Part shown: piece by piece, positions 1-64,000 of the stretch
Position numbering within the stretch: position 1 is the first letter of the stretch
How the letters are laid out: each line of letters begins with the position of its first letter
Source: Halostreptopolyspora alba
GTDB lineage: Bacteria > Actinomycetota > Actinomycetes > Streptosporangiales > Streptosporangiaceae
Assembly (NCBI GenBank): GCA_003725585.1
Contig: RJMB01000009.1
Span: forward strand, 6,787 to 70,786
Direction: 5' to 3'
Length of the DNA stretch: 64,000 bases
Notes under the pieces: model-generated
Told to the model about the DNA's origin: nothing
The model's input: only the letters and a program-made list of their open reading frames with translations
Database searches by the model: none
Position numbers and translations under genes: made by a program

Positions 1-375
1 CTGTCCATCCCCCACTGCATCCCCGACGACGCTGACGCCCAGCGCGCCATCCTCGGGCCCATGGAACGCGCCGTCTCCGGTAGCCACCTCGCGCTCTCCC
101 ACGTCGTCGCCGACACCGATGCCAAGGCCGCGGAGCTGACAGCGACCATCACCGACCAGGGCATGCCGTGGAAGACCCGCACTCCCGCCCTTATCGACGA
201 GTGGTTCCAGGACCTGGAGCAGGTCGAGCCCGGCTTGTGCGACATCTCCCACTGGCGGCCCGACCCCACCCAGCCGCCGCTCGACGACATTCCCTCGGAG
301 CTCACCCCGTACGCGGGGATGTCGCTCCGTGGAAAGGGCGTCTACGAGTACGGTGGTGTGCTCCGCAAACCGTGA
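1..375 (+). CDS. SAM-dependent methyltransferase, DUF574 family (3' part only)
   Basis: The gene enters from the left edge in frame 1, so only the last 124 residues are visible. The tail (residues ...YAGMSLRGKGVYEYGGVLRKP with the closing YGGVLRKP) matches the usual end of the actinobacterial S-adenosylmethionine methyltransferase family DUF574 (Methyltransf_19), whose members commonly end in YGGVGRKP. The preceding part (VEPGLCDISHWRPD) also fits that family's C-terminal region. The substrate is unknown for this family. The SAM-binding N-terminal half is outside the window, so function rests on family resemblance of the tail. Confidence 0.8.
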   Translation: MSIPHCIPDDADAQRAILGPMERAVSGSHLALSHVVADTDAKAAELTATITDQGMPWKTRTPALIDEWFQDLEQVEPGLCDISHWRPDPTQPPLDDIPSELTPYAGMSLRGKGVYEYGGVLRKP

Positions 376-414
376 GGCGCCCGGGTCGCGGAGCCACGGA
401 CGGCAATGGGGCGG

Positions 415-1116
415 TCAGTCGCTGTCCAGTCCGCCCATCTCACGCAGGCGTTCGGAGTGGCCGTCCTCGTAGCCCTCGTGCGTCTTGTCGAACAGCGCGT
501 GCGCGTCGGCGGCCAACTCGGCGGCTTCCGCCTCGTATCCGTACTCCACCAGGTCGTCCAGCGTGTCGATCGCCTGACGCAGCCACTCCGCCCCACCGTC
601 GCCCGGATTCCAGCCGTCGGGGTCCGGGGTGTATCCGGTGATCGCTCGGTACAGGGCGTCGCGTGCGGTGTCGACGGCGGTGTGCGTCCCGGCGGCGGCC
701 TGGAGGCGGGCCAGCACCGCTGGCTGGTCGTCGGCGATGCGCAGCAACTGTTCGGCGAGCCAGGCGGAGTCCTGGTCCTCCAGGAACGCGCTCAGTTCGG
801 GGTCCGGCGGGGGCGGCGGAGACGACGTGGTCTCCCGGTCGGTGGCGAGCCAGGCCAGCGCCACGGCGACGGCGTGCTTGCACCAGGAGTATCCGTCCTG
901 CCCCAGGGCGCAGGTGCACGAGTCGGACAGCACACCGTCGCTGGTGTCGATCCTGACCAGGTAGTTCCGTGATCCGTCGACCACCGCGGACACGCCGCGT
1001 TGATCGTACCGGAGGCGGCTCACCCTCCCCTGTTCGAAGTACCGCTCCCCACGCGCGAACCACTGGGGGTCGGTGGCCGACTTCAGATCCTCAACCCTGA
1101 ACCGATGCTGCGCCAT
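415..1116 (-). CDS. SWIM zinc-finger protein
   Basis: The protein has about 233 residues from the ATG that opens with MAQHRFRVEDL. The open frame extends further upstream, but that part has no family character. A SWIM zinc finger is visible around residues 65-80: CTCALGQDGYSWCKHAV gives the CxC...CxH ligands. SWIM domains bind DNA or protein and often sit next to SNF2-type helicases, but no helicase is adjacent here. The C-terminal part is acidic and helical and ends in RLREMGGLDSD. It is convergent with the methyltransferase tail (39 nt between stops). The specific role is unknown. Confidence 0.75.
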   Translation of the reverse strand: MAQHRFRVEDLKSATDPQWFARGERYFEQGRVSRLRYDQRGVSAVVDGSRNYLVRIDTSDGVLSDSCTCALGQDGYSWCKHAVAVALAWLATDRETTSSPPPPPDPELSAFLEDQDSAWLAEQLLRIADDQPAVLARLQAAAGTHTAVDTARDALYRAITGYTPDPDGWNPGDGGAEWLRQAIDTLDDLVEYGYEAEAAELAADAHALFDKTHEGYEDGHSERLREMGGLDSD

Positions 1117-1323
1117 GGGAGAACCGTACCCGGCGCGCCGCTCGTGCGCGCGGGAACCCGTCGTAGGCGAGATCCTCCCTGGCGCCAACGTCGAGGGAAC
1201 CGCCGCTACACGCCCGCGCGTGGGACGCTCACGTCGATCGCGGTGGAGGGTGGCAACGGCGGGGCGTCCCACCCCGCTCTTCGGCGCGGTGAACTCCTCC
1301 CTTCGAAGGACAAACCATCCCAC

Positions 1324-2163
1324 CTAGGATTTTGTCCACCGAAACGAAGCGAGACCGTCTTCTATTGGAATTCCCGCGGCGTCGCGCCGTTTGAGTTTAA
1401 GGGCATCGAGGGCGAACACAGAGGTCGGAAGCAACAGAAGCGTCACCCCAATGGCCAACGCGGTCCACCCACCTCCCAAACTGAAAAACCAGGCCGCGAC
1501 AACCCCAAAAAGGACGAAATACGTGATATTAAACATGAACGCGTAGCCGTCACGGCGGGGGACCGAGTCGGCCCGCTTCTGCCTCGCTTCCACGTGTTCC
1601 CACTGATCCACGGTAACAACACCGTACACGAGCCACGACCCAATCGCCACGAAAGCCACCATCATAAAGGGAGAGGACGGGACACCGAAGTAGGAATCCA
1701 TCCTTCCCACGATCCCCAGAGCTCCCTCGAAGTCGTAGTTTTTTTCCAGTGGCCAGAGGAAGGAGGACACGATAACCAGGGGAATCGTGGCTCCACTAAG
1801 CATGCTGGTCACGGAGAAACGCAGATCAGACCGCATTCGCGAGGAGGTGAACCACCCCACTCCAATTATAACGAGGGTCGTGCCAAGGATTCCCAGCTTC
1901 TCACCGAGCATCCAACCCGAAAGCTGCGAATTTTCGTGTTGCCACTCAGCTCTTTCGAGATACTCGCCCGGCCCAGGGCCTGTGCCCATGCAAAGGTCAC
2001 CAGGATTCATCGGTTGGCCATCACAGGTGGGACCATGATACGAGGAAACCGCTCCCTCGTTCGTATAATGCAGGGAAGCCGCGAGCAAGATGTATCCGAT
2101 GACAACCATGAAAATCGCCCACAGGGCCGGGGTTCTAAGGTACGGCCGTTCGGAGCTCGACAT
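1324..2163 (-). CDS. Polytopic membrane protein, unknown function
   Basis: The protein has 279 residues and I recognise no family. It has about six hydrophobic segments: residues ~13-32 (LWAIFMVVIGYILLAASL), ~88-105 (LGILGTTLVIIGVGWF), ~120-138, ~165-185 (FMMVAFVAIGSWLVYGVV), ~212-232 and ~235-252. Between the first two lies an extracytoplasmic-looking loop with two Cys. Base composition is clearly less G/C-rich than the neighbours, with many A/T third positions, runs of A and codons such as ATA, AAA and TTT. That suggests recent transfer. The ATG start lies at the edge of an A/T-rich upstream stretch, and no partner gene is evident. Confidence 0.65.
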   Translation of the reverse strand: MSSSERPYLRTPALWAIFMVVIGYILLAASLHYTNEGAVSSYHGPTCDGQPMNPGDLCMGTGPGPGEYLERAEWQHENSQLSGWMLGEKLGILGTTLVIIGVGWFTSSRMRSDLRFSVTSMLSGATIPLVIVSSFLWPLEKNYDFEGALGIVGRMDSYFGVPSSPFMMVAFVAIGSWLVYGVVTVDQWEHVEARQKRADSVPRRDGYAFMFNITYFVLFGVVAAWFFSLGGGWTALAIGVTLLLLPTSVFALDALKLKRRDAAGIPIEDGLASFRWTKS

Positions 2164-2613
2164 ACTGGAATCCTATAAAGTCGGGGGCGCCACAGCCTTT
2201 TTCCGGCTGCCGCATTTCAATCGGACCGGCCTTCTTGCGCTGTTCGTCTCTCCAAAAATTCGGGGCTTGACCCACCACAGCGGTTTCACCAAACCCCACA
2301 TTGATGGAAATTTCCACTGTAATCCTTTTTCGCATGGCGCGCAACGCGGAATCAACTGCTTCGATGCAAATGCACCAAAGCAAGACAGGAACCCAAAAAT
2401 GGACATCTCGCCCTAAAATCGGGGGCTCAATTCCTTGGCTGGAGTTCCGCGCCCGCCGTCCACGAAAAAATACGGCCCACACTCGGCGGCAAGCTGGATT
2501 CGCCCCATTGTCACAACCACTGTGGGATCGGGCGAGCAGTAACCGGTGGGCGCCGGATGGATACGCGTGCCAACAAGGGCAGCGACAGCCACTGATCCCG
2601 GGATTCGCTGGTG
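2164..2613. other. Gene-free low-GC stretch
   Basis: About 450 nt lie between the membrane protein and the Mrr-type nuclease. The first 300 nt share the low-GC character of the membrane-protein gene. Open frames of 77 to 167 codons cross it on the minus strand, but they have no recognisable domains and Cys/Trp/Arg-rich composition typical of non-coding frames. It probably holds the promoter of the membrane-protein gene and the 3' trailer of the nuclease gene. Confidence 0.4.
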
Positions 2614-3276
2614 TCACCCGCGGTGTGCGCGCCACCATCGGGAAAGCCAGGGCCTCGCGTCGGCTCGGTCACCGGCCGGTAGCTGTGGCGGTTGCCGCCT
2701 GGTGAGCCACAGGGCCAGCGCGGTGCGGTCGACCAGGGTCATCCCGTCGGCCGCCTCTCGGGCGGCCCGCTCGGTGAAACCGTTGGCGGCGACGAAGACC
2801 CCGAGGTAGCCGTGGTGGCTGGTCGACAGCACGCCGAGGAACGCGCGGACGTCGTTGGGTTGCACGGCTCGGCTGAGTCGCTTGCACTGCACGGCGCAGG
2901 GGCGCCCGTCGGGGGTCTCGGCCCGGATGTCGACCCCACCGTCGCCCGCCCGGCCGACCAGGGTCACCCGGCGATAGCCACTGTCGCGCATCAGGTCGGC
3001 GACGAGGCGCTCGAACTCGACACCGGACATGCCGTCGATCCGGCGCATGTCGGTGCGGGCCAGCACCCAGCGGGCGCGTAGGACGCGCGCGGCGCGCAGC
3101 ACCCACATCCCGGCCGCCACCAGCCCCCCTACCACCAGGAGGATCGCCGCCGCCCAGAGCCAGGGGTTGTCGGTGGTGGTGACGGCCACGGCGAACGCCA
3201 GGAGCAGGGCCGCTCCCGTGCCGGCGCCCCGCCGGGGACGCGACGACCAACGACGGCGCTTCCTGAAGCGTGGCAC
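2614..3276 (-). CDS. Membrane-anchored Mrr-type restriction endonuclease-like protein
   Basis: The protein has about 220 residues from a GTG (VPRFRKRRR...) preceded by GGGAGAAAGG. An ATG 13 codons upstream is an alternative. A basic N-terminus is followed by two hydrophobic helices (about residues 21-36 and 40-60). A nuclease core then begins with the typical Mrr_cat entry DGMSGVEFERLVADLM. The catalytic PD-(D/E)xK residues are visible as GDGGVDIRA followed by VQCKR (D...QxK form). Such proteins cleave modified or foreign DNA or act in membrane-associated DNA quality control, and the exact target is unknown. It stands alone, with no methyltransferase gene beside it. Confidence 0.78.
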   Translation of the reverse strand: MPRFRKRRRWSSRPRRGAGTGAALLLAFAVAVTTTDNPWLWAAAILLVVGGLVAAGMWVLRAARVLRARWVLARTDMRRIDGMSGVEFERLVADLMRDSGYRRVTLVGRAGDGGVDIRAETPDGRPCAVQCKRLSRAVQPNDVRAFLGVLSTSHHGYLGVFVAANGFTERAAREAADGMTLVDRTALALWLTRRQPPQLPAGDRADARPWLSRWWRAHRG

Positions 3277-3505
3277 GGGCGGGCCTTTCTCCCATCTCGT
3301 CGCTGGCGGGGACATCGACCCTATATCCGTGACCGCAGGGACGATTTACCCCGCCGTTTCCCACCATCGGCGCAGTTCACGAGGGAGGTAGCGGAGTGGG
3401 CATGTTGGCGAACCGGGTGCCTCGGGTATGCAGCCTTACACCGGGAGGGCGCGCCCGGCTCGGCGCCCCCCGAGTACGCGAGAACCCTTTCCTGGGAGGC
3501 CAACC

Positions 3506-3700
3506 ATGCGCGCGACTGTCGGCGACCAGTTGCACATCCACGGCCGCACGGTCGGTGAACGCGACCGGTTCGGTCAGATCATGGAGGTCCGAGGCGAGGA
3601 AGGAGAACCGCCCTACGTGGTTCGTTTCGATGACGGCGACGAGAAGTTGGTCTTTCCCGGTCCCGACTGCATCGTCGAACCCCGCAAGCCAGCGGACTGA
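3506..3700 (+). CDS. DUF1918 small protein
   Basis: The protein has 64 residues starting MRATVGDQLHIHGRTVGE. The start is fixed by a GGGAGG site 7 nt upstream. DUF1918 proteins are short actinobacterial proteins with a predicted SH3-like barrel. The pattern GDxLxxxGxxVGxxDRxGxI...PPYxVRxxDG...FPGPDC is present here as RFGQIMEVRG, PPYVVRFDDGDEK and FPGPDCIVEP. No biochemical role is established. It is convergent with the DNA glycosylase gene downstream (39 nt between stops). Confidence 0.85.
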   Translation: MRATVGDQLHIHGRTVGERDRFGQIMEVRGEEGEPPYVVRFDDGDEKLVFPGPDCIVEPRKPAD

Positions 3701-3739
3701 CCACCGGTCCACCACATCCGCCCGTTGCCCGTCGCCACG

Positions 3740-4621
3740 CTAGGCGGGTTGGCAGGTGGGGCACCAGTACAGGGTGCGGCCCGCGAGATCGCCTGCGCGG
3801 ATCACGGTGGCGCAGACACGGCACGGCTCACCCGTCCGGTAGCTGACGTAGAGCGCCTCTTCCCTGGGCACCGGATCGGCCACGGGGTCGTGCCGGTGGG
3901 CGGGCCGGGTGGTGACGATCGCCTGGGACTCGACCCCCGAGCGCAGCAGCGTCACCAGGTCGGCCCAGAGCCCCTCCCACTCGTGGCGCGCCAGGTCGCG
4001 GCCGGAACGGTAGGGGTCGATACCGGCGCGAAACAGGGACTCGGCCCGATAGATGTTGCCGATTCCGGCGATCACGTCCTGGCGCAGGAGCAGCACGGCG
4101 ACCGGCGCGCGGGAGCGCCGGATCACGTGCCACGCGCGCTCCGGATCGGCGTCGCCGCGCAACGGGTCGGGACCGAGCCTGGCCCGCGCCGCGCGTTTCT
4201 CCTCCGCTGACAGGACCTCGCACGCGGACGGCCCGCGGAGGTCGGCCCACCCGGCGGCGCTGACCAGCCGCGCCCGGACGGCGCCCACCGCCGGCGGGGG
4301 AATGACGAACCCCTCGTCGTCCCGCCGCAACTCGCGCTCACGTCCGGCCGGGGTGCGGGGCGCGCCGAGGTACACCTCGCCGTGGGCGTCACCGAACGTC
4401 CAGGCGCCGTAGAGCCCGAGGTGCACGCGGAGCCACACGGCGGAGTCGAATCCGAGGAACAGCTGTTTGCCGTGGGCCTCGGCGTCGAGGAGGGTGCGGC
4501 CGTCCAGACGGCCGGCCCCATCGGCGAAGCGTCCCTGGGGGCTCGTCACACGCAGCCGGGATCCCGCGTAGTGCTTGGTGAAATGGGCGGCCAGCCGGTG
4601 CAGCGTGTGGCCTTCGGGCAC
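3740..4621 (-). CDS. nei: Fpg/Nei family DNA glycosylase (Nei2-like)
   Basis: This is a bifunctional DNA glycosylase/AP lyase of 293 residues that removes oxidised pyrimidines in base-excision repair. The start is a GTG with GGAGGAGGG just upstream. After removal of the initiator the protein begins PEGHTLHR, giving the N-terminal Pro nucleophile and Glu of the family. The H2TH region carries GIGNIYRAESLFRAGIDP. A C-terminal zinc finger is formed by CRVCATVI and WCPTCQ. The PEGH start (rather than PELP) and this finger place it in the Nei group, not MutM; a separate MutM lies at the right end of the window. Confidence 0.9.
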   Translation of the reverse strand: MPEGHTLHRLAAHFTKHYAGSRLRVTSPQGRFADGAGRLDGRTLLDAEAHGKQLFLGFDSAVWLRVHLGLYGAWTFGDAHGEVYLGAPRTPAGRERELRRDDEGFVIPPPAVGAVRARLVSAAGWADLRGPSACEVLSAEEKRAARARLGPDPLRGDADPERAWHVIRRSRAPVAVLLLRQDVIAGIGNIYRAESLFRAGIDPYRSGRDLARHEWEGLWADLVTLLRSGVESQAIVTTRPAHRHDPVADPVPREEALYVSYRTGEPCRVCATVIRAGDLAGRTLYWCPTCQPA

Positions 4622-4873
4622 GTTCCACCCTCCTCCCGCCGATGTCGGTCCCATGGCGCGGCCCGCCGCGTGGTCGGCCCGTACTCTACCGGCCCGTTCC
4701 CCCGATTCCGGCGGAGCCCGTCGGCCCCCTCCCGGTCATGGCCGCCGAGCACGCCGGGGCGAGGTTCCCGCCACACCCGCACTGCTCCGGAACGGCCGTG
4801 GCCGTAGAGTACGGGCACGACGGCCCGCCTCCGAAGGCGTGGTCCGGGTACCAAAGCTCAGGGAGGACGCTTC

Positions 4874-5677
4874 ATGGTGCAGGTCGCTGTCGGCCAGTTC
4901 GCTCCGGGGGAGGACAAGGAGGCCAACCTCGCCACGGCGGGCAGGCTGGTCGCCGAAGCCGTCGGTGGGGGAGCACGGGTCGTGCTGCTGCCCGAGTACG
5001 CGATGTTCACCGCTGCCAGGGTCGACCACCGGTTCGTCGACGCCGCCGAGCCGCTCGACGGTCCGTTCGTCACCGGCCTCTCCCGTATCGCCAACGAGCA
5101 CGGTGCGCACGTCGTCGCCGGCGTGAACGAGGCGCAGCCACCATCCGACCCCGACCACTTCGTGAACACGCTCCTGGCGCTCGGCCCCGACGGCGCGATC
5201 GTGGCGTCCTACCGCAAGCTCCATCTCTACGACGCCTTCGGGGTGAGGGAGTCGGAGGTCGTCCGTCCGGGTGAGATCGAGCCACCGCGCACCTTCTCGG
5301 TCGAGGACGTGACCTTTGGCCTGCAAACCTGCTACGACCTGCGTTTTCCCGAGGTGACCCGGCGAATCGTCGACGCCGGAGCCGATGTGCTGCTACTCGG
5401 CGCGGAATGGGTCCCCGGCCCGTTGAAGGAGGATCACTGGGTCACTCTCGCCCGGGCGCGGGCGATCGAGAACACCATCTATATCGCCGCGGCGGGTCAG
5501 AACGCCCCCACCGGCTCCGGGAACAGCATGATCGTGGACCCAATGGGGACGCGTATCGCCGGCCTGGGTGAGGAGACCGGTGTGGCGGCCGCCACGGTCT
5601 CGGGGGAACGGGTGGCCGAGGTACGCACCAGGAACCCCGCGCTGCGGCTGCGCAGGTTCACGGTGGTGCCGAGGTAG
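4874..5677 (+). CDS. Carbon-nitrogen hydrolase (nitrilase superfamily)
   Basis: The protein has 267 residues and hydrolyses a C-N bond of an amide or nitrile; members of this subgroup act on omega-amides, deaminated glutathione or similar metabolites. The Glu-Lys-Cys triad is visible: LLPEYAMF (Glu near residue 42), YRKLHLYD (Lys near 117) and TCYDLRFPE (Cys near 151). The start is supported by AGGGAGGAC 7 nt upstream. The substrate cannot be told from sequence. It diverges from the glycosylase gene with about 250 nt between starts. Confidence 0.88.
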   Translation: MVQVAVGQFAPGEDKEANLATAGRLVAEAVGGGARVVLLPEYAMFTAARVDHRFVDAAEPLDGPFVTGLSRIANEHGAHVVAGVNEAQPPSDPDHFVNTLLALGPDGAIVASYRKLHLYDAFGVRESEVVRPGEIEPPRTFSVEDVTFGLQTCYDLRFPEVTRRIVDAGADVLLLGAEWVPGPLKEDHWVTLARARAIENTIYIAAAGQNAPTGSGNSMIVDPMGTRIAGLGEETGVAAATVSGERVAEVRTRNPALRLRRFTVVPR

Positions 5678-5871
5678 CGCCCCGGTCCGGCCGGCGTGTC
5701 GAGCGCGAGCCGCACTCTCCGCGCTTGACTACTCTAGGTAGCGAAATGGGAGCTTTAAGTTACAAAACTCGGTCAAGCTAGTTCCCCCCGGACCCCGAAA
5801 TCTGGTTCAATTAATAACCGATAACGTTACGGCCCGCAATACGGTCCTCAACCACGGGGGGAGTAAGGACG

Positions 5872-6132
5872 TTGAGCGGTCTGAGCATCATGCGCCAGCC
5901 AAGCGCGACACATGCCGACACAACCGAGACATACACCTTCGATCCGGGGTCACTGAGCAGCGCGCAACGCATGGGGGACGCGTGCGCGATCTGCCACACG
6001 AAATGGCCGCGCCCGCGGGCGCGCATAGGAGAGCTACCCGACGGTGCCACAGTTTTCGGCTGCCGGGAGTGTGCGGAGATCATCGCCTCACACACGTCCC
6101 GAACCGTCACGCACGCGCTCGCGGCCCACTGA
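5872..6132 (+). CDS. Small CxxC...CxxC protein, putative zinc ribbon
   Basis: The protein has 86 residues starting at TTG, with GGGGGGAG 8 nt upstream; an ATG seven codons further in has no ribosome site. The C-terminal half holds CAICHTKWPRP and FGCRECAEIIASHT, four cysteines in a CxxC...CxxC arrangement that could bind zinc. The 190 nt upstream is much richer in A/T than the surroundings and contains TTGACT at 5725. This suggests a regulated promoter, although no good -10 box at normal spacing is obvious. The function is unknown. Confidence 0.6.
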   Translation: MSGLSIMRQPSATHADTTETYTFDPGSLSSAQRMGDACAICHTKWPRPRARIGELPDGATVFGCRECAEIIASHTSRTVTHALAAH

Positions 6133-6174
6133 CCGCGCGTCCCGATCGCGACGTAGCGGCCCAGCGGCGAGACG

Positions 6175-6214
6175 GTGCGCTCCGGGTCCAGGGGGCAACG
6201 GACCCGGAGCGCAC
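6175..6214 (+). terminator. Hairpin terminator after the CxxC protein
   Basis: Perfect 15-bp arms (GTGCGCTCCGGGTCC and its complement) at 6175-6189 and 6200-6214 enclose a 10-nt loop, 42 nt after the stop of the small gene. There is no U-tract, as is common in actinomycetes. The rest of the gap up to 6495 holds nothing I can support. Confidence 0.7.
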
Positions 6215-6495
6215 TCTGGGCGCGCCCGCTTCCACGGGGAGGAGGGGGAATTGAGCGCGCCCTCCCATGAAGGTCAAGAAGCACACAACCGACCCCGGTG
6301 AACTCACACCCACCAAGGCGGCATCAACCCCGAAACAGGATACTCCGAGTAACCCTCGACTGACCGGACGTTCGCGAACTTCGTCGCACCACCTCTTCCA
6401 CACCCGGTGCGCCACCGGAGTTCTCCATCCCCGCCGCCGGACCGGTGTGGGACCACCCACCGGGACGTGTCCCACCGAATCGGGACCGGCCACGT

Positions 6496-7794
6496 TCAGG
6501 CCCCGGTCACCTCCCCATGCACGGCGGTGACCGCCTCCACCAGCAGGTCCCGGCCCTCCCGCGCGTCCTCCTCGGTCAGCGTCAAGGGCGGCGACATCCG
6601 CAGGACGTTGTCGTGCAACCCTCCCTTGCCAACCAGCAGTCCCCGCTCGCGGGCGCGCTCCATGACGGCCGTGGCGAGGGAGGGAGCGGGCGCTCCGCTG
6701 CCGGGATCGACCATCTCGACCGCGAGCATCAGGCCCCTACCACGCACGGCGCCGACCGTACTCAGCTCGGTGAGGTGGCCCACCCCCTCGATCAGCAGGC
6801 TCCCGACACGGGCGGCGTTGGCCTGCAGGTCGTGCTCGAGAACGTAGTCGATGGTGGCGCCGGCCGCCGCCATGGCGACCGGGTTGCCGCCGAAGGTGGA
6901 CACCCCCTTCGCGGGCAACGCGTCCATGAGGTCGCCGCGGGCCACCACCCCACCCACGGCGAAACCGTTGCCGAGTCCCTTGGCGAACGTCATGGCATCC
7001 GGGGTGACGCCGTGGTTTCCGATCCCCCAGAAGCTCGACCCGGTACGGCCCCAGCCGGTCTGCACCTCGTCGGAGATGAACAGGATCCCCTGCTCGTCCA
7101 ACACCTCCTTATAGGCGGCGAACAGCCCGTCGGGGGCCATGGCGAACCCGCCCACCCCCTGCACCGGCTCGGCGATCAGGCAGGCGACGTTGGCGGCCGT
7201 GGCGGTCGCCAGCACGTCCCGTAGGTCGGCGACACACGCGTCGATGTAGGCCGCGTCGGACATGCCGCGGAACGCCGGGGCGTCGCGGTCGGTGCCGTGC
7301 AGGTAGTGCGCGTTGAGCGGGGAGAGCGACGAGTTCTTCCAGCCGCGGTTCCCGGTGACCGCGACCGTGCCGTAGGAACGCCCGTGGTAGCTGTTGCGCA
7401 TGGCCAGCACCTGGTCGGTGCCGCGCGCGTGCGTGGCGAGGAGCAACGCGGTCTCGTTGGCCTCGGTTCCGGAGTTGGTGAAGAACACCTTGGCGTCGGG
7501 GATCCCGGAGAGGCGGGCGATCCGCTCGGCGACCTCCACCTGGCCACGGATCAGGTACAGGGTCGAGGTGTGCACGACGCCGCTGGCGAGCTGGCGCTCG
7601 ACCGCCTCGCGCACCTCGGCCACGTCGTAGCCCAGCATGTTCGTGACGATCCCGCAGAAGAAGTCCAGGTAGGTGTGGCCGTCGGCGTCGGTGACCCTGG
7701 CTCCCTGGCCGCTGACCACCTCCATCGGGGTGTCGTAGTAGAGGGAGAGCCACGAGGGCATGACAGCGTGGTGACGTGCGCGCAGATCCGACAT
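6496..7794 (-). CDS. Class III (PLP) aminotransferase
   Basis: The protein has 432 residues from the ATG of MSDLRARHHAVMPSW. It is a pyridoxal-phosphate enzyme of the acetylornithine/4-aminobutyrate aminotransferase group. Visible landmarks are FTNSGTEANETAL (phosphate-binding loop), NSYHGRSYGT, ISDEVQTGWGRTG and FAKGLGNG, whose Lys should form the Schiff base. Length is normal for the family. The gene is divergent from a PucR-type regulator with a 120-nt shared intergenic region. In many actinomycetes such pairs handle amino acids, beta-alanine or purine/pyrimidine breakdown, so the regulator probably controls it. The amino donor cannot be assigned. Confidence 0.88.
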   Translation of the reverse strand: MSDLRARHHAVMPSWLSLYYDTPMEVVSGQGARVTDADGHTYLDFFCGIVTNMLGYDVAEVREAVERQLASGVVHTSTLYLIRGQVEVAERIARLSGIPDAKVFFTNSGTEANETALLLATHARGTDQVLAMRNSYHGRSYGTVAVTGNRGWKNSSLSPLNAHYLHGTDRDAPAFRGMSDAAYIDACVADLRDVLATATAANVACLIAEPVQGVGGFAMAPDGLFAAYKEVLDEQGILFISDEVQTGWGRTGSSFWGIGNHGVTPDAMTFAKGLGNGFAVGGVVARGDLMDALPAKGVSTFGGNPVAMAAAGATIDYVLEHDLQANAARVGSLLIEGVGHLTELSTVGAVRGRGLMLAVEMVDPGSGAPAPSLATAVMERARERGLLVGKGGLHDNVLRMSPPLTLTEEDAREGRDLLVEAVTAVHGEVTGA

Positions 7795-7914
7795 GCTCCC
7801 AGTCTCACCCGCCCCGCCGCACCTCCGCCAGCCGTGCCGCCGGACCGCGTGGGAGGCTGGCAGTGTGTAAAGAGGAGACCCCCGTGGCTGACACCGCGAC
7901 CTAGACTGAGGAGC

Positions 7915-9522
7915 GTGTTGCCCACGCTCTCCGATGTTCTGCGGCTTCCCGCCCTGCAACGGGCGCGCCCCAGGGTCGTGGTCGGCTCGGACCACCTCAA
8001 CGTCACGGTGCGCTGGGTGCACATCGCCGAGGTCACCGACCTGGCACACCTGCTACGTGGCGGTGAGCTGGTGCTCACCACCGGTATCGCGATGCCCGAC
8101 GAGCCCGAGGCGCTGCGGCGCTACGTCGACGACCTCGCCGCCGTGGGTGTCAGCGGCATAGCGGTCGAGCTGGGCCGCAAGTACCACACCGACCTTCCCA
8201 AGGCGCTCCTCGACGCCGCGCGCGAGGCCCGCATCCCCGTGATATCACTGGACCGCGAGGCGCGGTTCGTGGAGATCACCGAGGCCGTACACGTCCGTGT
8301 GGTCAACGAGCAACTGGAGGAGCTGCGCGAGTCCGAACGGCTCCACGAGGTCTTCACCCAACTCTCCGTCGACGGCGCCGAGCCGACCCAGGTGCTTCGG
8401 GAGGTGGCGCGGCTCTCCGGGTGTCCGGCGGTGCTGGAGAACCTCACGCACCAGGTACTCGCCTGCGACCTCAACGGGGAGGATCCCAGCATCCTGACCT
8501 CGTGGGAGAACCGCTCGCGCGCGGTGCGCACCGGCCTGCGGACGGTGCACGATCCCGGCACCGGCTGGCTGGTCACAACGGTGGGCGCGCGTGGCCAGGA
8601 CTGGGGGCGGCTCATCCTCATCTGCGGCGCGGCCCCCTCCCCGACGCAGACCATGCTTGTGGAGCGCGCCGCGACGACACTCGCGCTCGGCCGGCTCCTC
8701 GAACGCCACCAGGAGAGCCTGGAGCGTCAGACACACCGCACGATCATCGCGGGGATCATCGACCGCAGTTACTCGGATCCCGAGGAGGCGCTGGTGCGGG
8801 CCCGTGCCGTCGGTGTTCCCCTGTCCGGGCGGCAGCTCATCGGGCTGGTGCTGCGGCTGCGGACCGGTGGCTCTGGGCTGGCCGCCCAGGCGCGGCTGGC
8901 CGACACCGCCGAAGGCGCCGCCCGTGCCTGCCGCGAGCTGCGGCTGCCCGCTCTGGTGGGTTCGCTGGACGACGTTCGGGTCGGCATCCTGCTGGCGCTG
9001 CCCGAGCGGGAGGGCCTGGACTCCTGCCTGCACCGGCTCGCCGACCGGATACACGAACGTGTCGGCGGTCGGCCGGTGCTCGCTGTCGGCTCGCGGGCGG
9101 AGGACATCCGGGAGGTACGCCGGTCCTTCCTCGAGGCGCGCCAGGTCGGCGACGTCGCCGTGTGCCAGACGGAACACCGCCCGTTCTACCGGCTTCCCGA
9201 CCTGCACCTGCGTGGTCTACTACACCTCTTTCGCGACGACGAGCGGCTGCAGACCTACGTGGAGCGCGAGCTCGGCCCCCTGCTCTCCTACGACGCCCGC
9301 CACGACAGCGACCTGACCGAGATGCTGCGCCGCTACCTCGAGGCCGGCCGCAACAAGGCGCTGGCCGCATCCAGCGCGCACCTGTCCCGGCCGGCGTTCT
9401 ACGAGCGGCTGCGGCGCATCTCCCGCGTGTTGGAGGTCGACCTGGACTCCGTGGAGACCTGCCTCTCGCTGCACGTCGCGCTACTCTCGCTGGACTCGGT
9501 GCGCGACCGGGTCACCGGCTGA
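7915..9522 (+). CDS. PucR-family transcriptional regulator
   Basis: The protein has 535 residues. The N-terminal PucR sensor domain (from LPTLSDVL, residues ~3-125) is followed by a GGDEF-like middle domain and a C-terminal PucR helix-turn-helix (DLTEMLRRYLEAGRNKALAA ... LSRPAFYERLRRIS). The start is GTG, or the TTG directly after it, behind GAGGAG; further upstream frame has no family similarity. PucR proteins activate nitrogen or amino-acid catabolic genes in response to a metabolite. The adjacent divergent aminotransferase is the likely target. Confidence 0.9.
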   Translation: MLPTLSDVLRLPALQRARPRVVVGSDHLNVTVRWVHIAEVTDLAHLLRGGELVLTTGIAMPDEPEALRRYVDDLAAVGVSGIAVELGRKYHTDLPKALLDAAREARIPVISLDREARFVEITEAVHVRVVNEQLEELRESERLHEVFTQLSVDGAEPTQVLREVARLSGCPAVLENLTHQVLACDLNGEDPSILTSWENRSRAVRTGLRTVHDPGTGWLVTTVGARGQDWGRLILICGAAPSPTQTMLVERAATTLALGRLLERHQESLERQTHRTIIAGIIDRSYSDPEEALVRARAVGVPLSGRQLIGLVLRLRTGGSGLAAQARLADTAEGAARACRELRLPALVGSLDDVRVGILLALPEREGLDSCLHRLADRIHERVGGRPVLAVGSRAEDIREVRRSFLEARQVGDVAVCQTEHRPFYRLPDLHLRGLLHLFRDDERLQTYVERELGPLLSYDARHDSDLTEMLRRYLEAGRNKALAASSAHLSRPAFYERLRRISRVLEVDLDSVETCLSLHVALLSLDSVRDRVTG

Positions 9523-9532
9523 TCCGCGGCTC

Positions 9533-10009
9533 TCAGCCGGCGAGCAACGCCATTGCCACCCCGGGAGCGTAGACCAGCAGCAGGAACCGCGCTGTCCGGG
9601 TAACGAACGTCACGGTGACGAAGGCCAGGAACGGCATCCGGACGGTCCCGGCCAGCACGCAGATCACCATGAACGGCGGGACACTGGTCAGGGAGCTGAC
9701 ACCGACCAGCCCGGCCGTCCACCACGGGCTCCCCTCGGCCCTGCGCCGCCACCCGGACACGCGTTCGCTCCACCGGTTGGGCTTTTCCGCCCTGCGACGC
9801 AGCCACGGGATGTCGAGCGCTCCGCGCCCCACGTAGTAGTAGCCGACCTTGCCGGCGGTCTGGCCGAACCCCGCCGCCACGGCCATGGCGAACAGGGCTC
9901 CCTCTCCGCTTATGGCCGTCGCCGCGCCCACCAGGTAGAGCTCCACGTTGAGGACCGGCAGCAACGCGGAGGCCAGGCCGAACAGAAACGCCATGAGCGT
10001 CTCGACCAC
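9533..10009 (-). CDS. VTT/DedA-like membrane protein
   Basis: The protein has 158 residues with four to five hydrophobic segments and the central G-x-x-x-G-K-x-x-x-Y-Y-x-G-R pattern (GQTAGKVGYYYVGRGAL) of SNARE-associated/VTT (YqaA/DedA) proteins, which act in lipid scrambling or envelope homeostasis. The GTG start has GGAGAGCC upstream. It follows rlmN by 36 nt on the same strand, so the two may be co-transcribed. It is convergent with the PucR gene. Confidence 0.72.
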   Translation of the reverse strand: MVETLMAFLFGLASALLPVLNVELYLVGAATAISGEGALFAMAVAAGFGQTAGKVGYYYVGRGALDIPWLRRRAEKPNRWSERVSGWRRRAEGSPWWTAGLVGVSSLTSVPPFMVICVLAGTVRMPFLAFVTVTFVTRTARFLLLVYAPGVAMALLAG

Positions 10010-10045
10010 GGTGGCTCTCCAGGGGGTGTGGGCGCGCGGGAGGGG

Positions 10046-11143
10046 CTACTTCTCCGACGCCGCGAGCTGGCCGCACGCTCCGTCGATCTCCTGGCCCCGG
10101 GTGTCGCGCACGGTCACCGGGACACCGTGGGACTCCAGCCGACGTACGAACTCGCGTTCGTCCTCCGGCCGCGACGCCGTCCACTTCGAGCCGGGAGTGG
10201 GGTTGAGCGGGATCAGGTTGACGTGGGCCAAGTGCCCGGACAGCAACTCACCGAGGAGGTCGGCGCGCCACGCCTGGTCGTTGATGTCGCGGATCAGCGC
10301 GTACTCGACCGAGACGCGGCGTCCGGTGGCCGCGGCGTAGGCCCACGCGGCGTCGAGCACCTCGGCGACCTTCCAGCGGGTGTTGACCGGGACGAGCTCG
10401 TCGCGGAGCTCGTCGTCGGGCGCGTGCAGCGATATGGCCAGCCGGACCTGCATACGCTCGGCGGTCAGCTTCTCGATGGCCGGGACCAGCCCCACCGTGG
10501 ACACCGTGACGCCGCGCTGGGCGATCCCCAGCCCAGCGGGCACGGGGTCGGTCATCCGACGCACCGACTCCAACACCCGCCGGGAGTTGGCCAACGGCTC
10601 CCCCATGCCCATGAACACGATGTTGCTGATACGGCCGGGACCGCCGGAGACCTCGCCCCGCGCCAGGTCACGCGCGCTGGAGACCACCTGATCGACGATC
10701 TCCGCGGTGGACAGGTTCCGGGTGAGGCCGTTCTGTCCCGTCGCGCAGAAGGGGCAGTTCATCCCGCACCCCGCCTGGGAGGACACACACAGTGTCACGC
10801 GGTCCGGGTAGCGCATGAGGACCGACTCGAACATCACCCCGTCGAACGCCTTCCACAGCGTCTTGCGCGTCATGCCGTTGTCGCAGGTGATGTGACGCAC
10901 CGGCGTGAGCAGGGTGGGCAGCAGCGCCTCGCCGAGGCTCTCGCGCGAGGCGGCGGGCAGGTCGGTCATGGTCGTGGTGTCGGACTCCAGGTGGCCGAAG
11001 TAGTGCTGGGCCAGCTGCTTGGCGCGGAACGCCTTCTCCCCCAGGTCGGTGACCACCGCCCCGCGTTCCTCGGGACTGAGGTCGGCGAGGTGTCGGGGCG
11101 GGTTGGACCGGCGCGGGGCGGCGAATGTGAGCTCGGCAGGCAT
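10046..11143 (-). CDS. rlmN: Dual-specificity 23S rRNA/tRNA adenine-2-methyltransferase RlmN
   Basis: This radical-SAM enzyme methylates C2 of A2503 in 23S rRNA and A37 of some tRNAs. It has 365 residues. The cluster motif [12 protein letters not shown] (CxxxCxxC) lies near residue 125. [12 protein letters not shown] and the final part with LNPTPGSKW are family landmarks. One of the two mechanistic cysteines should lie in the segment [16 protein letters not shown] near the end. The ATG start opens [10 protein letters not shown]. Position beyond cdsA/frr is the usual actinobacterial neighbourhood, although four genes are inserted between them here. Confidence 0.95.
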
Positions 11144-11324
11144 GAGAATCCCAGGGACGGACGGCGGTGAAGCCGCGACGAATCGGGGTTCGCGCGGTAG
11201 TTTGAAGACCTGTATGACCTAGAACGTGCCGAGGCCGAATTCCGACCGTTGAGGCACACGTTCATACTATGCGGCGTGCGGGACGGCACCGGTCAGTAGG
11301 TCACGACCCGGGAAGGAGGACAGG

Positions 11325-12410
11325 TTGGCCGGAGTTCGAGTCCTCCTCAACCAGGTCAGCCCATACCTAAGCCGCCGCGTGGTCGTCGAGAACGACGCCC
11401 GTACCACCGCCGCGTACCTACTCGACGCCCAGGGCGACGTCCGGGTCCCGGTCTGGCTGGCCAACCACCAGGCCGCGCCCGAAACCAGCGACCCCAGCGG
11501 GCTGTACCGGGGCCAGGCCCCCCTCATGCCCGCGACGCACACCAAACACCCCCACGGTCGCGCCCGGTTCGCCCCCGACCAGCTGCGGGCCGTGTGGTTC
11601 GAGGAGGGCGACGGAGTCGCGCTGCTCGACGGCGACACTCCCCTCGCGATCATCCCCGGCTGGGCCGAGGCCGACAACGGCCTGCCCGGCTACGCGCGCG
11701 AGGCCGTCGGACGAAGCGCGTTCGCGTGGGAGCTCGACGCGGTCGAGTCCCGGCTGTGGCCGCGCGTGGTGCACGCCGAGGCGTACTGGAACTGGCGCGC
11801 CTCCCCCCACGCGTGGCGAAGCGTGCAGCGCACCGTGTTCAACCATCTCAGGCGCACGATCGGTCCCGCCGGCCACTACTGGGACGTGTCCGACGGTCAC
11901 GCCCCCCTCGTCCGGGTTTCGGAGCACCCGCCCCATGCCGGCCGCCCCTTCACCATCCTGAGCACCGTTGGCATGTGCGGACAGCGCATGCCCACGCTCG
12001 ACCGCTACATGGCCGACACATCGGCCTACGCGCGGATCGAGCTGGGGTTGGCGACCACCATGCCCGCGCATCTCGCCGCCCGGATCTTCCGCTGGATCGC
12101 CGCGTTCCCGTGGCGGGCGGTCACCTGGTTCGGTCCCGGGCACAGCGTCAAGTGGCTCGACACCGCCGAGGACGCGGCCATGCGTGGGGAAAGCACCGCC
12201 GTACTTCTCGTGGCCGACCCCACACCCCTGTCAGAGGAAGGGTCGATGCGTCCGCCGGACACCTCCGGGCTGACCTTCCACGGCGACCCGGTGCGGTGGC
12301 TGTGGATCGTCCCGATCACCCACTCCGAACGCCTCTTCGCCCGGGAGCACGACACCACCACCCTGATCGACAAGCTCGCCGCCGAGGGGCGCAACTGGGT
12401 CCTCGGCTAA
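11325..12410 (+). CDS. Suppressor-of-fused (SUFU) domain protein
   Basis: The protein has 361 residues from a TTG preceded by GGAAGGAGGA. Its second half contains the SUFU-domain pattern: TILSTVGMCGQRMP, ARIELGLA, FPWRAVTWFGPGHSVKW and the closing FHGDPVRWLWIVPITHSERLFARE. Bacterial SUFU proteins occur in polymorphic-toxin immunity and other unknown settings. No toxin gene is visible beside it. The N-terminal 150 residues are less typical. The gene lies alone between rlmN (divergent) and the MFS remnant (convergent). Confidence 0.8.
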   Translation: MAGVRVLLNQVSPYLSRRVVVENDARTTAAYLLDAQGDVRVPVWLANHQAAPETSDPSGLYRGQAPLMPATHTKHPHGRARFAPDQLRAVWFEEGDGVALLDGDTPLAIIPGWAEADNGLPGYAREAVGRSAFAWELDAVESRLWPRVVHAEAYWNWRASPHAWRSVQRTVFNHLRRTIGPAGHYWDVSDGHAPLVRVSEHPPHAGRPFTILSTVGMCGQRMPTLDRYMADTSAYARIELGLATTMPAHLAARIFRWIAAFPWRAVTWFGPGHSVKWLDTAEDAAMRGESTAVLLVADPTPLSEEGSMRPPDTSGLTFHGDPVRWLWIVPITHSERLFAREHDTTTLIDKLAAEGRNWVLG

Positions 12411-12429
12411 CACCACCCTCGCCCACCAC

Positions 12430-12860
12430 TCAATGCGCCCTCGTGCCGATACCCGTCCCCCGGGGCTTGGCCCGGCGCGGGGAAGGCGGACGCAGGGTCA
12501 CGGCCAGGCCGGACACAGCCGTGGTGAGTACCGCCATCGCGAGGAAGGCGGGCCGGCAGTCCTCGCCGGTGGCCCCCACGAACGCGACGAGCGCCGCGAT
12601 CCCGACGGCGCCCCCGAACTGTTTGCTCGTGTTCATCAGCCCGGACGCGGCTCCGGCGTTCTCGGTGTCGACCCCCGAGGTGACCACGGTCGCCAGTGGC
12701 GTGTTCAGCAGCCCGCCACCGACGCCGATCAGCAGTGCGGGACCGAGGAACGTGTCGACGTAGCCCGCGGGAGTGGCCAGCCCTGCCACACCAGCCCTGC
12801 GGTGGCGACGAGCGCACCGGCCGCGACGAGGCGCGCGGAGGGGAGCCGCCGCCCGTGACC
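12430..12860 (-). pseudogene. Remnant of an EmrB/QacA-type MFS efflux pump
   Basis: Only the last quarter of a 14-helix drug/proton antiporter is present. The stretch LIGVGGGLLNTPLATVVTS, then AGAASGLMNTSKQFGGAVG, is the typical C-terminal half of DHA2 transporters. The preceding helix (SARLVAAGALVATAGLVWQ) is in a different frame, so a frameshift lies near 12790. Roughly the first 300 residues are missing; upstream sequence is occupied by the start of the next gene. Confidence 0.75.
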
Positions 12861-12941
12861 GGGTGGGAACACTCGCGCGCGGAAACCAACTATCCTGGAA
12901 TGCCCCGGCCGGGACCGCCCCAACCCCCACAGAGGTCGCCC

Positions 12942-13199
12942 GTGTCCGAGTCGCTCGCTCTCCCGTTCTACGTCCTGCTCACCGTGCTCGCCCTCGGGTG
13001 CGCGTTCTTCCTCGCCCAGGCGATCTACCCGAGGCTCAGCTGGGTGCTGACGAAGTGGCAGTACCGTAACCCGGACATGGTGGAACCCAGCGCGATCGTG
13101 TTCCAGCTCCGCCGTGTCAAGGCCATCGTGCTGTTCGGCGTCTTCCTCGTGGCGCTACTACTGCTGTTCAACGTCGGGGACACCCTGCCCGGCGGGTGA
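12942..13199 (+). CDS. Small two-helix membrane protein (DUF6199-like)
   Basis: The protein has 85 residues starting at GTG (VSESLALPFYVLL) with AGAGG 6 nt upstream; an in-frame ATG at 12900 is an alternative. Two hydrophobic helices (residues ~5-25 and ~60-80) flank the cytosolic segment WQYRNPDMVEPSAIVFQLRR. The arrangement of a W-x-Y-R-(D/N)-P-(E/D)-x-x-E-P-S motif between two helices resembles the small actinobacterial DUF6199 proteins. The function is unknown. Confidence 0.6.
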   Translation: MSESLALPFYVLLTVLALGCAFFLAQAIYPRLSWVLTKWQYRNPDMVEPSAIVFQLRRVKAIVLFGVFLVALLLLFNVGDTLPGG

Positions 13200-13582
13200 T
13201 GGCCACCTCCGAACCAGCGGGCCGACCCCGCGAATCCGACGGTCCACGAGTTGACAACGGCCGTGGAGATTCGTGAGCCCCTCAACGGGGACCTTCCCGA
13301 CGTGTCGATCCACGGCATCGGAACCCGCGGCCGCCCGAACGGAGCGGGACGTGTGCCACATCGGTACCGTCCCGACCTCACGATCATCGCGGTGGCGGCG
13401 GAGGGCGCTCGTCCGTGACGGACGTGGCCACAGCGCGCCCCCCACGTCCGTAACCTCCCCTCAGGAGCACGAATCCTCACATTCGGTTACGACGCGGTCC
13501 ACGACTATCTTGAGAGCGTGGATGAGGGCTCCCTCCACCAACCGTCCAACAGGAGCCCAACAGCCAACCGTGGAGGACACAC
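13200..13582. other. Gene-free stretch upstream of the AlaX gene
   Basis: About 380 nt without a credible gene. A consensus TTGACA lies at 13251-13256, but the sequence 17 nt downstream (TGAGCC) is a poor -10. Nearer the next gene, CTATCTT at 13506 could be a -10 element. It presumably carries the promoter of the tRNA editing gene; nothing else is seen. Confidence 0.35.
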
Positions 13583-14353
13583 ATGGGAGTTCCGGGCGAG
13601 AAGAACGCGCCACGACCGCCGAAGGATCTGGCCGAGTCCGAGCTCTTCGCCGTTGACGCCTACCGTCGCTCCTTCGACAGCGCGGTACTCGATGTCGACC
13701 GCGAACAGAACCGCGTGGCGCTGGCCCGCACGGCGTTCTACCCGGGTGGTGGTGGGCAACCGCACGACCTGGGAGAGCTGCGGTGGGACGGCGGAAGCTG
13801 CCAGGTCACCAAGGTCACGCGCGAGGGCGGCCAAATCTGGCACTGGCTGGACGCGGCCGAGCCCCCCGGTAACGGGGTCGAGGTCTTCGGCGACATCGAC
13901 TGGCAGCGCCGGCACCTGCTCATGCGCACGCACACCGCATTGCACATCCTCTGCGGCGTCATCTGGACCGAGTACCAGATCGCCGTCACCGGTGGAAACA
14001 TGGAGCCTGGCAAAGGGCGGCTGGACTTCCCCCTCGAGGGGATCTCCACCGAGCTGGGCCAACGTGTCGAGCGGCGAATCAACGAGGAGATCGACCGGGC
14101 GCGCGAGGTGGTCGTGGACTTCATGGGCCGCTCCGAGGCCGACCTCGACCCGGCCCTGATCCGCACCGCGGCCAACCTGATCCCCAGGGAGATCGACCCG
14201 CTGCGAGTGATCGACATCGTCGGCCTCGACAAGCAGGCCGACGGAGGAACGCACGTCACCAGCACGGCCGACGTCGGCCGCGTCGCCGTCACCGGCACCA
14301 GTTCCAAGGGCAAGGGGAACAAGCGGATCCGTCTGGAGGTCACCTCCGGTTAG
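13583..14353 (+). CDS. AlaX-type trans-editing enzyme (alanyl-tRNA editing protein)
   Basis: The protein has 256 residues and is a free-standing homologue of the AlaRS editing domain, which removes Ser or Gly from mischarged tRNA-Ala. FYPGGGGQPHDLG lies in the N-terminal barrel. The zinc site is formed by RTHTALHIL (HxxxH) and the later QADGGTHVTS segment, where the Cys of the AlaRS CxGTH motif is replaced by Asp; this replacement also occurs in other AlaX proteins. The ATG lies just after a stretch ending GTGGAGGACACAC, a plausible ribosome site. It is convergent with cdsA. Confidence 0.9.
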   Translation: MGVPGEKNAPRPPKDLAESELFAVDAYRRSFDSAVLDVDREQNRVALARTAFYPGGGGQPHDLGELRWDGGSCQVTKVTREGGQIWHWLDAAEPPGNGVEVFGDIDWQRRHLLMRTHTALHILCGVIWTEYQIAVTGGNMEPGKGRLDFPLEGISTELGQRVERRINEEIDRAREVVVDFMGRSEADLDPALIRTAANLIPREIDPLRVIDIVGLDKQADGGTHVTSTADVGRVAVTGTSSKGKGNKRIRLEVTSG

Positions 14354-14455
14354 CGCCGGCCCCGCGTCGGCGTCCTCACCACAACGAACACCCGCGGCTC
14401 CGAACCGGGGTACGGGCCGGTCGGTGACGGCGGCCGCCACCGGCCCGAACGGCGA

Positions 14456-15460
14456 TCACACCAGCAGGGTCAGCACCACCCAGGCCACCGGGCCCGCGAT
14501 GAGCAGCGAGTCGACCCGGTCGAGGAGCCCACCGTGGCCGGGCATGAAACGGCCCATGTCCTTCATGCCCAGGTCTCGCTTGACCAGGGACTCGATCAGG
14601 TCACCCACGGTCGCGGCGAGCACCACGGCGACACCGAGCACGATTCCGGCCCACGCCGGGCCGCCCAGCATCAGCTCCACCGTGAGGGCACCCGCGATCA
14701 TGCAGCCCAACACCGAGCCGGCGAACCCCTCCCAGGTCTTGTTCGGGCTGATGACCGGGGCCATCTTGTGGCGACCGGCGAGAATCCCGGCGAAATAGCC
14801 GCCGATGTCGCTGCTGATCGTCACCACGATGAAGGCGATGATCCGCTGCTGACCATCGTCGGGCGCCGCGATCAACAACTGCCAGGTGCCCAGCAGGAAC
14901 GGTAGGTAAAGCAGGCTGAACAGGTTCGCCGCCGTGTCGCGCACGTAGCCGTCGGAGCCCGCGCGCAACCGCCACGACAGGGCCACGATCGCGGTGATCG
15001 CGGTAGCGCCCACCAGCCACGCCGGGCCACCGAAATGGGCGCACACCTGCATGGCCACGCCCCCGACGAGGAGCGGAGGAAGCGCCAGGGCCACCCCCTG
15101 GCCGGAGACCGCCCGGGCCAACTCGCGCAGTCCGAGCAACACCGCCGCGGAGGTGATGGCGACGAACGCCTGGGGATAGGGGTAGATCGAGACCAGTACC
15201 AAGGCCCCGAGCGCCACCCCCGAGCCGATGGCCAACGGCAGGTTCCGCCCGGTACGGACGGGTTCCCCTCCGGGTTTGTGCAGCACGAACCGCTGCTTGT
15301 CCGCTGCGCCGTCCGGTGGGGGGCCGCCGTTCTGGTTCCCCTCACCCGTGGGGGCGGACTCCGCCGACTGTCCCCTCTCACCCACGTCGTCGGAGGTGAG
15401 ATCGCCGGAGGGGCGGCGGCTCTCACCATTCGCGTCAGGGGCCGGTTCGGAGTTCAACAC
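14456..15460 (-). CDS. cdsA: Phosphatidate cytidylyltransferase
   Basis: This integral membrane enzyme makes CDP-diacylglycerol from phosphatidate and CTP for phospholipid synthesis. It has 334 residues. An acidic/Pro-rich N-terminal extension (~80 residues) is followed by about eight membrane helices and the C-terminal signature KRDLGMKDMGRFMPGHGG then LLDR. It begins at GTG only 5 nt after the frr stop, so it is translated from the same transcript. Confidence 0.95.
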   Translation of the reverse strand: MLNSEPAPDANGESRRPSGDLTSDDVGERGQSAESAPTGEGNQNGGPPPDGAADKQRFVLHKPGGEPVRTGRNLPLAIGSGVALGALVLVSIYPYPQAFVAITSAAVLLGLRELARAVSGQGVALALPPLLVGGVAMQVCAHFGGPAWLVGATAITAIVALSWRLRAGSDGYVRDTAANLFSLLYLPFLLGTWQLLIAAPDDGQQRIIAFIVVTISSDIGGYFAGILAGRHKMAPVISPNKTWEGFAGSVLGCMIAGALTVELMLGGPAWAGIVLGVAVVLAATVGDLIESLVKRDLGMKDMGRFMPGHGGLLDRVDSLLIAGPVAWVVLTLLV

Positions 15461-15465
15461 GGGAA

Positions 15466-16023
15466 TCAGACCTCGAGGAGTTCCGATTCCTTGTGTTTGA
15501 GTAGCTCGTCGACCTCGCCGACATACTTGTGGGTCAGCTCCTCCAGCTCCTCCTGGGCACGGTGCCCCTCATCCTCGCCGATCTCGCCGGACTTGACCGC
15601 CTTGTCCAGCGCGTCCTTGGCATGGCGGCGTATGTTGCGGATCGAGACCTTGCCGTCCTCGGCCTTGCTCCGCACGACCTTGATGTACTCCTTGCGGCGC
15701 TCCTCCGACAGGTCGGGGAACACCACCCGGATCACGTTGCCGTCGTTGGCCGGGTTGACCCCCAGGTCGCTGTCGCGGATGGCCCTCTCGATGGCCTGCA
15801 TGGAACTCTTGTCGAACGGTGAGATCACCACCATGCGCGGCTCTGGGACGGCGAACGACGCGAGCTGGTTGATGGGGGTCTGGACACCGTAGTACTCGGC
15901 CGTGACCTTGCTGAACGTCGCGGGGCCAGGCCGTCCCGTACGGATCGCGGCGAAGTCCCCCTTGGCGACTCCGACGGCCTTCTCCATCTTCTCCTCGGCC
16001 TCGAGAAGTGTCTCTTCGATCAT
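15466..16023 (-). CDS. frr: Ribosome recycling factor
   Basis: This factor splits post-termination ribosomes together with EF-G. At 185 residues it has the normal length. Family landmarks are [59 protein letters not shown] and the C-terminal helix with [10 protein letters not shown]. It lies between pyrH (47 nt upstream) and cdsA (5 nt downstream), the standard order. Confidence 0.97.
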
Positions 16024-16070
16024 GTCGGCTCCCGTGAGTCGCGTTGCGTCAGTTCGGGGTCAGCGCGAGG

Positions 16071-16835
16071 TCAGTTGTCGGCGGGACACACGATGGTGCC
16101 GATCTTCTCACCGCGTGTGGCGCGGACGATATTTCCCCGCGTCATCAGGTCGAAGACGACGATCGGCAGCCCGTTGTCCATGCACAGGCTCACCGCCGTG
16201 GCGTCCATGACCTTCAGGCCACGGGTCAGCACGTCGTTGTAGTCGAGCCGGTCGAACTTCACCGCGTGCGGGTTGCGTCGCGGATCGGAATCGTAGACCC
16301 CATCGACCTGCGTACCCTTCAGAACCGCCTTCGCACCGATCTCCAGCGCACGCTGGGCGGCGGTGGTGTCCGTGGAGAAGAAGGGCGCCCCCAGACCGGC
16401 GCCGAAGATCACGACGCGCCCCTTCTGCAGGTGACGCACAGCGCGACGCGGGATATACGCCTCGGCGACCTGGCTCATGTGGATAGAGGTCTGCACGCGG
16501 GTCTCGATCCCGAGCCGCTCCAGGAAGTCCTGCAGGGCCAGACAATTGATGACGGTGCCGAGCATCCCCATGTAGTCGGCGCGGCCGCGCTCCATCCCTC
16601 CGGCGTACAGCGCCTGCCCGCGGAACATGTTCCCACCACCGACGACGACGGCGACCTCGATCCCCTCGGACACGGCGTCGGCGACCGCCGCGGCGATGTA
16701 CTCGACGACCTCGGGGGCGATCCCCAGTTGGTCGCCACCGGCGAAGGCTTCCCCCGACAACTTCAGGACGACGCGCCCCCAGCCCTGCTCGTGCATGGGT
16801 GCGTCGTCTTCCTTCGCGCTACCTTCGTTCGGCAC
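16071..16835 (-). CDS. pyrH: Uridylate kinase
   Basis: This amino-acid-kinase-fold enzyme converts UMP to UDP. It has 254 residues from a GTG ([13 protein letters not shown]) preceded by GAAGGAGG at 9-nt spacing. A later ATG (MHEQGWGR) lacks a ribosome site, and actinobacterial PyrH proteins usually carry such an N-terminal extension. Motifs: [13 protein letters not shown] (phosphate-binding Lys), [28 protein letters not shown] and [14 protein letters not shown]. Confidence 0.95.
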
Positions 16836-17027
16836 GGCGCTCGGCCTCCTTCGTCGTTCCCCCGAGTGGTACAGCGGTGCCAGGCCCACCCGGTCCGTGG
16901 CCGTGGCCCCGCCGAGACTCTCACGACCGCGACGCCGCCGGTTCCGCGAGCGCTCGGCCTCGCCTGCACCGCACTTGTACACCGGAGGTGCCGGGGAAAC
17001 CCCCGACACCTCCATCATGTCAAAGGC

Positions 17028-17864
17028 TCAGGACTGGCCGACCTTGAACCGGACGAAGCGTCGCACCGTAACGCCCGCCTCGTTGACCACCTGCTCGATG
17101 GTCTTCTTGTTGTCCTTCACGAACGGCTGGCCGAGCAGCGTCGAGTCCTTGTAGAAACCGTTGACCCGACCCTCGATGATCTTGGGCAGCGCCTGCTCGG
17201 GTTTGCCCTCCTCGCGGGCCGTGGCCTCCGCGATCCGACGCTCGCTCTCCACGATGTCCTCGGGCACGTCGTCCTTGGAGACGTACCTCGGCGCGAGCGC
17301 GGCGACCTGCTGGGCGAGGTCCTTGCCGATCTCGGGGTCGGCCTTGTCCAACTCGACCAGTACACCCATGGTCGGCGGCAGGTCGGGGTCGGTCTTGTGC
17401 AGGTAGCTCGCGACGTAGGCGCCCTCGTAGTGCGCGAACCGGTGCAGCTCCAGCTTCTCGCCGATGACGGCGCTCTGCTCCTCGATGAGAGCCTGCACGG
17501 TCTTGCCGTCCGAGGTTTCGGAGGCGAGCAGGGTCGCGAGATCGGCGGGGCCGGTACGCACGACGAGGTCCGCGATGTCGGCCGCGAGCTGCTGGAACTT
17601 GTCGTTCTTGGCGACGAAGTCCGTCTCGCAGTTGAGTTCGACCAGGACCGCGGAGTTGTCGTCGGGCTGGTTCAGCACGACCAGCCCGTTGGCCACGGTG
17701 CGCTCGGCGCGCTTGCCGACGTCCTTGGCGCCCTTGACGCGCAGCACCTCCACCGCGGCGTCGAAGTCGCCATCGGACTCCTCAAGCGCCTTCTTGCAGT
17801 CCATCATGCCGGAGCCGGTCAGGTCTCGCAGCTTCTTCACATCGGCGGCGGTGTAGTTCGCCAT
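17028..17864 (-). CDS. tsf: Elongation factor Ts
   Basis: This is the nucleotide-exchange factor for EF-Tu, 278 residues. The N-terminal UBA-like domain has [16 protein letters not shown]. The core carries [15 protein letters not shown], the TDFV motif that contacts EF-Tu. It follows rpsB by 96 nt on the same strand. Confidence 0.97.
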
Positions 17865-17960
17865 AGCTGAAATTCCCTAGGTATGGGTCGACAGGTCCTA
17901 ACGGGGCCCGCCACGCGCTGCCGGATCCATCGGGGCGTGGCGGGCCGGGCGAAGGCTGGC

Positions 17961-18920
17961 TCAGCCCTCCTTGGACGCCTCGTCCACCGGGGCCTGGACA
18001 GCGCCCTCGGTCGGGGACTCGGCCACGCCGGTAGCCGAAACGGCCTCGGTGTCCTCGGCGGCAGCGGCGACCTCGGCCGTCTGCTCACCCGGGGCCTCCG
18101 CCTCATGCGTGCGCGGCGCCTCCGCGGCCTGGTCGGCCTTCTCCTCACCCGCGGCGCCTTCCAACAGCTCCCGCTCCCACTCGGCGAGCGGCTCCTCGGC
18201 GGCCTTCGTCTCGCCGGTGGAGGCACCGGAACGAGCCAGTAGGCCATCGGCCACGGCGTCGGCGACCACGCGGGTGAGCAGGGTGACGCTGCGGATGGCG
18301 TCGTCGTTACCCGGGATCGGGTAGTCGACCTCGTCGGGATCGCAGTTGGTGTCGAGGATCGCGACGACCGGGATGTTCAACTTCCGGGCCTCGCTGATCG
18401 CGATGTGCTCCTTCTTGGTGTCCACGATCCAGATGGCACTGGGCACACGGGCCATGTCGCGGATACCGCCAAGGGTGCGCTCGAGCTTGTCCTTCTCGCG
18501 GCGCAGCCCGAGCAGCTCCTTCTTCGTCATCCCGGAACCAGCGACGTCGTCGAAGTCGATCTCCTCGAGCTCCTTGAGCCGCTGGAGCCGCCGGTGCACC
18601 GTCGAGAAGTTGGTGAGCATGCCACCGAGCCACCGCTGGTTCACGAACGGCATGCCAACGCGGCGCGCCTGCTCGTCGATGGCCTCCTGTGCCTGCTTCT
18701 TCGTACCGACGAACAGAATGCTGCCGCCGTGGGCGACCGTCTCCTTGACGAAGTCATAGGCACGGTCGATGTAGGCCAGCGACTTCTGCAGGTCGATGAT
18801 GTAGATGCCGTTGCGCTCGGTGAAGATGAAGCGTCGCATCTTCGGGTTCCAGCGGCGGGTCTGGTGTCCGAAGTGAACGCCGCTCTCGAGCAGCTGACGG
18901 ATCGTCACGACTGTGGCCAT
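17961..18920 (-). CDS. rpsB: 30S ribosomal protein S2
   Basis: The protein has 319 residues from the ATG of [20 protein letters not shown], with AAGGAGGACC upstream. The canonical S2 core ends near residue 235. A C-terminal extension of about 80 residues rich in Ala, Glu, Thr and Val follows, as is common in actinobacteria. Other landmarks are [23 protein letters not shown] and [20 protein letters not shown]. It heads the rpsB-tsf-pyrH-frr-cdsA series. Confidence 0.96.
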
Positions 18921-19110
18921 GACTGGGTCCTCCTTGAAATGGCGGAACGGAGTCCGCCCCCGGTTGTTCCTGACGTCCCGGCCGCTCCGCCACACCCAGG
19001 GATGTGGACCGTAGGAGCGGCCCTTCGAGGAGAAGTGCGAGGACGTGCGTAGTTGGGTCGGCTCATCACGAGCCACAGCAAATTCTAACCGGCGTGGGGG
19101 ATCGACGCGC

Positions 19111-19139
19111 CCTTAATCCGCACCGCGGTTGTATGTCAA
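19111..19139 (-). promoter_or_regulatory. Candidate rpsB promoter
   Basis: On the minus strand a perfect TTGACA (19139-19134) is followed after 17 nt by TTAAGG (19116-19111). This gives a leader of roughly 180 nt before rpsB. The -35 is excellent and the -10 weak. A second A/T-rich box, TAGAAT, lies nearer the gene without a -35. The opposite-strand M23 gene starts within the same 353-nt gap. Confidence 0.45.
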
Positions 19140-19273
19140 GCGCGTCACCGGGACCGTCGGACACATCCACGTCCTCTCTCCCCCGCGCACCGCGGTTGGT
19201 GCGCCGGAATGGGCTGTCCACAGCCACCGGATTCGGGTGGGCGCGCACACCCCCGCCGACGCAGGCTCTGGGT

Positions 19274-19849
19274 ATGGATTCGGCTTCCCCGCGGTACCAA
19301 GGACCACGCCTCCTGGCAGTCCTGACCGTCCTGTTCGTCGTGCCGCTCGCCGTCGCCACCGGCGCGACACCCGCCCGGACCGACGGCTCCCCATGGCGCT
19401 GGCCACTGGCTGGTGAGCCACGGATCATCCGCGACTTCGCCCCTCCCGAGCAGCGGTGGCTGCCCGGCCACCGCGGAGTCGACCTCGCCGCCGAACCCGG
19501 CGAGCGGGTCCTCGCCGCCGGCCGAGGGCGCGTGGCCTTCGTCGGGCGCGTCGCCGGGACCCCCGCCGTGACCATCCGGCACGGGGAGCTGCGCACCACC
19601 TACCTTCCCGTGCGTTCCGGGATCGAGCGCGGCGAGCGTGTCGGCTCCGGTGCCCCGATCGGCACCGTGGCCACCGCGCCGCGCCACTGCGACGCGCGCT
19701 CCTGCCTGCACTGGGGCCTGATCCGGGGCCGCACCTACCTCGACCCACAGACGCTGCTCGGACGCGGCGAGATCCGGTTGCTGCCCGTCGCGGACACGCC
19801 CCGGATCGGCCAACGGCCGGGTCAGGCACGGGGGTGGGCACGGGTGTAG
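19274..19849 (+). CDS. Exported M23 (LytM-type) peptidase-domain protein
   Basis: The protein has 191 residues from ATG. A hydrophobic signal segment (GPRLLAVLTVLFVVPLAVATG, residues ~9-28) is followed by the M23 fold: PLAGEPRIIRDFAPP, then GHRGVDLAA with the HxxxD zinc ligands. The usual HxH motif near the end is CLHWGL, i.e. the first His is Cys. The protein may therefore be a regulator of amidases rather than a peptidase, although this variant is seen in actinobacterial relatives. Placement opposite rpsB is typical. Its last 28 nt overlap the convergent xerC gene. Confidence 0.85.
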   Translation: MDSASPRYQGPRLLAVLTVLFVVPLAVATGATPARTDGSPWRWPLAGEPRIIRDFAPPEQRWLPGHRGVDLAAEPGERVLAAGRGRVAFVGRVAGTPAVTIRHGELRTTYLPVRSGIERGERVGSGAPIGTVATAPRHCDARSCLHWGLIRGRTYLDPQTLLGRGEIRLLPVADTPRIGQRPGQARGWARV

Positions 19850-20745
19850 GTCTCGGTGAGGCGTTCGACGGAGACGTGGGTGTAGATCTGGGTGCTCCGC
19901 AGTGACGAGTGCCCCAGGAACTCCTGCACGCTGCGCAGGTCGGCCCCGCCGTTGAGCAGGTGAGTGGCGGCGCTGTGGCGCAGGTCGTGCGGCGAGGCCC
20001 GATCCCCGCCCGATTCGCTACCCACGACCTCGGCGACGTCCCGGCGGGCCGAACGTGTGCCCAGCCGCCCGCCGCGCGCGCCGAGGAACAGCGCGGCCCC
20101 ACTGGAGGCGGTGACCCAGTGCGGCCGCCCCTCGGCGAGCCAGCGGTCGAGTGCCGCCAACGCCGGAGCGCCTATGGGCACCACCCGTTCCTTGCCACCC
20201 TTGCCGCGAACGCGCAGTGTTCGACGCTCGCGGTCGACGTCGTCAAGGTCGAGCCCGCACAGCTCGGCGACCCGTAGCCCCGCCGCGTAGAGCGTTTCGG
20301 CCACCGCCGTGCGGCGCAGCGCCGCTGGCGAGTCGGTACCGGTGGCGCTGCCCTCCAACGCGGTCGAGGTGCGTTCCTCGTCGAGCACCGACGGAAGGGG
20401 GCGGTGCCGCTTCGGGTTGGCCACCAACGGCCCCGGGTCAGCGGCCAGCCGGCCGGCGCGGCTCAGGAAGGCGGTGAAGACCCTCGCGGCGGCGACACGC
20501 CGTGCCATGGTGGAACGGCTCGCCCCCGCCTCGTGCAGTTCGGCCAGCCAGCCACGCAGCGTGTCGACGTCGATCGCCTCGATTCCCACCCCCGAGCGGT
20601 CGATGTGGTCCAGCAGCGAGCGCATGTCGCCGAGATAGCCGCGGACCGTGTGCGGAGAGCGCCCCAGCTCGGACTCGAGGTGGCGGCGGAACTCGACGAG
20701 GACTCCCTCGTGCTCTCCCGGAGAGTGGGCCGGTGTGACGCTCAT
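19822..20745 (-). CDS. xerC: Tyrosine recombinase XerC
   Basis: This is the chromosome-dimer-resolution recombinase. It has 307 residues from the ATG whose ATGA overlaps the stop of the RidA gene; an ATG three codons earlier is also possible. The SAM-like N-terminal domain (FRRHLESELGRSPHTVRGY) and the catalytic residues are all visible: AAGLRVAEL (Arg), RGKGGKER (Lys), SPHDLRHSAATHLL (HxxR), LGHSSLRSTQIYTHV (His and the Tyr nucleophile). It belongs to the chromosomal backbone, not to the inserted element. Confidence 0.93.
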   Translation of the reverse strand: MSVTPAHSPGEHEGVLVEFRRHLESELGRSPHTVRGYLGDMRSLLDHIDRSGVGIEAIDVDTLRGWLAELHEAGASRSTMARRVAAARVFTAFLSRAGRLAADPGPLVANPKRHRPLPSVLDEERTSTALEGSATGTDSPAALRRTAVAETLYAAGLRVAELCGLDLDDVDRERRTLRVRGKGGKERVVPIGAPALAALDRWLAEGRPHWVTASSGAALFLGARGGRLGTRSARRDVAEVVGSESGGDRASPHDLRHSAATHLLNGGADLRSVQEFLGHSSLRSTQIYTHVSVERLTETYTRAHPRA

Positions 20746-21119
20746 GTCACCCATATGGAGCGATCCCCGCGGGGCAGTCGGGCCACGCCGTCGAGCTGAA
20801 CGAGGTGGCGGGCGTCGACGAAGCCGCTGACCTCGACCACCGTGGCGACCGGGCGTGGATCGTGCACCAGGAACTCCGGAATTACCTCGTCGATGGCCTC
20901 AAGGTCGGTGTTGTGACGCAGGTAGTAGGTGAGCTTGGCCAGATGCCTAAGGTCGGCTCCGTACTCGGCCAGCGCCACCTCGACGTTGCGGAACACCTGG
21001 CGGACCTGCTCGACGGCGTCGCCGGCGGCGACCCCACCGTCGGCGGAGTCGGGGGTCTGCCCGGCGACGAAAATCAATGGGCCGTCGACCAGAACCGCGT
21101 CCCTGTGGCTCTTCGTCAT
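20742..21119 (-). CDS. RidA/YjgF-family protein
   Basis: The protein has 125 residues. Members deaminate reactive enamine/imine intermediates or have related roles. The pattern FVAGQTPDSADGGVAAGDAVEQ, with LAKLTYYL and PRPVATVVEVSGF, is typical. The strictly conserved catalytic Arg of true RidA (RxxR near the C-terminus) is not clear: VEVSGFVDARH replaces the usual V..L....ELEA. It may therefore belong to a Rid subfamily of unknown activity. Its stop overlaps the xerC start (ATGA). Confidence 0.8.
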   Translation of the reverse strand: MTKSHRDAVLVDGPLIFVAGQTPDSADGGVAAGDAVEQVRQVFRNVEVALAEYGADLRHLAKLTYYLRHNTDLEAIDEVIPEFLVHDPRPVATVVEVSGFVDARHLVQLDGVARLPRGDRSIWVT

Positions 21120-21140
21120 GGTCGGTAACCTACCCAGGGC

Positions 21141-21485
21141 TCAGGAGCGTGACGCGTCGTTGACACGCCAGCCGGAGGGACCCCGCTCGACGAAACCGGC
21201 CGCCGCGAGCAGTCCCAGGCAGCGCAGCGTGGCGTCCATACCGACCTCGGCGGCGACCGCGATACTGGCCACGCCCGCACCCGGCCCGCCCGGAACGGCC
21301 TCCAGGACCCGCCGCGCCTCGGCATCGAGCGGGGCGTGGGGCAGGCCCGCTCCCCCGCTGGGCCCGAGGTCGGCCCCAAGAGGCCCCACCTGCTCGGCGA
21401 TCTCTTGGGCCGCGGTGACACAGACCGCCCGGTTGTCCCGCAACAGCTGGTGGCACCCCACCGACAGGGCCGAGGTGATCGGCCC
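21141..21485 (-). pseudogene. dprA: 3' fragment of dprA, displaced by the inserted element
   Basis: The last ~114 residues of the open frame here are the C-terminal part of DprA: GPITSALSVGCHQLLRDN, AQEIAEQVGPLGADLG and a winged-helix end ending RVNDASRS. The N-terminal part is 18 kb away at 39599-40474. Joining residue 273 of that fragment to this one restores a DprA of about 387 residues in frame. In the integrated state this segment has no start of its own and is translated, if at all, as a tail on the serine integrase. Confidence 0.92.
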
Positions 21486-23423
21486 CGGGACGCCCGTTTC
21501 CGGGCGGTCCGTCTCAGCTCCGAGCACGCGGGGGTCCACCCGACCTTCGACGCGCAACGGCGGCAGCGTGGCCCGCCCCCCGACCGGCGCCCCCGACGTG
21601 GGCAGAGCCGCGCCGATCGCGTCCCACGTGCCGTCAGCCACCCACTTCTTGTAACGGGTGTGGACCGCCTTCCAGTTGCCCAGCTCCGGTGGGAGGTCGC
21701 GCCAACGCGCCCCGGTGCGCGCCTTGTACAGGATCGCCTCAACCACGGTTCGGCTGTCGGCCACCCAGCGCCGCGCCGCCCGCTCCCACTCGGCCACCAC
21801 CGGTTCGACCTCGGCCCACTGCTGGTCGGTCAGCGGTTCGGGCACCGGCCGGTTGCGGTCAACGAACCATTTGGCCAGCGAACACGGCTTGCCGACCTGC
21901 GGCAGCGGCACCGGCCCGGTGACCGTCACCCGCACGTCCAGCAGCTCCAAAACCTCGGCCCGACCGTCGGGGGGCGTGTCGGCCAACCGGTCGCGCGCCG
22001 TGGTGGCCAGCGCCTCCAGGTCTGCGGCGGCCTCGCGTGCGGTCTCGGTCTCGGCTTGCCACGCCTGGGCTTCGGCCCGCATCGCCTCCAGCTGCTGAAG
22101 CTCCTCGGTCAGGGCGCGGGTGGCCGCCTCAACCGCCACGGTCGGCAACCCGGCTCGGGCGTACTCGGTCACGGTCCGGGTTACGGCGTCGTTGCGCTCG
22201 GCTATCTGGCGGTCCAGGTCGGCGATGCGTCCGGCGTGGTCGGTGGCCGAACCGCCCGCCGACTCGGCCCACTCGGCGGCCATGGCTTTGAGGCGGTCGG
22301 GGTCGCCCAGCAGCCGGACCACCTCGTCCCACACGCGTTGTTCCAGCTCGGCGGCCGGGATCTGGGAGTCTGCGCAGCGCTCCGCCCCGGGGTGGTGGGC
22401 CACCCGGCCTTTGCACTTGTACACCGGGCCGACCTCGCGCCCCGACTTGCCGCCTTTGCCGCCCACGTGGTGGGCTCCGCACTGGCCGAACACCCGACCT
22501 GACAGCGGGTACGTCCGCCGCTCGGGGCCAACGCCCGCCCTGGTCGGGCGCAGGGCTTGGCGCAGCTCGGCCACCTCGTCCGGCTCGAAGATCGGCGGCA
22601 GCTCGATCACCACGGACTCGCCGAACTGGGGCTTGCCGTCCTTGGTGAGCTTGGCGCCCCGGCCGCTGGTGGCCCTGGCCGGGTTGCGAAACACCACCCG
22701 GGCCTCGGTTGTGGACTCGGCCAGCAGCCGCGCGCGCAGGTTCACTACTGACCACGGCCGCCCCGAGCGGGTGACCATGCCCATCGCGTTGAGCCGGGCG
22801 GTGGTCGTGCCGACGTCCAAGCCCCGTTCAACCAGATGGGCGTGCGCCGTCCGTAGGATGGCCGACTCGGCCTCGTCTACGACCAGGTACGAGCCCCGGC
22901 GGCCAAGCCCTTCGATGCGCCAGCCGTAGGGCGGTTGCCCGCCTACCCACCCGCCGGACCTGGCCTTAGCCTGCAACCCGTCTTGAAGCTGGTCGCGGAT
23001 GGTGTTGTAGTCCATCTCGGCGAACATGGCGTACATCTGGAGCTGGGCCATACCGGTGGGGGTGGTCGTGTCGACGATCTCCTGCGTGGCCGACACGAAC
23101 CCGACTTCGAGGTCTTGAAGCGCCCAGATGTAGCGCCAGAACGCCCGGCCAACGCGCCCGATGCGGTTGTACTTGTGCACCACGACCACGTCGATACGCC
23201 CGGCCTCGGCGTCGGCCAGCAGCCGGTCCAGGGCGGGGCGCGAGGTCAGCGACCCCGACACCCCTTCGTCAATGTAAGTCTGAGCCGGGGTCCAGCCCTT
23301 CCGGTCGATGTACTCGGCGCACCCCTCTATCTGTGTCTCGATGCCGTAGCCCCGGGTCTGCTCCTCGGTCGAGACCCGGGCATATGTAGCCGCCCGCATG
23401 CGGGGCGGTGGTTGGATGGCCAT
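21141..23423 (-). CDS. Large serine integrase, fused in frame to the DprA C-terminus across attL
   Basis: The frame encodes 760 residues. Residues ~10-150 are the resolvase domain with the nucleophile Ser18 (YARVSTEEQ) and GVSGSLTSRPALDRLL. The Recombinase domain follows (GQPPYGWRIEG, then LNAMGMVTRSGRPWS). A zinc-ribbon region has CGAHHVGGKG, YKCKG and ERCAD, followed by a long coiled coil (DLDRQIAERNDAV...). Residues ~530-607 (LTDQQWAEVEPVV..., ILYKARTGARWRDLP, KKWVADGTWD) resemble the DUF4096 N-terminal domain of IS5-type transposases. From residue ~647 on the sequence is DprA. In the excised circle the frame would instead run 18 codons into the right end and stop at 39599, giving about 665 residues. 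Confidence 0.92.
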   Translation of the reverse strand: MAIQPPPRMRAATYARVSTEEQTRGYGIETQIEGCAEYIDRKGWTPAQTYIDEGVSGSLTSRPALDRLLADAEAGRIDVVVVHKYNRIGRVGRAFWRYIWALQDLEVGFVSATQEIVDTTTPTGMAQLQMYAMFAEMDYNTIRDQLQDGLQAKARSGGWVGGQPPYGWRIEGLGRRGSYLVVDEAESAILRTAHAHLVERGLDVGTTTARLNAMGMVTRSGRPWSVVNLRARLLAESTTEARVVFRNPARATSGRGAKLTKDGKPQFGESVVIELPPIFEPDEVAELRQALRPTRAGVGPERRTYPLSGRVFGQCGAHHVGGKGGKSGREVGPVYKCKGRVAHHPGAERCADSQIPAAELEQRVWDEVVRLLGDPDRLKAMAAEWAESAGGSATDHAGRIADLDRQIAERNDAVTRTVTEYARAGLPTVAVEAATRALTEELQQLEAMRAEAQAWQAETETAREAAADLEALATTARDRLADTPPDGRAEVLELLDVRVTVTGPVPLPQVGKPCSLAKWFVDRNRPVPEPLTDQQWAEVEPVVAEWERAARRWVADSRTVVEAILYKARTGARWRDLPPELGNWKAVHTRYKKWVADGTWDAIGAALPTSGAPVGGRATLPPLRVEGRVDPRVLGAETDRPETGVPGPITSALSVGCHQLLRDNRAVCVTAAQEIAEQVGPLGADLGPSGGAGLPHAPLDAEARRVLEAVPGGPGAGVASIAVAAEVGMDATLRCLGLLAAAGFVERGPSGWRVNDASRS
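21481..21485. other. attL: left integration junction
   Basis: The dprA coding-strand sequence GGGCC (GGCCC on the plus strand) is common to both junctions and lies in the same codon phase of the VPGP motif. To its left is the dprA 3' part, to its right element DNA. Serine integrases need only a short identical core, so 5 bp is adequate. Exact crossover bases cannot be fixed from one genome. Confidence 0.8.
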
Positions 23424-23496
23424 GCTGGGAGTCCCTTCTCAGCGATCAGGCCCGGCCGGGGGCTGCATCCCTGGCCGGGCCACCTGATGCGGATGT

Positions 23497-23931
23497 TCAG
23501 AGCAGCGTGAACTTGGTGGTGGTGCGCGCCGCGCCGCTGCGGTCGGTGTAGGTGAAGGTGTCGCCCTCGACATGGCCGGTGCGCTCCCAGCGCCCGACCT
23601 TGGCGCGAACGGTGTCGGCGTCGGCCGTGGCCTGCTCCTGCTTGGCTTGGGCGCGGCTGATGCCGCTGGCCACGTGGCGGGCGAACCCGAAACGGCTGGC
23701 GGCCTCGCTGGCCTGTACGGGCTCGTCGGGCGCCCCGGCCAGCGCGACCAGGTGGCCAGCGGCACCGGCCCGGATCAGGAAGCCCTTGAGTTTGGCGTCG
23801 TGACCGGGGGCAAAGTCACGCCGCGTGGTCTTGGTGCAACCCGTCGTTTCACCCGTGGTTGCGTCGGCGTACTTGGAGCAAGTGCAGGGGGTCTCGGCCT
23901 TGGCGGGGGCCGTCTTGGTCTCGGCGGTCAT
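23497..23931 (-). CDS. Cys-motif / APGHD protein, element-specific
   Basis: The protein has 144 residues. The N-terminal part has CTCSKYADATTGETTGC followed by TRRDFAPGHDAKLKGFLI. A paralogue with the same order of CxC, TxGC and APGHDxKLKGxLI lies at 37159-37452. The C-terminal half (KVGRWERTGHVEGDTF ... KFTLL) resembles a small beta domain. The CxC...C plus F-x-P-G-H-D pattern is frequent in short mobile-element and phage proteins and probably binds a metal; the role is unknown. It lies 73 nt upstream of the integrase on the same strand and may regulate it. Confidence 0.65.
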   Translation of the reverse strand: MTAETKTAPAKAETPCTCSKYADATTGETTGCTKTTRRDFAPGHDAKLKGFLIRAGAAGHLVALAGAPDEPVQASEAASRFGFARHVASGISRAQAKQEQATADADTVRAKVGRWERTGHVEGDTFTYTDRSGAARTTTKFTLL

Positions 23932-23955
23932 GGCAGGCTTCCTTTCGGTTGGGGG

Positions 23956-24315
23956 TTAGGCGGCGAGCGTGTAGGCGCTTGTCCAGGGCTGGACGGCCAC
24001 CACGTCGCCGTCGTCGGTGGTCACCGAGTCGGCAACGGGGGTTACCGGTGCCCGGTAGTCGGCCAGGTGGGGCGCGCGGTGAATGCGGAAGTGCGAAACC
24101 CTGTCGAGCCGGAACGTGCGGACCTCGCCCCGGCGTCGGCACCAGCCCCGGACGACCACGTCGCCGCTGGCGGTGACCTCGACGGCGTGGACCTCGACCA
24201 CGCGGCGCGACACCCGGCCGTCTGCGGCCACGTACCGCAGCGTGACCGCACGCTTGGAGTCCATGGCGCCGACCAGGTGGGCCAGGGTTCGGCCGGTGCT
24301 GGTGTTGATCCGCAT
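23956..24315 (-). CDS. Small WYL-domain protein
   Basis: The protein has 119 residues from the ATG of MRINTSTGRTLAHLV, with AGAGGAG upstream. The body is a WYL-type ligand-binding domain (residues ~18-80): KRAVTLRYVAADGRVSRR, VVRGWCRRRGEVRTFRLDRV, SHFRIH. There is no HTH; WYL domains bind nucleic acid or nucleotide ligands and commonly regulate mobile or defence genes. It lies in a leftward series with the 42-residue gene, the APGHD protein and the integrase, which suggests a role in integration control. Confidence 0.75.
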   Translation of the reverse strand: MRINTSTGRTLAHLVGAMDSKRAVTLRYVAADGRVSRRVVEVHAVEVTASGDVVVRGWCRRRGEVRTFRLDRVSHFRIHRAPHLADYRAPVTPVADSVTTDDGDVVAVQPWTSAYTLAA

Positions 24316-24375
24316 CGTGGTCTCCTCTCGGTGGGGGGCGGGGGCGCCCAATCGGGCGCCCCCGGGTGGGTTGGG

Positions 24376-24504
24376 TTAGCGGGTGGCCAGCTCGGCCAGC
24401 AGGGTGTCCAGGTGGCCGCCCTTGTCGCCGTTGTCGAGCTGCATCTGGACGAGGATCTTCAGGGTGTCGTCGGTGGCCTGGGCGAGAGCGGTGGCGAGGT
24501 CCAT
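24376..24504 (-). CDS. 42-residue small protein
   Basis: The gene starts at ATG with AGAAAGGAGC just upstream, a strong ribosome site. The product begins MDLATALAQATDDTLKIL and ends LDTLLAELATR. It is amphipathic and largely helical, with acidic faces. It precedes the WYL gene by 60 nt and probably belongs to the same transcript. No family is recognised. Excision factors (RDFs) of serine integrases can be this small, but nothing here proves that role. Confidence 0.6.
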   Translation of the reverse strand: MDLATALAQATDDTLKILVQMQLDNGDKGGHLDTLLAELATR

Positions 24505-24524
24505 TTCGGGCTCCTTTCTGAACC

Positions 24525-24547
24525 AAAAAAGGGGGCGCGGCGCCCCC
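24525..24547 (-). terminator. Intrinsic terminator or attenuator before the 42-residue gene
   Basis: Read leftward, a 7-bp GC stem (GGGGGCG / CGCCCCC, loop CCG) is followed directly by six T. It sits 20 nt before the start of the 42-residue gene and just after an A/T-rich stretch (24548-24600). It either ends transcription from the DUF2637 gene or attenuates a promoter in the A/T-rich stretch. Confidence 0.75.
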
Positions 24548-24607
24548 ACTAATAAAATTAAATCACTGGAATTTAACCTCCCACAATTCCCTTTAAATAC
24601 AAGTCGA

Positions 24608-24635
24608 CCCCGATTCCGATAACTCAGAATCGGGG
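24608..24635. repeat. 9-bp inverted repeat
   Basis: CCCCGATTC and its exact complement enclose a 10-nt A/T-rich loop, 19 nt after the DUF2637 stop. There is no T-run on either strand. It could be a terminator hairpin for the DUF2637 gene or an operator in the small intergenic region. Confidence 0.5.
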
Positions 24636-24654
24636 CCTAAAGAATGGCGGGGGG

Positions 24655-25365
24655 TCAGCCCGGGGTGGTCACTGACTCGGCCTTGACCTGCCTGGCGTAG
24701 CGCCGCCCACTGGTCAATGACACCCCCAGCTGGTCAGCCAGCTGCTGGGCGGTCAGGTGGGGGTCGTCAGCGAGCAGCGCCCTGACCTGGTCCAGCCGGT
24801 CAGCCTTGGTCACGTAGTGATCAGGGGCGGGGCCAGGTTCGACCAGCGGCAACGCCACCTGGTCAAGCTGGTCAGGGGGCGCCTGGTCAAGCTGGTCAGG
24901 GGTGGCGGCAACCGGGTGGTCGGGGCCGGGCTCAGCCTGGTCAGCCCCGGCGTCGGGGGCGGGCGCCCTGGGCGGCAGCAGCAGCGTCAAGGCGATGCGG
25001 TAGGCCAGCTCCATCGAGACGATCGGCACCAGGCCCACCACGAGCCCGAACGCACCGGCGAACTGCCAGCCGACGAGCCCGTTCGCGAAACCCGTGAACC
25101 CGAGGGCAAGCACGAAGGCCGCCCTGGCCCACCAATCGCGGAACACCAGGGCCACCAACAGCCCGGCCAGCGCCAGCGAGTCGACCATCCCGGCCGACGC
25201 GTAGGCGGTCCACCCGGTTTCGCCGTAGCTGGCCATGAACCCGTGCAGCCTGGAGTACGACACCGCGAACCCGGTGGCGGTCAGGCAGGACAAGATGGCC
25301 AGGGCCACCAACCGGACCGCGCGCCGGGGGCCGTCCGGATCTGCTGAAATGGAAGAGTCGGTCAT
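24655..25365 (-). CDS. DUF2637 membrane protein with C-terminal HTH (SpdB-like)
   Basis: The protein has 236 residues from ATG (MTDSSISADPDG) with GGAG 6 nt upstream. The N-terminal half has four hydrophobic helices in DUF2637 order (LAILSCLTATGFAVSYSRL, YASAGMVDSLALAGLLVAL, FVLALGFTGFANGLVGW, FGLVVGLVPIVSMELAYRI). A Pro/Asp linker with repeated DQLDQ units follows, then a winged-HTH-like end (LTAQQLADQLGVSLTSGRRYARQV). DUF2637/Spd proteins are typical of actinobacterial plasmids and integrative elements, where they relate to intramycelial spread. Confidence 0.8.
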   Translation of the reverse strand: MTDSSISADPDGPRRAVRLVALAILSCLTATGFAVSYSRLHGFMASYGETGWTAYASAGMVDSLALAGLLVALVFRDWWARAAFVLALGFTGFANGLVGWQFAGAFGLVVGLVPIVSMELAYRIALTLLLPPRAPAPDAGADQAEPGPDHPVAATPDQLDQAPPDQLDQVALPLVEPGPAPDHYVTKADRLDQVRALLADDPHLTAQQLADQLGVSLTSGRRYARQVKAESVTTPG

Positions 25366-25436
25366 TGAACACTCCGCGATCGACAAGGGCCACCCCGGCG
25401 TCTGGCGATGAGCGGGGTGGCCCGATTCGTGTTTGG

Positions 25437-25901
25437 TTACTGGCGCCGGGGGCGCTGCTGACGTTGGGCGCCGCCGTGGGCGGCAATCCGAACCTCGGGT
25501 GCGGGCTTGTCAGCCGCGCGGCGGTGGCTCTTGACCCGCTCGAAGACTTCGGCCCTGGTGGGCTTCTTGGACTCCGGTTCGGCCACGCGGTCGGCCACCG
25601 AGGTGGCCGTCTTCCTAGCCAGGTCGGTCGCGCCGCGCCAGTCGCCTTCAGCGGCCAAGTTGGCCACACGGTTGGCCGCTTCCGTCGCCTCTTGGGCTAG
25701 AGCGTCGTCCAGGCCGACGCTGCGGTGTTGAAGCACCGCTTCGGCGCGCTCCCGGCCGCCTGCATTGCGCGCTCCTAGCAAAGCGTTCTGGACGCGCCCA
25801 CGAACTGTCTTGGTGTGGGTGTCGCCACCCTGGGGCTTAGTCAATGGTTCTCTCCCCGCTGGACGTGGTTGACTGGAAGCGTTGCGTAGCTTCGTAGACA
25901 T
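25437..25901 (-). CDS. Hypothetical basic helical protein
   Basis: The protein has 154 residues from the ATG of MSTKLRNASSQPRPAG; the open frame is longer, but the part upstream lacks coding character. It is rich in Arg, Ala, Glu and Gln, with a predicted long helix around AEAVLQHRSVGLDDAL ... ANRVANLAAEGDWRGATDL and a basic, Gln/Arg-rich end. No family is recognised. A role in DNA binding or mobilisation is possible but unsupported. Confidence 0.5.
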   Translation of the reverse strand: MSTKLRNASSQPRPAGREPLTKPQGGDTHTKTVRGRVQNALLGARNAGGRERAEAVLQHRSVGLDDALAQEATEAANRVANLAAEGDWRGATDLARKTATSVADRVAEPESKKPTRAEVFERVKSHRRAADKPAPEVRIAAHGGAQRQQRPRRQ

Positions 25902-26034
25902 CGGAGCGCGAGGGCGACCACCGGTTGGTCCTGGTGGTCGCCCGTTCCGTGTCAAAGGGACCGCGACCACGTACGCCCACGGCCCACACGAGGCGCAGGC
26001 CAAAACCGCTCGGCCCAGGCGGCTGGCTGGTCGC

Positions 26035-26553
26035 TCACAACGCCACCTCGCTTCCGGTCCGCAGAACGCGGTCAAGGGCGCGACGTCGACGCTTGTAGTC
26101 GCGGACATGGGCGCGGTGGCACTCACGACACTCGCGCTTCCCGTTGGGGCGGGTGCGGGTGTTGGCCTGGTCGAACGGGTGTCCCCGGGGGCAAGCCACC
26201 TTGGCGGCGTTGGGGTGCTGCCCCAACCGGATCGAATCCGCTGCGTTGTCGGCCGCAGTCGCCCACCTAAGATTGCTGAGTCGGTTATCCGTCTTACAGC
26301 CGTTCCAGTGGGCTGCTTGATGGCCCTCGGGGCACGGCCCGACGAACGCCTCCAGCACGGTTCGATGAACCGCGCGGCGGTGCTCCTGGCCATCGCGCCA
26401 CAGGTCGGCGTACAGGTAACGGTTCCGGTTCGGCCGCAGTTTGAGTAGCTCGCCTTCGGGGTTCCGGTGGAAGCTGCGCACGCGCCCGGCGTCGGACACC
26501 CGGTAAAGCCCCTCGAACCCGACCACCGGGCGCCACTGCTCCGCTTCAGTCAC
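26035..26553 (-). CDS. HNH homing-type endonuclease, copy 2
   Basis: The protein has 172 residues from a GTG that overlaps the end of the first HNH gene by 8 nt. It has a NUMOD4 domain ([19 protein letters not shown]) followed by an HNH core ([22 protein letters not shown]) and a C-terminal zinc-binding part ([18 protein letters not shown]). It is closely similar to the adjacent upstream gene, including [20 protein letters not shown]-type segments, so the pair arose by tandem duplication. Confidence 0.85.
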
Positions 26554-27025
26554 GGCCGCCCCCTTCGGACGAAGCGGCCCGGCGGCGGCGGTCTCGCCAC
26601 TCGCGGCGGCGGTCGCGTTGACACGTGCGGCACTTGCGCGCGCCGTTCGAGCGGGTGATGGTGTTCTCCGGTGTGAACGCGTGACCTCGACGGCACGCCA
26701 CCTGAGGCGCCCACTCAGCCGGGTCGACCCACTTAAGGTTGGACAGGTCGTTATTGGTCCGGTCGCCATCCAAATGGGTGGCCTGGTGGCCGTCGGGGGG
26801 TGGGCCAACGAAGGCAAACAGCACGAGTCGGTGGACGAGGCGCCGATGAACCCGGCCGTCGCGGCACAAGCCGACCAGTAGGTACCCCTTCTGGTCTGAC
26901 CCCGGCCTCAGTAGCTCGCCTTCGGGGTTCCGGTGAAAGCTGCGCACTCGTCCGGCATCGCTGACCTCGTATAGCCCCTCGTAGCCGACTACTGGCAGCC
27001 ACCGTTCGGTTTCGACTTCAGCCAC
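26546..27025 (-). CDS. HNH homing-type endonuclease, copy 1
   Basis: The protein has 159 residues from GTG. It has the same layout as its neighbour: NUMOD4 ([19 protein letters not shown]), HNH core ([20 protein letters not shown]) and C-terminal cysteines ([18 protein letters not shown]). Its start overlaps the end of the XRE gene, giving a translationally coupled trio. Such free-standing HNH enzymes nick or cut DNA and may promote spread or exclusion. Confidence 0.85.
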
Positions 27026-27236
27026 GGTCGCCCCCCGCCTCGTCGGCCACCAGGTCGCGCGGGTCGATGCCCAGCGCGTCGGCCAACCGGAATACGTACT
27101 TGGCGCTGGGCGCGCTGGCGCCACGCTCCCACCGGGCCACGCGCATTTCGCCTGTGCCGATAAGCCGGGCCAGCTCCCGCTGCGTTAAACCTTTCCGCTT
27201 CCGGGCGGCCTTTATGACTTCTGCTATTAAGCGCAT
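27018..27236 (-). CDS. XRE-family HTH regulator
   Basis: The protein has 72 residues from ATG (MRLIAEVIKAARKRK). A Cro/C1-type HTH covers most of it: GLTQRELARLIGTGEMRVARWERG ... YVFRLADALGIDPRDLV is the full motif order. It leads the XRE-HNH-HNH series and may repress it. Confidence 0.8.
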   Translation of the reverse strand: MRLIAEVIKAARKRKGLTQRELARLIGTGEMRVARWERGASAPSAKYVFRLADALGIDPRDLVADEAGGDRG

Positions 27237-27393
27237 GCGCGCCCCTTTCGATTGACTAACTCCAGCCAATCAGGCGGCGGGGGCTTGCTGGAATGCCATT
27301 ACATCCCGCTCAAGAATGTGGCGTCCGCCACTGCGTTTCTGACAAACCCGCCGGAAAACCGAGGCGCGCGCCACGGGGGTCCAGATCGACCGA

Positions 27394-27419
27394 CCCCCGC
27401 ACGCGCAATCGTGCGGGGG
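27394..27419. terminator. 10-bp hairpin downstream of the 198-residue gene
   Basis: CCCCCGCACG and its perfect complement surround a 6-nt loop, about 120 nt after the stop of the leftward gene at 27540. The 300-nt gap 27237-27539 otherwise carries only the leader of the XRE gene, and no gene is seen. Confidence 0.55.
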
Positions 27420-27539
27420 GCGGTCTCTCCTGCCGCCCCCGCGTGATTGCCGCTCGCTGAAGCTCCGGGCGGTCTTTCTCAAATCGAGAAGGGGCGCCCG
27501 GTGCGCTGGGCCGGGGCGGGTGGGCCACCTCGCCCCCGT

Positions 27540-28136
27540 TTAAGCGAGAGCCGCGCCCCCGCTGGGGGCGCGCACCAGCTGGGCTGGCCACCACATGTGG
27601 GGCGGGTCCTCAACAACCAGGTCGCCACGGTCGATGGTGCCGGCCAGGGGGGCAGTGTCAAAGTTCGCCCACGCCCCGGCGCTGGCCCACACCTGCAGCG
27701 GCCAACCGTCCTCGGGGGCTGTTACAACAGCGTCCAGGGCCTCGACCAGGCGCCACCGGTCGGCGTCGAGCCGGTCAGCCTCGACCCACACCACCGTCGA
27801 GGGCAGGTGCTCGGGCTCGGTGTCGGGGGCGGGCAGGTCGCAGTCCGACACCATCGAGTCAAAGTCGTCGGGCAGCAGGTCGCGCAGTGTGGCCTCGTCC
27901 GGGGTCGGGGGCGGGGCCTTGCACAGTTGCGGGTCGAACCGCGTTGAGGGCTCGCGCAACGCGTCGGCCAGCAGGGCGCTGGCCTGCTCGGGCCAGCGGT
28001 AGTAGCGGCAGGTCCCCAGCGGTTCGGCGGTTCGGGCGACGGGGCACAGGTCGATCGGGGCGGGCCACACCAGTCGCGCCCAACCCGACTGGTCGCCCCA
28101 CAGCCACCCCAGTAGGTGCGCGGCAAGTGCGGTCAT
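27540..28136 (-). CDS. Hypothetical protein, element-specific
   Basis: The protein has 198 residues starting MTALAAHLLGWLWGDQSG. It is acidic and rich in Trp, Pro, Asp and Leu, with two Cys pairs unlike a zinc finger (LCPVARTAEPLGTCRYY). No family is recognised. Codon use is normal for the region. Its start faces a 500-nt gene-free stretch and the rightward replication operon. Confidence 0.55.
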   Translation of the reverse strand: MTALAAHLLGWLWGDQSGWARLVWPAPIDLCPVARTAEPLGTCRYYRWPEQASALLADALREPSTRFDPQLCKAPPPTPDEATLRDLLPDDFDSMVSDCDLPAPDTEPEHLPSTVVWVEADRLDADRWRLVEALDAVVTAPEDGWPLQVWASAGAWANFDTAPLAGTIDRGDLVVEDPPHMWWPAQLVRAPSGGAALA

Positions 28137-28640
28137 AGCCGCAGAGTGGCACGTTCGCGAGGTCCGCCGAATACCCCAGTTTGGTTTAGGAGGGGTAGCC
28201 CGGTAGGCCCCGGTAGGCCCCCGCTGAGCAGTTGCGATTACGACGGGTAACTAGCGCCTGTGGCCGGGGTCACAAGCCGCGAGCCGTGGCCCACGCCACA
28301 CAGGCCACTTCCCGAGCACACACCGCCACTTCGGGTGACCCCTAGCCGGTGAGAGCACGTGCGCTGTGGCCTCAGGCGGGCGTAGGCGGGAGTAGCGGGT
28401 GTAAAGCTGAACGCGTTTGTGCCGCCGGGGCTGTGTGTGCTCCGCTGGGGAACAGAACCGGCTCATAGCCGTCCGGCCCCCGCCTGCGGGCGGGTGATTG
28501 ACACCGGGTAGCGGGGAGACAGCCGATGGGCAGCGGTGGCCACAGGGCCGGCCGCTGCGGGGACGGACGCACATCCGGGCCGTTCTGGCGCCCCGACCAC
28601 TCGTGGCGGGAGCGCGATCGTTCCTGGACGAGGAACCCCA
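28137..28640. other. Gene-free divergent region of the element
   Basis: About 500 nt lie between the leftward 198-residue gene and the rightward replication operon. Near its left end a short unit GGTAGGCCCC is repeated (28197-28220, with a related GGTAGCCC). The middle has several GTGGCC/GGCCAC inverted words. It must hold at least two promoters and could hold an origin or regulatory site, but nothing decisive is visible. Confidence 0.4.
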
Positions 28641-28871
28641 TTGCAAGCCCTGGCATTCGACCGTGCCGCGATGCGGCGCGTCCGCGAACAACACGGAGTC
28701 GACCGACGGCAGCTCGCCGACCGAATCGGGCGCCACATCTCTTCAATACAGAGGTGGGAGTACGGGCACAAGACGCCCCTACTCGGCACTATCGGCGAGA
28801 TCGCCGACGCCCTAGGCGTCGATTACACCGAGCTGATCACCCGCACCGACAAGGCCGGGGGTGTCGAGTGA
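28641..28871 (+). CDS. XRE-family HTH regulator of the replication operon
   Basis: The protein has 76 residues from TTG (LQALAFDRAAMRRVRE) with GAGGAAC upstream. The HTH is clear: HGVDRRQLADRIGRHISSIQRWEYG ... IGEIADALGVDYTELI is in Cro/C1 order. Its stop overlaps the next start (GTGA), so it is the first gene of the replication operon and probably autoregulates it. Confidence 0.8.
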   Translation: MQALAFDRAAMRRVREQHGVDRRQLADRIGRHISSIQRWEYGHKTPLLGTIGEIADALGVDYTELITRTDKAGGVE

Positions 28872-29020
28872 CCGCCCCCGCCGACGCGGCAGCGGACGAG
28901 GAGACCACCGAAGTCATTTGGACCGCCGCCCCCATGGGCGACGCCGCCTATCGAAGGCTCTTGCGCCTGCTGTTCGCACCCGCCGACGACGACCGAACCG
29001 GGGGCGACGCCGATGACTGA
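28868..29020 (+). CDS. 50-residue small protein in the replication operon
   Basis: It starts at a GTG overlapping the XRE stop (GTGA) and ends 8 nt into the replication gene, so it is coupled on both sides. The product is acidic at both ends with a central helix (DAAYRRLLRLLFAP). No family is recognised; existence rests on the double overlap. Confidence 0.6.
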   Translation: MTAPADAAADEETTEVIWTAAPMGDAAYRRLLRLLFAPADDDRTGGDADD

Positions 29021-31268
29021 CACGCAGCAGCCCCCCGCCCAACCCCAGGCGGGGGGCCACCAGAGCCAACCGAACCCAAACTCTGATTCCAGTGAAGCAG
29101 GCCCTATGACCAGCGCACAAACTGACAGTCCTTGGGTGGCTCGGGCTGAAGCCGACGGCGTTCTCGTCGTCAGCCACCAGGGCGGGGCCATGGAGTCCGT
29201 GCGCGACGAGCGGGGCGTGTTGGCCAACGCCCTGGAGCTGGCCAAGCTGGGGCACCCCGTGTTGCCGTGCTGGGGCGTGCGCGACGATGGCACGTGCCGC
29301 TGTCCCCACGGTGAGGCGTGCAAGAGCACGGGAAAGCATCCGCTCAGCCGCAAGGGCTTCGCCCCCAACGGCCTGGACGACGCCACCACTGAGGCCGACA
29401 CCATCATCGGGTGGTTCGCCCAGGACAGCGGCAAACTCAACTTGGGGTGGCGCCTGGACGGGCTGGGCGTGCCCGACGTCGACGTTGCCGACGGCAAGAT
29501 CGGCGGCCAGACCGTGGCTGAGCTGGAGGCCGAACACGGACCCCTGACCCCCACGCTGACCATTCGCACGGGTCGGGGTGGCCTTCAGTACGTCTACGAG
29601 CTGCCCGGTGTCGACACCGAGCAGTACGGCGACTCGCTGGGCACCAACGTCGACTTCAAGCGCGGCGCGGGGGCCTACGTCATGGTGCCCGGGTCGAAGA
29701 CGGTCGACGTGTACCGGATCGAGTCGGGCAAGCTCGGTGAACACGAACCGCTGCCCCAGTGGGTGCACGAGGTGGCACGCAGGAACCCGCTTGACCAGGT
29801 GCGACAGCGCCGCAAACAGCAGCGGGAGGCCACCGCGCGCGCTGAGGCGATCGACAGCACCCGATTGGCCGAAAGTCTGGCCGAGTGCGACTCGAAGGCC
29901 GCATGCCTGAACCTGTCCCCTGGCCACCCCGACCGCAGCTCTTACGACTGGGTCAAGAAGACGGCCGGGTACGAGGCCCGAGACGCCCGGGACACGACTG
30001 CGCGGTCGTATGCCGACTACTACGCGGCGATGTGCGCCTACGACGGGGCGTCGGACCACCCGCGCTACGACTACGACCCCGAAAAGTTCGACGAGATCCT
30101 CACGTTTGTGTGGCGCGAGGAGTCAACCAAGCGCGCCGAGGTTTCCACCAACCAGGCAACGCGCGAGCTGTGGCGCGCGGACACCGAGGCGTACAAAGCT
30201 ACCGGGGAGTACGACAACGAGGCGAACAAGGCACTTCTGCGCACGGTCACCCAGGAGGAGGCCCAGAAAGAGCGAGCCGCCGCCGACTGGAAACCCCCGG
30301 CCGACGAGCGAGCTGGCAACCTGGCCGACCGCTTGGCCAGGGAACGCCCGAAGGTGCCGCACCGGTTCGAGGGGCTCGGCAAGGTCGGGGCCAACACAAC
30401 CGTCGCGGCTCAGTACAAGGCCGGAAAGACCACGCTGGTGTGCAATCTGGTGAGGTCTCTCGCTGACGAGGTACCGCTGTTCGGTCGGTTCGAGTTGAAC
30501 ACGCCGCTTTCAGGCAACATCGCCGTGTTCAACTACGAACTCGATGACGACGAGTTCGAGGACTGGTTGGCCGATCAGAACATCAAGCACCCTGACCGAG
30601 TGCATCTGCTGCACCTGCGGGGCGAGAAGCTACCGCTGGTGTCAGAGCCGGTAGAGGAGTGGGTGACGCAGTGGCTGGCCGAGCGCGACATCGAGGCGTT
30701 GATCATCGACCCTGCGGCCAGAGCGTTCAGCGGGTGTGGGGACGAGAACAGCAACCAGGACGTGGCGGCGTTCACCGAGGCTGTGGATGTGATCAAGCAC
30801 AACGCCGGGGTGCGAGACCTGTGGATGCCCACCCACACCGGCCGGGGCCAGGAGGAAGCCGCCGAGCGTTCGCGCGGAGCCACGCGCTGGGACGACTGGC
30901 CGGACGTGCTGTGGAAGCTGGTCAAGGGCGACACCGGCAACCGGTACTTCGGCGCGCAGGGACGCAAGGTCAACCAGGCCGAGATCGAACTGTCATTCGA
31001 CTCGGGCACAGGGCGCCTGGGCACCACAGGTGGCGGTGACCGGCAGTCGGCAGCCGAAGAGACGGAAGTGGGTCGCGCGGTCCAGCTACTGCGAACCCAC
31101 CTCAGTCAGCACGGGGAGTGCTCCAAGAGCCAACTGTCGGGGCAGATCAGCAGCACCAAGAAGAAGGCCGAGCGCGTCATGAAGCTGGCCATCGAGCGGG
31201 GCAAGATCATCGAGCACAAAGCCGACAAGCCCGGCAAGCCACATCAACTCTCTCTTCCTTCTTCTTAA
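29013..31268 (+). CDS. Primase-polymerase / helicase replication protein
   Basis: The protein has 751 residues. Residues ~65-265 form a bifunctional primase/polymerase (Prim-Pol) domain: LGHPVLPCWGV, GKHPLSRKGF, LGWRLDGLGVPDVDVADGK with the catalytic D-x-D, TIRTGRGGLQYVYELP, GAGAYVMVPGS. A helical linker follows. Residues ~455-670 form a RecA-like helicase domain with a Walker A variant AQYKAGKTTLV, IAVFNYELDDDE (B-like) and LIIDPAARAF. The end resembles a winged helix. Such fusions initiate and unwind at plasmid origins. An iteron-like array lies right after the gene. An internal ATG at residue 32 is an alternative start. Confidence 0.88.
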   Translation: MTDTQQPPAQPQAGGHQSQPNPNSDSSEAGPMTSAQTDSPWVARAEADGVLVVSHQGGAMESVRDERGVLANALELAKLGHPVLPCWGVRDDGTCRCPHGEACKSTGKHPLSRKGFAPNGLDDATTEADTIIGWFAQDSGKLNLGWRLDGLGVPDVDVADGKIGGQTVAELEAEHGPLTPTLTIRTGRGGLQYVYELPGVDTEQYGDSLGTNVDFKRGAGAYVMVPGSKTVDVYRIESGKLGEHEPLPQWVHEVARRNPLDQVRQRRKQQREATARAEAIDSTRLAESLAECDSKAACLNLSPGHPDRSSYDWVKKTAGYEARDARDTTARSYADYYAAMCAYDGASDHPRYDYDPEKFDEILTFVWREESTKRAEVSTNQATRELWRADTEAYKATGEYDNEANKALLRTVTQEEAQKERAAADWKPPADERAGNLADRLARERPKVPHRFEGLGKVGANTTVAAQYKAGKTTLVCNLVRSLADEVPLFGRFELNTPLSGNIAVFNYELDDDEFEDWLADQNIKHPDRVHLLHLRGEKLPLVSEPVEEWVTQWLAERDIEALIIDPAARAFSGCGDENSNQDVAAFTEAVDVIKHNAGVRDLWMPTHTGRGQEEAAERSRGATRWDDWPDVLWKLVKGDTGNRYFGAQGRKVNQAEIELSFDSGTGRLGTTGGGDRQSAAEETEVGRAVQLLRTHLSQHGECSKSQLSGQISSTKKKAERVMKLAIERGKIIEHKADKPGKPHQLSLPSS

Positions 31269-31271
31269 CCA

Positions 31272-31425
31272 ACCTCCCTCACCTCCCTGCAACCTCCCTA
31301 CGACCTCCCTCCAGCCGCCGTAGGGAGGTGACCGGAACCAACCTCCCTCCTCCCCTTGGGGAGGGAGGTGGTTCGGTCCCTCCGTCCGGTGGCGGCTGGA
31401 GGAATGCGGGAGGAGGGAGGGAGGT
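31272..31425. repeat. Iteron-like ACCTCCCT array after the replication gene
   Basis: Five direct copies of ACCTCCCT (starting 31272, 31281, 31292, 31303, 31341) and three inverted copies AGGGAGGT (31322, 31362, 31418) lie within 154 nt, beginning 4 nt after the replication gene. Spacings of 11 nt between several copies put them on one helix face. This is the layout of a Rep-binding plasmid origin; a compact terminator cannot be excluded, because inverted copies can pair. Confidence 0.65.
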
Positions 31426-31491
31426 GGCCCACTCAACTACGCACGCCCCGCCCCAGTAACCAAAATTCAACTAGCACGCAGGAGGCCCAAC

Positions 31492-31773
31492 GTGGGCAAG
31501 AAGAGCCACCAACCCCACCGCCAGGGCGGCCAACACACGTCGGTTGCTGCCGCGTGGTGGCTAGGCCAAACATGCGTTGGCTTCGACAGCCCCAACGCGG
31601 CTGACGACAAGGCGTGCCGGGCGCGCGCCCAAGACGACCTTGAGTGGGCAGCGCGCCAGCACCCCCATTTGATCAACGACGACGCCGCCTTGATAGCAGC
31701 AGCCGCCCACCGCCCCGGTGGCACGGGGTGCCCCGTGTGCACGCCGAGCCTGGTTGAGGAGCCGACCGCATGA
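31492..31773 (+). CDS. Hypothetical protein
   Basis: The protein has 93 residues from GTG (VGKKSHQPHRQGGQHT), with GCAGGAGG upstream. It is rich in Ala, His and Asp; CRARAQDDLEWAARQHPHLI and a late CPVC are the only notable features. Its stop overlaps the next start (ATGA). The product is unknown and belongs to the small rightward operon after the origin-like repeats. Confidence 0.6.
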   Translation: MGKKSHQPHRQGGQHTSVAAAWWLGQTCVGFDSPNAADDKACRARAQDDLEWAARQHPHLINDDAALIAAAAHRPGGTGCPVCTPSLVEEPTA

Positions 31774-32060
31774 CAACCCGCCAACTCGAACCGCCACCCA
31801 CCTTGAGGTTCAACCGCCGCGCCTTGATCCGGATTCGGCGCGAACGCGACGTGTCGGTGCGGAAGCTGGCCCGCAGACTCGGCCACCACCACGACCACCA
31901 CGTGGCCGACTGGCTGAACGGCCACAGCGAACCCGGCTTGGGCAGCATCGGGCGGCTGGCGCGCGCGCTGGACTGCGATTGGCGCGACCTGATCGCGTGG
32001 TCGCACGAGGAGCCGCCACACCGCCGCCACGTGGCCCAGGCCGAAGGCGCCCTTCCTTAA
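31770..32060 (+). CDS. XRE-family HTH protein
   Basis: The protein has 96 residues. A Cro/C1-type HTH is seen at residues ~20-72 (IRRERDVSVRKLARRLG ... VADWLNGHSEPGLGSIGRLARALD), with a His-rich turn HHHDHH between the helices. The start overlaps the previous stop (ATGA), so the two are coupled. It is probably a regulator within the element. Confidence 0.72.
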   Translation: MTTRQLEPPPTLRFNRRALIRIRRERDVSVRKLARRLGHHHDHHVADWLNGHSEPGLGSIGRLARALDCDWRDLIAWSHEEPPHRRHVAQAEGALP

Positions 32061-32091
32061 ACGCGGGCGACACGCCGCCGTCCGGCCGGGG

Positions 32092-32161
32092 CTGAGCCCC
32101 GGCCACGGCGCGCGAGCCCCTCGGAGGCCCCACCGAGCTTCAGCGAGACGTATGCGGGGCG
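32092..32161. repeat. Imperfect 70-bp direct repeat, copy A
   Basis: The segment CTGAGCCCCGGCCA ... CCTCGGAG ... GAGCTTCAGCGAG ... TAT ... GGGCG recurs at 33118-33185 with roughly three quarters of bases identical. Copy A lies in a non-coding gap between the XRE gene and the next gene. Confidence 0.5.
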
Positions 32162-32241
32162 GCAGGAGGCTGCGCCACCGACTCTGCGGAGGAGTGCACA
32201 AAGCCCCCAATATCGAGCGGCTGGCCTGTTACTGTCCCGAC

Positions 32242-32571
32242 ATGGACCAGCCTTCCTCTCTCGTCGTCTGCCGCGCGGGCCATACCGCCCATTACCCGGC
32301 CGCACTCGAAACCGCCGCCAACACTGGGACTGACCTGGCGTTCTGCATCGCCTGCGACTGTCAGCGGGTCCACATGGTCGTTCTGTACAGCGGCGAGCGC
32401 CCTCGCGTGGTCGCGTCTGGAGACGTCGACCTTTACGCCCGATTCGAGGCCACCGAATGGCCCGAGCGTGTCCACACCGACGAGGCGGGGGCGTTCTTCT
32501 ATCGGGAAATGGAACCGCTCGGCCTCGCGCTGTTTCTGGAGGAGGAACGTCGTGATCATCGACCTGGGTGA
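32242..32571 (+). CDS. Hypothetical Cys-containing protein
   Basis: The protein has 109 residues from ATG (MDQPSSLVVCRAGHTAHY). It contains FCIACDCQRVHMVVLY and a C-terminal acidic part. No family is recognised. The next gene starts inside its 3' end behind a good ribosome site, so the two overlap by 20 nt. Confidence 0.5.
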   Translation: MDQPSSLVVCRAGHTAHYPAALETAANTGTDLAFCIACDCQRVHMVVLYSGERPRVVASGDVDLYARFEATEWPERVHTDEAGAFFYREMEPLGLALFLEEERRDHRPG

Positions 32572-33016
32572 CGTGGTTGCGGTCGTCGCTGCCGTGTTCG
32601 CGGGACTCGCCTGGTGGCAGGCCAGGAGGTCAGCCAACTCGGATACCACGCTGGCCAAGATTGCGAACGGAGAGCTGCGCGGCAGGCTCGCCCAGTGGAG
32701 TCCCGAGCGGATGCACAAGCCGGACCCAGAGGTCCGCAGGGATGGCGCACGGAGGGGCCGCGTCATGAATTCGGGTGACGAGTTGGCCCTCAAAGTCGTG
32801 GTCAAGGGTGAGCGGGTCGTCCGGCAGGGTGAAGAGGACGAGGTGGCCGTAGGGCACGGCGTGGAGTTTGAGTACCGGGTCTCCTACGAGGGCGATGGAA
32901 CCCCTCCGCCTGAAGCGTTCTACATTCAGGTGGTGTGGGACAGGCCCGAGCACTCTGGCGGCGGGAGGAGGATGGAGACCGTTAGGTTCGCTCCTCGGGA
33001 GCTTCCGCGCCCCTGA
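32552..33016 (+). CDS. Single-pass membrane protein, unknown
   Basis: The protein has 154 residues from GTG with GGAGGAGG at 32537. One N-terminal membrane helix (DVVAVVAAVFAGLAWWQA) is followed by a soluble domain with the pattern RGRVMNSGDELALKVVV ... FYIQVVWDRPEHSGG, probably an Ig-like or beta-sandwich fold. Its layout (one N-terminal helix, short basic linker, beta domain) is like that of the 234-residue gene at 37556, without clear sequence identity. Confidence 0.6.
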   Translation: MIIDLGDVVAVVAAVFAGLAWWQARRSANSDTTLAKIANGELRGRLAQWSPERMHKPDPEVRRDGARRGRVMNSGDELALKVVVKGERVVRQGEEDEVAVGHGVEFEYRVSYEGDGTPPPEAFYIQVVWDRPEHSGGGRRMETVRFAPRELPRP

Positions 33017-33117
33017 TGCCCCTGATGCCAAAGCTTCTGTCACTTGTCCTTGAATCGGCACCCCACCCCGTGGTTCTCGCGTGGCCGTCGTCAAGCTCTC
33101 GTGGGCGCCCCGCCCCC

Positions 33118-33185
33118 CTCAGCCCCGGCCAGCCCGCGCGAGCCTCGGAGACACAACGGAGCTTCAGCGAGCGGTATCCCGGGCG
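33118..33185. repeat. Imperfect 70-bp direct repeat, copy B
   Basis: This is the second copy of the repeat at 32092. It overlaps the 3' end of the small minus-strand gene at 33164-33334, so in this copy the GAGCTTCAGCGAG word covers its stop codon. Confidence 0.5.
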
Positions 33186-33334
33186 TCGTCGGGGCCGCCC
33201 CGTGGAGCCAGCGTTAGATACAGGTTGTCCCCTCGGGGATGGAGGCTGCTGGCGAACCACTCGCCTTCGATCTCGACCACGAACCACCCGGGCTTGCTCT
33301 CGTGGCGGCGCACGTTCACGTTCGGCTCATCCAT
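33164..33334 (-). CDS. 56-residue small protein
   Basis: An ATG-initiated frame opening MDEPNVNVRRHESKPGWFVV and continuing EGEWFASSLHPRGDNLYLTL has clear protein character: alternating hydrophobic residues, aromatic residues, predicted beta strands and normal third-position G/C. The upstream context ends AGCCGG before ATGG, a weak ribosome site. The product is unknown. It could be a small beta-barrel domain. Confidence 0.55.
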   Translation of the reverse strand: MDEPNVNVRRHESKPGWFVVEIEGEWFASSLHPRGDNLYLTLAPRGGPDDARDTAR

Positions 33335-33447
33335 CCGGCTACCTTACAGCGACCGGCGTGTTGGCCGCTCAGCGGCACATTGTCAGCGCTGAGGCGTACC
33401 GTTCGTAGCCAGGGAGATGCAGTCACCAACTCGCGGAGGGGATCGAC

Positions 33448-33726
33448 ATGACCAACCTCTACACGAAGAACGGCGTGCCGCTGAACGTGCGGGGCAACGA
33501 GGTGTTCAACCAGTCAGGCCGGTCGATCGGTCGGATCAGCGGGTCAAAGGTGTTCGGATCCAACGGCCGCTACGTCGGCACGATCGACGGTGATCGGCTG
33601 GTCTACCGGTCAACCGACTCAGCAACCACCGGGGGGTCTTTCGCGCCTAGCGCCGGAGCCGGAACGGCCAGCGCCCCCGTAGCTGGGTCCGCCATCTGGG
33701 GCGAAGAGCCCGACATCAGCGGCTGA
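33448..33726 (+). CDS. Small repeat protein, 4-fold beta-flower-like
   Basis: The protein has 92 residues from ATG, with GCGGAGGGGATC upstream. The first 55 residues contain four related short units: LYTKNGVPLNVRG, VFNQSGRSIGRISG, VFGSNGRYVGTIDG, LVYRS. This G-x-x-V-(F/Y) pattern resembles the 'four-fold beta flower' proteins of actinobacteria. The Ala/Gly/Ser-rich tail is probably disordered. The function is unknown. Confidence 0.6.
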   Translation: MTNLYTKNGVPLNVRGNEVFNQSGRSIGRISGSKVFGSNGRYVGTIDGDRLVYRSTDSATTGGSFAPSAGAGTASAPVAGSAIWGEEPDISG

Positions 33727-33781
33727 CACCATGCTCCACGCTTCGCCGCCCTGGCCCTCCAGGTGAGAGCCAGGGCGTTCG

Positions 33782-34273
33782 TTAGTCTCGGTCCTTCCCT
33801 GGGCACACCCGGTGATCGGCATCCCACCAGATCGGGTAGAAGACACGGGGATGTTCAGGCGTCAGGACTCCCCACAGCCGACCCATGTTTCCCTCACGGA
33901 ACCGAAAGAGTTCGTCCCACTCTTCCAGCTTCAGTTCATGCAGCCGATTCTGGGCTTCCTTGCACAGATTTTCGACAGGGATGGGCTTGTTTCTAGGACC
34001 GCGACGCTTCTTGCCCCCGGTCTGCTGGTTAAAGATTTCCGTCCAGGTCAGGGACTCCATCTCGCGGAGGAGGGCGACGATCTTAAGGAGCGTGGCTTCA
34101 TCGATCCCCCACGACCAGCTCCCCTGGTGATCACGGTCGAGCAACGAGAGACGCCACAGAGGACTTTGGCCATCAACGTCGTGACTGGCGGGAAGCCGAC
34201 GTGGCACGCGGTTCGGCTGCTCGGGTACGACCGAAGCGGGAAGTCGCTTCGGCCTCTTGCCGCCCTTGCTCAT
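33782..34273 (-). CDS. Putative toxin partner of the Panacea antitoxin
   Basis: The protein has 163 residues, with its ATG overlapping the antitoxin stop (ATGA), so the two are translationally coupled. A basic N-terminus (MSKGGKRPKRLP) precedes WSWGIDEATLLKIVALLREME and ESLTWTEIF. The C-terminus has the compact motif MGRLWGVLTPEHPRVFYPIWW then DADHRVCPGK. I do not recognise a named toxin family. Being the coupled neighbour of a Panacea-domain gene is the reason for the call. Confidence 0.55.
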   Translation of the reverse strand: MSKGGKRPKRLPASVVPEQPNRVPRRLPASHDVDGQSPLWRLSLLDRDHQGSWSWGIDEATLLKIVALLREMESLTWTEIFNQQTGGKKRRGPRNKPIPVENLCKEAQNRLHELKLEEWDELFRFREGNMGRLWGVLTPEHPRVFYPIWWDADHRVCPGKDRD

Positions 34274-34725
34274 ACAGTCTCGGCGTCGTCCCTGTCGAGC
34301 AGCGAGCTGTAGAACTCCTTCATCGCGTCCGGCGGGATCTCAGCGTTGCTGCCGACATGGGCGGGAAGGCCCGCCCGGGCCTTCCTCCAAGGGTCTTCGT
34401 TGTGGGTCATCTCGCTGAGCTGCTTCCCCGTTAGCTTCCCGTAGGTGTCGACCACAACGTCGATGCTCTTGCGCTGGTCAGGGGTCAGGTGGTCGACGTC
34501 ACCACGCGGCCACTCCCCAACGGAGAACTGGCCGCGGTGCTCGGCGAACAGTTCGCGTACGACAGGACCGTTGGCCCATGCCTCGATGCGCTCCTGGAAC
34601 AGGGGGTCCTCGTCCCAGACCAGCGACCACGCCTGCGAGTAGTAGACGAGCTTCTGAAGCTTCATGGTGGACACGGGGCCGACCTTGGACAGGACGTAAG
34701 CGGCTACGTCATGTGCGCTAGCCAC
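34270..34725 (-). CDS. Panacea (DUF4065, SocA/GepA-like) antitoxin candidate
   Basis: The protein has 151 residues from GTG (VASAHDVAAYVLSKVG) behind AAGGGAGACC. The Panacea signature is complete: VSTMKLQKLVYYSQAWSLVW, WANGPVVRELFAEHRG, VDTYGKLTGKQLSEMTHNEDPW and a late ARAGL. Panacea domains act as interchangeable antitoxin domains paired with many unrelated toxins, and are usually the first or second gene of a two-gene unit, as here. The gene is preceded by an A/T-richer promoter region. Confidence 0.82.
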   Translation of the reverse strand: MASAHDVAAYVLSKVGPVSTMKLQKLVYYSQAWSLVWDEDPLFQERIEAWANGPVVRELFAEHRGQFSVGEWPRGDVDHLTPDQRKSIDVVVDTYGKLTGKQLSEMTHNEDPWRKARAGLPAHVGSNAEIPPDAMKEFYSSLLDRDDAETV

Positions 34726-34918
34726 GGCGGTCTCCCTTCCTGTCGGTCGCGCTGTGCAGTTTGCTGTCGACTGCGGGTCGTGCGCGGGGGGGGTGGGCAC
34801 GTCAGAGATCCCAACTCAATCGTATGTCCGATTCGCATCTATTTCTGTACCCCTGGGGTGCGACAAATCTATCTCTTCGCAACGCTCGGCATTGGCAAAA
34901 CTACTAAACGCACCCATG

Positions 34919-34974
34919 GTGTTGCCGTCTGCAACACGAGCCACCGGCGACCGGCGCGGCTCTCGGTGGCTTTT
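34919..34974 (+). terminator. Tandem hairpins with T-run (rightward)
   Basis: A 7-bp stem (GTGTTGC / GCAACAC, 34919-34937) is followed by an 8-bp stem (AGCCACCG / CGGTGGCT, 34939-34971) ending in TTTT. It reads as a rightward intrinsic terminator, yet no rightward gene precedes it: upstream lies the A/T-rich promoter region of the antitoxin gene. The 350-nt gap 34726-35075 may therefore hold a short non-coding transcript. Confidence 0.5.
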
Positions 34975-35075
34975 CCTTGACCTGGCGAGGTGGGGTGGGC
35001 CCGACACCCGCCCCGCCCCCGCCAGGCGCCCGGAGACGCCCCCAGATGTCAGAGAGAGGCCACCGCACGCCGGGT

Positions 35076-35171
35076 TCAATCCGCCGCGTCCTGCTCGGCA
35101 GCGGCCTCCCGGCGCTCGCGCGGGGTCACCTCGTCGGTGGACCACTCCAGCAGGTCGGCGGGGTCGCTCAC
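35076..35171 (-). CDS. 31-residue small protein coupled to XRE gene
   Basis: It starts at a GTG that overlaps the XRE stop (GTGA). The product begins VSDPADLLEWSTDEVTPRE and ends acidic and Ala-rich (EAAAEQDAAD). Existence rests on the coupling and amphipathic character; the function is unknown. Confidence 0.45.
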   Translation of the reverse strand: MSDPADLLEWSTDEVTPRERREAAAEQDAAD

Positions 35172-35464
35172 TGGTCGTCCTCCGCCCACTCGATGAGGAC
35201 AGTGGGGTGGCAGCCCAGGGCGTCGGCGAGACGGCCGATGGTGCGCAGGTCAGGGGTCTGCTGGCCAGCCTCCCAGCGGGCCAGGCTCCTGCGGTCGAGC
35301 CCGCTGGTCTTGGCAAGCCGGATCTTGGACAGGCCGCGCTGCTCGCGAACGAGCTGCATGGCCCGATGGTGAATCTCAGCGTGTGCACGGGTGGGTCTCC
35401 CGGAACGAAGGTCGGTACGGCTCCGACCTCGTCCCGACTCCCACTTGCCCTTTCGGGTAGCCAA
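35168..35464 (-). CDS. XRE-family HTH regulator
   Basis: The protein has up to 98 residues. The HTH is clear in the second half: MQLVREQRGLSKIRLAKTS then GLDRRSLARWEAGQQTPDL and IGRLADALGCHP. The first start is a TTG without ribosome site, and an ATG at 35359 would give a 63-residue protein. Both are possible; the HTH is retained in either case. Confidence 0.7.
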   Translation of the reverse strand: MATRKGKWESGRGRSRTDLRSGRPTRAHAEIHHRAMQLVREQRGLSKIRLAKTSGLDRRSLARWEAGQQTPDLRTIGRLADALGCHPTVLIEWAEDDQ

Positions 35465-35750
35465 GATCTACGAGTTCAGTGCTCCTGCGGTGACTCCACC
35501 CCATCACCCGGGCGTCGCTCCCGCAATCGGTAGGGGTGCCCCAGCTACCGCCCTCCCCCGGTACCCCCAGTACGGCAACGACACGCCGGGCTCCTACGGG
35601 GCTCATCACTCGTCGTTCGGGCCGGCGCAACGAGAAGTGACAGCAAGGCGTGTTCAGGCCGACACAGCCTCGTAATCCGCTCGTGACCCCACTCAGAGGG
35701 CCGTCACAGGTCGGCCACACCAGCGCCCCTTATCGGTGGCGAGTGACATC

Positions 35751-36125
35751 ATGTCGGGCATGAGCAGACATGAAAGCGACGAGGACCGTGTGTTGGACGC
35801 GTTCCGGCGCTGGCTGATCGCCGAGGGCTGGACCCCCACCACGCCCACCGACCAGTGGACCGACATCGAGGCGGTGCGCGGCGACGAGCGGCTGATCGGT
35901 GAGGCCAAGGGCCGAACCACCGAGAGGGGCATAGACGCTGACATCGCGTACGGCCAGCTGCTGCGCCGGATGACGGACCAGTCCCCGACCATCCGCTACG
36001 CCCTGATCGTGCCGACCTCGGCCGTCAAGGCTGCCGAGCGCGTTCCCTCTGCCGTGCGGCACCCGCTCCGAATCGACCTGTACGAAGTCACCGACGACAA
36101 CCGCGTACTTCCCCGCCCGGCGTAG
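35751..36125 (+). CDS. Small PD-(D/E)xK nuclease-like protein
   Basis: The protein has 124 residues from ATG, with GGCGAG 7 nt upstream. A possible restriction-endonuclease-like core is visible: EDRVLDAFRRWLIAEGWTP, then DIEAVRGDERLIGEAKGRT, which supplies D...ExK. AYGQLLRRMTDQSPTIRYALIVP follows in the usual order. The small size and lack of a methyltransferase suggest a stand-alone nuclease or a repair-type domain. The gap 35465-35750 holds nothing else recognisable. Confidence 0.6.
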   Translation: MSGMSRHESDEDRVLDAFRRWLIAEGWTPTTPTDQWTDIEAVRGDERLIGEAKGRTTERGIDADIAYGQLLRRMTDQSPTIRYALIVPTSAVKAAERVPSAVRHPLRIDLYEVTDDNRVLPRPA

Positions 36126-36201
36126 CCCCTCCTCGGCCGCCCGTGGGGTCTCGGAGCCGCCCGACGCCACCTGGCGCCGAGCGGCTGAGGGTGGTTAAGG
36201 G

Positions 36202-36639
36202 CTAGCTGGCCGGACCTCGGGGGTCGTAATAGGCCCCCTCGCCCCGCTGTTCGAGCTGGTTGGCGAACCACGGAGCCGACAGCATCGAGAACCGCCGCCC
36301 GGCCCGAGGCGGGGGGTTGTCCAGCTCCCGCACGAAGTCCTCAAGCTCCGGTTGGATGAGCGTGGGGGCGTACGGGGTGTCGGCTTCGACGGCCACCGCA
36401 ACCCACAGGTTCGGAGTGCGCCGGATACGCCAGGTGTCGCCGTACACCTGCCGCAGCACCGCCAACACGGCCGTTTCAAGGTCCGCTTCGCAAACCAGAC
36501 GGGTCATGTGCTCGCAGTGGGCGCCCCACACCCGCGAGCCGTCCCGGGCGACGTTCACCAGCCGCACCTCGGCCCCCACCGCTTCGGCCCACGCTTGCAG
36601 TTCGCTCAGGTCGTTTAGCTGCTTGATGTCGGGGTTCAC
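36202..36639 (-). CDS. Hypothetical protein
   Basis: The protein has 145 residues from GTG with GGAGG upstream, its start overlapping the stop of the preceding 50-residue gene (GTGA). It contains LQAWAEAVGAEVRLVNVARD and WRIRRTPNLWVAVAVEADTP. The end is Pro/Gly-rich. No family is recognised. It belongs to a two-gene leftward operon driven from the palindrome region. Confidence 0.55.
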   Translation of the reverse strand: MNPDIKQLNDLSELQAWAEAVGAEVRLVNVARDGSRVWGAHCEHMTRLVCEADLETAVLAVLRQVYGDTWRIRRTPNLWVAVAVEADTPYAPTLIQPELEDFVRELDNPPPRAGRRFSMLSAPWFANQLEQRGEGAYYDPRGPAS

Positions 36640-36788
36640 CGCAGGGCCTCCAATCCGGCCAGGGTGCGCCGCAGCAGCTCGGCTGAAAGGGCGTCCTGCG
36701 TTGCTTTTTGGCGCTCCCAGATCCGGTAGTACGGCCGAACGCGGTTGGAACGGCGGGGCGCCGCTGTGGTTTCATTAGGCACTGTCAT
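36636..36788 (-). CDS. 50-residue small protein downstream of the palindrome
   Basis: It begins MTVPNETTAAPRRSNRVRP and contains a basic helix (YRIWERQKATQDALSAELLR). It is coupled to the next gene by a GTGA overlap. It is the first gene after the divergent promoter at 36856-36894. The function is unknown. Confidence 0.5.
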   Translation of the reverse strand: MTVPNETTAAPRRSNRVRPYYRIWERQKATQDALSAELLRRTLAGLEALR

Positions 36789-36855
36789 CGACTCCTCAGC
36801 AGTCGGTGGCCACACCCCCGGCCTGTGGCTGCAGGCGCGGGGGCCTTTTCTATCC

Positions 36856-36894
36856 ATTATACATGACAACACATGACCTCACGTGAGGTCATGT
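36856..36894. promoter_or_regulatory. Perfect 24-bp palindrome and leftward -10 box
   Basis: ACATGACCTCAC is followed directly by its exact complement (36871-36894). Read leftward, TATAAT at 36861-36856 is a consensus -10. The matching -35 position (about 36879-36885) falls inside the palindrome, so a repressor bound there would block leftward transcription. A half-like word ACATGAC is repeated at 36861-36867. The adjacent GntR gene is the natural candidate for the binding protein. Confidence 0.75.
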
Positions 36895-36922
36895 GAAAGC
36901 GCAGGTCAGCGACTATTGTTAT

Positions 36923-37162
36923 ATGGCGATAGACCTGGACGGTCCTGAGTTCCTGCGCGATCAGGTGGCGGCGATCCTGCGCGCCCGGATCGAGTCGGGC
37001 GAGTACCCGCCTCGGCGCCGTATCCCACCTGAGGCCGAGTTCATCGAGGAGTTCGGGGTGTCACGGCCCACCGTGCGCGCCGCGTTGGCCATCCTCGAAG
37101 ACGAGGGCCGCATCGTCACCCGGCGCGGCAAGGGCCGGTTCGTGGTCGGGCCGGAAAGCTAG
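36923..37162 (+). CDS. GntR-type HTH regulator, DNA-binding domain only
   Basis: The protein has 79 residues from ATG (MAIDLDGPEFLRDQ); a GTG at 36893 would add ten residues but lies in the palindrome. The winged HTH is complete: AAILRARIESGEYPPRRRIPPEAEFIEEFGVSRPTV (read in order), RAALAILEDEGRI, GKGRFVV. There is no effector (UTRA/FCD) domain, so it resembles a minimal KorSA-like regulator of actinobacterial integrative elements. It probably binds the adjacent palindrome. It is convergent with the next gene (4-nt overlap). Confidence 0.8.
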   Translation: MAIDLDGPEFLRDQVAAILRARIESGEYPPRRRIPPEAEFIEEFGVSRPTVRAALAILEDEGRIVTRRGKGRFVVGPES

Positions 37163-37452
37163 TCCTGCGGGTCGATCCGCTCGGCCACGTCGGGCCAGCC
37201 GAGCTGGCGACCCCACTGGGCACTCCCCTGGCCGGTGGCCACGTCGCCGCTGGTTTTGAACACCCAGCACCCGGCCACGCCCCACCGAATCAAGTGGCCT
37301 TTGAGCTTGCCGTCGTGGCCGGGCGCCCACGTGCGGCTGGTCTCGCTGTCGCACCCGGTTGTCTCGACGCGCCACGTTGTCTCGCCGTCTGGCACCAGCC
37401 CCCAAAAGCTGGCGCACTCGCACTGCTGTCGTTCGTTGTCAGATGACGTCAT
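37159..37452 (-). CDS. Cys-motif / APGHD protein, second paralogue
   Basis: The protein has 97 residues from ATG (MTSSDNERQQCECASFWG). It shares with the protein at 23497-23931 the order CxC, TTGC, R-x-W/F, APGHDxKLKGxLIR: here RTWAPGHDGKLKGHLIRWG. The C-terminal half differs. Both copies lie near opposite ends of the element. The function is unknown; metal binding through CxC...C...H is possible. Confidence 0.62.
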   Translation of the reverse strand: MTSSDNERQQCECASFWGLVPDGETTWRVETTGCDSETSRTWAPGHDGKLKGHLIRWGVAGCWVFKTSGDVATGQGSAQWGRQLGWPDVAERIDPQD

Positions 37453-37555
37453 GTCGACTGACCCTAGCGCACCTGGTGGGCACGTGTCGGGAGAACGCCG
37501 AACCAATTGGGGCAAAGCGGGGGCGCGTGTCCGTGACGGCTGGGACCATCGGGGC

Positions 37556-38260
37556 ATGACACCAGAAACGTGGGCCGCGATTGCCGCCGCAGGGGGCGCT
37601 TGGGCCGCCGCCCTCGTGTCCATCGTGTCGGCAATCTTCACCGGAGTCCAGGTCAAAGCCGTCAGAAAGCAGACCGGGCACCAGGAGCGGGCGGCCGACG
37701 CAGCGAATGAGCAAACCAAACTTCAGCGCCAGATAGCCAGGGACGCCGCCCAGCCCTACGTCTGGGTGGACGTGCGCGCGGATGAGGCACAGGGGTCGGC
37801 GTTTAACCTGCTCCTTGGTAACTCGGGGCCGACGTTCGCGCACAACATCCGCGCCACCATCGACCCACCACTGCCGAGTGACAACAGTTCCTCCGCGAAG
37901 GGAGAAGCCGCACAGCGGCGACTGCGCGAGGGCATCAAGTCGCTCGGTCCTGGCCACAGGCTCGTCTGGTTTATCGGCATTGGCCGTAAGATCGTGGAGG
38001 AGGACGTCCCGCAGCTCCACACGATCACGATCGAGGCTGAAGGGCCATACGGCCCGGTCGGGCCGCTGACCTACGACCTCGACCTCGCCGACTTCCGCGA
38101 AACCCGTGACGCGCCTGAGGGCAACCTGTACTTCGTCCGCAAGGCGATCGAAAAGATTGAGGAGAAGCTCCCGAGCCCAAAGAAGCCGCTGCGGGTGGTC
38201 GTCGAGGGCCGGGGCGACGAGCAGGGGCCGCCCAAGTCTCTGGTGGACGGTTCCTCGTAG
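37556..38260 (+). CDS. Membrane-anchored protein, unknown
   Basis: The protein has 234 residues from ATG. One N-terminal helix (WAAIAAAGGAWAAALVSIVSAIF, split here by no charged residue) is followed by a short coiled coil (AADAANEQTKLQRQIARDAA) and a predicted beta-rich domain (YVWVDVRADEAQGSAFNLLL, FAHNIRATIDPP, HRLVWFIGIG, HTITIEAEGPYG). The layout is typical of proteins exposed on one face of the membrane, of the kind seen in prophages and integrative elements; the role is unknown. Confidence 0.55.
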   Translation: MTPETWAAIAAAGGAWAAALVSIVSAIFTGVQVKAVRKQTGHQERAADAANEQTKLQRQIARDAAQPYVWVDVRADEAQGSAFNLLLGNSGPTFAHNIRATIDPPLPSDNSSSAKGEAAQRRLREGIKSLGPGHRLVWFIGIGRKIVEEDVPQLHTITIEAEGPYGPVGPLTYDLDLADFRETRDAPEGNLYFVRKAIEKIEEKLPSPKKPLRVVVEGRGDEQGPPKSLVDGSS

Positions 38261-38376
38261 CGGCGCCGCGCCCCCGCACACGCGCGGCCCCACCGCCCGG
38301 TGGGGGCCGCGGGCCGTGGCCGGACCGCTACGCGAGGTCCAGGGCGAACGGGAGCCGACCTCTGGCGGGCGGTGCC

Positions 38377-38403
38377 AAAACGGCCCCGCGCGTGGACGGG
38401 GCC
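38377..38403 (-). terminator. Terminator of the parA gene
   Basis: Read leftward, a 7-bp stem (GGCCCCG / CGGGGCC) with an 8-nt loop is followed by TTTT, 16 nt after the ParA stop. A second GC hairpin nearer 38283-38312 (GCGGCCCCACCG paired with CGGTGGGGGCCGC, one bulge) can serve the rightward gene at 37556. Confidence 0.7.
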
Positions 38404-38418
38404 ATTCCGGTCCGGGTG

Positions 38419-39480
38419 TTAGGAAGCCGGTTCGGTTTCGCCAACCGAACCGGCTTCCCCATCCAAGAGCGCAACCAGCTCATCGACCACTTCCACGGCG
38501 TTCCTGCGGTACTCCTCGTTCACCTGGATGCGGTGTCCCATCACCTCCAGGCGGCCAGAGGGCAGGCAGTAGAAGGGGCAGCCCCGGGCAAAGGCCACCA
38601 CGCCCGTGGTCTGGAAGTCCCGGATGTCGACCACACCGTCTTCGATCTCACCGAATGTGAAGATCTCCTGGTGTGAATGCAGGATCTTCGTGACGTCGTT
38701 GTCGATCGAGCGCAGCACAACCGCGTAGGCAGAGGCAGGCCCCATGTACTGGGTCAGACGGTTCTTGGCGATCACATGGACCTTCGGAAGCCCACGACCC
38801 GCCTCTCGGAGCCGAGTTGCAAAGGCGTAGGACGCGTAGATATCTGACGGCAGCTTCATACCAAAGACCAGCGAGAACGCGTTCTGAATCGCTCGACGGG
38901 ACGAGTCGTCAGCCATAACGGGGAGAACAAGCCGGTCGGTGCTGGACAGAGCGATCTGCGTGTAGATCGAGAAGCTCGGGTTGGCGTCAATGAAGACCAC
39001 GTCGTAGTCATCGCGCAGCTGGTCAAGGAAGTCCGAGAGCCAGCCGATCACAGACACCCAGGCGTTGGTCCCCGGGATCTGAGTGTTCGCCAACGTCGAG
39101 ATCGCGTTGGACTGAAGCTCAAGAAGCGGATCGCCGCAGACAAGGTCGATGTTGCCGGGGATCGACTCGTTGTACTCCTGGGGGCGGGTGATGAAGTCCC
39201 TGGCCTCGAAGCCGGGTGAACTGTATGGGGCAGGCAGCCGAAGCTGGAAGTACCCCCCAATGGTTGCACGCTGCGTTTCCCCCTGTCGAAGCAGGAGGTT
39301 TTGACTACCTCCGTCGGTCAACCCTCCGAGAAGCAGCTCGGACATGTTGGCCTGCGGGCAGACGTCGACAACCAGCACCCGCTGCTCGGGGTGCTTGTGC
39401 GCGTAGGCGCAAGCCGACTGGAAGCACAGACTGGTCTTGCCGGTGCCGCCCTTGTTATTCCAGAACCCATAGACGATCAT
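38419..39480 (-). CDS. ParA/MinD-type partition ATPase
   Basis: The protein has 353 residues from ATG (MIVYGFWNNKGG) with AAGGAGG 8 nt upstream. The deviant Walker A is KGGTGKTS. VLVVDVCPQANMSELLLGG (A'/switch I) and YDVVFIDANPSFSIY (Walker B region) follow. It is larger than minimal ParA, with an extra C-terminal part (YCLPSGRLEVMGHRI, EVVDELVALLDGE). ParA proteins segregate or position plasmids. No ParB or centromere-like repeat is visible beside it, but the element could use it while in the replicating circular form. Confidence 0.85.
   Translation of the reverse strand: MIVYGFWNNKGGTGKTSLCFQSACAYAHKHPEQRVLVVDVCPQANMSELLLGGLTDGGSQNLLLRQGETQRATIGGYFQLRLPAPYSSPGFEARDFITRPQEYNESIPGNIDLVCGDPLLELQSNAISTLANTQIPGTNAWVSVIGWLSDFLDQLRDDYDVVFIDANPSFSIYTQIALSSTDRLVLPVMADDSSRRAIQNAFSLVFGMKLPSDIYASYAFATRLREAGRGLPKVHVIAKNRLTQYMGPASAYAVVLRSIDNDVTKILHSHQEIFTFGEIEDGVVDIRDFQTTGVVAFARGCPFYCLPSGRLEVMGHRIQVNEEYRRNAVEVVDELVALLDGEAGSVGETEPAS
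38422..38458. repeat. 16-bp perfect inverted repeat in the end of parA
   Basis: GGAAGCCGGTTCGGTT and its exact complement enclose five nt and cover the last 12 codons of ParA, directly before its stop. A stem of this length inside coding sequence is unusual and it lies just upstream of the T-run terminator. Confidence 0.6.
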
Positions 39481-39489
39481 GAGTGACAC

Positions 39490-39550
39490 CTCCTTGTCTT
39501 TCGTGTACTATCTTACGTACTTAGCATACACAACAAAGTCAGAAAATGAC
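39490..39550 (-). promoter_or_regulatory. A/T-rich promoter region of parA
   Basis: About 60 nt of A/T-rich sequence lie directly upstream of the parA ribosome site, at the right edge of the element. Leftward, TAAGAT is preceded at 15-nt spacing by TTGTTG. Short inverted words (GTGTA ... TACAC, GTAC ... GTAC) could bind a regulator. The exact promoter cannot be fixed. Confidence 0.45.
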
Positions 39551-39598
39551 ACGCCCGCCCAGCGATGCCACCGGGTGGGACCGTGGGCGATCAGATGG

Positions 39599-40474
39599 CT
39601 ACGCCACGTCTAGCGCGAACGGGACCGGACCCAGAGCGGCCCCCCAGAAAACAGGCCCGGGAACCGCCATGAGCGAGCGACACAGCTGAAGGCTGTGCTT
39701 GGCGGTGTTCAGCGCGCCACTGCGCCGCCCGGCCTCGACGACAACCGTGCCCGGCGTGAGGGCGGCGATCAGGCGGTTCCGGACCAGGAAACCGTGCCGG
39801 GCGGGCCTGGTACCCAACGGGTGCTCGCTCACGAGCGCGCCTCGCACCGCGATGTCACCGAACAGGTTCTCGTGACCGCTCGGATAGTTCATATCGAGCC
39901 CACAGGCCAGGACCGCGACGGTTGGGGCACCACCGGCCAACGCGCCACGGTGGGACGCCGCGTCGATTCCGTAGGCGCCCCCGGACACCACGCACCAGGA
40001 ACGCTCGGCGAGCGCGCACGCGAGTTCACCGGCGACATGCGCCCCGTACCCGCTCGCCGCCCGCGAGCCGACCATGGCCACCGAGCGCAGGCAGGCGTTG
40101 CGGAGGTCGTGGGCTCCGCGAACCCACAGAGCGTAGGGCCGGTGCTCGGCGAGCTGGTCGAGCTGGGCCGGCCACTCGGGATCGCCCGGGGTGACGAGCC
40201 GCACTCCCAGATCGGCGGCGCTGGTGATCAGGTTCTCGGTGTCGAGGGTCGCGGCGCGTTCCCGCCAGAGCTCGGCCCGGGCGGGATCGGGTCCATGGAC
40301 CGAGCCGGCCGAGAGGGGCTCGCCCGACAGCAGCGCGTGCCACACGGCGGCCGCACCGCGCTCGGCGAGCAGGGAGCCCACGAACGGGTCGGCGGGGGGT
40401 ACCGCGGCGGTCAGGCAGGCGCGCGCCACAGCCTCACGGGAGGGGTCCCCGGGTTCGGCCACGGGGCTGGTCAC
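39599..40474 (-). pseudogene. dprA: 5' fragment of dprA (DNA-processing protein A), truncated by the element
   Basis: The fragment has 291 codons from a GTG that overlaps the comM stop (GTGA). Residues 1-273 are DprA: the N-terminal part and most of the Rossmann domain (RSVAMVGSRAASGYG, VVSGGAYGIDAASHRGAL, HPLGTRPARHGFLVRNRLIAA, GTVVVEAGRRSGALNTA, MAVPGP). After VPGP the frame runs into element sequence and ends FALDVA. The missing C-terminal ~114 residues are at 21141-21485. DprA loads RecA on incoming single-stranded DNA; loss of the end of the Rossmann fold and the winged helix probably inactivates it. Confidence 0.93.
39654..39658. other. attR: right integration junction
   Basis: The same GGGCC (coding strand) as at attL lies here in the same codon phase of the VPGP motif of dprA. 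To its right is the dprA 5' part, to its left element DNA. Together with attL it sets the element length at about 18.17 kb. Confidence 0.8.
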
Positions 40475-42006
40475 TGCGCCCTCCCCGTCCAGAGAGCGAA
40501 AGCGTAGGCGGTGTCGTCGCACCCGGGTTCGGGGCGGCCCGCCAAGTCGGCCAGACTCCAGGCCACCCGCAGCGCGCGGTCGACCCCGCGGGCGCTGATC
40601 TCGCCGCGTTCCATGGCCGCGGCCAGGACCCGCAGCGCCGCGTCCGAAACCGGAAACCTGCGGCGCAGTTCCGCTCCGGGAATCTCGGCGTTGGTCGACC
40701 AGGGGGTCCCGGCCAACCGGTGGCCACAGCGCTCGCGGGCCCGGGACACCCGCTCGACGACGGTGGCCGAGGACTCGGCGAACGCCCGGTCGGCCAACAG
40801 CTCGGCGCGAGCCACGGGCTGCAGCTCGACCTTGAGGTCCACCCGGTCCAACAACGGCCCCGAGAGCCGGCCGAGGTAACGGCGGCGCTGCGGTGACGAG
40901 CACGTGCACGCGTTACCCGGTTTGCCACACGGGCACGGGTTGGCGGCCAGCACGAGCAGGAACCGCGCGGGGAAACGCACCGTGGCGGCGGAACGGGACA
41001 CGACGACCGTGCCGGTCTCCAGCGGCTGGCGCAACGACTCCAGCACACCCCGGCCGAACTCGGGGGCCTCGTCGACGAACAGCGCACCGCGGTGCGCCAG
41101 CGACACGCAGCCGGGACGGACCCGACCACTGCCCCCACCGATGACCGCGGCCCGCGTCGCGGTGTGATGCGGGGCGCAAAACGGGGGCTCGGTGACGAGG
41201 GGGGCGTTCTCGGGTAACGCGTCCGCGACCGAGTGCACCGCGGTGACCTCCAGGGACTCCTCCATGCTGAGACCGGGCAACAGGGTCGGAAGCCGCTCGG
41301 CGAGCAGGCTCTTTCCGGTGCCGGGCGGCCCGAGCAGCAGTAGGTTGTGCCCACCGGCCGCGGCGATCTCCACGGCCCGCCGGGCGACCGGCTGGCCCAA
41401 CACGTCGGCGAGGTCGGGGCGCGGCGCGGATATCGCCTCCGCGGGGGCGGAGCGCTCAGTGGACTCCTCGTCATCGGACGGTGCGGAGACGGCCTCGCCC
41501 CGCAGCCACGCGAAGAGTTCCTCGAGGGAGCCGACCGCGACGATCTCGACATCGGGGACGAGACGGGCCTCGGCGGCGTTCCGGCGCGCCACCACGAACC
41601 TGGAGTACCCGCCGCGTGCCGCCGCCAGCACCGCGGGCAGCACACCGGGCACGGGACGGACACGACCGTCGAGGGCGACCTCGGCCAGGAACACGGCGCC
41701 GCTCAGGCTATCCACGGGGGCCACGCCGCTGGCCCCCATGACCGCCGCGGCGATGGCCAGGTCGAATCCGCTGCCGCTCTTGGGCAGGCTGGCCGGCGAG
41801 AGGCTGATCGTGATGTGGTCGTCGGGCCAGACCTCACCACTGTTGATCACGGCCGCGCGGATGCGGTCGCGCGCCTCGCGCAGGGCCGCGTCGGGAAGCC
41901 CGACGAGGGTCACCCCGGCGGGACCACCACCCAGGTGCGCCTCGACCTCGACAATGTGGCCGTCAACGCCGAGCAGCGCGACGGACCTGGTGCACGCGAG
42001 ACTCAT
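40471..42006 (-). CDS. comM: YifB/ComM family Mg-chelatase-like ATPase
   Basis: The protein has 511 residues from the ATG opening MSLACTRSVALLGVDG. The N-terminal ChlI-type domain (VTLVGLPDAALREARDRI, ITISLSPASLPKSGSGFDLA) precedes an AAA+ core with Walker A LLGPPGTGKSLLAERLP, GALFVDEAPEF and a four-Cys insertion (CPCGKPGNACTCS). In other bacteria ComM is a branch-migration helicase for transformation. It is coupled to yraN (1-nt overlap) and to dprA (GTGA), so the three form one competence-type operon. Confidence 0.93.
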   Translation of the reverse strand: MSLACTRSVALLGVDGHIVEVEAHLGGGPAGVTLVGLPDAALREARDRIRAAVINSGEVWPDDHITISLSPASLPKSGSGFDLAIAAAVMGASGVAPVDSLSGAVFLAEVALDGRVRPVPGVLPAVLAAARGGYSRFVVARRNAAEARLVPDVEIVAVGSLEELFAWLRGEAVSAPSDDEESTERSAPAEAISAPRPDLADVLGQPVARRAVEIAAAGGHNLLLLGPPGTGKSLLAERLPTLLPGLSMEESLEVTAVHSVADALPENAPLVTEPPFCAPHHTATRAAVIGGGSGRVRPGCVSLAHRGALFVDEAPEFGRGVLESLRQPLETGTVVVSRSAATVRFPARFLLVLAANPCPCGKPGNACTCSSPQRRRYLGRLSGPLLDRVDLKVELQPVARAELLADRAFAESSATVVERVSRARERCGHRLAGTPWSTNAEIPGAELRRRFPVSDAALRVLAAAMERGEISARGVDRALRVAWSLADLAGRPEPGCDDTAYAFALWTGRAQ

Positions 42007-42389
42007 CAGGCCACCCCCGGCTGGTGCTTGATGAGGCAGGGGCCGTGCGGGGGCACCAGTACGGCCACGGTGTCGATCCGCGCACGCGCCTCGCCCGCAC
42101 CGTTCTGGATCGCCCAGAGCCGCGCCAACCGGCGTAGCCGGCGCCGCTTCTCCGGTGTCACGGCCTCGAGGGGAGAACCGAACCGCAGACTGGTCCGGGT
42201 CTTGACCTCGGCGATGACGAGAACTCCCGCCGCGCGCGCGACGATGTCGATCTCCCCGGCCGCGCATCGCCAGTTGCGCGCCAGGAGGCGCATGCCGGCG
42301 TTTCGTCGCAGATGGGCCGCGGCCAGCTCCTCCCCGCGCCGGCCAAGCGCGTTCCGGGGTTCCGACCGCCCCCGAACACTGGTTGCCAT
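42006..42389 (-). CDS. yraN: UPF0102 (YraN) endonuclease-like protein
   Basis: The protein has 127 residues from ATG (MATSVRGRSEPRNALG). The family pattern is present: LGRRGEELAAAHLRR, LLARNWRCAAGEIDIVARA and VIAEVKTRTSLRFG (D...ExK nuclease residues). Position before comM is standard in actinobacteria. Confidence 0.92.
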   Translation of the reverse strand: MATSVRGRSEPRNALGRRGEELAAAHLRRNAGMRLLARNWRCAAGEIDIVARAAGVLVIAEVKTRTSLRFGSPLEAVTPEKRRRLRRLARLWAIQNGAGEARARIDTVAVLVPPHGPCLIKHQPGVA

Positions 42390-42468
42390 ACGTGACCACC
42401 TCCGCGCCCTACGGTGCGGAGTATCGCCAAAGCGGCGCCACCCCGCTTCAGCGCCTGTGGACACAACA

Positions 42469-42496
42469 ACGCGGGGCGCCGTACGGCGCCCCGCGT
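42469..42496 (-). terminator. 28-bp palindromic terminator after the DUF2469 gene
   Basis: A perfect palindrome of 14-bp arms centred at 42482/42483 (core GGGGCGCCGT then its complement) lies 16 nt after the stop of the DUF2469 gene. It separates that transcript from yraN-comM-dprA. Confidence 0.75.
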
Positions 42497-42512
42497 CCGA
42501 ACCAGGGGTGGG

Positions 42513-42845
42513 TCAGCTCCCACCGCCCGGATGCCCGGTGGAGGGAACCTCGAGATCGGACTTGGTGATCTCCTCGACGTTGACGTCCTTGAAGGTCACC
42601 ACACGCACGTTCCTGACGAACCTGGCCGGCCGGTACATGTCCCAGACCCAGGCATCCTCCAGGGTGACCTCGAAGTACATCTCGCCGTTGTCCGTGGTGC
42701 GCGGCTGAAGGTCCACGTGGTTGGTGAGGTAGAACCGGCGCTCGGTCTCCACCACGTAGCTGAACAGGCCGACGACATCGCGATACTCGCGATAGAGCTG
42801 CAGCTCCATGTCGGCCTCGTACCTCTCCAGGTCCTCAGAACTCAT
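42513..42845 (-). CDS. DUF2469 family protein
   Basis: The protein has 110 residues from ATG (MSSEDLERYEADMEL). This short actinobacterial family of unknown function is highly conserved: LYREYRDVVGLFSYVVETERRF, TDNGEMYFEVTLEDAWVWDMY (in order), then RPARFVRNVRVVTFKDVN. It is regularly found between lepB and yraN, as here. Confidence 0.93.
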   Translation of the reverse strand: MSSEDLERYEADMELQLYREYRDVVGLFSYVVETERRFYLTNHVDLQPRTTDNGEMYFEVTLEDAWVWDMYRPARFVRNVRVVTFKDVNVEEITKSDLEVPSTGHPGGGS

Positions 42846-42996
42846 CTCGTGCTCGCTTTCGTCGTGCACTCCTGGGTCGGTGGTCCGGCCCTCCTCACCC
42901 CTTCGGTCCTCCCACCGTTGGATCTGACCTCTGGTTCCCACAGAAGGAGCAGTCCGCTCCGATTCCATAATGCGCCACAGTGTCAACAAAGGCGGG

Positions 42997-43833
42997 TCAA
43001 CGGCCGGATTCGGCCACACCGCGCGAACGGAACCGACCACGAAGGCGTTTCCCGAGGCCACGGCCGGTCCGGTGGATCGGAACGGCGGCCACGGATCCAA
43101 GGGCGAGGGGGAGCGCCGCGGCGGCCGCGGACTCGGTGGTCTCCTCCAACGCGCTGAACGAGTCGGGAACGGAGAGCGACTCGAAACGGTCCACCGGCCA
43201 GAGAAGCACGAACGCACGCCCCTCCACGCTGTCCACGGAGACGCTGCCCTCACCCGGGTCGTTCTGGTGCAGCCGGGAGTCGTAGGAGATATCCCGGTGG
43301 TCCCCCATGAGCCACAACCGTCCCTCTGGCACCTCGACGGGGCCGAACTCGGTGTGGCTCTCCTGACTGCCCGGGTAGAGGTAGGGCTCCTCCAGCGGCT
43401 CCCCGTTGACCAGCAACCGGTTCTCGGAGTCGCAGCACTCGACGGTGTCGCCCGGCACCCCGATGACCCGCTTGATGTAGTCCTTGCCGGTGGGGGTGAC
43501 CCCGAGCTGCTGGCCCACCCACGTGAAGCCGCCGGCGATCGGGTTCGTCGGCTCCGTCACGTCGACGGAGCTCGCCTCGTCCCAGGAGCCCGAGCCGTTG
43601 AACACCACGATCTCGCCGCGTTCGATCTCGCGCATCTGGTACACGAGCTTGTTGACGAGCACCCGATCACCGACGAGCAGGGTGTCCTCCATCGACTTGG
43701 AGGGGATGTAGAACGCCTGTATGACCCAGGTCTTGATGATGAACGCCAAGACCAGCGCAATCACGATCAGAATGGGGAGTTCCTTCCAGAAGGACCCCTG
43801 CTTCTCGCCCTTCCCCTGCTTACTCGCGCTCAT
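42997..43833 (-). CDS. lepB: Signal peptidase I
   Basis: The protein has 278 residues from ATG (MSASKQGKGEKQG); the frame stays open upstream and a GTG start is possible. One membrane anchor (LPILIVIALVLAFIIKTWVI) precedes the catalytic Ser in YIPSKSMEDTLL and the Lys in DYIKRVIGVPGD. LWLMGDHRDISYDSR is also typical (usual consensus GDNR..S.DSR). The usual Asn of GDNR is His here. The enzyme removes signal peptides at the membrane. A long Ala/Gly/Arg C-terminal tail is unusual. Confidence 0.9.
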   Translation of the reverse strand: MSASKQGKGEKQGSFWKELPILIVIALVLAFIIKTWVIQAFYIPSKSMEDTLLVGDRVLVNKLVYQMREIERGEIVVFNGSGSWDEASSVDVTEPTNPIAGGFTWVGQQLGVTPTGKDYIKRVIGVPGDTVECCDSENRLLVNGEPLEEPYLYPGSQESHTEFGPVEVPEGRLWLMGDHRDISYDSRLHQNDPGEGSVSVDSVEGRAFVLLWPVDRFESLSVPDSFSALEETTESAAAAALPLALGSVAAVPIHRTGRGLGKRLRGRFRSRGVAESGR

Positions 43834-44100
43834 CGCCTCGTCCGCGCTCTCCCCGGTCGCCGTACTCTCTGGTCCCCCGCCTCCCCGTACACGAAACGGG
43901 GCCAATACACCGATAGCTCCCCCACGCCGAGGCGAGGGGGAGCTAGTGATCCGCGGAAAGGTCGTCCGGTACGGAGCCGAATTCGCTCATGCGGCCCGGT
44001 AGTACGAGGGTTCCATCCGTCATCGTCCACAGAGCCTATCCGAGGGCGATACCGAACGCCGGACGAAACACCGCGTGGCGCACGCCCGGACGCGCCCCAT

Positions 44101-44463
44101 TCAGCGCTGTTTGGAACCCGGCCGGCGCTCGGGGATCCGAGCGGCCTTGCCACGCAGGTGACGCAGGTAGTAGAGCTTGGCACGGCGCACCCGACCACGA
44201 GTGACGACCTCGATCTTCTCGATCACCGGGCTGTGGATCGGGAACGTACGCTCCACGCCGACGCTGTGCCGGATCGTGCGGACCGTGAAGGTCTCCCGGT
44301 TGGCGGCGCCCTGCCGCCGGATCACCACACCCTTGACGACCTGGATCCGCGAACGGGTCCCCTCGCGGACACGCACGTGCACGTTCAGCGTGTCGCCCGC
44401 GCGGAAGGCGGGGATGTCGGAGCGCAGCTGGGCCTTCTCCAGCTCCTGAATTGCGGTGTGCAT
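44101..44463 (-). CDS. rplS: 50S ribosomal protein L19
   Basis: The protein has 120 residues. Family landmarks: [56 protein letters not shown] and [20 protein letters not shown]. It follows trmD by 173 nt on the same strand, the usual order. Confidence 0.97.
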
Positions 44464-44636
44464 CTCAGCGGTTCCTCATCGATTGCGCGCCGCGGCGACG
44501 GACCGACGGACACTGCGGTTCGCGCGGGCGGATCTGCTGCTGGGGTCGATATCGCGTGCCCCTGGCGGGTCCGCCGCGGCGAACAGAGTCAGTACCGACA
44601 CCATGCGGACAGAACACAGCGGCAGGGGCAACTCTT

Positions 44637-45428
44637 CTAGTCTGCCACAGATTCGGAGTCGACTCGTAACCGGACCTCGTCGATGACCTCCCGGTCACGC
44701 TGGTCCAGCTGGTCGGGCGGGATCTCGTCGAGCAGCTCCGGACGGTTGCGCGCCGTGGTTCGAAGCGCCTCGTCGCGTCGCCAACGGTCCACGGCACCGT
44801 GGTTGCCCGAGAGCAGGATCGGCGGGACCTCACGTCCTCGCCACACCGGCGGCTTCGTGTAGACCGGCCCCTCCAGCAGGTGTTCCATGGCCCCGGGGGC
44901 GAACGAGTCCTGCGCTGCGGAGTCGGCGTTTCCCAGCACCCCGGGCAGGAGCCGGCTGATCGCCTCCACCATGACCAGGGTCGCCGACTCCCCGCCCGCC
45001 AGAACGTAGTCGCCGACGCTGAGTTCCTCCACCGCCATCCGCTCACGCGCGTCGGCGACGAACCGGGCGTCGATCCCCTCGTAGCGCCCACACGCGAACA
45101 CCAGCCACGGCTCGCCGGAGAGCCGTTCGGCGCGCTCCTGGGTGAAGGGAGCCCCACTGGGGGTGGGCAGGACCAGCCGCGGTGTGACCGTGTCGGGATC
45201 CCCGCCCACGACCGTGTCGAGCGCCTCACCCCACGGCTCGGGTTTCATGACCATGCCCGGCCCTCCCCCGTAGGGCGTGTCGTCCACCGTCCTGTGCCGG
45301 TCGTGTGTCCACGAACGCAGGTCGTGCACCCGGATGTCGAGGAGTCCCGACTCCCGCGCCCTGCCGATCAGCGACAGATCCAGGGGCGCGAAGTAGTCGG
45401 CGAAGATGGTGATGATGTCGATGCGCAT
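44637..45428 (-). CDS. trmD: tRNA (guanine-37-N1)-methyltransferase
   Basis: This knotted SPOUT enzyme of 263 residues makes m1G37 in tRNAs reading CNN codons. Landmarks: [53 protein letters not shown] and [17 protein letters not shown]. It lies between rimM and rplS. Confidence 0.97.
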
Positions 45429-45534
45429 GGTGCTCTATCGCTCGTCTCTCCAGGACGGTGGGCGTCGCTCCGGTCGGAGGGGCCGCGTTTCGGCGTGGGC
45501 CGTCCTCCACAGCCGAGGGACACCACCACCGGGG

Positions 45535-46047
45535 TCAGCTCCGCAGGTCGAGCAGGCCGGGTGGAGGGTCGATGACCAGCCGTCCGGCCGCGGTGTCGAC
45601 CTCGGGCACGAGGTCGCGCACGAACGGGACCAGCACCTCCTGCCCGGATGACTCCGTGACCACCAGCAGGTCCTGCGCGTGGTGCAGCACGGAGTCGACC
45701 ACCCCGACCTCCCGGCCCTCGACCGTGACGACCCGCAGACCGATCAGCTCGTGGTCGTGGAACTCGTCGGGGTCGTCCGACAGCGCGATCTCCTCGGAGG
45801 AGACGAGCAGGGTCACACCGCGCAGTTCCTCGGCGCGCGTCCGGTCGGTGACCGACTCGAACCGCACCAGCAGCCGCCCGGACTGCCGCCGCGACGCCGC
45901 GACCGTGAGAGGCCCCACGCTGTCTGGTTCGGTCAGCAGCCGCGCCCCCGTGGCGAAGCGTGACGCCGGGTCGTCGGTGCGCTCATCGACGACGACCTCG
46001 CCGCGGATCCCGCGTGCCCGGCCGATCCGACCGACAACGAGACGCAT
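45535..46047 (-). CDS. rimM: 16S rRNA processing protein RimM
   Basis: This 30S-maturation factor has 170 residues from ATG (MRLVVGRIGRARGIRG), with GAGGAGG upstream. The RimM domain begins VVGRIGRARGIRGEV, and the PRC-barrel part has EFHDHELIGLRVVTVEG. It precedes trmD by 106 nt. Confidence 0.95.
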   Translation of the reverse strand: MRLVVGRIGRARGIRGEVVVDERTDDPASRFATGARLLTEPDSVGPLTVAASRRQSGRLLVRFESVTDRTRAEELRGVTLLVSSEEIALSDDPDEFHDHELIGLRVVTVEGREVGVVDSVLHHAQDLLVVTESSGQEVLVPFVRDLVPEVDTAAGRLVIDPPPGLLDLRS

Positions 46048-46141
46048 CGCCCTCCTCAGCGATCGTTGGACTCGGCGACTCACCCTACTCCCGTCCCCGC
46101 TGGATCCGAGACCAGCCCTCCGACGCGGGGACCGTGAGACA

Positions 46142-46179
46142 CGCGAGGGGCGCCGGCCGTACGGCCGGCGCCCCTCGCG
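46142..46179 (-). terminator. 38-bp perfect palindrome after khpA
   Basis: Arms of 19 nt pair perfectly around 46160/46161 (CGAGGGGCGCC ... and complement), beginning 7 nt after the khpA stop. It should end the rpsP-khpA transcript before rimM-trmD. Confidence 0.78.
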
Positions 46180-46186
46180 GCACGGT

Positions 46187-46429
46187 TCAGCGCACCTCGT
46201 GCAGGTCCAGCAGGTCGACTCGGACGTAGCGACCCCCCGCCAGCGCACCGACGACGGTCCGCAGCGACTTGGCGGTACGGCCGTTGCGACCGATCACCTT
46301 CCCGAGGTCATCGGGGTGGACTCGGACTTCGAGCACCTTGCCCTTCCGGAGCCGGCGGGCCTTCACGTGGACATCGTCGGAGTTCTCGACGATGCCCTTG
46401 ACCAGGTGCTCCAGTGCCTCTTCCAGCAC
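46187..46429 (-). CDS. khpA: KH-domain RNA-binding protein KhpA
   Basis: The protein has 80 residues from GTG, one nt after the rpsP stop. The KH fold has the GxxG loop in GKVIGRNGRTAKSLR. KhpA, usually with KhpB, is an RNA chaperone affecting cell division in Gram-positive bacteria. Pairing with rpsP is nearly universal. Confidence 0.93.
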   Translation of the reverse strand: MLEEALEHLVKGIVENSDDVHVKARRLRKGKVLEVRVHPDDLGKVIGRNGRTAKSLRTVVGALAGGRYVRVDLLDLHEVR

Positions 46430-46430
46430 G

Positions 46431-46895
46431 CTAGCCCTCGCCCTCGGACTTCTCCCCAGCCTCGGCGGGTTCCTCGGCCTTCTGCGACTTCTCGCCCTTG
46501 TCGGCCTTCTTGCCGGAACGGCCCTTGCCGCTCTCCTCCTGACCGGGCAGGACCAGCTCCTTGAGGACGGCCTGGAACTCGGCTTCCTCGGCCTCCTTGT
46601 CCCGCGGCTCGGCCACCTTGAGCGGCTTCGGGGCCGGCAGCCCCTTGAACTTCTGCCAGTCGCCACTCTTCCGCAGCAGAGCCTTCACGGGATCGGTGGG
46701 CTGCGCCCCCACGGACAGCCAGTACTGCGCCCGCTCGGAGTTCACCTCGATGAAGCTGGGCTCTTCCTTCGGGTGGTACTTGCCGATTTCCTCGATGACC
46801 TTGCCATCGCGCTTCTTCTGGGCATCGGCGACGATGATGCGGTACTGCGGCGTACGGATCTTCCCCATACGCTTGAGCTTGATCTTGACAGCCAC
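46431..46895 (-). CDS. rpsP: 30S ribosomal protein S16
   Basis: The protein has 154 residues. The S16 core ([55 protein letters not shown]) takes the first ~85. A charged Lys/Glu-rich tail of about 70 residues follows, as in other actinobacteria. Confidence 0.97.
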
Positions 46896-47186
46896 TGGTG
46901 TGGTCTTCTCCCGGTTACGGTCTGCGAAGCCCGGTTCCGCGCCACGTGGGGATGCGGAGCGTTACCGAGGCAGGGACGTGGGCGCGCGGGCAAGTAGAGG
47001 GCCGGCCCTGCGCACCGTTAGTCAGTTTCTTATTGTGCCAGACGTCCCGGACCGGAATGCGCGTCAGCGTCAATGCCGGCGCGTCGGATCCGGGAGGCGT
47101 CCGGGTGGGTCACGCCGCGACCGACACAGCGGCGGCCGTGGCCCGCACCAGGACGAAGGGGGCGGTGTGTCACACCACACTCCTAC

Positions 47187-47219
47187 GCCACCGGCGCGCC
47201 CCGCGAAGCGGCCGGTGGC
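47187..47219 (-). terminator. Hairpin after ffh
   Basis: An 8-bp stem (GCCACCGG / CCGGTGGC) lies 11 nt after the ffh stop and probably terminates its transcript. The region 46900-47186 has only the rpsP leader. Confidence 0.6.
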
Positions 47220-47229
47220 CCTTTGGAAC

Positions 47230-48831
47230 TCACTGCTTGGGCAGCTTGAAGTCGGAGACGTTGGGCGTGTTCGACCCGCCGAGGCCGGGTGGGAGCTGTG
47301 GCCCACCCGCTCCTCCGCCAAGCCCCGGTGGCAACTGCTGAGGCTGCTCGCCGCCCTGCTCTCGGCGACGCTCCCGCTCGGCGGCCTTCTCCGCCTCCTG
47401 CTGCTTGGCCTTCATCGGGTTGCCGCTGCGCTGCTTACCCTTCTTGGCCTTCTTGCCCTGGGCCTTGGCCTTCTTCTTGCCGCCACCGCCGCCCTGGCCC
47501 GGCATGCCCGGCATACCGGGCATGCCACCGTTCTTCATCTGGCGCATCATCTTCTGTGCCTCGAAGAACCGGGTGACGAGCCCGTTGACGTCGCTGACCT
47601 GCGTTCCCGAGCCGTTGGCGATACGCAGCCGGCGCGAGCCATTGATGATCTTGGGGTTGGCGCGCTCGGCCGGCGTCATGGACTGGATGATGGCGGTGAT
47701 CCGGTCGAGGTCCTTGTCGTCGACGTCACCGATCTGATCCTTCATCTGGCCCATGCCGGGCATCATGCCCAGCAGGTTCGAGATGGGACCCATCTTGCGC
47801 ACCATCGACATCTGCTGCAGGAAGTCGTCGAGGGTGAAGTCGTCCTCGGAGGCCAGCGTGCTGGCCATCTTCTCGACCTCGGACTCCTCGAACGTCTTCT
47901 GCGCCTGCTCGATGAGGGTGAGCATGTCCCCCATGTCGAGGATGCGCGACGCCATCCGGTCCGGATGGAAGAGGTCGAAGTCCTCCAGCTTCTCACCGGT
48001 GGAGGCGAACATGATCGGCCGGTCGGTGACGTGCCGGATGGAGAGAGCGGCACCACCGCGCGCGTCGCCGTCGAGCTTGGTGAGCGCGACGGCGTCGTAC
48101 CCAACGCCGTCCAGGAACGCCTGGGCCGTGTTCACGGCGTCCTGCCCGATCATCGCGTCGACGACGAACAGGATCTCGTTCGGTTCGACGGCGTCACGGA
48201 TGTCGGCGGCCTGCTGCATCATCTCGCTGTCGACACCGAGGCGGCCGGCGGTGTCGATGATGACCACGTTGTGGTTGTTGCGCCGCGCGTGCTCGACGGA
48301 CTCCCGCGCGACCTCGACCGGGTCGCCCACACCGTTGCCGGGCTGCGGCGCGAAGACCGGAACACTCGCCCGCTCGCCCACGACCTGCAACTGGGTTACC
48401 GCGTTCGGCCGCTGCAGGTCGGCCGCCACCAGCAGCGGGGTGTTGCGTTCGCCGGCCAGCCACATGCCGAGCTTCCCGGCGAGCGTGGTCTTACCGGTCC
48501 CCTGCAGCCCCGCGAGCATGATGACCGTGGGTGGTGCCTTCGTGGCGAACCGGATCTCGCGGGTCTCGCCACCGAGGATCTCGACGAGCTCCTCGTTGAC
48601 GATCTTGATGACCTGCTGTGCCGGGTTCAGCGCCCTGGAGACCTCTTCCCCCCGGGCGCGTTCCTTGACTCGGGCGATGAAGTCGCGGACAACGGGAAGC
48701 GCGACGTCGGCTTCGAGCAGCGCGAGACGGATCTCGCGCGCGGTCGAATTGATGTCCTCCTCGGACAGCCGCCCTTTGCCGCGCAGCGAGGTGAAGACCG
48801 ATGTCAACCGGTCGGAAAGAGTCTCGAACAC
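47230..48831 (-). CDS. ffh: Signal recognition particle protein Ffh
   Basis: The GTPase subunit of SRP has 533 residues from GTG (VFETLSDRLTSVF). The NG domain has G1 GLQGTGKTTLAGKL, DTAGRLGVD and TKLDGDARGG. The M domain is Met-rich (FLQQMSMVRKMGP, LLGMMPGMGQMK). The C-terminal tail is Gly/Pro/Lys-rich. It delivers nascent membrane proteins to FtsY, which is encoded 6 kb upstream. Confidence 0.97.
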   Translation of the reverse strand: MFETLSDRLTSVFTSLRGKGRLSEEDINSTAREIRLALLEADVALPVVRDFIARVKERARGEEVSRALNPAQQVIKIVNEELVEILGGETREIRFATKAPPTVIMLAGLQGTGKTTLAGKLGMWLAGERNTPLLVAADLQRPNAVTQLQVVGERASVPVFAPQPGNGVGDPVEVARESVEHARRNNHNVVIIDTAGRLGVDSEMMQQAADIRDAVEPNEILFVVDAMIGQDAVNTAQAFLDGVGYDAVALTKLDGDARGGAALSIRHVTDRPIMFASTGEKLEDFDLFHPDRMASRILDMGDMLTLIEQAQKTFEESEVEKMASTLASEDDFTLDDFLQQMSMVRKMGPISNLLGMMPGMGQMKDQIGDVDDKDLDRITAIIQSMTPAERANPKIINGSRRLRIANGSGTQVSDVNGLVTRFFEAQKMMRQMKNGGMPGMPGMPGQGGGGGKKKAKAQGKKAKKGKQRSGNPMKAKQQEAEKAAERERRREQGGEQPQQLPPGLGGGAGGPQLPPGLGGSNTPNVSDFKLPKQ

Positions 48832-48940
48832 GAGTGTGGTCAGTCCTTCGTCTCGGGATTGCGTTCCCAGGCTACCTGCCGGAGCCGTGATTGTGGGCCT
48901 TCGACGGCCGCCCCGCGCGGCTCGGTGCCGGCGGCCGAGG

Positions 48941-50155
48941 TCAATCCGACTCGTCTCCGCTTTCCTCCTCGGGCGACTCCTCCTCGGGATCGCCCTCGGC
49001 GAGGGTGGAGTCACGCTCCGACTCCAGCGTGTTGACCAGCTCGTCGGTGGCGTCCCCACCGAGTCCGCGGGTGGAGAGCAGCGCCTCGCCACCGATCTCG
49101 TACTCCTGCGGTGTCGAACTCGGTGCCAGCTCGTAGTCGACACTGCACGAGAGATCCGCGGTCGAACCCGCCTCCAGCGACGTGGTGTCGTCACACTCCA
49201 GATCGCCGAGCTCGTCGTTGGTGAACGTGGCGTCCATGCGCACCCGGACGGTGCCCGACGCGTCGCCCGTGGACTCGTCGGTGACCGTTCCCTCGACCGT
49301 GCACTCGCCACCGGTGACGCAGTCCATCTCGATCTGCCCGTCCCAGGCGACCTCGAGACGGGCGTCGTGTGCGCCTCCGAGGTCCTCCTCAGCCCAGGAG
49401 AGGAGGTCGTCATAGACCTTCTCGATGTCGGCGGTCTCGGGCTCGGTGAGGTTCAGCCGCACCCGCGGGCCGCTGTCGCCTCCCTCCGGGACCAGCTCGC
49501 TGATCTCGATGCGGAGCAGCTGGCGCGGCTCCTCCTGGGTGACCCACACCCGGTTGTCCTCACCTTCGAGGTCGATCGCGTACGCCTCGGTGCCGTCGAG
49601 GTTCTCCGGTGTCGCCTCGCTACCGGCGGGAGCGAGCTGTTCGAGCGCGGCCGCGAGCTCGGCGGGCGCCAGCGCGCCGCCCGGGTTGATCCCCAGATGC
49701 CGGTCGTTGACGCGCACCCAGCTGTCGCCGTACTGGTCGGAGTCGGGGTTGAAGCTGCCCTGTCCCAGCCAGTACTCGCTGGGCGCCTGGACGAAGAGCT
49801 TGTTGTCCCCCTCCATGACCTGCGCCTCGCTCTCGTTCTGCCGGACGGAGCCGGTGGTGGCGCCGGAGTCGGTCACCGTGAACGACACCTCCCTGGCGTC
49901 GCTGCCGTCGGCGGCGCCGATCTCACCCTGCGCGGCGACCGCGGGAGCCCCGGCCAGCGCTCCGACCGCCTCCTCGAACAGTGGTGCCGCCTCGACGGGC
50001 TCGGGCGACTCCGCGGTCTCCTCGCCTCCGGAGCCGGGACGCAGGTCGCTCAGATCGATCGAGCAGCCCGTCACACCGATCGCGAGTACGGCCGCGATCG
50101 CCGCGAACCGGGATGGTCCGCTCGATCGGCGATCACTGGGGTCAACCGGCGCCAT
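48941..50155 (-). CDS. Putative lipoprotein
   Basis: The protein has 404 residues. A signal segment (FAAIAAVLAIGVTGCS) ends in a lipobox, so Cys31 would be lipidated and the protein anchored outside the membrane. A Glu-rich linker follows, then a beta-rich domain (EVSFTVTDSGATTGSV, YWLGQGSFNPDSD, VWVTQEEPRQLLRIEISEL). This is like LppX/LprG-type or DUF2092-like carriers; the resemblance is general. A second half (DCVTGGECTVEGTVTDE) has two Cys pairs. The gene sits where glnK/glnD usually lie between amt and ffh. Confidence 0.72.
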   Translation of the reverse strand: MAPVDPSDRRSSGPSRFAAIAAVLAIGVTGCSIDLSDLRPGSGGEETAESPEPVEAAPLFEEAVGALAGAPAVAAQGEIGAADGSDAREVSFTVTDSGATTGSVRQNESEAQVMEGDNKLFVQAPSEYWLGQGSFNPDSDQYGDSWVRVNDRHLGINPGGALAPAELAAALEQLAPAGSEATPENLDGTEAYAIDLEGEDNRVWVTQEEPRQLLRIEISELVPEGGDSGPRVRLNLTEPETADIEKVYDDLLSWAEEDLGGAHDARLEVAWDGQIEMDCVTGGECTVEGTVTDESTGDASGTVRVRMDATFTNDELGDLECDDTTSLEAGSTADLSCSVDYELAPSSTPQEYEIGGEALLSTRGLGGDATDELVNTLESERDSTLAEGDPEEESPEEESGDESD

Positions 50156-50460
50156 TATGCCTCCTGGCCGTTACCGTGGGGAATCGCGTGCTGGTCAAAC
50201 ATTTCTCGTCGACTGGTCGGACTCTCGGGTTCCAATGACCATCGGTGTCGGATGGATTCGACGCACTGGAGCGGGGGCAGAGAGTCGGCTGGGCGCCGTC
50301 CGGCCGCTCAGCGGAAGGTTCCGGGTCGGGTGGGACTCCGTCGCCGAAGCCAAGCGTACCCAACCGCGTTGCGCTGGTGAGCGGTCAACCGGGGGCCGGA
50401 ACAGGCCACGCCGGGCGCGCACCGGGATTGGCGACCCGTTCTCTCGTGTCCCGAACAGCG

Positions 50461-50497
50461 AAAAGCCAGACCGGCGGGCGATCCCACCGGTCTGGCT
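50461..50497 (-). terminator. Intrinsic terminator of amt
   Basis: An 11-bp perfect stem (AGCCAGACCGG / CCGGTCTGGCT) with a 12-nt loop is followed, in the leftward direction, by TTTT. It lies 65 nt after the amt stop. The rest of the 406-nt gap (50156-50561) is empty apart from the leader of the lipoprotein gene. Confidence 0.8.
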
Positions 50498-50561
50498 CCG
50501 CGCCCCGCGGCAACGATGATCCGGGCCGCGTCCGCTACGTTGCGAACGCGTGAGCTCGAAC

Positions 50562-51866
50562 CTACCGCGAGGTCACCTCCTCGCCCGGAGGCGTCGGCGA
50601 GGAGAGCCCGGTCCCCTCCATCTCGTCGAGTTCGTCGAACGCGTAGGCGGTCTCGGAGTGCAGCTCGGTGTCGAGCCCGTTGGTCTCCACGTGCTCGGGA
50701 ATCCGGAAGCCCATCACCATGTCGATGAGCTTGCCGATGACGAAGGTCACGACGAACGAGTAGAGGAGCACGCCGACCACCGCGACGGCCTGCACCAGCA
50801 GGAGTGCCGCCGAACCGCCGTAGAGGAGCCCACTCGTTCCGGCCGCGGCCTCCGCCGCCAGGAACCCGATCACCAGGGAGCCGACGATGCCGCCGACCAT
50901 GTGCAGGCCCACGACGTCGAGGGCGTCGTCGTACTTGAACTTGAACTTCCAGCTGATCGCGTAGGAGCAGACGGCACCGGAGGCGACACCGACGGCGATG
51001 GCCCCCAGCGGCGTCACGTCGGCGGCGGCCGGGGTGATGGCCACGAGACCGGCGACCGCGCCGGACGCGAACCCGAGCGCCGTCGCGCTGCCGTAGCGCA
51101 GCCGCTCCACCAGCATCCACGCACCGGTGGCGGCGGCCGTGGCCACCTGGGTGTTCACCAGCGCCAGAGCGGCGCTCCCGTCGGCGGCGTAGGCCGAGCC
51201 CGCGTTGAAGCCGAACCAGCCGAACCACAGCAGCGCCGCGCCGAGCAGCACGAACGGCAGGTTGTGCGGCCGCATGGACTCCGCGCCGAAGCCCTTGCGG
51301 CGCCCCAGGACGAAGGTCAGGGCGAGCGCCGCGGCGCCGGCGTTGATGTGCACGGCGGTACCACCGGCGAAGTCGATGACCTCGTAGCCCCCGATCGTGA
51401 GTTCGGAGACCCAGCCGCCGCCCCAGACCCAGTGCGCGACCGGGAAGTACACCGCGATGGCCCACAGCGGAACGAAGAGCACCCACGCGCCGAACTTGGC
51501 GCGGTCGGCGATGGCACCGCTGATGAGAGCCACCGTGATTACGGCGAACATCATCTGGAATCCGGCGTCGACGAGCTCGGGGTATCCGCCGTCGGAGACC
51601 TCACCGACGAGGCTGGAGAGGCCGGCGTACTCGAAGCCGCCGACGAAGGGGGTGAGGGGGCCGGAACCGCCGCCGTAGGCGAGCGAGTGGCCGATGAGGA
51701 CCCAGAGGACGCTGACGATCGCGATACTCGCGAAGCTCATCAGCATCATGTTCAGCACGCTCTTGGCCCGTGACATGCCTCCGTACAGGAACGCCACGCC
51801 CGGTGTCATCAACATCACCAACGCGGCGCTGATCAGCAACCACGCGGTGGTGCCGCTGTCGATCAT
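50562..51866 (-). CDS. amt: Ammonium transporter
   Basis: The protein has 434 residues from ATG with GTGGAGGCG upstream. It has eleven membrane helices, and the Amt signature is present: AYFPVAHWVWGGGWVSEL, DFAGGTAVHINAGAAALAL (in order) with the pore His pair region GLHMVGGIVGS. It moves ammonium into the cell. In actinobacteria amt normally precedes glnK and glnD; here a lone terminator follows. Confidence 0.95.
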   Translation of the reverse strand: MIDSGTTAWLLISAALVMLMTPGVAFLYGGMSRAKSVLNMMLMSFASIAIVSVLWVLIGHSLAYGGGSGPLTPFVGGFEYAGLSSLVGEVSDGGYPELVDAGFQMMFAVITVALISGAIADRAKFGAWVLFVPLWAIAVYFPVAHWVWGGGWVSELTIGGYEVIDFAGGTAVHINAGAAALALTFVLGRRKGFGAESMRPHNLPFVLLGAALLWFGWFGFNAGSAYAADGSAALALVNTQVATAAATGAWMLVERLRYGSATALGFASGAVAGLVAITPAAADVTPLGAIAVGVASGAVCSYAISWKFKFKYDDALDVVGLHMVGGIVGSLVIGFLAAEAAAGTSGLLYGGSAALLLVQAVAVVGVLLYSFVVTFVIGKLIDMVMGFRIPEHVETNGLDTELHSETAYAFDELDEMEGTGLSSPTPPGEEVTSR

Positions 51867-52041
51867 TTCGCCTCCACGAGTTCGGGGTGGGGGATTACTC
51901 AGCCGTATCGGGAAGCCACGAGCACGTCATCGGGCCCGGTGCGAATCACCAACGGCCACGATCCGCCCGAGTTGTTTCTCGCCAGAACCCTGTGTGTTGC
52001 ACGGCGGTGAAGAGACGCGGCATCGCGTTACGTCCTCGTGA

Positions 52042-52084
52042 ACGGCTTTGGCCGGGTGCGTGGCACGCACCCGGCCAAAGCCGT
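52042..52084. terminator. 20-bp perfect hairpin between divergent genes
   Basis: ACGGCTTTGGCCGGGTGCGT and its exact complement enclose a 3-nt loop. It lies within the 619-nt gap between the starts of amt (leftward) and the ABC exporter (rightward), so no known gene ends here. The remaining gap has an A/T-richer part at 52120-52220 that may carry the exporter promoter. Confidence 0.65.
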
Positions 52085-52485
52085 GAACCGACAGCGGCGC
52101 CGCGGCGGGGCGGTTCGCCGTTAAGAAACCGCTAAGGGGTGGCTCACACCCTCACGGTCGGGGCATAGTGGTTTCAGTCGAAAGTTTTGGCGATACTGAA
52201 TTGTGCGAATTATGCTGATAGCGCGGGAGAGTCCGCGGGCCTCCCGCAGTGATCCGGCCGACCCTCGTGGCGACATCCGCCGTGCTCATCGAGCACCCCG
52301 GCCTGGCCCGCACACGCGGCCGGCGCCGGCGCGTCCCGGCGACCCCTCGGAGTCGACGCGAGCGGCCGACCGTCGGGCACCGCCGGTTCCCGGCCGATCA
52401 CCCGCTCCCTCGGGTCACCGGGGCGGGCACGGTGGGGTGGCCGGGGCCGCCCGCAGACGCGGCGATCGCGGAATCGGGAGAGCAG

Positions 52486-53424
52486 ATGAACGCTGAGACC
52501 CCACGGGCCATCACCGCCGCCGGCCTGACCAAAAGCTACGGCCGGCACCACGCCCTGTCGGGGGTGGACCTCCAGGTACAGCAGGGCGAGGTCTTCGGTT
52601 TCCTCGGACCGAACGGGGCGGGCAAGACCACCACCATCCGCGTCCTACTGGATCTGATCCGCCGCGACGGGGGCGAGCTGAACGTTCTCGGGCACGACCC
52701 GCGCACCGACGGCGTCCGTATTCGCCGCGACGTCGGGTACCTACCGGGTGAGCTCCCCATATCCAGCCGACGCCCCGCCCGCGAGCTGCTCACCTACCTG
52801 GGGGATCTGCGCGGCGGCGTGCCCCGGTCACGCGTCGATGAGCTCGCCGAGCGCCTCAGCCTCGACGTGTCACGACCGATCCGTGGGCTGTCCAAGGGGA
52901 ACAAGCAGAAGGTGGGCCTGGTGCAGGCGTTCATGCACCAACCCCGGCTGCTGATCCTCGACGAGCCCACCAGCGGGCTCGACCCGCTGCTGCAGCAGGA
53001 GTTCCTCACCATGGTCCGCGAGGTCCGCGCCGACGGCCGGACCGTGTTCATGTCCTCACACGTACTCAGCGAGGTACAGGACGTGGCCGACCGAGCCGCG
53101 ATCATCCGCGACGGACGGATCGTGGCGACCGAGGACATGGACGCGCTACGCGAGCGCGCCTCACGCCGGGTCACACTGCGCTTCGCGGACCCGGTCTCGC
53201 GGGAGAGGTTCGCCGCCGCGGAGCGCGTCCGCGACGTCGTCGTCGACGGCGACACCCTGCACTGCATGGTCGACGGCAGCCCCGACGCCCTGGTCAAGCT
53301 GGCCGCCGAACACACCGTTCTCGCGTTGACCAGCGAGGAGCCGGACCTGGAGGAACTGTTCTTCACCCACTACAACGGCGGTGACGCCGGCACTGACGGG
53401 AAGGCGGGCCGTGATGCCTCGTAA
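52486..53424 (+). CDS. ABC exporter ATP-binding protein
   Basis: The protein has 312 residues from ATG (MNAETPRAITAAGLTKSYG) with GGGAG upstream. Walker A is GPNGAGKTTTI, signature LSKGNKQKVGLVQAF, Walker B LLILDEPTSGLD, switch SSHVLSEVQD. The DrrA-type C-terminal part follows. It forms an exporter with the downstream permease; the substrate (drug, lipid or other) is unknown. Confidence 0.92.
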   Translation: MNAETPRAITAAGLTKSYGRHHALSGVDLQVQQGEVFGFLGPNGAGKTTTIRVLLDLIRRDGGELNVLGHDPRTDGVRIRRDVGYLPGELPISSRRPARELLTYLGDLRGGVPRSRVDELAERLSLDVSRPIRGLSKGNKQKVGLVQAFMHQPRLLILDEPTSGLDPLLQQEFLTMVREVRADGRTVFMSSHVLSEVQDVADRAAIIRDGRIVATEDMDALRERASRRVTLRFADPVSRERFAAAERVRDVVVDGDTLHCMVDGSPDALVKLAAEHTVLALTSEEPDLEELFFTHYNGGDAGTDGKAGRDAS

Positions 53425-54211
53425 CGTGTTCGGCAAGTACCTGCGCGACAACCTCCGCGCGCTCCTCGGCTGGATGGTCGCCGTCGCCGCGGTCACGCTG
53501 CTCTACAGCGCGTTCTGGCCGTCGATGGCCGACTCCGCCGAGGCCATGGACGAGTTCATGGCGACCTTCCCCAGCGGCGTCCTGGAGGCCATGGGGTGGC
53601 AAGACCTGACCTCGGCCGAGGGGTACCTGAACTCCACCGTGTTCGCGCTTCTCATGCCGATCCTGATGGTCGTCGCGGCGATCGTCATCGGCACCCGCGC
53701 GATCGCGGGCGACGAGGAGGACGGTGGCCTGGAGCTGGTTCTGGCCCACCCGGTCGGCCGGGTCAGCGTGCTGGTGCAACGGTTCGCCGCGGTGGTCGTG
53801 TTCATCGCGGCACTCGGGTTCGCCTCGTTCCTCACCCTGGCCGTGTTCGCCCCGACGTTGGACATCGACATCGCTGTCGGGTACCTGCTCGCCGCCACCA
53901 GCATGACCACGCTGGTCGCGCTGTGCTACGGGTCGCTCGCGCTGGCTGTCGGCGCGGTCACCGGCCGGCGCGGGCTAGCCCTGACCACGGGCGCACTGTT
54001 CGCTGTGATCGGCTACGTCGGCAACACGTTCGCCCTTCAGGTGTCGGAGTTGGAGTGGCTGCGGTTCCTCTCCGCCTTCTACTACGCGCTCGACCCGAAC
54101 CCGCTGGCGAACGGGTTCGACGCCGGATTCACCGCGATCCTGATCGCCGTGCCGCTGGCCCTGTTGGTGATCGCGGCCACCACGTTCACCCGCCGCGACG
54201 TCGCCGTCTGA
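53414..54211 (+). CDS. ABC exporter permease (ABC-2 type)
   Basis: The protein has 265 residues from ATG overlapping the ATPase stop by 11 nt; the GTG immediately before it is also possible. About six membrane helices are seen, with ALLMPILMVVAAIVIGTRAI, then DEEDGGLELVLAHPVGR typical of ABC-2 permeases, and FTRRDVAV at the end. It is the partner of the preceding ATPase. Confidence 0.88.
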   Translation: MPRNVFGKYLRDNLRALLGWMVAVAAVTLLYSAFWPSMADSAEAMDEFMATFPSGVLEAMGWQDLTSAEGYLNSTVFALLMPILMVVAAIVIGTRAIAGDEEDGGLELVLAHPVGRVSVLVQRFAAVVVFIAALGFASFLTLAVFAPTLDIDIAVGYLLAATSMTTLVALCYGSLALAVGAVTGRRGLALTTGALFAVIGYVGNTFALQVSELEWLRFLSAFYYALDPNPLANGFDAGFTAILIAVPLALLVIAATTFTRRDVAV

Positions 54212-54234
54212 CACCGGGCGAGACGCGCTGCCGT

Positions 54235-54268
54235 GTGGTGGCTCCTTCCCCGCGGGGGCCGCCACCAC
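54235..54268. terminator. Bidirectional hairpin between permease and DoxX genes
   Basis: GTGGTGGC and GCCACCAC pair around an inner CCCCGCGGGG, between convergent stops at 54211 and 54293. It can serve both transcripts. Confidence 0.65.
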
Positions 54269-54292
54269 CGGGCCACCTCGCGCGGGCCGGCC

Positions 54293-54823
54293 TCAGCCGT
54301 TCGCGGCCCGCGGGTCGGCGGCGAGCGCCGTGCGCTTGCGCGCGACCACGGTGGCGACAGCGGGAATCACCGACGCGCCGGCGACCGCGCGCATCCACGG
54401 CCGGTCCAGGCAGTGTCCCGTGACACTGTCCAGCGATACCCGGCCCGGACCCGAGACGATCAACGACATGGCGGTCAACCCGATCAGCGCCGGGTACTCG
54501 TAGCCGCCATTGGCGTTGAAGAACCCGTTCCGGAGGTGCATCTCGGAGGCGACCCCCATGGTTCCGGCGACGGCCGCAGCCCCCGCCGGAGTGCCGAGTC
54601 CCAGCACCAGGCAGGCGCCGCCGGCCGCCTCGCCCATCCCGGCCACCAGTGCCATCGTGGAGCCCGGACGGTACCCCATCTGCTCGAATCCCTCGGCGGT
54701 GCCGCTCAGCCCACCGCCGCCGAACCAGCCGAACAGCTTCTGCGCGCCGTGGGCGAAGATCGTCGCGCCCAGCGCGGCGCGCACCCCCAGCACGGCCACA
54801 TCTCCCGCACGTAGACATCCCAT
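54293..54823 (-). CDS. DoxX-family membrane protein
   Basis: The protein has 176 residues from ATG (MGCLRAGDVAVLGVR). DoxX landmarks: ALGATIFAHGAQKLFGWFGG, GMGEAAGGACLVLGLGTP and MHLRNGFFNANGGYEYPAL. There are four membrane helices. These proteins take part in redox or envelope stress responses in some actinobacteria. An Arg/Ala-rich tail closes it. It is a single gene between the exporter and ftsY. Confidence 0.85.
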   Translation of the reverse strand: MGCLRAGDVAVLGVRAALGATIFAHGAQKLFGWFGGGGLSGTAEGFEQMGYRPGSTMALVAGMGEAAGGACLVLGLGTPAGAAAVAGTMGVASEMHLRNGFFNANGGYEYPALIGLTAMSLIVSGPGRVSLDSVTGHCLDRPWMRAVAGASVIPAVATVVARKRTALAADPRAANG

Positions 54824-55044
54824 ATGCCAGCCCCCGTCACGTGGACGCCACAGCGACCCGTGGGCCGCCCGAACCGGAGTGCCAGCTACCCGACGGGCGG
54901 CCGGACAATACACCCACCCGCGCCTCTACCGGATGCGCACACCGATTCGACCCGAGCGGACGGGCGGTGGGTACGTGCGCCGACGACCGTCACCCCGGGC
55001 CATCCGCCGCTGTCACCACCCCCGTTGGGGCGCCCCCGATCCCC

Positions 55045-56211
55045 CTATTCCAGGAGCGTGTCGACGAACGTCTCGGGATCGAACGGAGCGAGGTCGTCGG
55101 GTCCCTCGCCCAGCCCGACCAGCTTCACCGGGACGCCGAGCTCGCGCTGGACCTGGATGACGATCCCGCCCTTGGCGGTGCCGTCGAGCTTGGTGAGCAC
55201 GATGCCGGTGACGTTGACCACCTCGGCGAACACCCGCGCCTGCCGGAGGCCGTTCTGTCCGGTCGTCGCGTCGAGGACCAGCAGCACCTCGTCGACCTGG
55301 CACCTCTTCTCGACAACGCGCTTGACCTTGCCGAGCTCGTCCATGAGTCCGGTCTTGGTGTGCAGCCGGCCCGCGGTGTCGATGATGACCGTGTCGGCAC
55401 GGTCGTCGCCCTCCGAGGCCCGCGCCACGGCGTCGAAGGCGACACTGGCCGGATCGGCGCCCTCGTCCTTGCGGACCACGGGCGCGCCCACACGACCCCC
55501 CCACGTCTCGAGCTGGTCCGCCGCGGCGGCGCGGAACGTGTCGGCCGCGCCGAGGACCGCGCTGTGTCCGTCGCCCACGACCACGCGCGCGAGCTTGCCG
55601 CAGCTCGTGGTCTTGCCGGTGCCGTTGACCCCGACGACCATGATGACGGCGGGCCGGGTACCGTGCGGCTCGGTGCGCACCGTCCGGTCGAGATCCGGGT
55701 TGATCTGGGCAAGTAGTTCCTCACGGAGCAGCCCGCGCACCTCGTCCGGGCCGCGGGTCCCCAGCACCTTGACCTTGGTGCGCAGGTTGTCCACGATCTG
55801 CGACGCCGATGTGACGCCGACGTCCGCCGTGACGAGCGTGTCCTCGATCTCCTCCCAGGTGTCCTCGTCGAGCTTGTCCGAGCCGAGCAGGTTGAGCAGC
55901 CCGTGACCGAAGGTGCTCTGCGAGCGCGCCAGCCGCGCCCGCAGCCGGACCATCCGTCCGGCGGAGGGCGGCGGGGTCTCGACCTCGGTGGGCGGGACCT
56001 CCGGCTCCTCGGCGGTGACCGTTCCCGCGGTCGCGGTGCCCGCCTCCTCGGCCTCCTCGGGTTCGGCGACGGCCGTACCGGCCGAGGGCGCGCTCTCCTC
56101 GCCCGCCCCCGGTTGCCCGGATTCGGGGCGTCGAGGCCGGATCAGGAAGACACCGCCGAACACCAGGATGGCGACGACGAAGATGGCGACAGCGAAGATC
56201 GTGTAGTCCAT
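55045..56211 (-). CDS. ftsY: SRP receptor FtsY
   Basis: The protein has 388 residues. An N-terminal membrane helix (IFAVAIFVVAILVFGGVFLI) is followed by an acidic Glu/Ala-rich linker, the usual actinobacterial form. The NG domain has GVNGTGKTTSCGKLA, DTFRAAAADQLETW, DTAGRLHTKTGLMDEL and TKLDGTAKGG. It works with Ffh. Confidence 0.97.
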   Translation of the reverse strand: MDYTIFAVAIFVVAILVFGGVFLIRPRRPESGQPGAGEESAPSAGTAVAEPEEAEEAGTATAGTVTAEEPEVPPTEVETPPPSAGRMVRLRARLARSQSTFGHGLLNLLGSDKLDEDTWEEIEDTLVTADVGVTSASQIVDNLRTKVKVLGTRGPDEVRGLLREELLAQINPDLDRTVRTEPHGTRPAVIMVVGVNGTGKTTSCGKLARVVVGDGHSAVLGAADTFRAAAADQLETWGGRVGAPVVRKDEGADPASVAFDAVARASEGDDRADTVIIDTAGRLHTKTGLMDELGKVKRVVEKRCQVDEVLLVLDATTGQNGLRQARVFAEVVNVTGIVLTKLDGTAKGGIVIQVQRELGVPVKLVGLGEGPDDLAPFDPETFVDTLLE

Positions 56212-56267
56212 AACGCCACCCAGTTTCGCAGAAGAAGGGGCACGATCATGTCACGCACGGCACCCGA

Positions 56268-57368
56268 TCAGGTTCCACGGTTTCGCGTGGTACGCAGGAT
56301 GACCAGGAAGAACGGGGCACCGAGGAACGCCGTCACCACCCCCAGTGGCAGCTCGGCCGGCGCGATCACCGTACGGGCGCCGATGTCCACCAGCACCAGG
56401 AACGCCGCGCCCGACACCAGTGACATCGGCAGGATGAGCCGGTAACCGGTCCCGACGAGGCGCCGCACCATGTGCGGCACGACGATGCCGACGAACCCGA
56501 TCAGGCCGCTCACCGAGACCGCCGCGGCGGTCGCCAGCGACGCGGCGGCGACCACGACGAGCCGTGCCGCCGTCGCGTTCACCCCGAGGCTGCGTGCCTT
56601 CTCGTCCCCCAGCGCCAGCAGGTCGAGCAGGAACCCGCACCCGAGCAGGACCACCACGCTCACGAGCGCGTACGGCGCCACACCCCACACGTCGGCCCAG
56701 CCGCCCCGAGCCAGGCCACCGAACACCCACGCGTAGATTCGTTGCAGGTTCTCGATCCGGGTCATCTGGATGAACGTCTGTACCGCCGACAGGAACGACG
56801 ACACGGCGACGCCGGCGAGGACCAGCCCGGCGGTACTGCCACCCCCCGCCGCGGAACCCAGGGTCCAGGCGGCGGCGACCCCGAGGATCGCCCCGGTGAA
56901 GGCCGCGGCCGGGATGAGCGATCCGGGGTCCGCGACCAGCGTTTCGCCGTAGACCATGACGATGGTCGCCCCGAGTCCGGCCCCGCTCGCCGCCCCCAGC
57001 AGGTAGGGGTCGGACAGCGGGTTGCGGAACACCCCCTGGTAGGCGGCGCCGGCGGCGGCGAGGAGCCCGCCGACGAGCGCGCCGAGCACCACACGGGGCA
57101 GCCGCAGCTCCACCAGAACCGCGGTTTCCCGCTCGTTGAGCGGGGAGGTCACCCCGAACGGCAACCGGGACAGGGCCGCGGCCACGATGTCGACGGGTCC
57201 GATGGCGGCGACGCCGGAGGCCACCCCCGCCAGCATGGCGGCCGTGAGCGCCGCGAGCGCGCCACCCAGCCAGACCCAACGTCGGCGCGCGGGTCGGGCA
57301 CCTCCGGATCCCAGGGTTCCCGGCCACGCGGGCGCCCGCCCCCGCGAGCGAGGCGAGCCGAAGAACAC
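56268..57368 (-). CDS. btuC: FecCD/BtuC-type ABC permease (probable cobalamin uptake)
   Basis: The protein has 366 residues from GTG, three nt after the binding-protein stop. About ten membrane helices are seen; the family motif RLPRVVLGALVGGLLAAAGAAY and PLSDPYLLG(A/S)ASGAGLGA occur early, and GFVGIVVPHMVRRLVG later. FecCD proteins import B12, haem or siderophores. The cobalamin riboswitch upstream makes B12 or a corrinoid the likely substrate. No ATPase gene follows; ftsY comes next. Confidence 0.85.
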   Translation of the reverse strand: MFFGSPRSRGRAPAWPGTLGSGGARPARRRWVWLGGALAALTAAMLAGVASGVAAIGPVDIVAAALSRLPFGVTSPLNERETAVLVELRLPRVVLGALVGGLLAAAGAAYQGVFRNPLSDPYLLGAASGAGLGATIVMVYGETLVADPGSLIPAAAFTGAILGVAAAWTLGSAAGGGSTAGLVLAGVAVSSFLSAVQTFIQMTRIENLQRIYAWVFGGLARGGWADVWGVAPYALVSVVVLLGCGFLLDLLALGDEKARSLGVNATAARLVVVAAASLATAAAVSVSGLIGFVGIVVPHMVRRLVGTGYRLILPMSLVSGAAFLVLVDIGARTVIAPAELPLGVVTAFLGAPFFLVILRTTRNRGT

Positions 57369-57371
57369 TGC

Positions 57372-58310
57372 CTAGGTCCCCTCCGCGGACAGAACGGCCC
57401 CGGAGACGTCCTCGGCCAGCTCCACCACGCGTGGCCCCCATCGGGAGGCGATGTCGGGGTCGAGCGTGGTCACGTTGTCCTCGCGGACGGCGGTGACCGT
57501 GTCGAAGGCCGACCGCTCCTCCAGGGCCTCGACGGCCCCGTCGGTATCGTAGCCGAGGAAGATCAGGTCGGGGTCGGCCTCGACCACGAACTCCGACGAG
57601 AGCTGGGGGTAATCCCCGCTGTCCTCGGCCTCGTCGGCGATGTTGCGCAACCCGAACCGCTCGTACACCTGCCCGATGAACGTCGCGGAGCCCGCGGAGT
57701 TCATGGCGTCGTCCAGCTCGTGATAGACGCTGAGCTCGGTGTCGTCACCCAGCCGCTCCCGTGTGTCCTCGACGATCCCGGTGAGCTCGGTCTCGACCCG
57801 GGTGGCCGCCTCGTCGGCCTCGTCGGCGTGCCCGGTGGCCTCGCCCAGCAGCCGCATCTGCGCGTAGGTGTCCTCCAGGGCCGTGCCCGAGGCCAGCACG
57901 ATGACCGGGATGTCGACCGCCTCCAACTGGTCGGCCGCGTCCTCGGCGTTCCTGGCCAGCAGGACCAGATCCGGATCGTGCTCGAGGACCTCCTCGACGC
58001 TCGGGTTGAAGCCGGACAGGTCGGTGTCGGGCGCCTCATCCGGGTAGGTGGAGTGCTCGTCGGCGGCGACGACCTGGTCACCCGCGCCGACCTCGAACAG
58101 GATCTCGGTGAGGGCGGGAGAGAGCGAGACGATGCGGCTCGGCTCCTCGTCCAGGCTCACCTCACCACGCGCGTCGGTGATCGTGACGGGGAACTCGCCG
58201 TTGTCGGCGCCTTCGGCGCCCTCGGCTCCCTCGGGGTCCGAGGTGCCACACGCGGACAGCGTGAGGACGGTCGCGAGCAGTACTGCCGGGGTTCGACGCG
58301 CGGTTCGCAC
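57372..58310 (-). CDS. btuF: Cobalamin-type ABC substrate-binding lipoprotein
   Basis: The protein has 312 residues from GTG with TAAGGAGACC upstream. A lipoprotein signal (LLATVLTLSACGT) anchors it. The PF01497 fold begins ITDARGEVSLDEEPSRIVSLS and contains NPSVEEVLEHDPDLVLL, the standard BtuF/FhuD pattern. The riboswitch on its leader suggests cobalamin. The acidic, Glu/Asp-rich composition fits a secreted actinobacterial protein. Confidence 0.87.
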   Translation of the reverse strand: MRTARRTPAVLLATVLTLSACGTSDPEGAEGAEGADNGEFPVTITDARGEVSLDEEPSRIVSLSPALTEILFEVGAGDQVVAADEHSTYPDEAPDTDLSGFNPSVEEVLEHDPDLVLLARNAEDAADQLEAVDIPVIVLASGTALEDTYAQMRLLGEATGHADEADEAATRVETELTGIVEDTRERLGDDTELSVYHELDDAMNSAGSATFIGQVYERFGLRNIADEAEDSGDYPQLSSEFVVEADPDLIFLGYDTDGAVEALEERSAFDTVTAVREDNVTTLDPDIASRWGPRVVELAEDVSGAVLSAEGT

Positions 58311-58400
58311 GGGTCTCCTTAGAGCGCACGGCGGGGAGGCACGGAGCCCGCGCGGTCACGGACTGCCCTTCCCTCGAGAACAGTGATCGTCGGCGTCCGT

Positions 58401-58545
58401 GGAGGCGACCTGGCTCGTCCCACCGGGGGCGGCGGGCGTCACAGTTGCGGGACAGCGCCGGGTTCCGGGGCCAGCGCCCCGACCGGACTTCGCTCGCACG
58501 GTGCCGTTGCCCTGCCTGGTAAGCAGCGGCAGTACGTCCAGGTTA
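58401..58545 (-). ncRNA. Cobalamin riboswitch
   Basis: The leader of the binding-protein gene, read leftward, contains the conserved core GCTGTCCCGCAACTGTGA (58456-58439) preceded by CGGTCGGGGCGCTGG ... CCCGG. It is followed by the B12-box-like GAGCCAGGTCGCC (58416-58404). The downstream part to the GTG can form a GC hairpin (GGGAAGGGCAGTCCGTG ... CCGTGCCTCCCC), a possible expression platform. High B12 should shut off the uptake genes. Boundaries are approximate; the 5' limit is least certain. Confidence 0.85.
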
Positions 58546-58586
58546 CCCGGTGGACCGACGCGAGTCTCGCCGCCGTCGCACCGGGG

Positions 58587-61500
58587 TCAGCCCCCCGAGG
58601 GGCGCTCCAGTTTCTGGCTGATGACCTGGGAGATCCCGTCGCCCTGCATGGTCACCCCGTACAGCGCGTCACCCGCCTCCATGGTGCGTTTCTGGTGCGT
58701 GATGACGATGAGCTGCGACGCCTGGCGCAGTTCATCGAAGACCAGCAGCAGCCGCTGCAGGTTCGTGTCGTCGAGCGCGGCCTCGACCTCGTCCAGCACG
58801 TAGAAGGGGGACGGACGCGCCTTGAAGATCGCGGCGAGAAACGCCACAGCGGTGAGGGATCTCTCGCCCCCGGACAGCAGGGAGAGCCGTTTGACCTTCT
58901 TGCCCGGTGGCCGGGCCTCCACCTCGATCCCGGTGGTGAGCATGTCGTTGGGGTCGGTGAGGACCAGCCGCCCCTCGCCGCCGGGGAACAGCCGGCCGAA
59001 GATCTGGGCGAACTCCCGTTCCACGTCGGCGAACGCGGCGGAGAACACCTCCTGCACGCGGTCGTCGACCTCCTTGACCACCGTGAGGAGGTCGCTGCGT
59101 GTCTTCTTCAGGTCCTCGAGCTGGGAGTTGAGGTAGTTGTGCCGCTCCTCCATGGCGGCGTACTCCTCGAGCGCCAACGGGTTGATCTTGCCGAGCTGGT
59201 TGAGCTGCCTCTCGGCGGCGCGCGCGCGTTTCTCCTGCACCTCGCGCACGTAGGGGACGGGGACGGCCTCGTCCTCGGTGGCCTCCGGCGGCGGCGGAAC
59301 GGGCACGCCGGGGCCGTACTCGGCGACGAGCGTCTCGACCTCCACACCCATCTCGTCGACGGCCTTCGTCTCGAGCTGTTCCAGCCGCGTCCGACGTTCG
59401 GCGCGGGCGACCTCGCTCCCGTGCGCGGCGTTGGCCAGCTTCTCCATCTCCACCGAGAGCTCACGCACCCGCGCCCGCACGGTCTTCAGCTCGGCGTCAC
59501 GGGTGTCGCGCTCCTCCTCGGCCTGCCTGCGTTCACCGTCGGCGGCGGCGATGGAGGTCTCGATCCGACGCAGTGCCTCGGTGGCGGCCCGCGCCACGGC
59601 GTCGGCCACCCGTGACTGCTGACGACGCATCGCGCGGCGTTTCGCGGCGCGCTCCCGTGCCTGACGTTCCTCCCGCGCGGCGCGCAGCAGCCCGTCGGCC
59701 CGGCCAGCGATCGACTGGACCCGCTCCTCGGCGGTGCGCACCGCCAGGCGTGCCTCGGTCTCGGCCGCGCGCGCCGCGGAGGCGCTCTCCGCGAGCGTGT
59801 CGCGGCGTTCGGCGTCGGGCTCCTCGTCCTCGACGGGCTCGGCCTCGGCCGCCGCCAGGCGTTCCTCCAGGGACGCGAGTTTGGCCAGGTCCGACTCGCG
59901 GCCGGCGGCGGCCTTCGCCGACGCCGTGGCGTAGCGCTCGGCCTCCGCCTCGACCGAACGCACCTGCCCACCGAGTTTGCCGAGCCGCTGGGCCAGTTCG
60001 TTGCGATGCTTCTCGGCGTCGCGGCGGCGCCGGGCGAGATCGTCGATGACGGAGGCGACACGCGCCCGCTCCTCCTCGGCCTCGGCCAGGTCGGCCGCGG
60101 CACGCTTGCAGGAGGCCGTGGCCTCCTGCAGCCGCTCGTCGGCCTCGTCCACCGCCGCCTGGGTCTCCAACAGGCTCGGCGACGCGGAGGAGCCGCCCCG
60201 CACCAGTGCGGGGGTGAAGACGTCGCCGTCGGGGGTGACGGCCCGCAGCCCGGGCCCCGCGTCGAGGACCCGCCACGCCTCCGCCGCGTTGGACACCAGG
60301 ACCGTGCGCTCCAGCAGCGCGGTCACCGCCGGGACGAGCTCCACCGGCGGGTGTACCGCGTCGACGGCGTAACGGGTACCGCTGGGCAGCGTCGGCCAAT
60401 CGTCGCGCGAGACGTCGGCGACCGAGGCGACCACGATCCCGGCCCGTCCGGCGTCCTCCTCCTTCAGCAGATCCAGCGCGACCTCGACGGATTCGGACCT
60501 CTGGACGGCGACCGCGTCAGAGGCCGCGCCGAGCGCGGCGGCGACCGCGGTCTCGTGCCCGGGATCCACCTGGACCATGGAGGCGATGGAGCCCAGCAGG
60601 CCGGGCAGCCGCTCGCCGGCCGACAGCAGGGTGCCCGCGCCGTCCTTGCGGTTGAGGCCCATCTCCAGGGCCTCCTTGCGGGCGGCCAGTCCCGCGCGCT
60701 CGCGCTCGGCCGCGCGTTCGGCCTCGCGGAGCTCCTTGAGCCGGGAGTCGATGGCCGCGAGCTCGTTCCTGGCGTTGTCCTGGGCCTCGTCGAGGTGGGC
60801 GTCGCCGTCGTCCTGACCCTCGGAGTCGGCGCTGGCCCGCTCGTACTCGGCCCGCGCCGCTTCGGCACGCTCTCGGGCGTCGACCGCGGCGGCGTCGAGG
60901 CGCTCCACCTCGGCCTCGCTGGCGGCGAGCCGGCTTCGGACCGCGTCGACCTCGCCCCGCAGCTTGACCAGGCTCTCCCTGCGATCGGCCGCGGCGCGCG
61001 CGGCGGCCGCTATGCGCTGCTCCTCCTCCTGGAGGGTCCGCTCGGTCGCGGTGCGATGCGCGACGGCCTGCTCCAGCTTCTCACGGGCGTCGTCGAGCCG
61101 GTACTGCAGCTCCTCCTCCTGGGCGCGCACCTCCTCGGCCTCCCGTTCCAGCTCCTCGGGGGCGCGGCCGGAGCGCTCCTCTCCGGGCTCGGCGGCCAGA
61201 TTGCGGTGGCGCTCGGCCGCGAGGCCGGCGACGGCGTCGAGTCGCTCCTTGAGGCGACTGAGCCCGTGGTAGGTGTCCTGCGCCCGAGCCAGCCGGGGCG
61301 CGGCCTCGGTCGCCACCCGCTCCAGCTGGGACTCGCGCTGCTGGGCCTCGGTGAGGGCCTCCTCCGCGGTCTTCCGGCGGGCGCGGGCGGCGGCCTCGTC
61401 GGCCTCTTCCTTCTCCAGCCGCTCCCTGAGGGTGACGATGTCGTCGGCGAGCAGCCGCAGCCGCGCGTCACGGAGGTCGGCCTGGATGACAGCGGCCCGG

Positions 61501-62138
61501 CGGGCCAACTCGGCCTGCTTGCCCAGGGGTTTGAGCTGGCGACGCAGCTCGGTCACCAGGTCGTTGACGCGGTCCAGGTTGCCCTGCATCGCGTCGAGCT
61601 TGCGCAGCGCCTTCTCCTTGCGCTTGCGATGCTTCAGGATGCCCGCGGCCTCCTCGATGAGGCCGCGCCGCTCCTCGGGGCCGGCGTGCAGCACCGTGTC
61701 GAGCTGCCCCTGGCCGACGATGACGTGCATCTCGCGGCCGATACCGGAGTCGCTGAGCAGCTCCTGCAGGTCGAGCAACCGGCAGGTGTCCCCGTTCAGC
61801 GCGTACTCCGACCCCCCGTTGCGGAACAGGGTCCGCTTGATCGTCACCTCGGAGTAGTCGATCGGCAGCGCGCCATCGGTGTTGTCGATGGTGAGGCTGA
61901 CCTCCGCTCGTCCGAGCGGGGCCCGGGAGGACGTGCCCGCGAAGATGACGTCCTCCATTTTGCCGCCGCGCAGCGACTTCGCCCCCTGCTCGCCCATCAC
62001 CCAGGCCAGAGCGTCGACGACGTTGGACTTGCCCGACCCGTTCGGGCCGACCACACAGGTGATGCCCGGCTCGAACCGCAGCGTGGTGGCCGAGGCGAAC
62101 GATTTGAAGCCGCGCAGCGTGAGGTTCTTCAGGTACAC
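58587..62138 (-). CDS. smc: Chromosome segregation protein SMC
   Basis: The protein has 1183 residues from GTG (VYLKNLTLRGFKSFA). Walker A is VVGPNGSGKSNVVDALAW. Two long coiled coils surround a hinge near residues 500-650 (GLLGSIASMVQVDPGHE, VVASVADVSR). The end has the signature LLSGGERSLTAVAFL, Walker B FYVLDEVEAALDD and D-loop. SMC with ScpA/ScpB organises and segregates the chromosome. Length is normal. Confidence 0.97.
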   Translation of the reverse strand: MYLKNLTLRGFKSFASATTLRFEPGITCVVGPNGSGKSNVVDALAWVMGEQGAKSLRGGKMEDVIFAGTSSRAPLGRAEVSLTIDNTDGALPIDYSEVTIKRTLFRNGGSEYALNGDTCRLLDLQELLSDSGIGREMHVIVGQGQLDTVLHAGPEERRGLIEEAAGILKHRKRKEKALRKLDAMQGNLDRVNDLVTELRRQLKPLGKQAELARRAAVIQADLRDARLRLLADDIVTLRERLEKEEADEAAARARRKTAEEALTEAQQRESQLERVATEAAPRLARAQDTYHGLSRLKERLDAVAGLAAERHRNLAAEPGEERSGRAPEELEREAEEVRAQEEELQYRLDDAREKLEQAVAHRTATERTLQEEEQRIAAAARAAADRRESLVKLRGEVDAVRSRLAASEAEVERLDAAAVDARERAEAARAEYERASADSEGQDDGDAHLDEAQDNARNELAAIDSRLKELREAERAAERERAGLAARKEALEMGLNRKDGAGTLLSAGERLPGLLGSIASMVQVDPGHETAVAAALGAASDAVAVQRSESVEVALDLLKEEDAGRAGIVVASVADVSRDDWPTLPSGTRYAVDAVHPPVELVPAVTALLERTVLVSNAAEAWRVLDAGPGLRAVTPDGDVFTPALVRGGSSASPSLLETQAAVDEADERLQEATASCKRAAADLAEAEEERARVASVIDDLARRRRDAEKHRNELAQRLGKLGGQVRSVEAEAERYATASAKAAAGRESDLAKLASLEERLAAAEAEPVEDEEPDAERRDTLAESASAARAAETEARLAVRTAEERVQSIAGRADGLLRAAREERQARERAAKRRAMRRQQSRVADAVARAATEALRRIETSIAAADGERRQAEEERDTRDAELKTVRARVRELSVEMEKLANAAHGSEVARAERRTRLEQLETKAVDEMGVEVETLVAEYGPGVPVPPPPEATEDEAVPVPYVREVQEKRARAAERQLNQLGKINPLALEEYAAMEERHNYLNSQLEDLKKTRSDLLTVVKEVDDRVQEVFSAAFADVEREFAQIFGRLFPGGEGRLVLTDPNDMLTTGIEVEARPPGKKVKRLSLLSGGERSLTAVAFLAAIFKARPSPFYVLDEVEAALDDTNLQRLLLVFDELRQASQLIVITHQKRTMEAGDALYGVTMQGDGISQVISQKLERPSGG

Positions 62139-62586
62139 GCCCGACGCCCCCCGTCGCTCACGTTCGTCTCCCTTGGGCAAGACTGCCATGGACTCCCCGG
62201 TTACCGGCGCGTGTTCGCGCCGGCACCGGTCCTGGCTCCCGCCCCGGTGCGTGGCGGGGACCCGCTCACGCCTCCGGGACAGGGGCCGGGAACGCGAACA
62301 CGGGAGAACCTACACCGAACGTGGGGATTGACGGGGAACGTGTCCCGGACGGTGGCACTCCCCGTGTCGAGGGCGTCAACCACCGCGAACGAGAACGGCG
62401 ACCTCTGTGACGCCACATCGGGCGCCACTCCCGAGGATTACCGGGAGATCACCTCGGGTACACCCAATCGCAGAAAAGGGTCGATCAAGGCGAGAGGTCG
62501 CCGTAGGGGTAATGGGAGCCAACGTGCCCCAAAGGGACGCCGAAGTGGAGCTGGGCGCCCCTTGTTCGCGAATGCGTTTCGAAGTG
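62139..62586. other. Gene-free stretch upstream of smc
   Basis: About 450 nt between the small coiled-coil gene and smc. An 84-codon frame crosses it on the minus strand, but its composition is not protein-like. It should hold the smc promoter. GC-rich inverted words are present without a clear terminator. Confidence 0.4.
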
Positions 62587-62778
62587 TTATGCGAGCGCGG
62601 GCTCGCGGTCAGTCGCACTGACGGCGACATCGGTTACGGCGGCGGAGAGTTGGTCGTTACGGGCTTGAAGTCGCCCGATCTCGTCTTCGAGGTCACGTAC
62701 TCGCTTCTGCAACCGCCGCATCTCCTGAACCATTCTCGGATCAGGACCGCCGACGTGGCCAAACAGAGCCTTCGCCAT
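62587..62778 (-). CDS. Small coiled-coil protein, actinobacteria-type
   Basis: The protein has 63 residues from ATG (MAKALFGHVGGPDPRMVQ) with GTGGAGGACC upstream. A short conserved N-terminus is followed by a coiled coil (LQKRVRDLEDEIGRLQARND). Similar small proteins of unknown function occur widely in actinomycetes; I infer this from the typical MAKAL(F/L)GHVGG start. Confidence 0.75.
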   Translation of the reverse strand: MAKALFGHVGGPDPRMVQEMRRLQKRVRDLEDEIGRLQARNDQLSAAVTDVAVSATDREPALA

Positions 62779-63083
62779 GATGTGGGTCCTCCACACTGAG
62801 TGACCAGAACTGTCCTCACGCACACATGAGCCACAATCACGCGACCGAAAACCCGAAAGATCTCGTGTTTGGAGTGGCGCGCGGTGTATCTTCAAGAGTC
62901 TCATCGTGTGCGCTGCTGGTCAAGTTGAACGGGACTGTACGTAACTGAGCGGTAACCAGGCAGGTCACAGCAAACGATCCGAATAAGAACACCCTTTGGA
63001 CACACGTGTCCCACCGTCACGACTACGGGGCGGTGAAACGTGCCACGAGGGTGCTCACGAACCGCGTAGCCCCTCCAGGATAC
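62779..63083. other. A/T-richer gene-free stretch
   Basis: About 305 nt between acyP and the coiled-coil gene, less GC-rich than its surroundings. It presumably holds the promoter of the coiled-coil gene. TTGACC at 62923-62918 (leftward) lacks a convincing -10. Nothing else is seen. Confidence 0.35.
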
Positions 63084-63362
63084 TCACCGCTCCAAGAAAT
63101 CCGTGTAGGAACCCCCGGAGTTTCCCCAGCGTTCGATTACGGAGTCGACCTGACCCGGAGTTTCTCCGCCGCGCAACAATTCGAGCAGCCGCTCGCACCG
63201 CTCCCGCCGCCCCTCGGCGACCACCTCGACCCTGCCGTCCGCCAGGTTCGTCGCCGCGCCCCTGAGACCCAGCTCCAACGCCCGCGACCGGACCCACCAC
63301 CGAAAACCGACCCCCTGCACACGCCCGCGCACCCAGGCCGTCAACCGGGCGTCCGATGACAT
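63084..63362 (-). CDS. acyP: Acylphosphatase
   Basis: The protein has 92 residues. It hydrolyses carboxyl-phosphate bonds. The active-site loop [16 protein letters not shown] (phosphate-binding loop and Arg) and [13 protein letters not shown] with the catalytic Asn are present. Position between mutM and smc is the standard actinobacterial order. Confidence 0.95.
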
Positions 63363-63410
63363 CGGCTCCTCCTTCGCGATCGGGACACGCCCTCCGCCGT
63401 GGACACCCCT

Positions 63411-64000
63411 TCAGGCGCGGGGCTCCGGCTGACACTTCGGACAGCTGAAGGACGACCGGTTCGTGAAGTCACTACGCCGGATGGGCGTTCCACACCGTTC
63501 GCAGGGAAGGCCCCGCCGCCCGTATACCTTGAGCCCACGCTCGAAGTACCCGCTCTCCCCGTTCACGTTGACGTACAGCCCGTCGAAGGTCGTACCACCC
63601 TCCTGCAACGCCTCACGCAACACGGCGCGCACCTGCGCCAAAAGCTCGACCACGCGCGGACGCCGCAGCCCCGCCGTGGCACGCTCACCGTGCAGCCGCG
63701 CCCGCCACAGCGCCTCGTCGGCGTAGATGTTACCGATCCCACTCACCAGGGACTGGTCGAGCAACGCTCGTTTCACGACGGTGCGGCGCCGACGAAGCGT
63801 GTCGACGAACGTGTCGTCGTCGAAGGCCGGGTCGAGCGGGTCGCGCGCGATGTGGCGAATCACCGAGGGCACACCGGCCTCCGCGTCGCACTCCAGGGAG
63901 TCCACCATAAGGTGGCCGAACGTGCGCTGATCGACGAAGCGCAGCTCACCATCGTCACCGTCGAGCGGAACCCGTACCCGCAGGTGCCGCTCGGGGGTCC
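63411..64000 (-). CDS. mutM: Formamidopyrimidine-DNA glycosylase MutM (N-terminus outside window)
   Basis: Only the C-terminal ~196 residues are visible; the gene continues past 64000. It removes 8-oxoguanine and FapyG. Visible parts: [21 protein letters not shown] (start side, read in order), H2TH segment with [21 protein letters not shown], and the zinc finger [13 protein letters not shown] plus CPKCQ at the end. It is distinct from the Nei-type enzyme at 3740-4621. Confidence 0.95.

Follow-up and report, generated by a model that had tools for sequence, protein, structure and literature searches.

A serine integrase element within dprA predicted to exchange 3′ ends between the integrase and host genes

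In the window, the whole 64,000-nucleotide stretch of Halostreptopolyspora alba DNA analysed here, dprA is interrupted by an element of 18,173 bp whose genes include one for a large serine integrase (Int). We propose that attP sits in the 3′ end of int, where it would divide the body of the protein from a short native C-terminal tail. The sequence shows that integration makes Int shed this tail and gain about 113 residues of DprA, which is itself truncated and receives the tail; excision is expected to rebuild both genes in frame. This swap of int and dprA ends probably works as a state switch on Int, coupled to a reversible loss of DprA. Most likely, an integrated Int deprived of its tail would differ in activity or lifetime from the Int of the free circle, by analogy with phage Mx8, and the cell would bear the cost, or draw the benefit, of losing DprA reversibly.

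Codons 1-273 of dprA run from 40474 to 39656 on the minus strand; the reading frame then continues through P274 and 17 further residues to a stop codon ending at 39599, and the break falls within the conserved domain. Joined in silico, the two flanks yield a 386-aa DprA in frame. The DprA domain occurs at a single locus in this genome. Another genome of the same genus (G001) carries one uninterrupted dprA, 80.8% identical to the joined protein over 386 residues, and both halves match this same gene, at 85% for the N part and 71% for the C part. The initial annotation had named three findings that would speak against it, and none of them applies: dprA is whole in G001, the two halves belong to one gene and the joined attB is in frame. 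Neither the excised circle nor an empty site was seen in the assembly of this genome. Other truncated DprA matches in the family (G010, G011, G013, G017, G021, G028 and G032) were tried as further split genes and rejected; at 37-41% identity, these are paralogues.

Integrated Int is 760 aa long, and its last 113 residues (648-760) are the C-terminal part of DprA. Of the domains of large serine integrases it has Resolvase (1.7e-36) and Zn ribbon (4.6e-07), and it also has DUF4096 (1e-23, residues 531-603), and matches the phrog_95 integrase at 2.3e-86. The Recombinase model gives no score in this Int but scores in its relative L088, whose predicted structure finds its best matches in the structures of Bxb1, an attP/attB-bound serine integrase and PhiC31. 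When the ends of the element are joined in silico, Int regains in frame the 17-residue tail that now closes the broken DprA. The att site had been placed inside both genes, with both products altered by recombination; the joins, in frame both ways and repeated in relatives, bear this out. Other genes of the element are listed in Table 1. No FtsK/TraB-type conjugative DNA translocase was found among the selected element frames scanned; a weak FtsK/SpoIIIE match (E 0.0082) lies at 24658-25386.

Table 1. Positions of the element's features and junctions in the window.
Feature	Position	Strand	Evidence
Large serine integrase, integrated form: Int residues 1-644, VPGP, DprA C-terminal residues	21141..23423	-	
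dprA 3′ part, in frame with Int	21141..21486	-	71% to G001 DprA C part, 113 residues
attL central dinucleotide, predicted (CC on - strand)	21487..21488	.	attP arm symmetry centre
Primase-polymerase / AAA replication protein	29013..31268	+	Prim-Pol 2.3e-21, AAA_25 6.5e-25
SocA/Panacea-like antitoxin	34270..34800	-	PF13274 2.2e-19
ParA-like gene	38419..39489	-	AAA_31 4.3e-18; phrog_164 6.1e-38
Displaced Int 3′ end on dprA: P274 + 17 residues VFWGAALGPVPFALDVA + stop	39599..39659	-	
attR central dinucleotide, predicted (CC on - strand)	39660..39661	.	attP arm symmetry centre
dprA 5′ part to predicted attR centre	39662..40474	-	PF02481 1.5e-61, profile 4-192 of 212

Related elements occupy the identical dprA codon in four further places: G018, two Nocardiopsis species (G221 and G232) and G698, from IMG/VR. 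The Nocardiopsis pair emerged from a contig profile scan with an Int alignment; the same scan with the lone Int returned no relative. Both junctions are in frame in all five elements, and tails related to that of the window stand at the corresponding place in the other four, with details that differ from member to member. Comparing elements with homologous Ints for att sites in dprA, as had been suggested, thus gives five insertions at one codon of a competence-associated coding gene. This is more than chance would produce; G221 and G232 are closely related, so the five cases are not fully independent. The window and G018 share 99.85% identity over 7.3 kb of the element against 72-77% in the host flanks, which argues that the element is mobile. 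In G018, Int is disrupted upstream by an insertion and a frameshift, so the swap there is a dead end.

GGGCC is common to both junctions of the window. It is probably not the crossover itself: in the five elements the attP arms centre on the adjoining CC, one base upstream of GGGCC, and in the other four the bases past CC are not identical between attL and attR. With the centre given, 22-28 of 40 arm positions are symmetric about CC, with a shuffle p of at most 0.00035 in each of the five. An unguided symmetry scan picked the same centre in all five; for the window alone, the unguided symmetry test was not significant (p 0.33). For G405, a genome of the same class whose element is integrated at another target, symmetry predicts AG as the central dinucleotide. 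Short att sites that share a central dinucleotide are a mark of large serine integrases; in the elements studied here the dinucleotides, like attB in the VPGP codons of dprA, are predictions from sequence. Fourteen further Ints were examined for arm symmetry at their 3′ ends: p was 0.042 for L088 and 0.002 for Spernnie, and the remaining 12 gave no significant signal and so no sign of attP within int. A DNA pattern search of IMG/VR for free attP returned a single match, in L087, accompanied by neither an Int nor a meaningful DprA match; this match is due to chance.

Evidence that the tail is the natural end of Int comes from outside dprA as well. The Int of G405 also lacks its tail and has gained an unrelated host end on integration; its displaced tail sits at a distance of 3,151 bp from attL and, joined back to Int, restores in frame an end closely like that of the homologue L088. 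In silico, the 3′ end of Int is thus replaced on integration in six elements (window, G018, G221, G232, G698 and G405). Together with the related Ints that bear such a tail, G405 supports the suggestion that the 17 residues are the native end of Int, and extends attP within int, and tail loss, beyond the dprA group. Searches by arm symmetry and motif found no convincing displaced tail in G545, G016 and G002, nor did a search by motif only in G211. The coding of the tail is conserved up to the stop codon and not past it: window and G221, for example, agree at 18 of 24 bases before the stop and 9 of 24 after. In the predicted structure of L088 Int the tail forms a beta strand (residues 660-666), modelled with modest confidence (mean 71 for the last block, below 50 for residues 641-658).

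It is possible, though we consider it the less probable case, that the exchange is a by-product: attP would merely overlap the end of int, frame and tail would follow from constraints on the DNA and one ancestral alignment of VPGP, and the swap would disrupt dprA with no regulatory consequence. The att arms are indeed inverted repeats at the DNA level that span the first dozen tail codons, the frame match of all five elements has one origin, and the known domains lie in the core of Int, not in its tail. Against this, the strand-like motif falls outside the symmetric arms, persists through length changes that preserve the frame, and is found again in relatives at other targets. A useful gain for Int is very improbable: here the C-terminal part of DprA would act as a new domain of the integrase, binding DNA or contacting a host recombination protein, for example. 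The frame does stay open through the DprA part at all five junctions, and this part is under purifying selection between window and G001 (dN/dS 0.37). However, this value is inside the spread of intact dprA pairs, and the selection may date from before the insertion; G405 acquires an unrelated host end at its own site; and the predicted structure of the Int-DprA fusion, with a mean pLDDT of 52.8, is unusable. After the insertion, selection on the C-terminal part of DprA may have relaxed, but the comparison does not clearly set it apart: window-G001 has the highest C/N ratio of dN among 38 pairs (3.87), with 3.64 in one intact pair and 2.21 in window-G072. Against 16 more distant controls, which are not comparable in distance, window-G001 stands at 3.68 and the controls at 1.18-1.86.

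The tail could instead be an ssrA-like degradation signal that keeps free Int short-lived and is shifted by integration to the truncated DprA, where it would target that fragment for breakdown; we find this rather unlikely. Ten of 12 distinct related Ints from IMG/VR contigs end in -AA (L089 and L097 do not), most with a similar strand-like motif. The -AA ending is absent from all 35 serine recombinases of greater distance in the same scan and occurs in 11 among 235 other long frames; the 12 related Ints are mutually related and do not count as 12 independent events. The tail of the window ends in FALDVA, and host tmRNA tags end in FALAA or VALAA. In the part of PMC9262239 available, both repressor and integrase of BPs-type mycobacteriophages carry ssrA-like tags. 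Within the dprA group, however, only G698 keeps -AA, the other four ending in VA, VA, VS and VV, and the strand predicted in L088 points to a structural role. We favour a switch of Int state by loss of its tail. A wider version is doubtful at present: serine integrases with attP in their own gene would be widespread, Int would sense its integration state through a cut strand or degron, and truncated DprA would be switched off or degraded, all reversibly.

The directionality of serine integrases is usually ascribed to a separate directionality factor. In the proposed scheme, a single recombination event would rewrite both the C-terminus of Int and a host recombination protein, so that the integration state would be recorded in two proteins. 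On the wider version, DprA, a recombination-mediator protein of the host, would be disabled or marked for destruction in the same step that changes Int, and excision would undo both. The elements offer a testable system for the role of the extreme C-terminus of serine integrases. In G405 and the dprA group, int as annotated lacks its native tail; this matters to tool builders, because an integrase taken from an integrated genome would have the wrong end.

Literature searches, with most subscription journals and preprints outside their scope, found neither a serine integrase with attB in dprA nor a link of DprA to an integrase in Nocardiopsis; a search by title and opening of the abstract found no serine integrase with attP in int. 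Mobile elements are known in the competence genes comK, comYC, comFA, comM and ssbB (PMC4774983, PMC12637031). There too, a gene for handling incoming DNA is broken by a mobile element, but dprA is absent from the insertion targets named in the accessible portions of both papers. The SP-beta prophage of Bacillus subtilis likewise sits within a host gene, spsM, that excision rebuilds (PMC4191935); an exchange of integrase ends goes unmentioned in the available part of that source.

The initial annotation had invoked phages with attP inside a repressor gene when it suggested that integration could alter the stability or directionality of Int, an effect that is conjectural here. In the present elements attP is in int, and neither att site holds a repressor. 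In BPs-type mycobacteriophages, according to the sections available, integration strips the repressor of its C-terminal ssrA-like tag and leaves a remnant at attR (PMC9262239, PMC9934374). An element protein thus loses its C-terminal tail in both systems, but there it is the repressor that is altered and att is a tRNA gene in the cases described, whereas here it is Int, with its tail fused in frame to a host protein.

The integrase of the Myxococcus phage Mx8 is of the tyrosine type. Its attP lies within int, and integration turns IntP into IntX, with a new 3′ end of the gene and changed specificity, as far as the accessible text of PMC6070905 goes; the location of attP is also mentioned in the available part of PMC4383910. 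For the elements in dprA, attP in int is a closer precedent than attP in a repressor gene, and by this analogy an integration-state switch on Int, together with loss of DprA, is likely. These elements differ from Mx8 in having a large serine integrase and in a swap that runs both ways: its partner is a named host protein, and the reading frame holds at either junction. What the dprA group adds to the theme of attP in int is this reciprocal in-frame fusion with a protein of the host.

The initial annotation had read dprA as split by a serine-integrase element, with the att site inside both genes, and this reading holds. Both halves of dprA were located, with 18,173 bp between the att centres; a scripted join of the host flanks (attB) yields a DprA of 386 residues, and one of the element ends (attP) an integrase (Int) followed by its tail, both in frame. 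As read from the sequence, int and dprA are shown to exchange their 3′ ends reciprocally and in frame. The insertion cuts inside the conserved DprA domain, since the PF02481 match stops at profile position 192 of 212 in the window and extends to position 209 in the intact protein of G001, a genome of the same genus.

Features of the split dprA, the integrase and the element in the window
Feature	Position	Strand	Remark
dprA 5′ part	40474 to codon 273 at 39656	-	frame read from sequence
DprA extension	stop ending at 39599	-	P274 and 17 residues, same frame as dprA codons 1-273
SocA/Panacea-like antitoxin and 163-aa frame beside it	33782-34800		range spans both
Two adjoining NUMOD4 and HNH endonuclease genes	26035-27124		within the element
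Int gene start	23423	-	serine integrase reading into the dprA 3′ part
DUF4096 of Int	22000-21600 region		residues 531-603, near the C-terminus
dprA 3′ part	about 21486-21141	-	in frame with the integrase gene

The unbroken dprA sought in a relative is present in G001 as a single gene, whose product is 80.8% identical over 386 residues to the rejoined DprA. Matches to it occur in 334 of 341 family genomes; among the matches listed, which do not include G221 and G232, only those of the window's genome and G018 end at the insertion point. Four near-complete genomes (G302, G069, G296 and G194), three of them from the genus of the two Nocardiopsis below, have no DprA-domain match, through either dprA loss or assembly gaps.

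Int homologues were found in 9 of 297 family genomes (E 1e-40 or better), 5 of 394 of the class (1e-90) and, by profile, 2 of 396 of the phylum (1e-120), each count including the window's genome and the sets being overlapping samples. Four of the nine sit in dprA: the window's, G018 (Int 99% identical to the window's, but carrying a frameshift as well as an insertion that splits it), G232 (Nocardiopsis sinuspersici DSM 45277, 65–67%) and G221 (Nocardiopsis flavescens CGMCC 4.5723, 58–59%). A fifth such insertion is the IMG/VR record IMGVR_UViG_2554235391_000003 (G698, 50–51%). The elements measure 18,173 bp in the window, 18,374 in G018 (insertion included), 21,118 and 20,692 in the two Nocardiopsis, and 13,783 in G698. 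G002, G016 and G211 (Ints 43–45%) have a separate DprA locus covering the domain to 204–210, so their elements lie outside dprA; matches in G191 and G312 are weaker and partial.

The window and G018 elements are 99.85% identical over 7,305 bp and their host flanks just 77% and 72%, which indicates recent movement between genera. At the dprA-tail end, G018 carries other genes in place of ParA. Because its Int is interrupted, its dprA may be permanently broken. At this locus (L043, about 514-1808) the inserted DNA has a 306-aa frame that resembles an IS3-type transposase. In the window, the 163-aa frame beside the antitoxin could be the matching toxin.

That the displaced tail is Int's own end, as had been proposed, is supported by related Ints on IMG/VR contigs, retrieved with an alignment of eight Ints. 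The five tails (window, G018, G221, G232, G698) are PVFWGAALGPVPFALDVA, PVPGGSAPAPGGGVPFTLNVA, PVSGASALGPAGVVPFVLDVS, PVSGASALGPAGVVPFVLNVV and PLPGGAALAPIRFRVAIAA; similar ends occur in L088 (GVIRFRMDLAA), L098 (VIVRFSMAVAA) and L099 (APFTFSVLLAA), and L090, L092 and L095 have the motif followed by a short extension. An -AA end is found in 10 of 12 distinct close relatives (not L089 and L097), which are mutually related and hence not independent events; L091, which duplicates L090, was left out of the count, as were L096 and L101, both cut off by the ends of their contigs. Among the 35 serine recombinases that were more distant in the same scan, none has this end; of the other long frames at these loci, 11 out of 235 do. 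In G405, of the same class, Int (43%) ends in an unrelated string, and SVIRFRMELAA with a stop lies upstream on the same strand. The two ends of the element, separated by 3,151 bp, have an AG centre in common and rejoin to LVEGKIDPRLLIRVPAAPEQTVPSVTVTPSVIRFRMELAA, comparable to the L088 end LVEGKIDPRLLIRVPAAPEGTVTSMPVTPGVIRFRMDLAA. By this comparison, G405 presents the same tail loss at a different target, where the displaced tail is not fused in frame to any host protein. The G405 element (L170, contig 834158-837309) is a minimal integrase element, with the same integrase type, one small gene and a further frame that resembles an HNH protein.

Arm symmetry was scored over 40 positions with the centre placed on CC, and significance obtained by shuffling. 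Agreement in attP is 23 in the window, 28 in G018, G221 and G232, and 22 in G698 (p ≤0.00035); in attB it is 11–18 (p 0.04–0.57). When the joined region was scanned without a preset centre, the same CC was predicted in all five, with codon-shuffle p of 0.33 in the window, 0.002 in G018, G221 and G232, and 0.012 in G698, so the window's arms are the weakest. In G221 and G232 attP symmetry extends about 36 bases from the centre, so there could be an outer att motif to which DUF4096, an IS4/5 transposase domain, binds. The domain is weaker (below the Pfam cut-off) in the Ints of Streptomyces phages Nishikigoi and Spernnie, and missing from that of L095, which keeps the tail.

What the end swap does functionally is a reasoned proposal. 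DprA loss hampers RecA loading during transformation in other bacteria, and by analogy should do so here. The tail itself may be a degron: -AA ends are common among related Ints, host tmRNA tags are ANSKRTEFALAA (window's genome, G221, G232), ANSKRTEVALAA (G018) and ANIKSDSQSYALAA (G405), and the BPs phages (PMC9262239) offer a parallel; four of the five dprA-group tails nevertheless speak against it. Alternatively, it may be a structural strand. The predicted structure of the L088 Int with its own tail (16 sequences, mean pLDDT 79.6, pTM 0.39) places the tail as a strand at 660-666, preceded by a stretch below 50; in the PDB it most closely resembles Bxb1, PhiC31 and a serine integrase together with its directionality factor.

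With either role, Int would work differently in the free and integrated states, for which Myxococcus phage Mx8 is the nearest precedent (PMC6070905). Compared with known switches that have attP inside int, what is new here is that the enzyme is a serine integrase and that it and a host protein are fused reciprocally and in frame.
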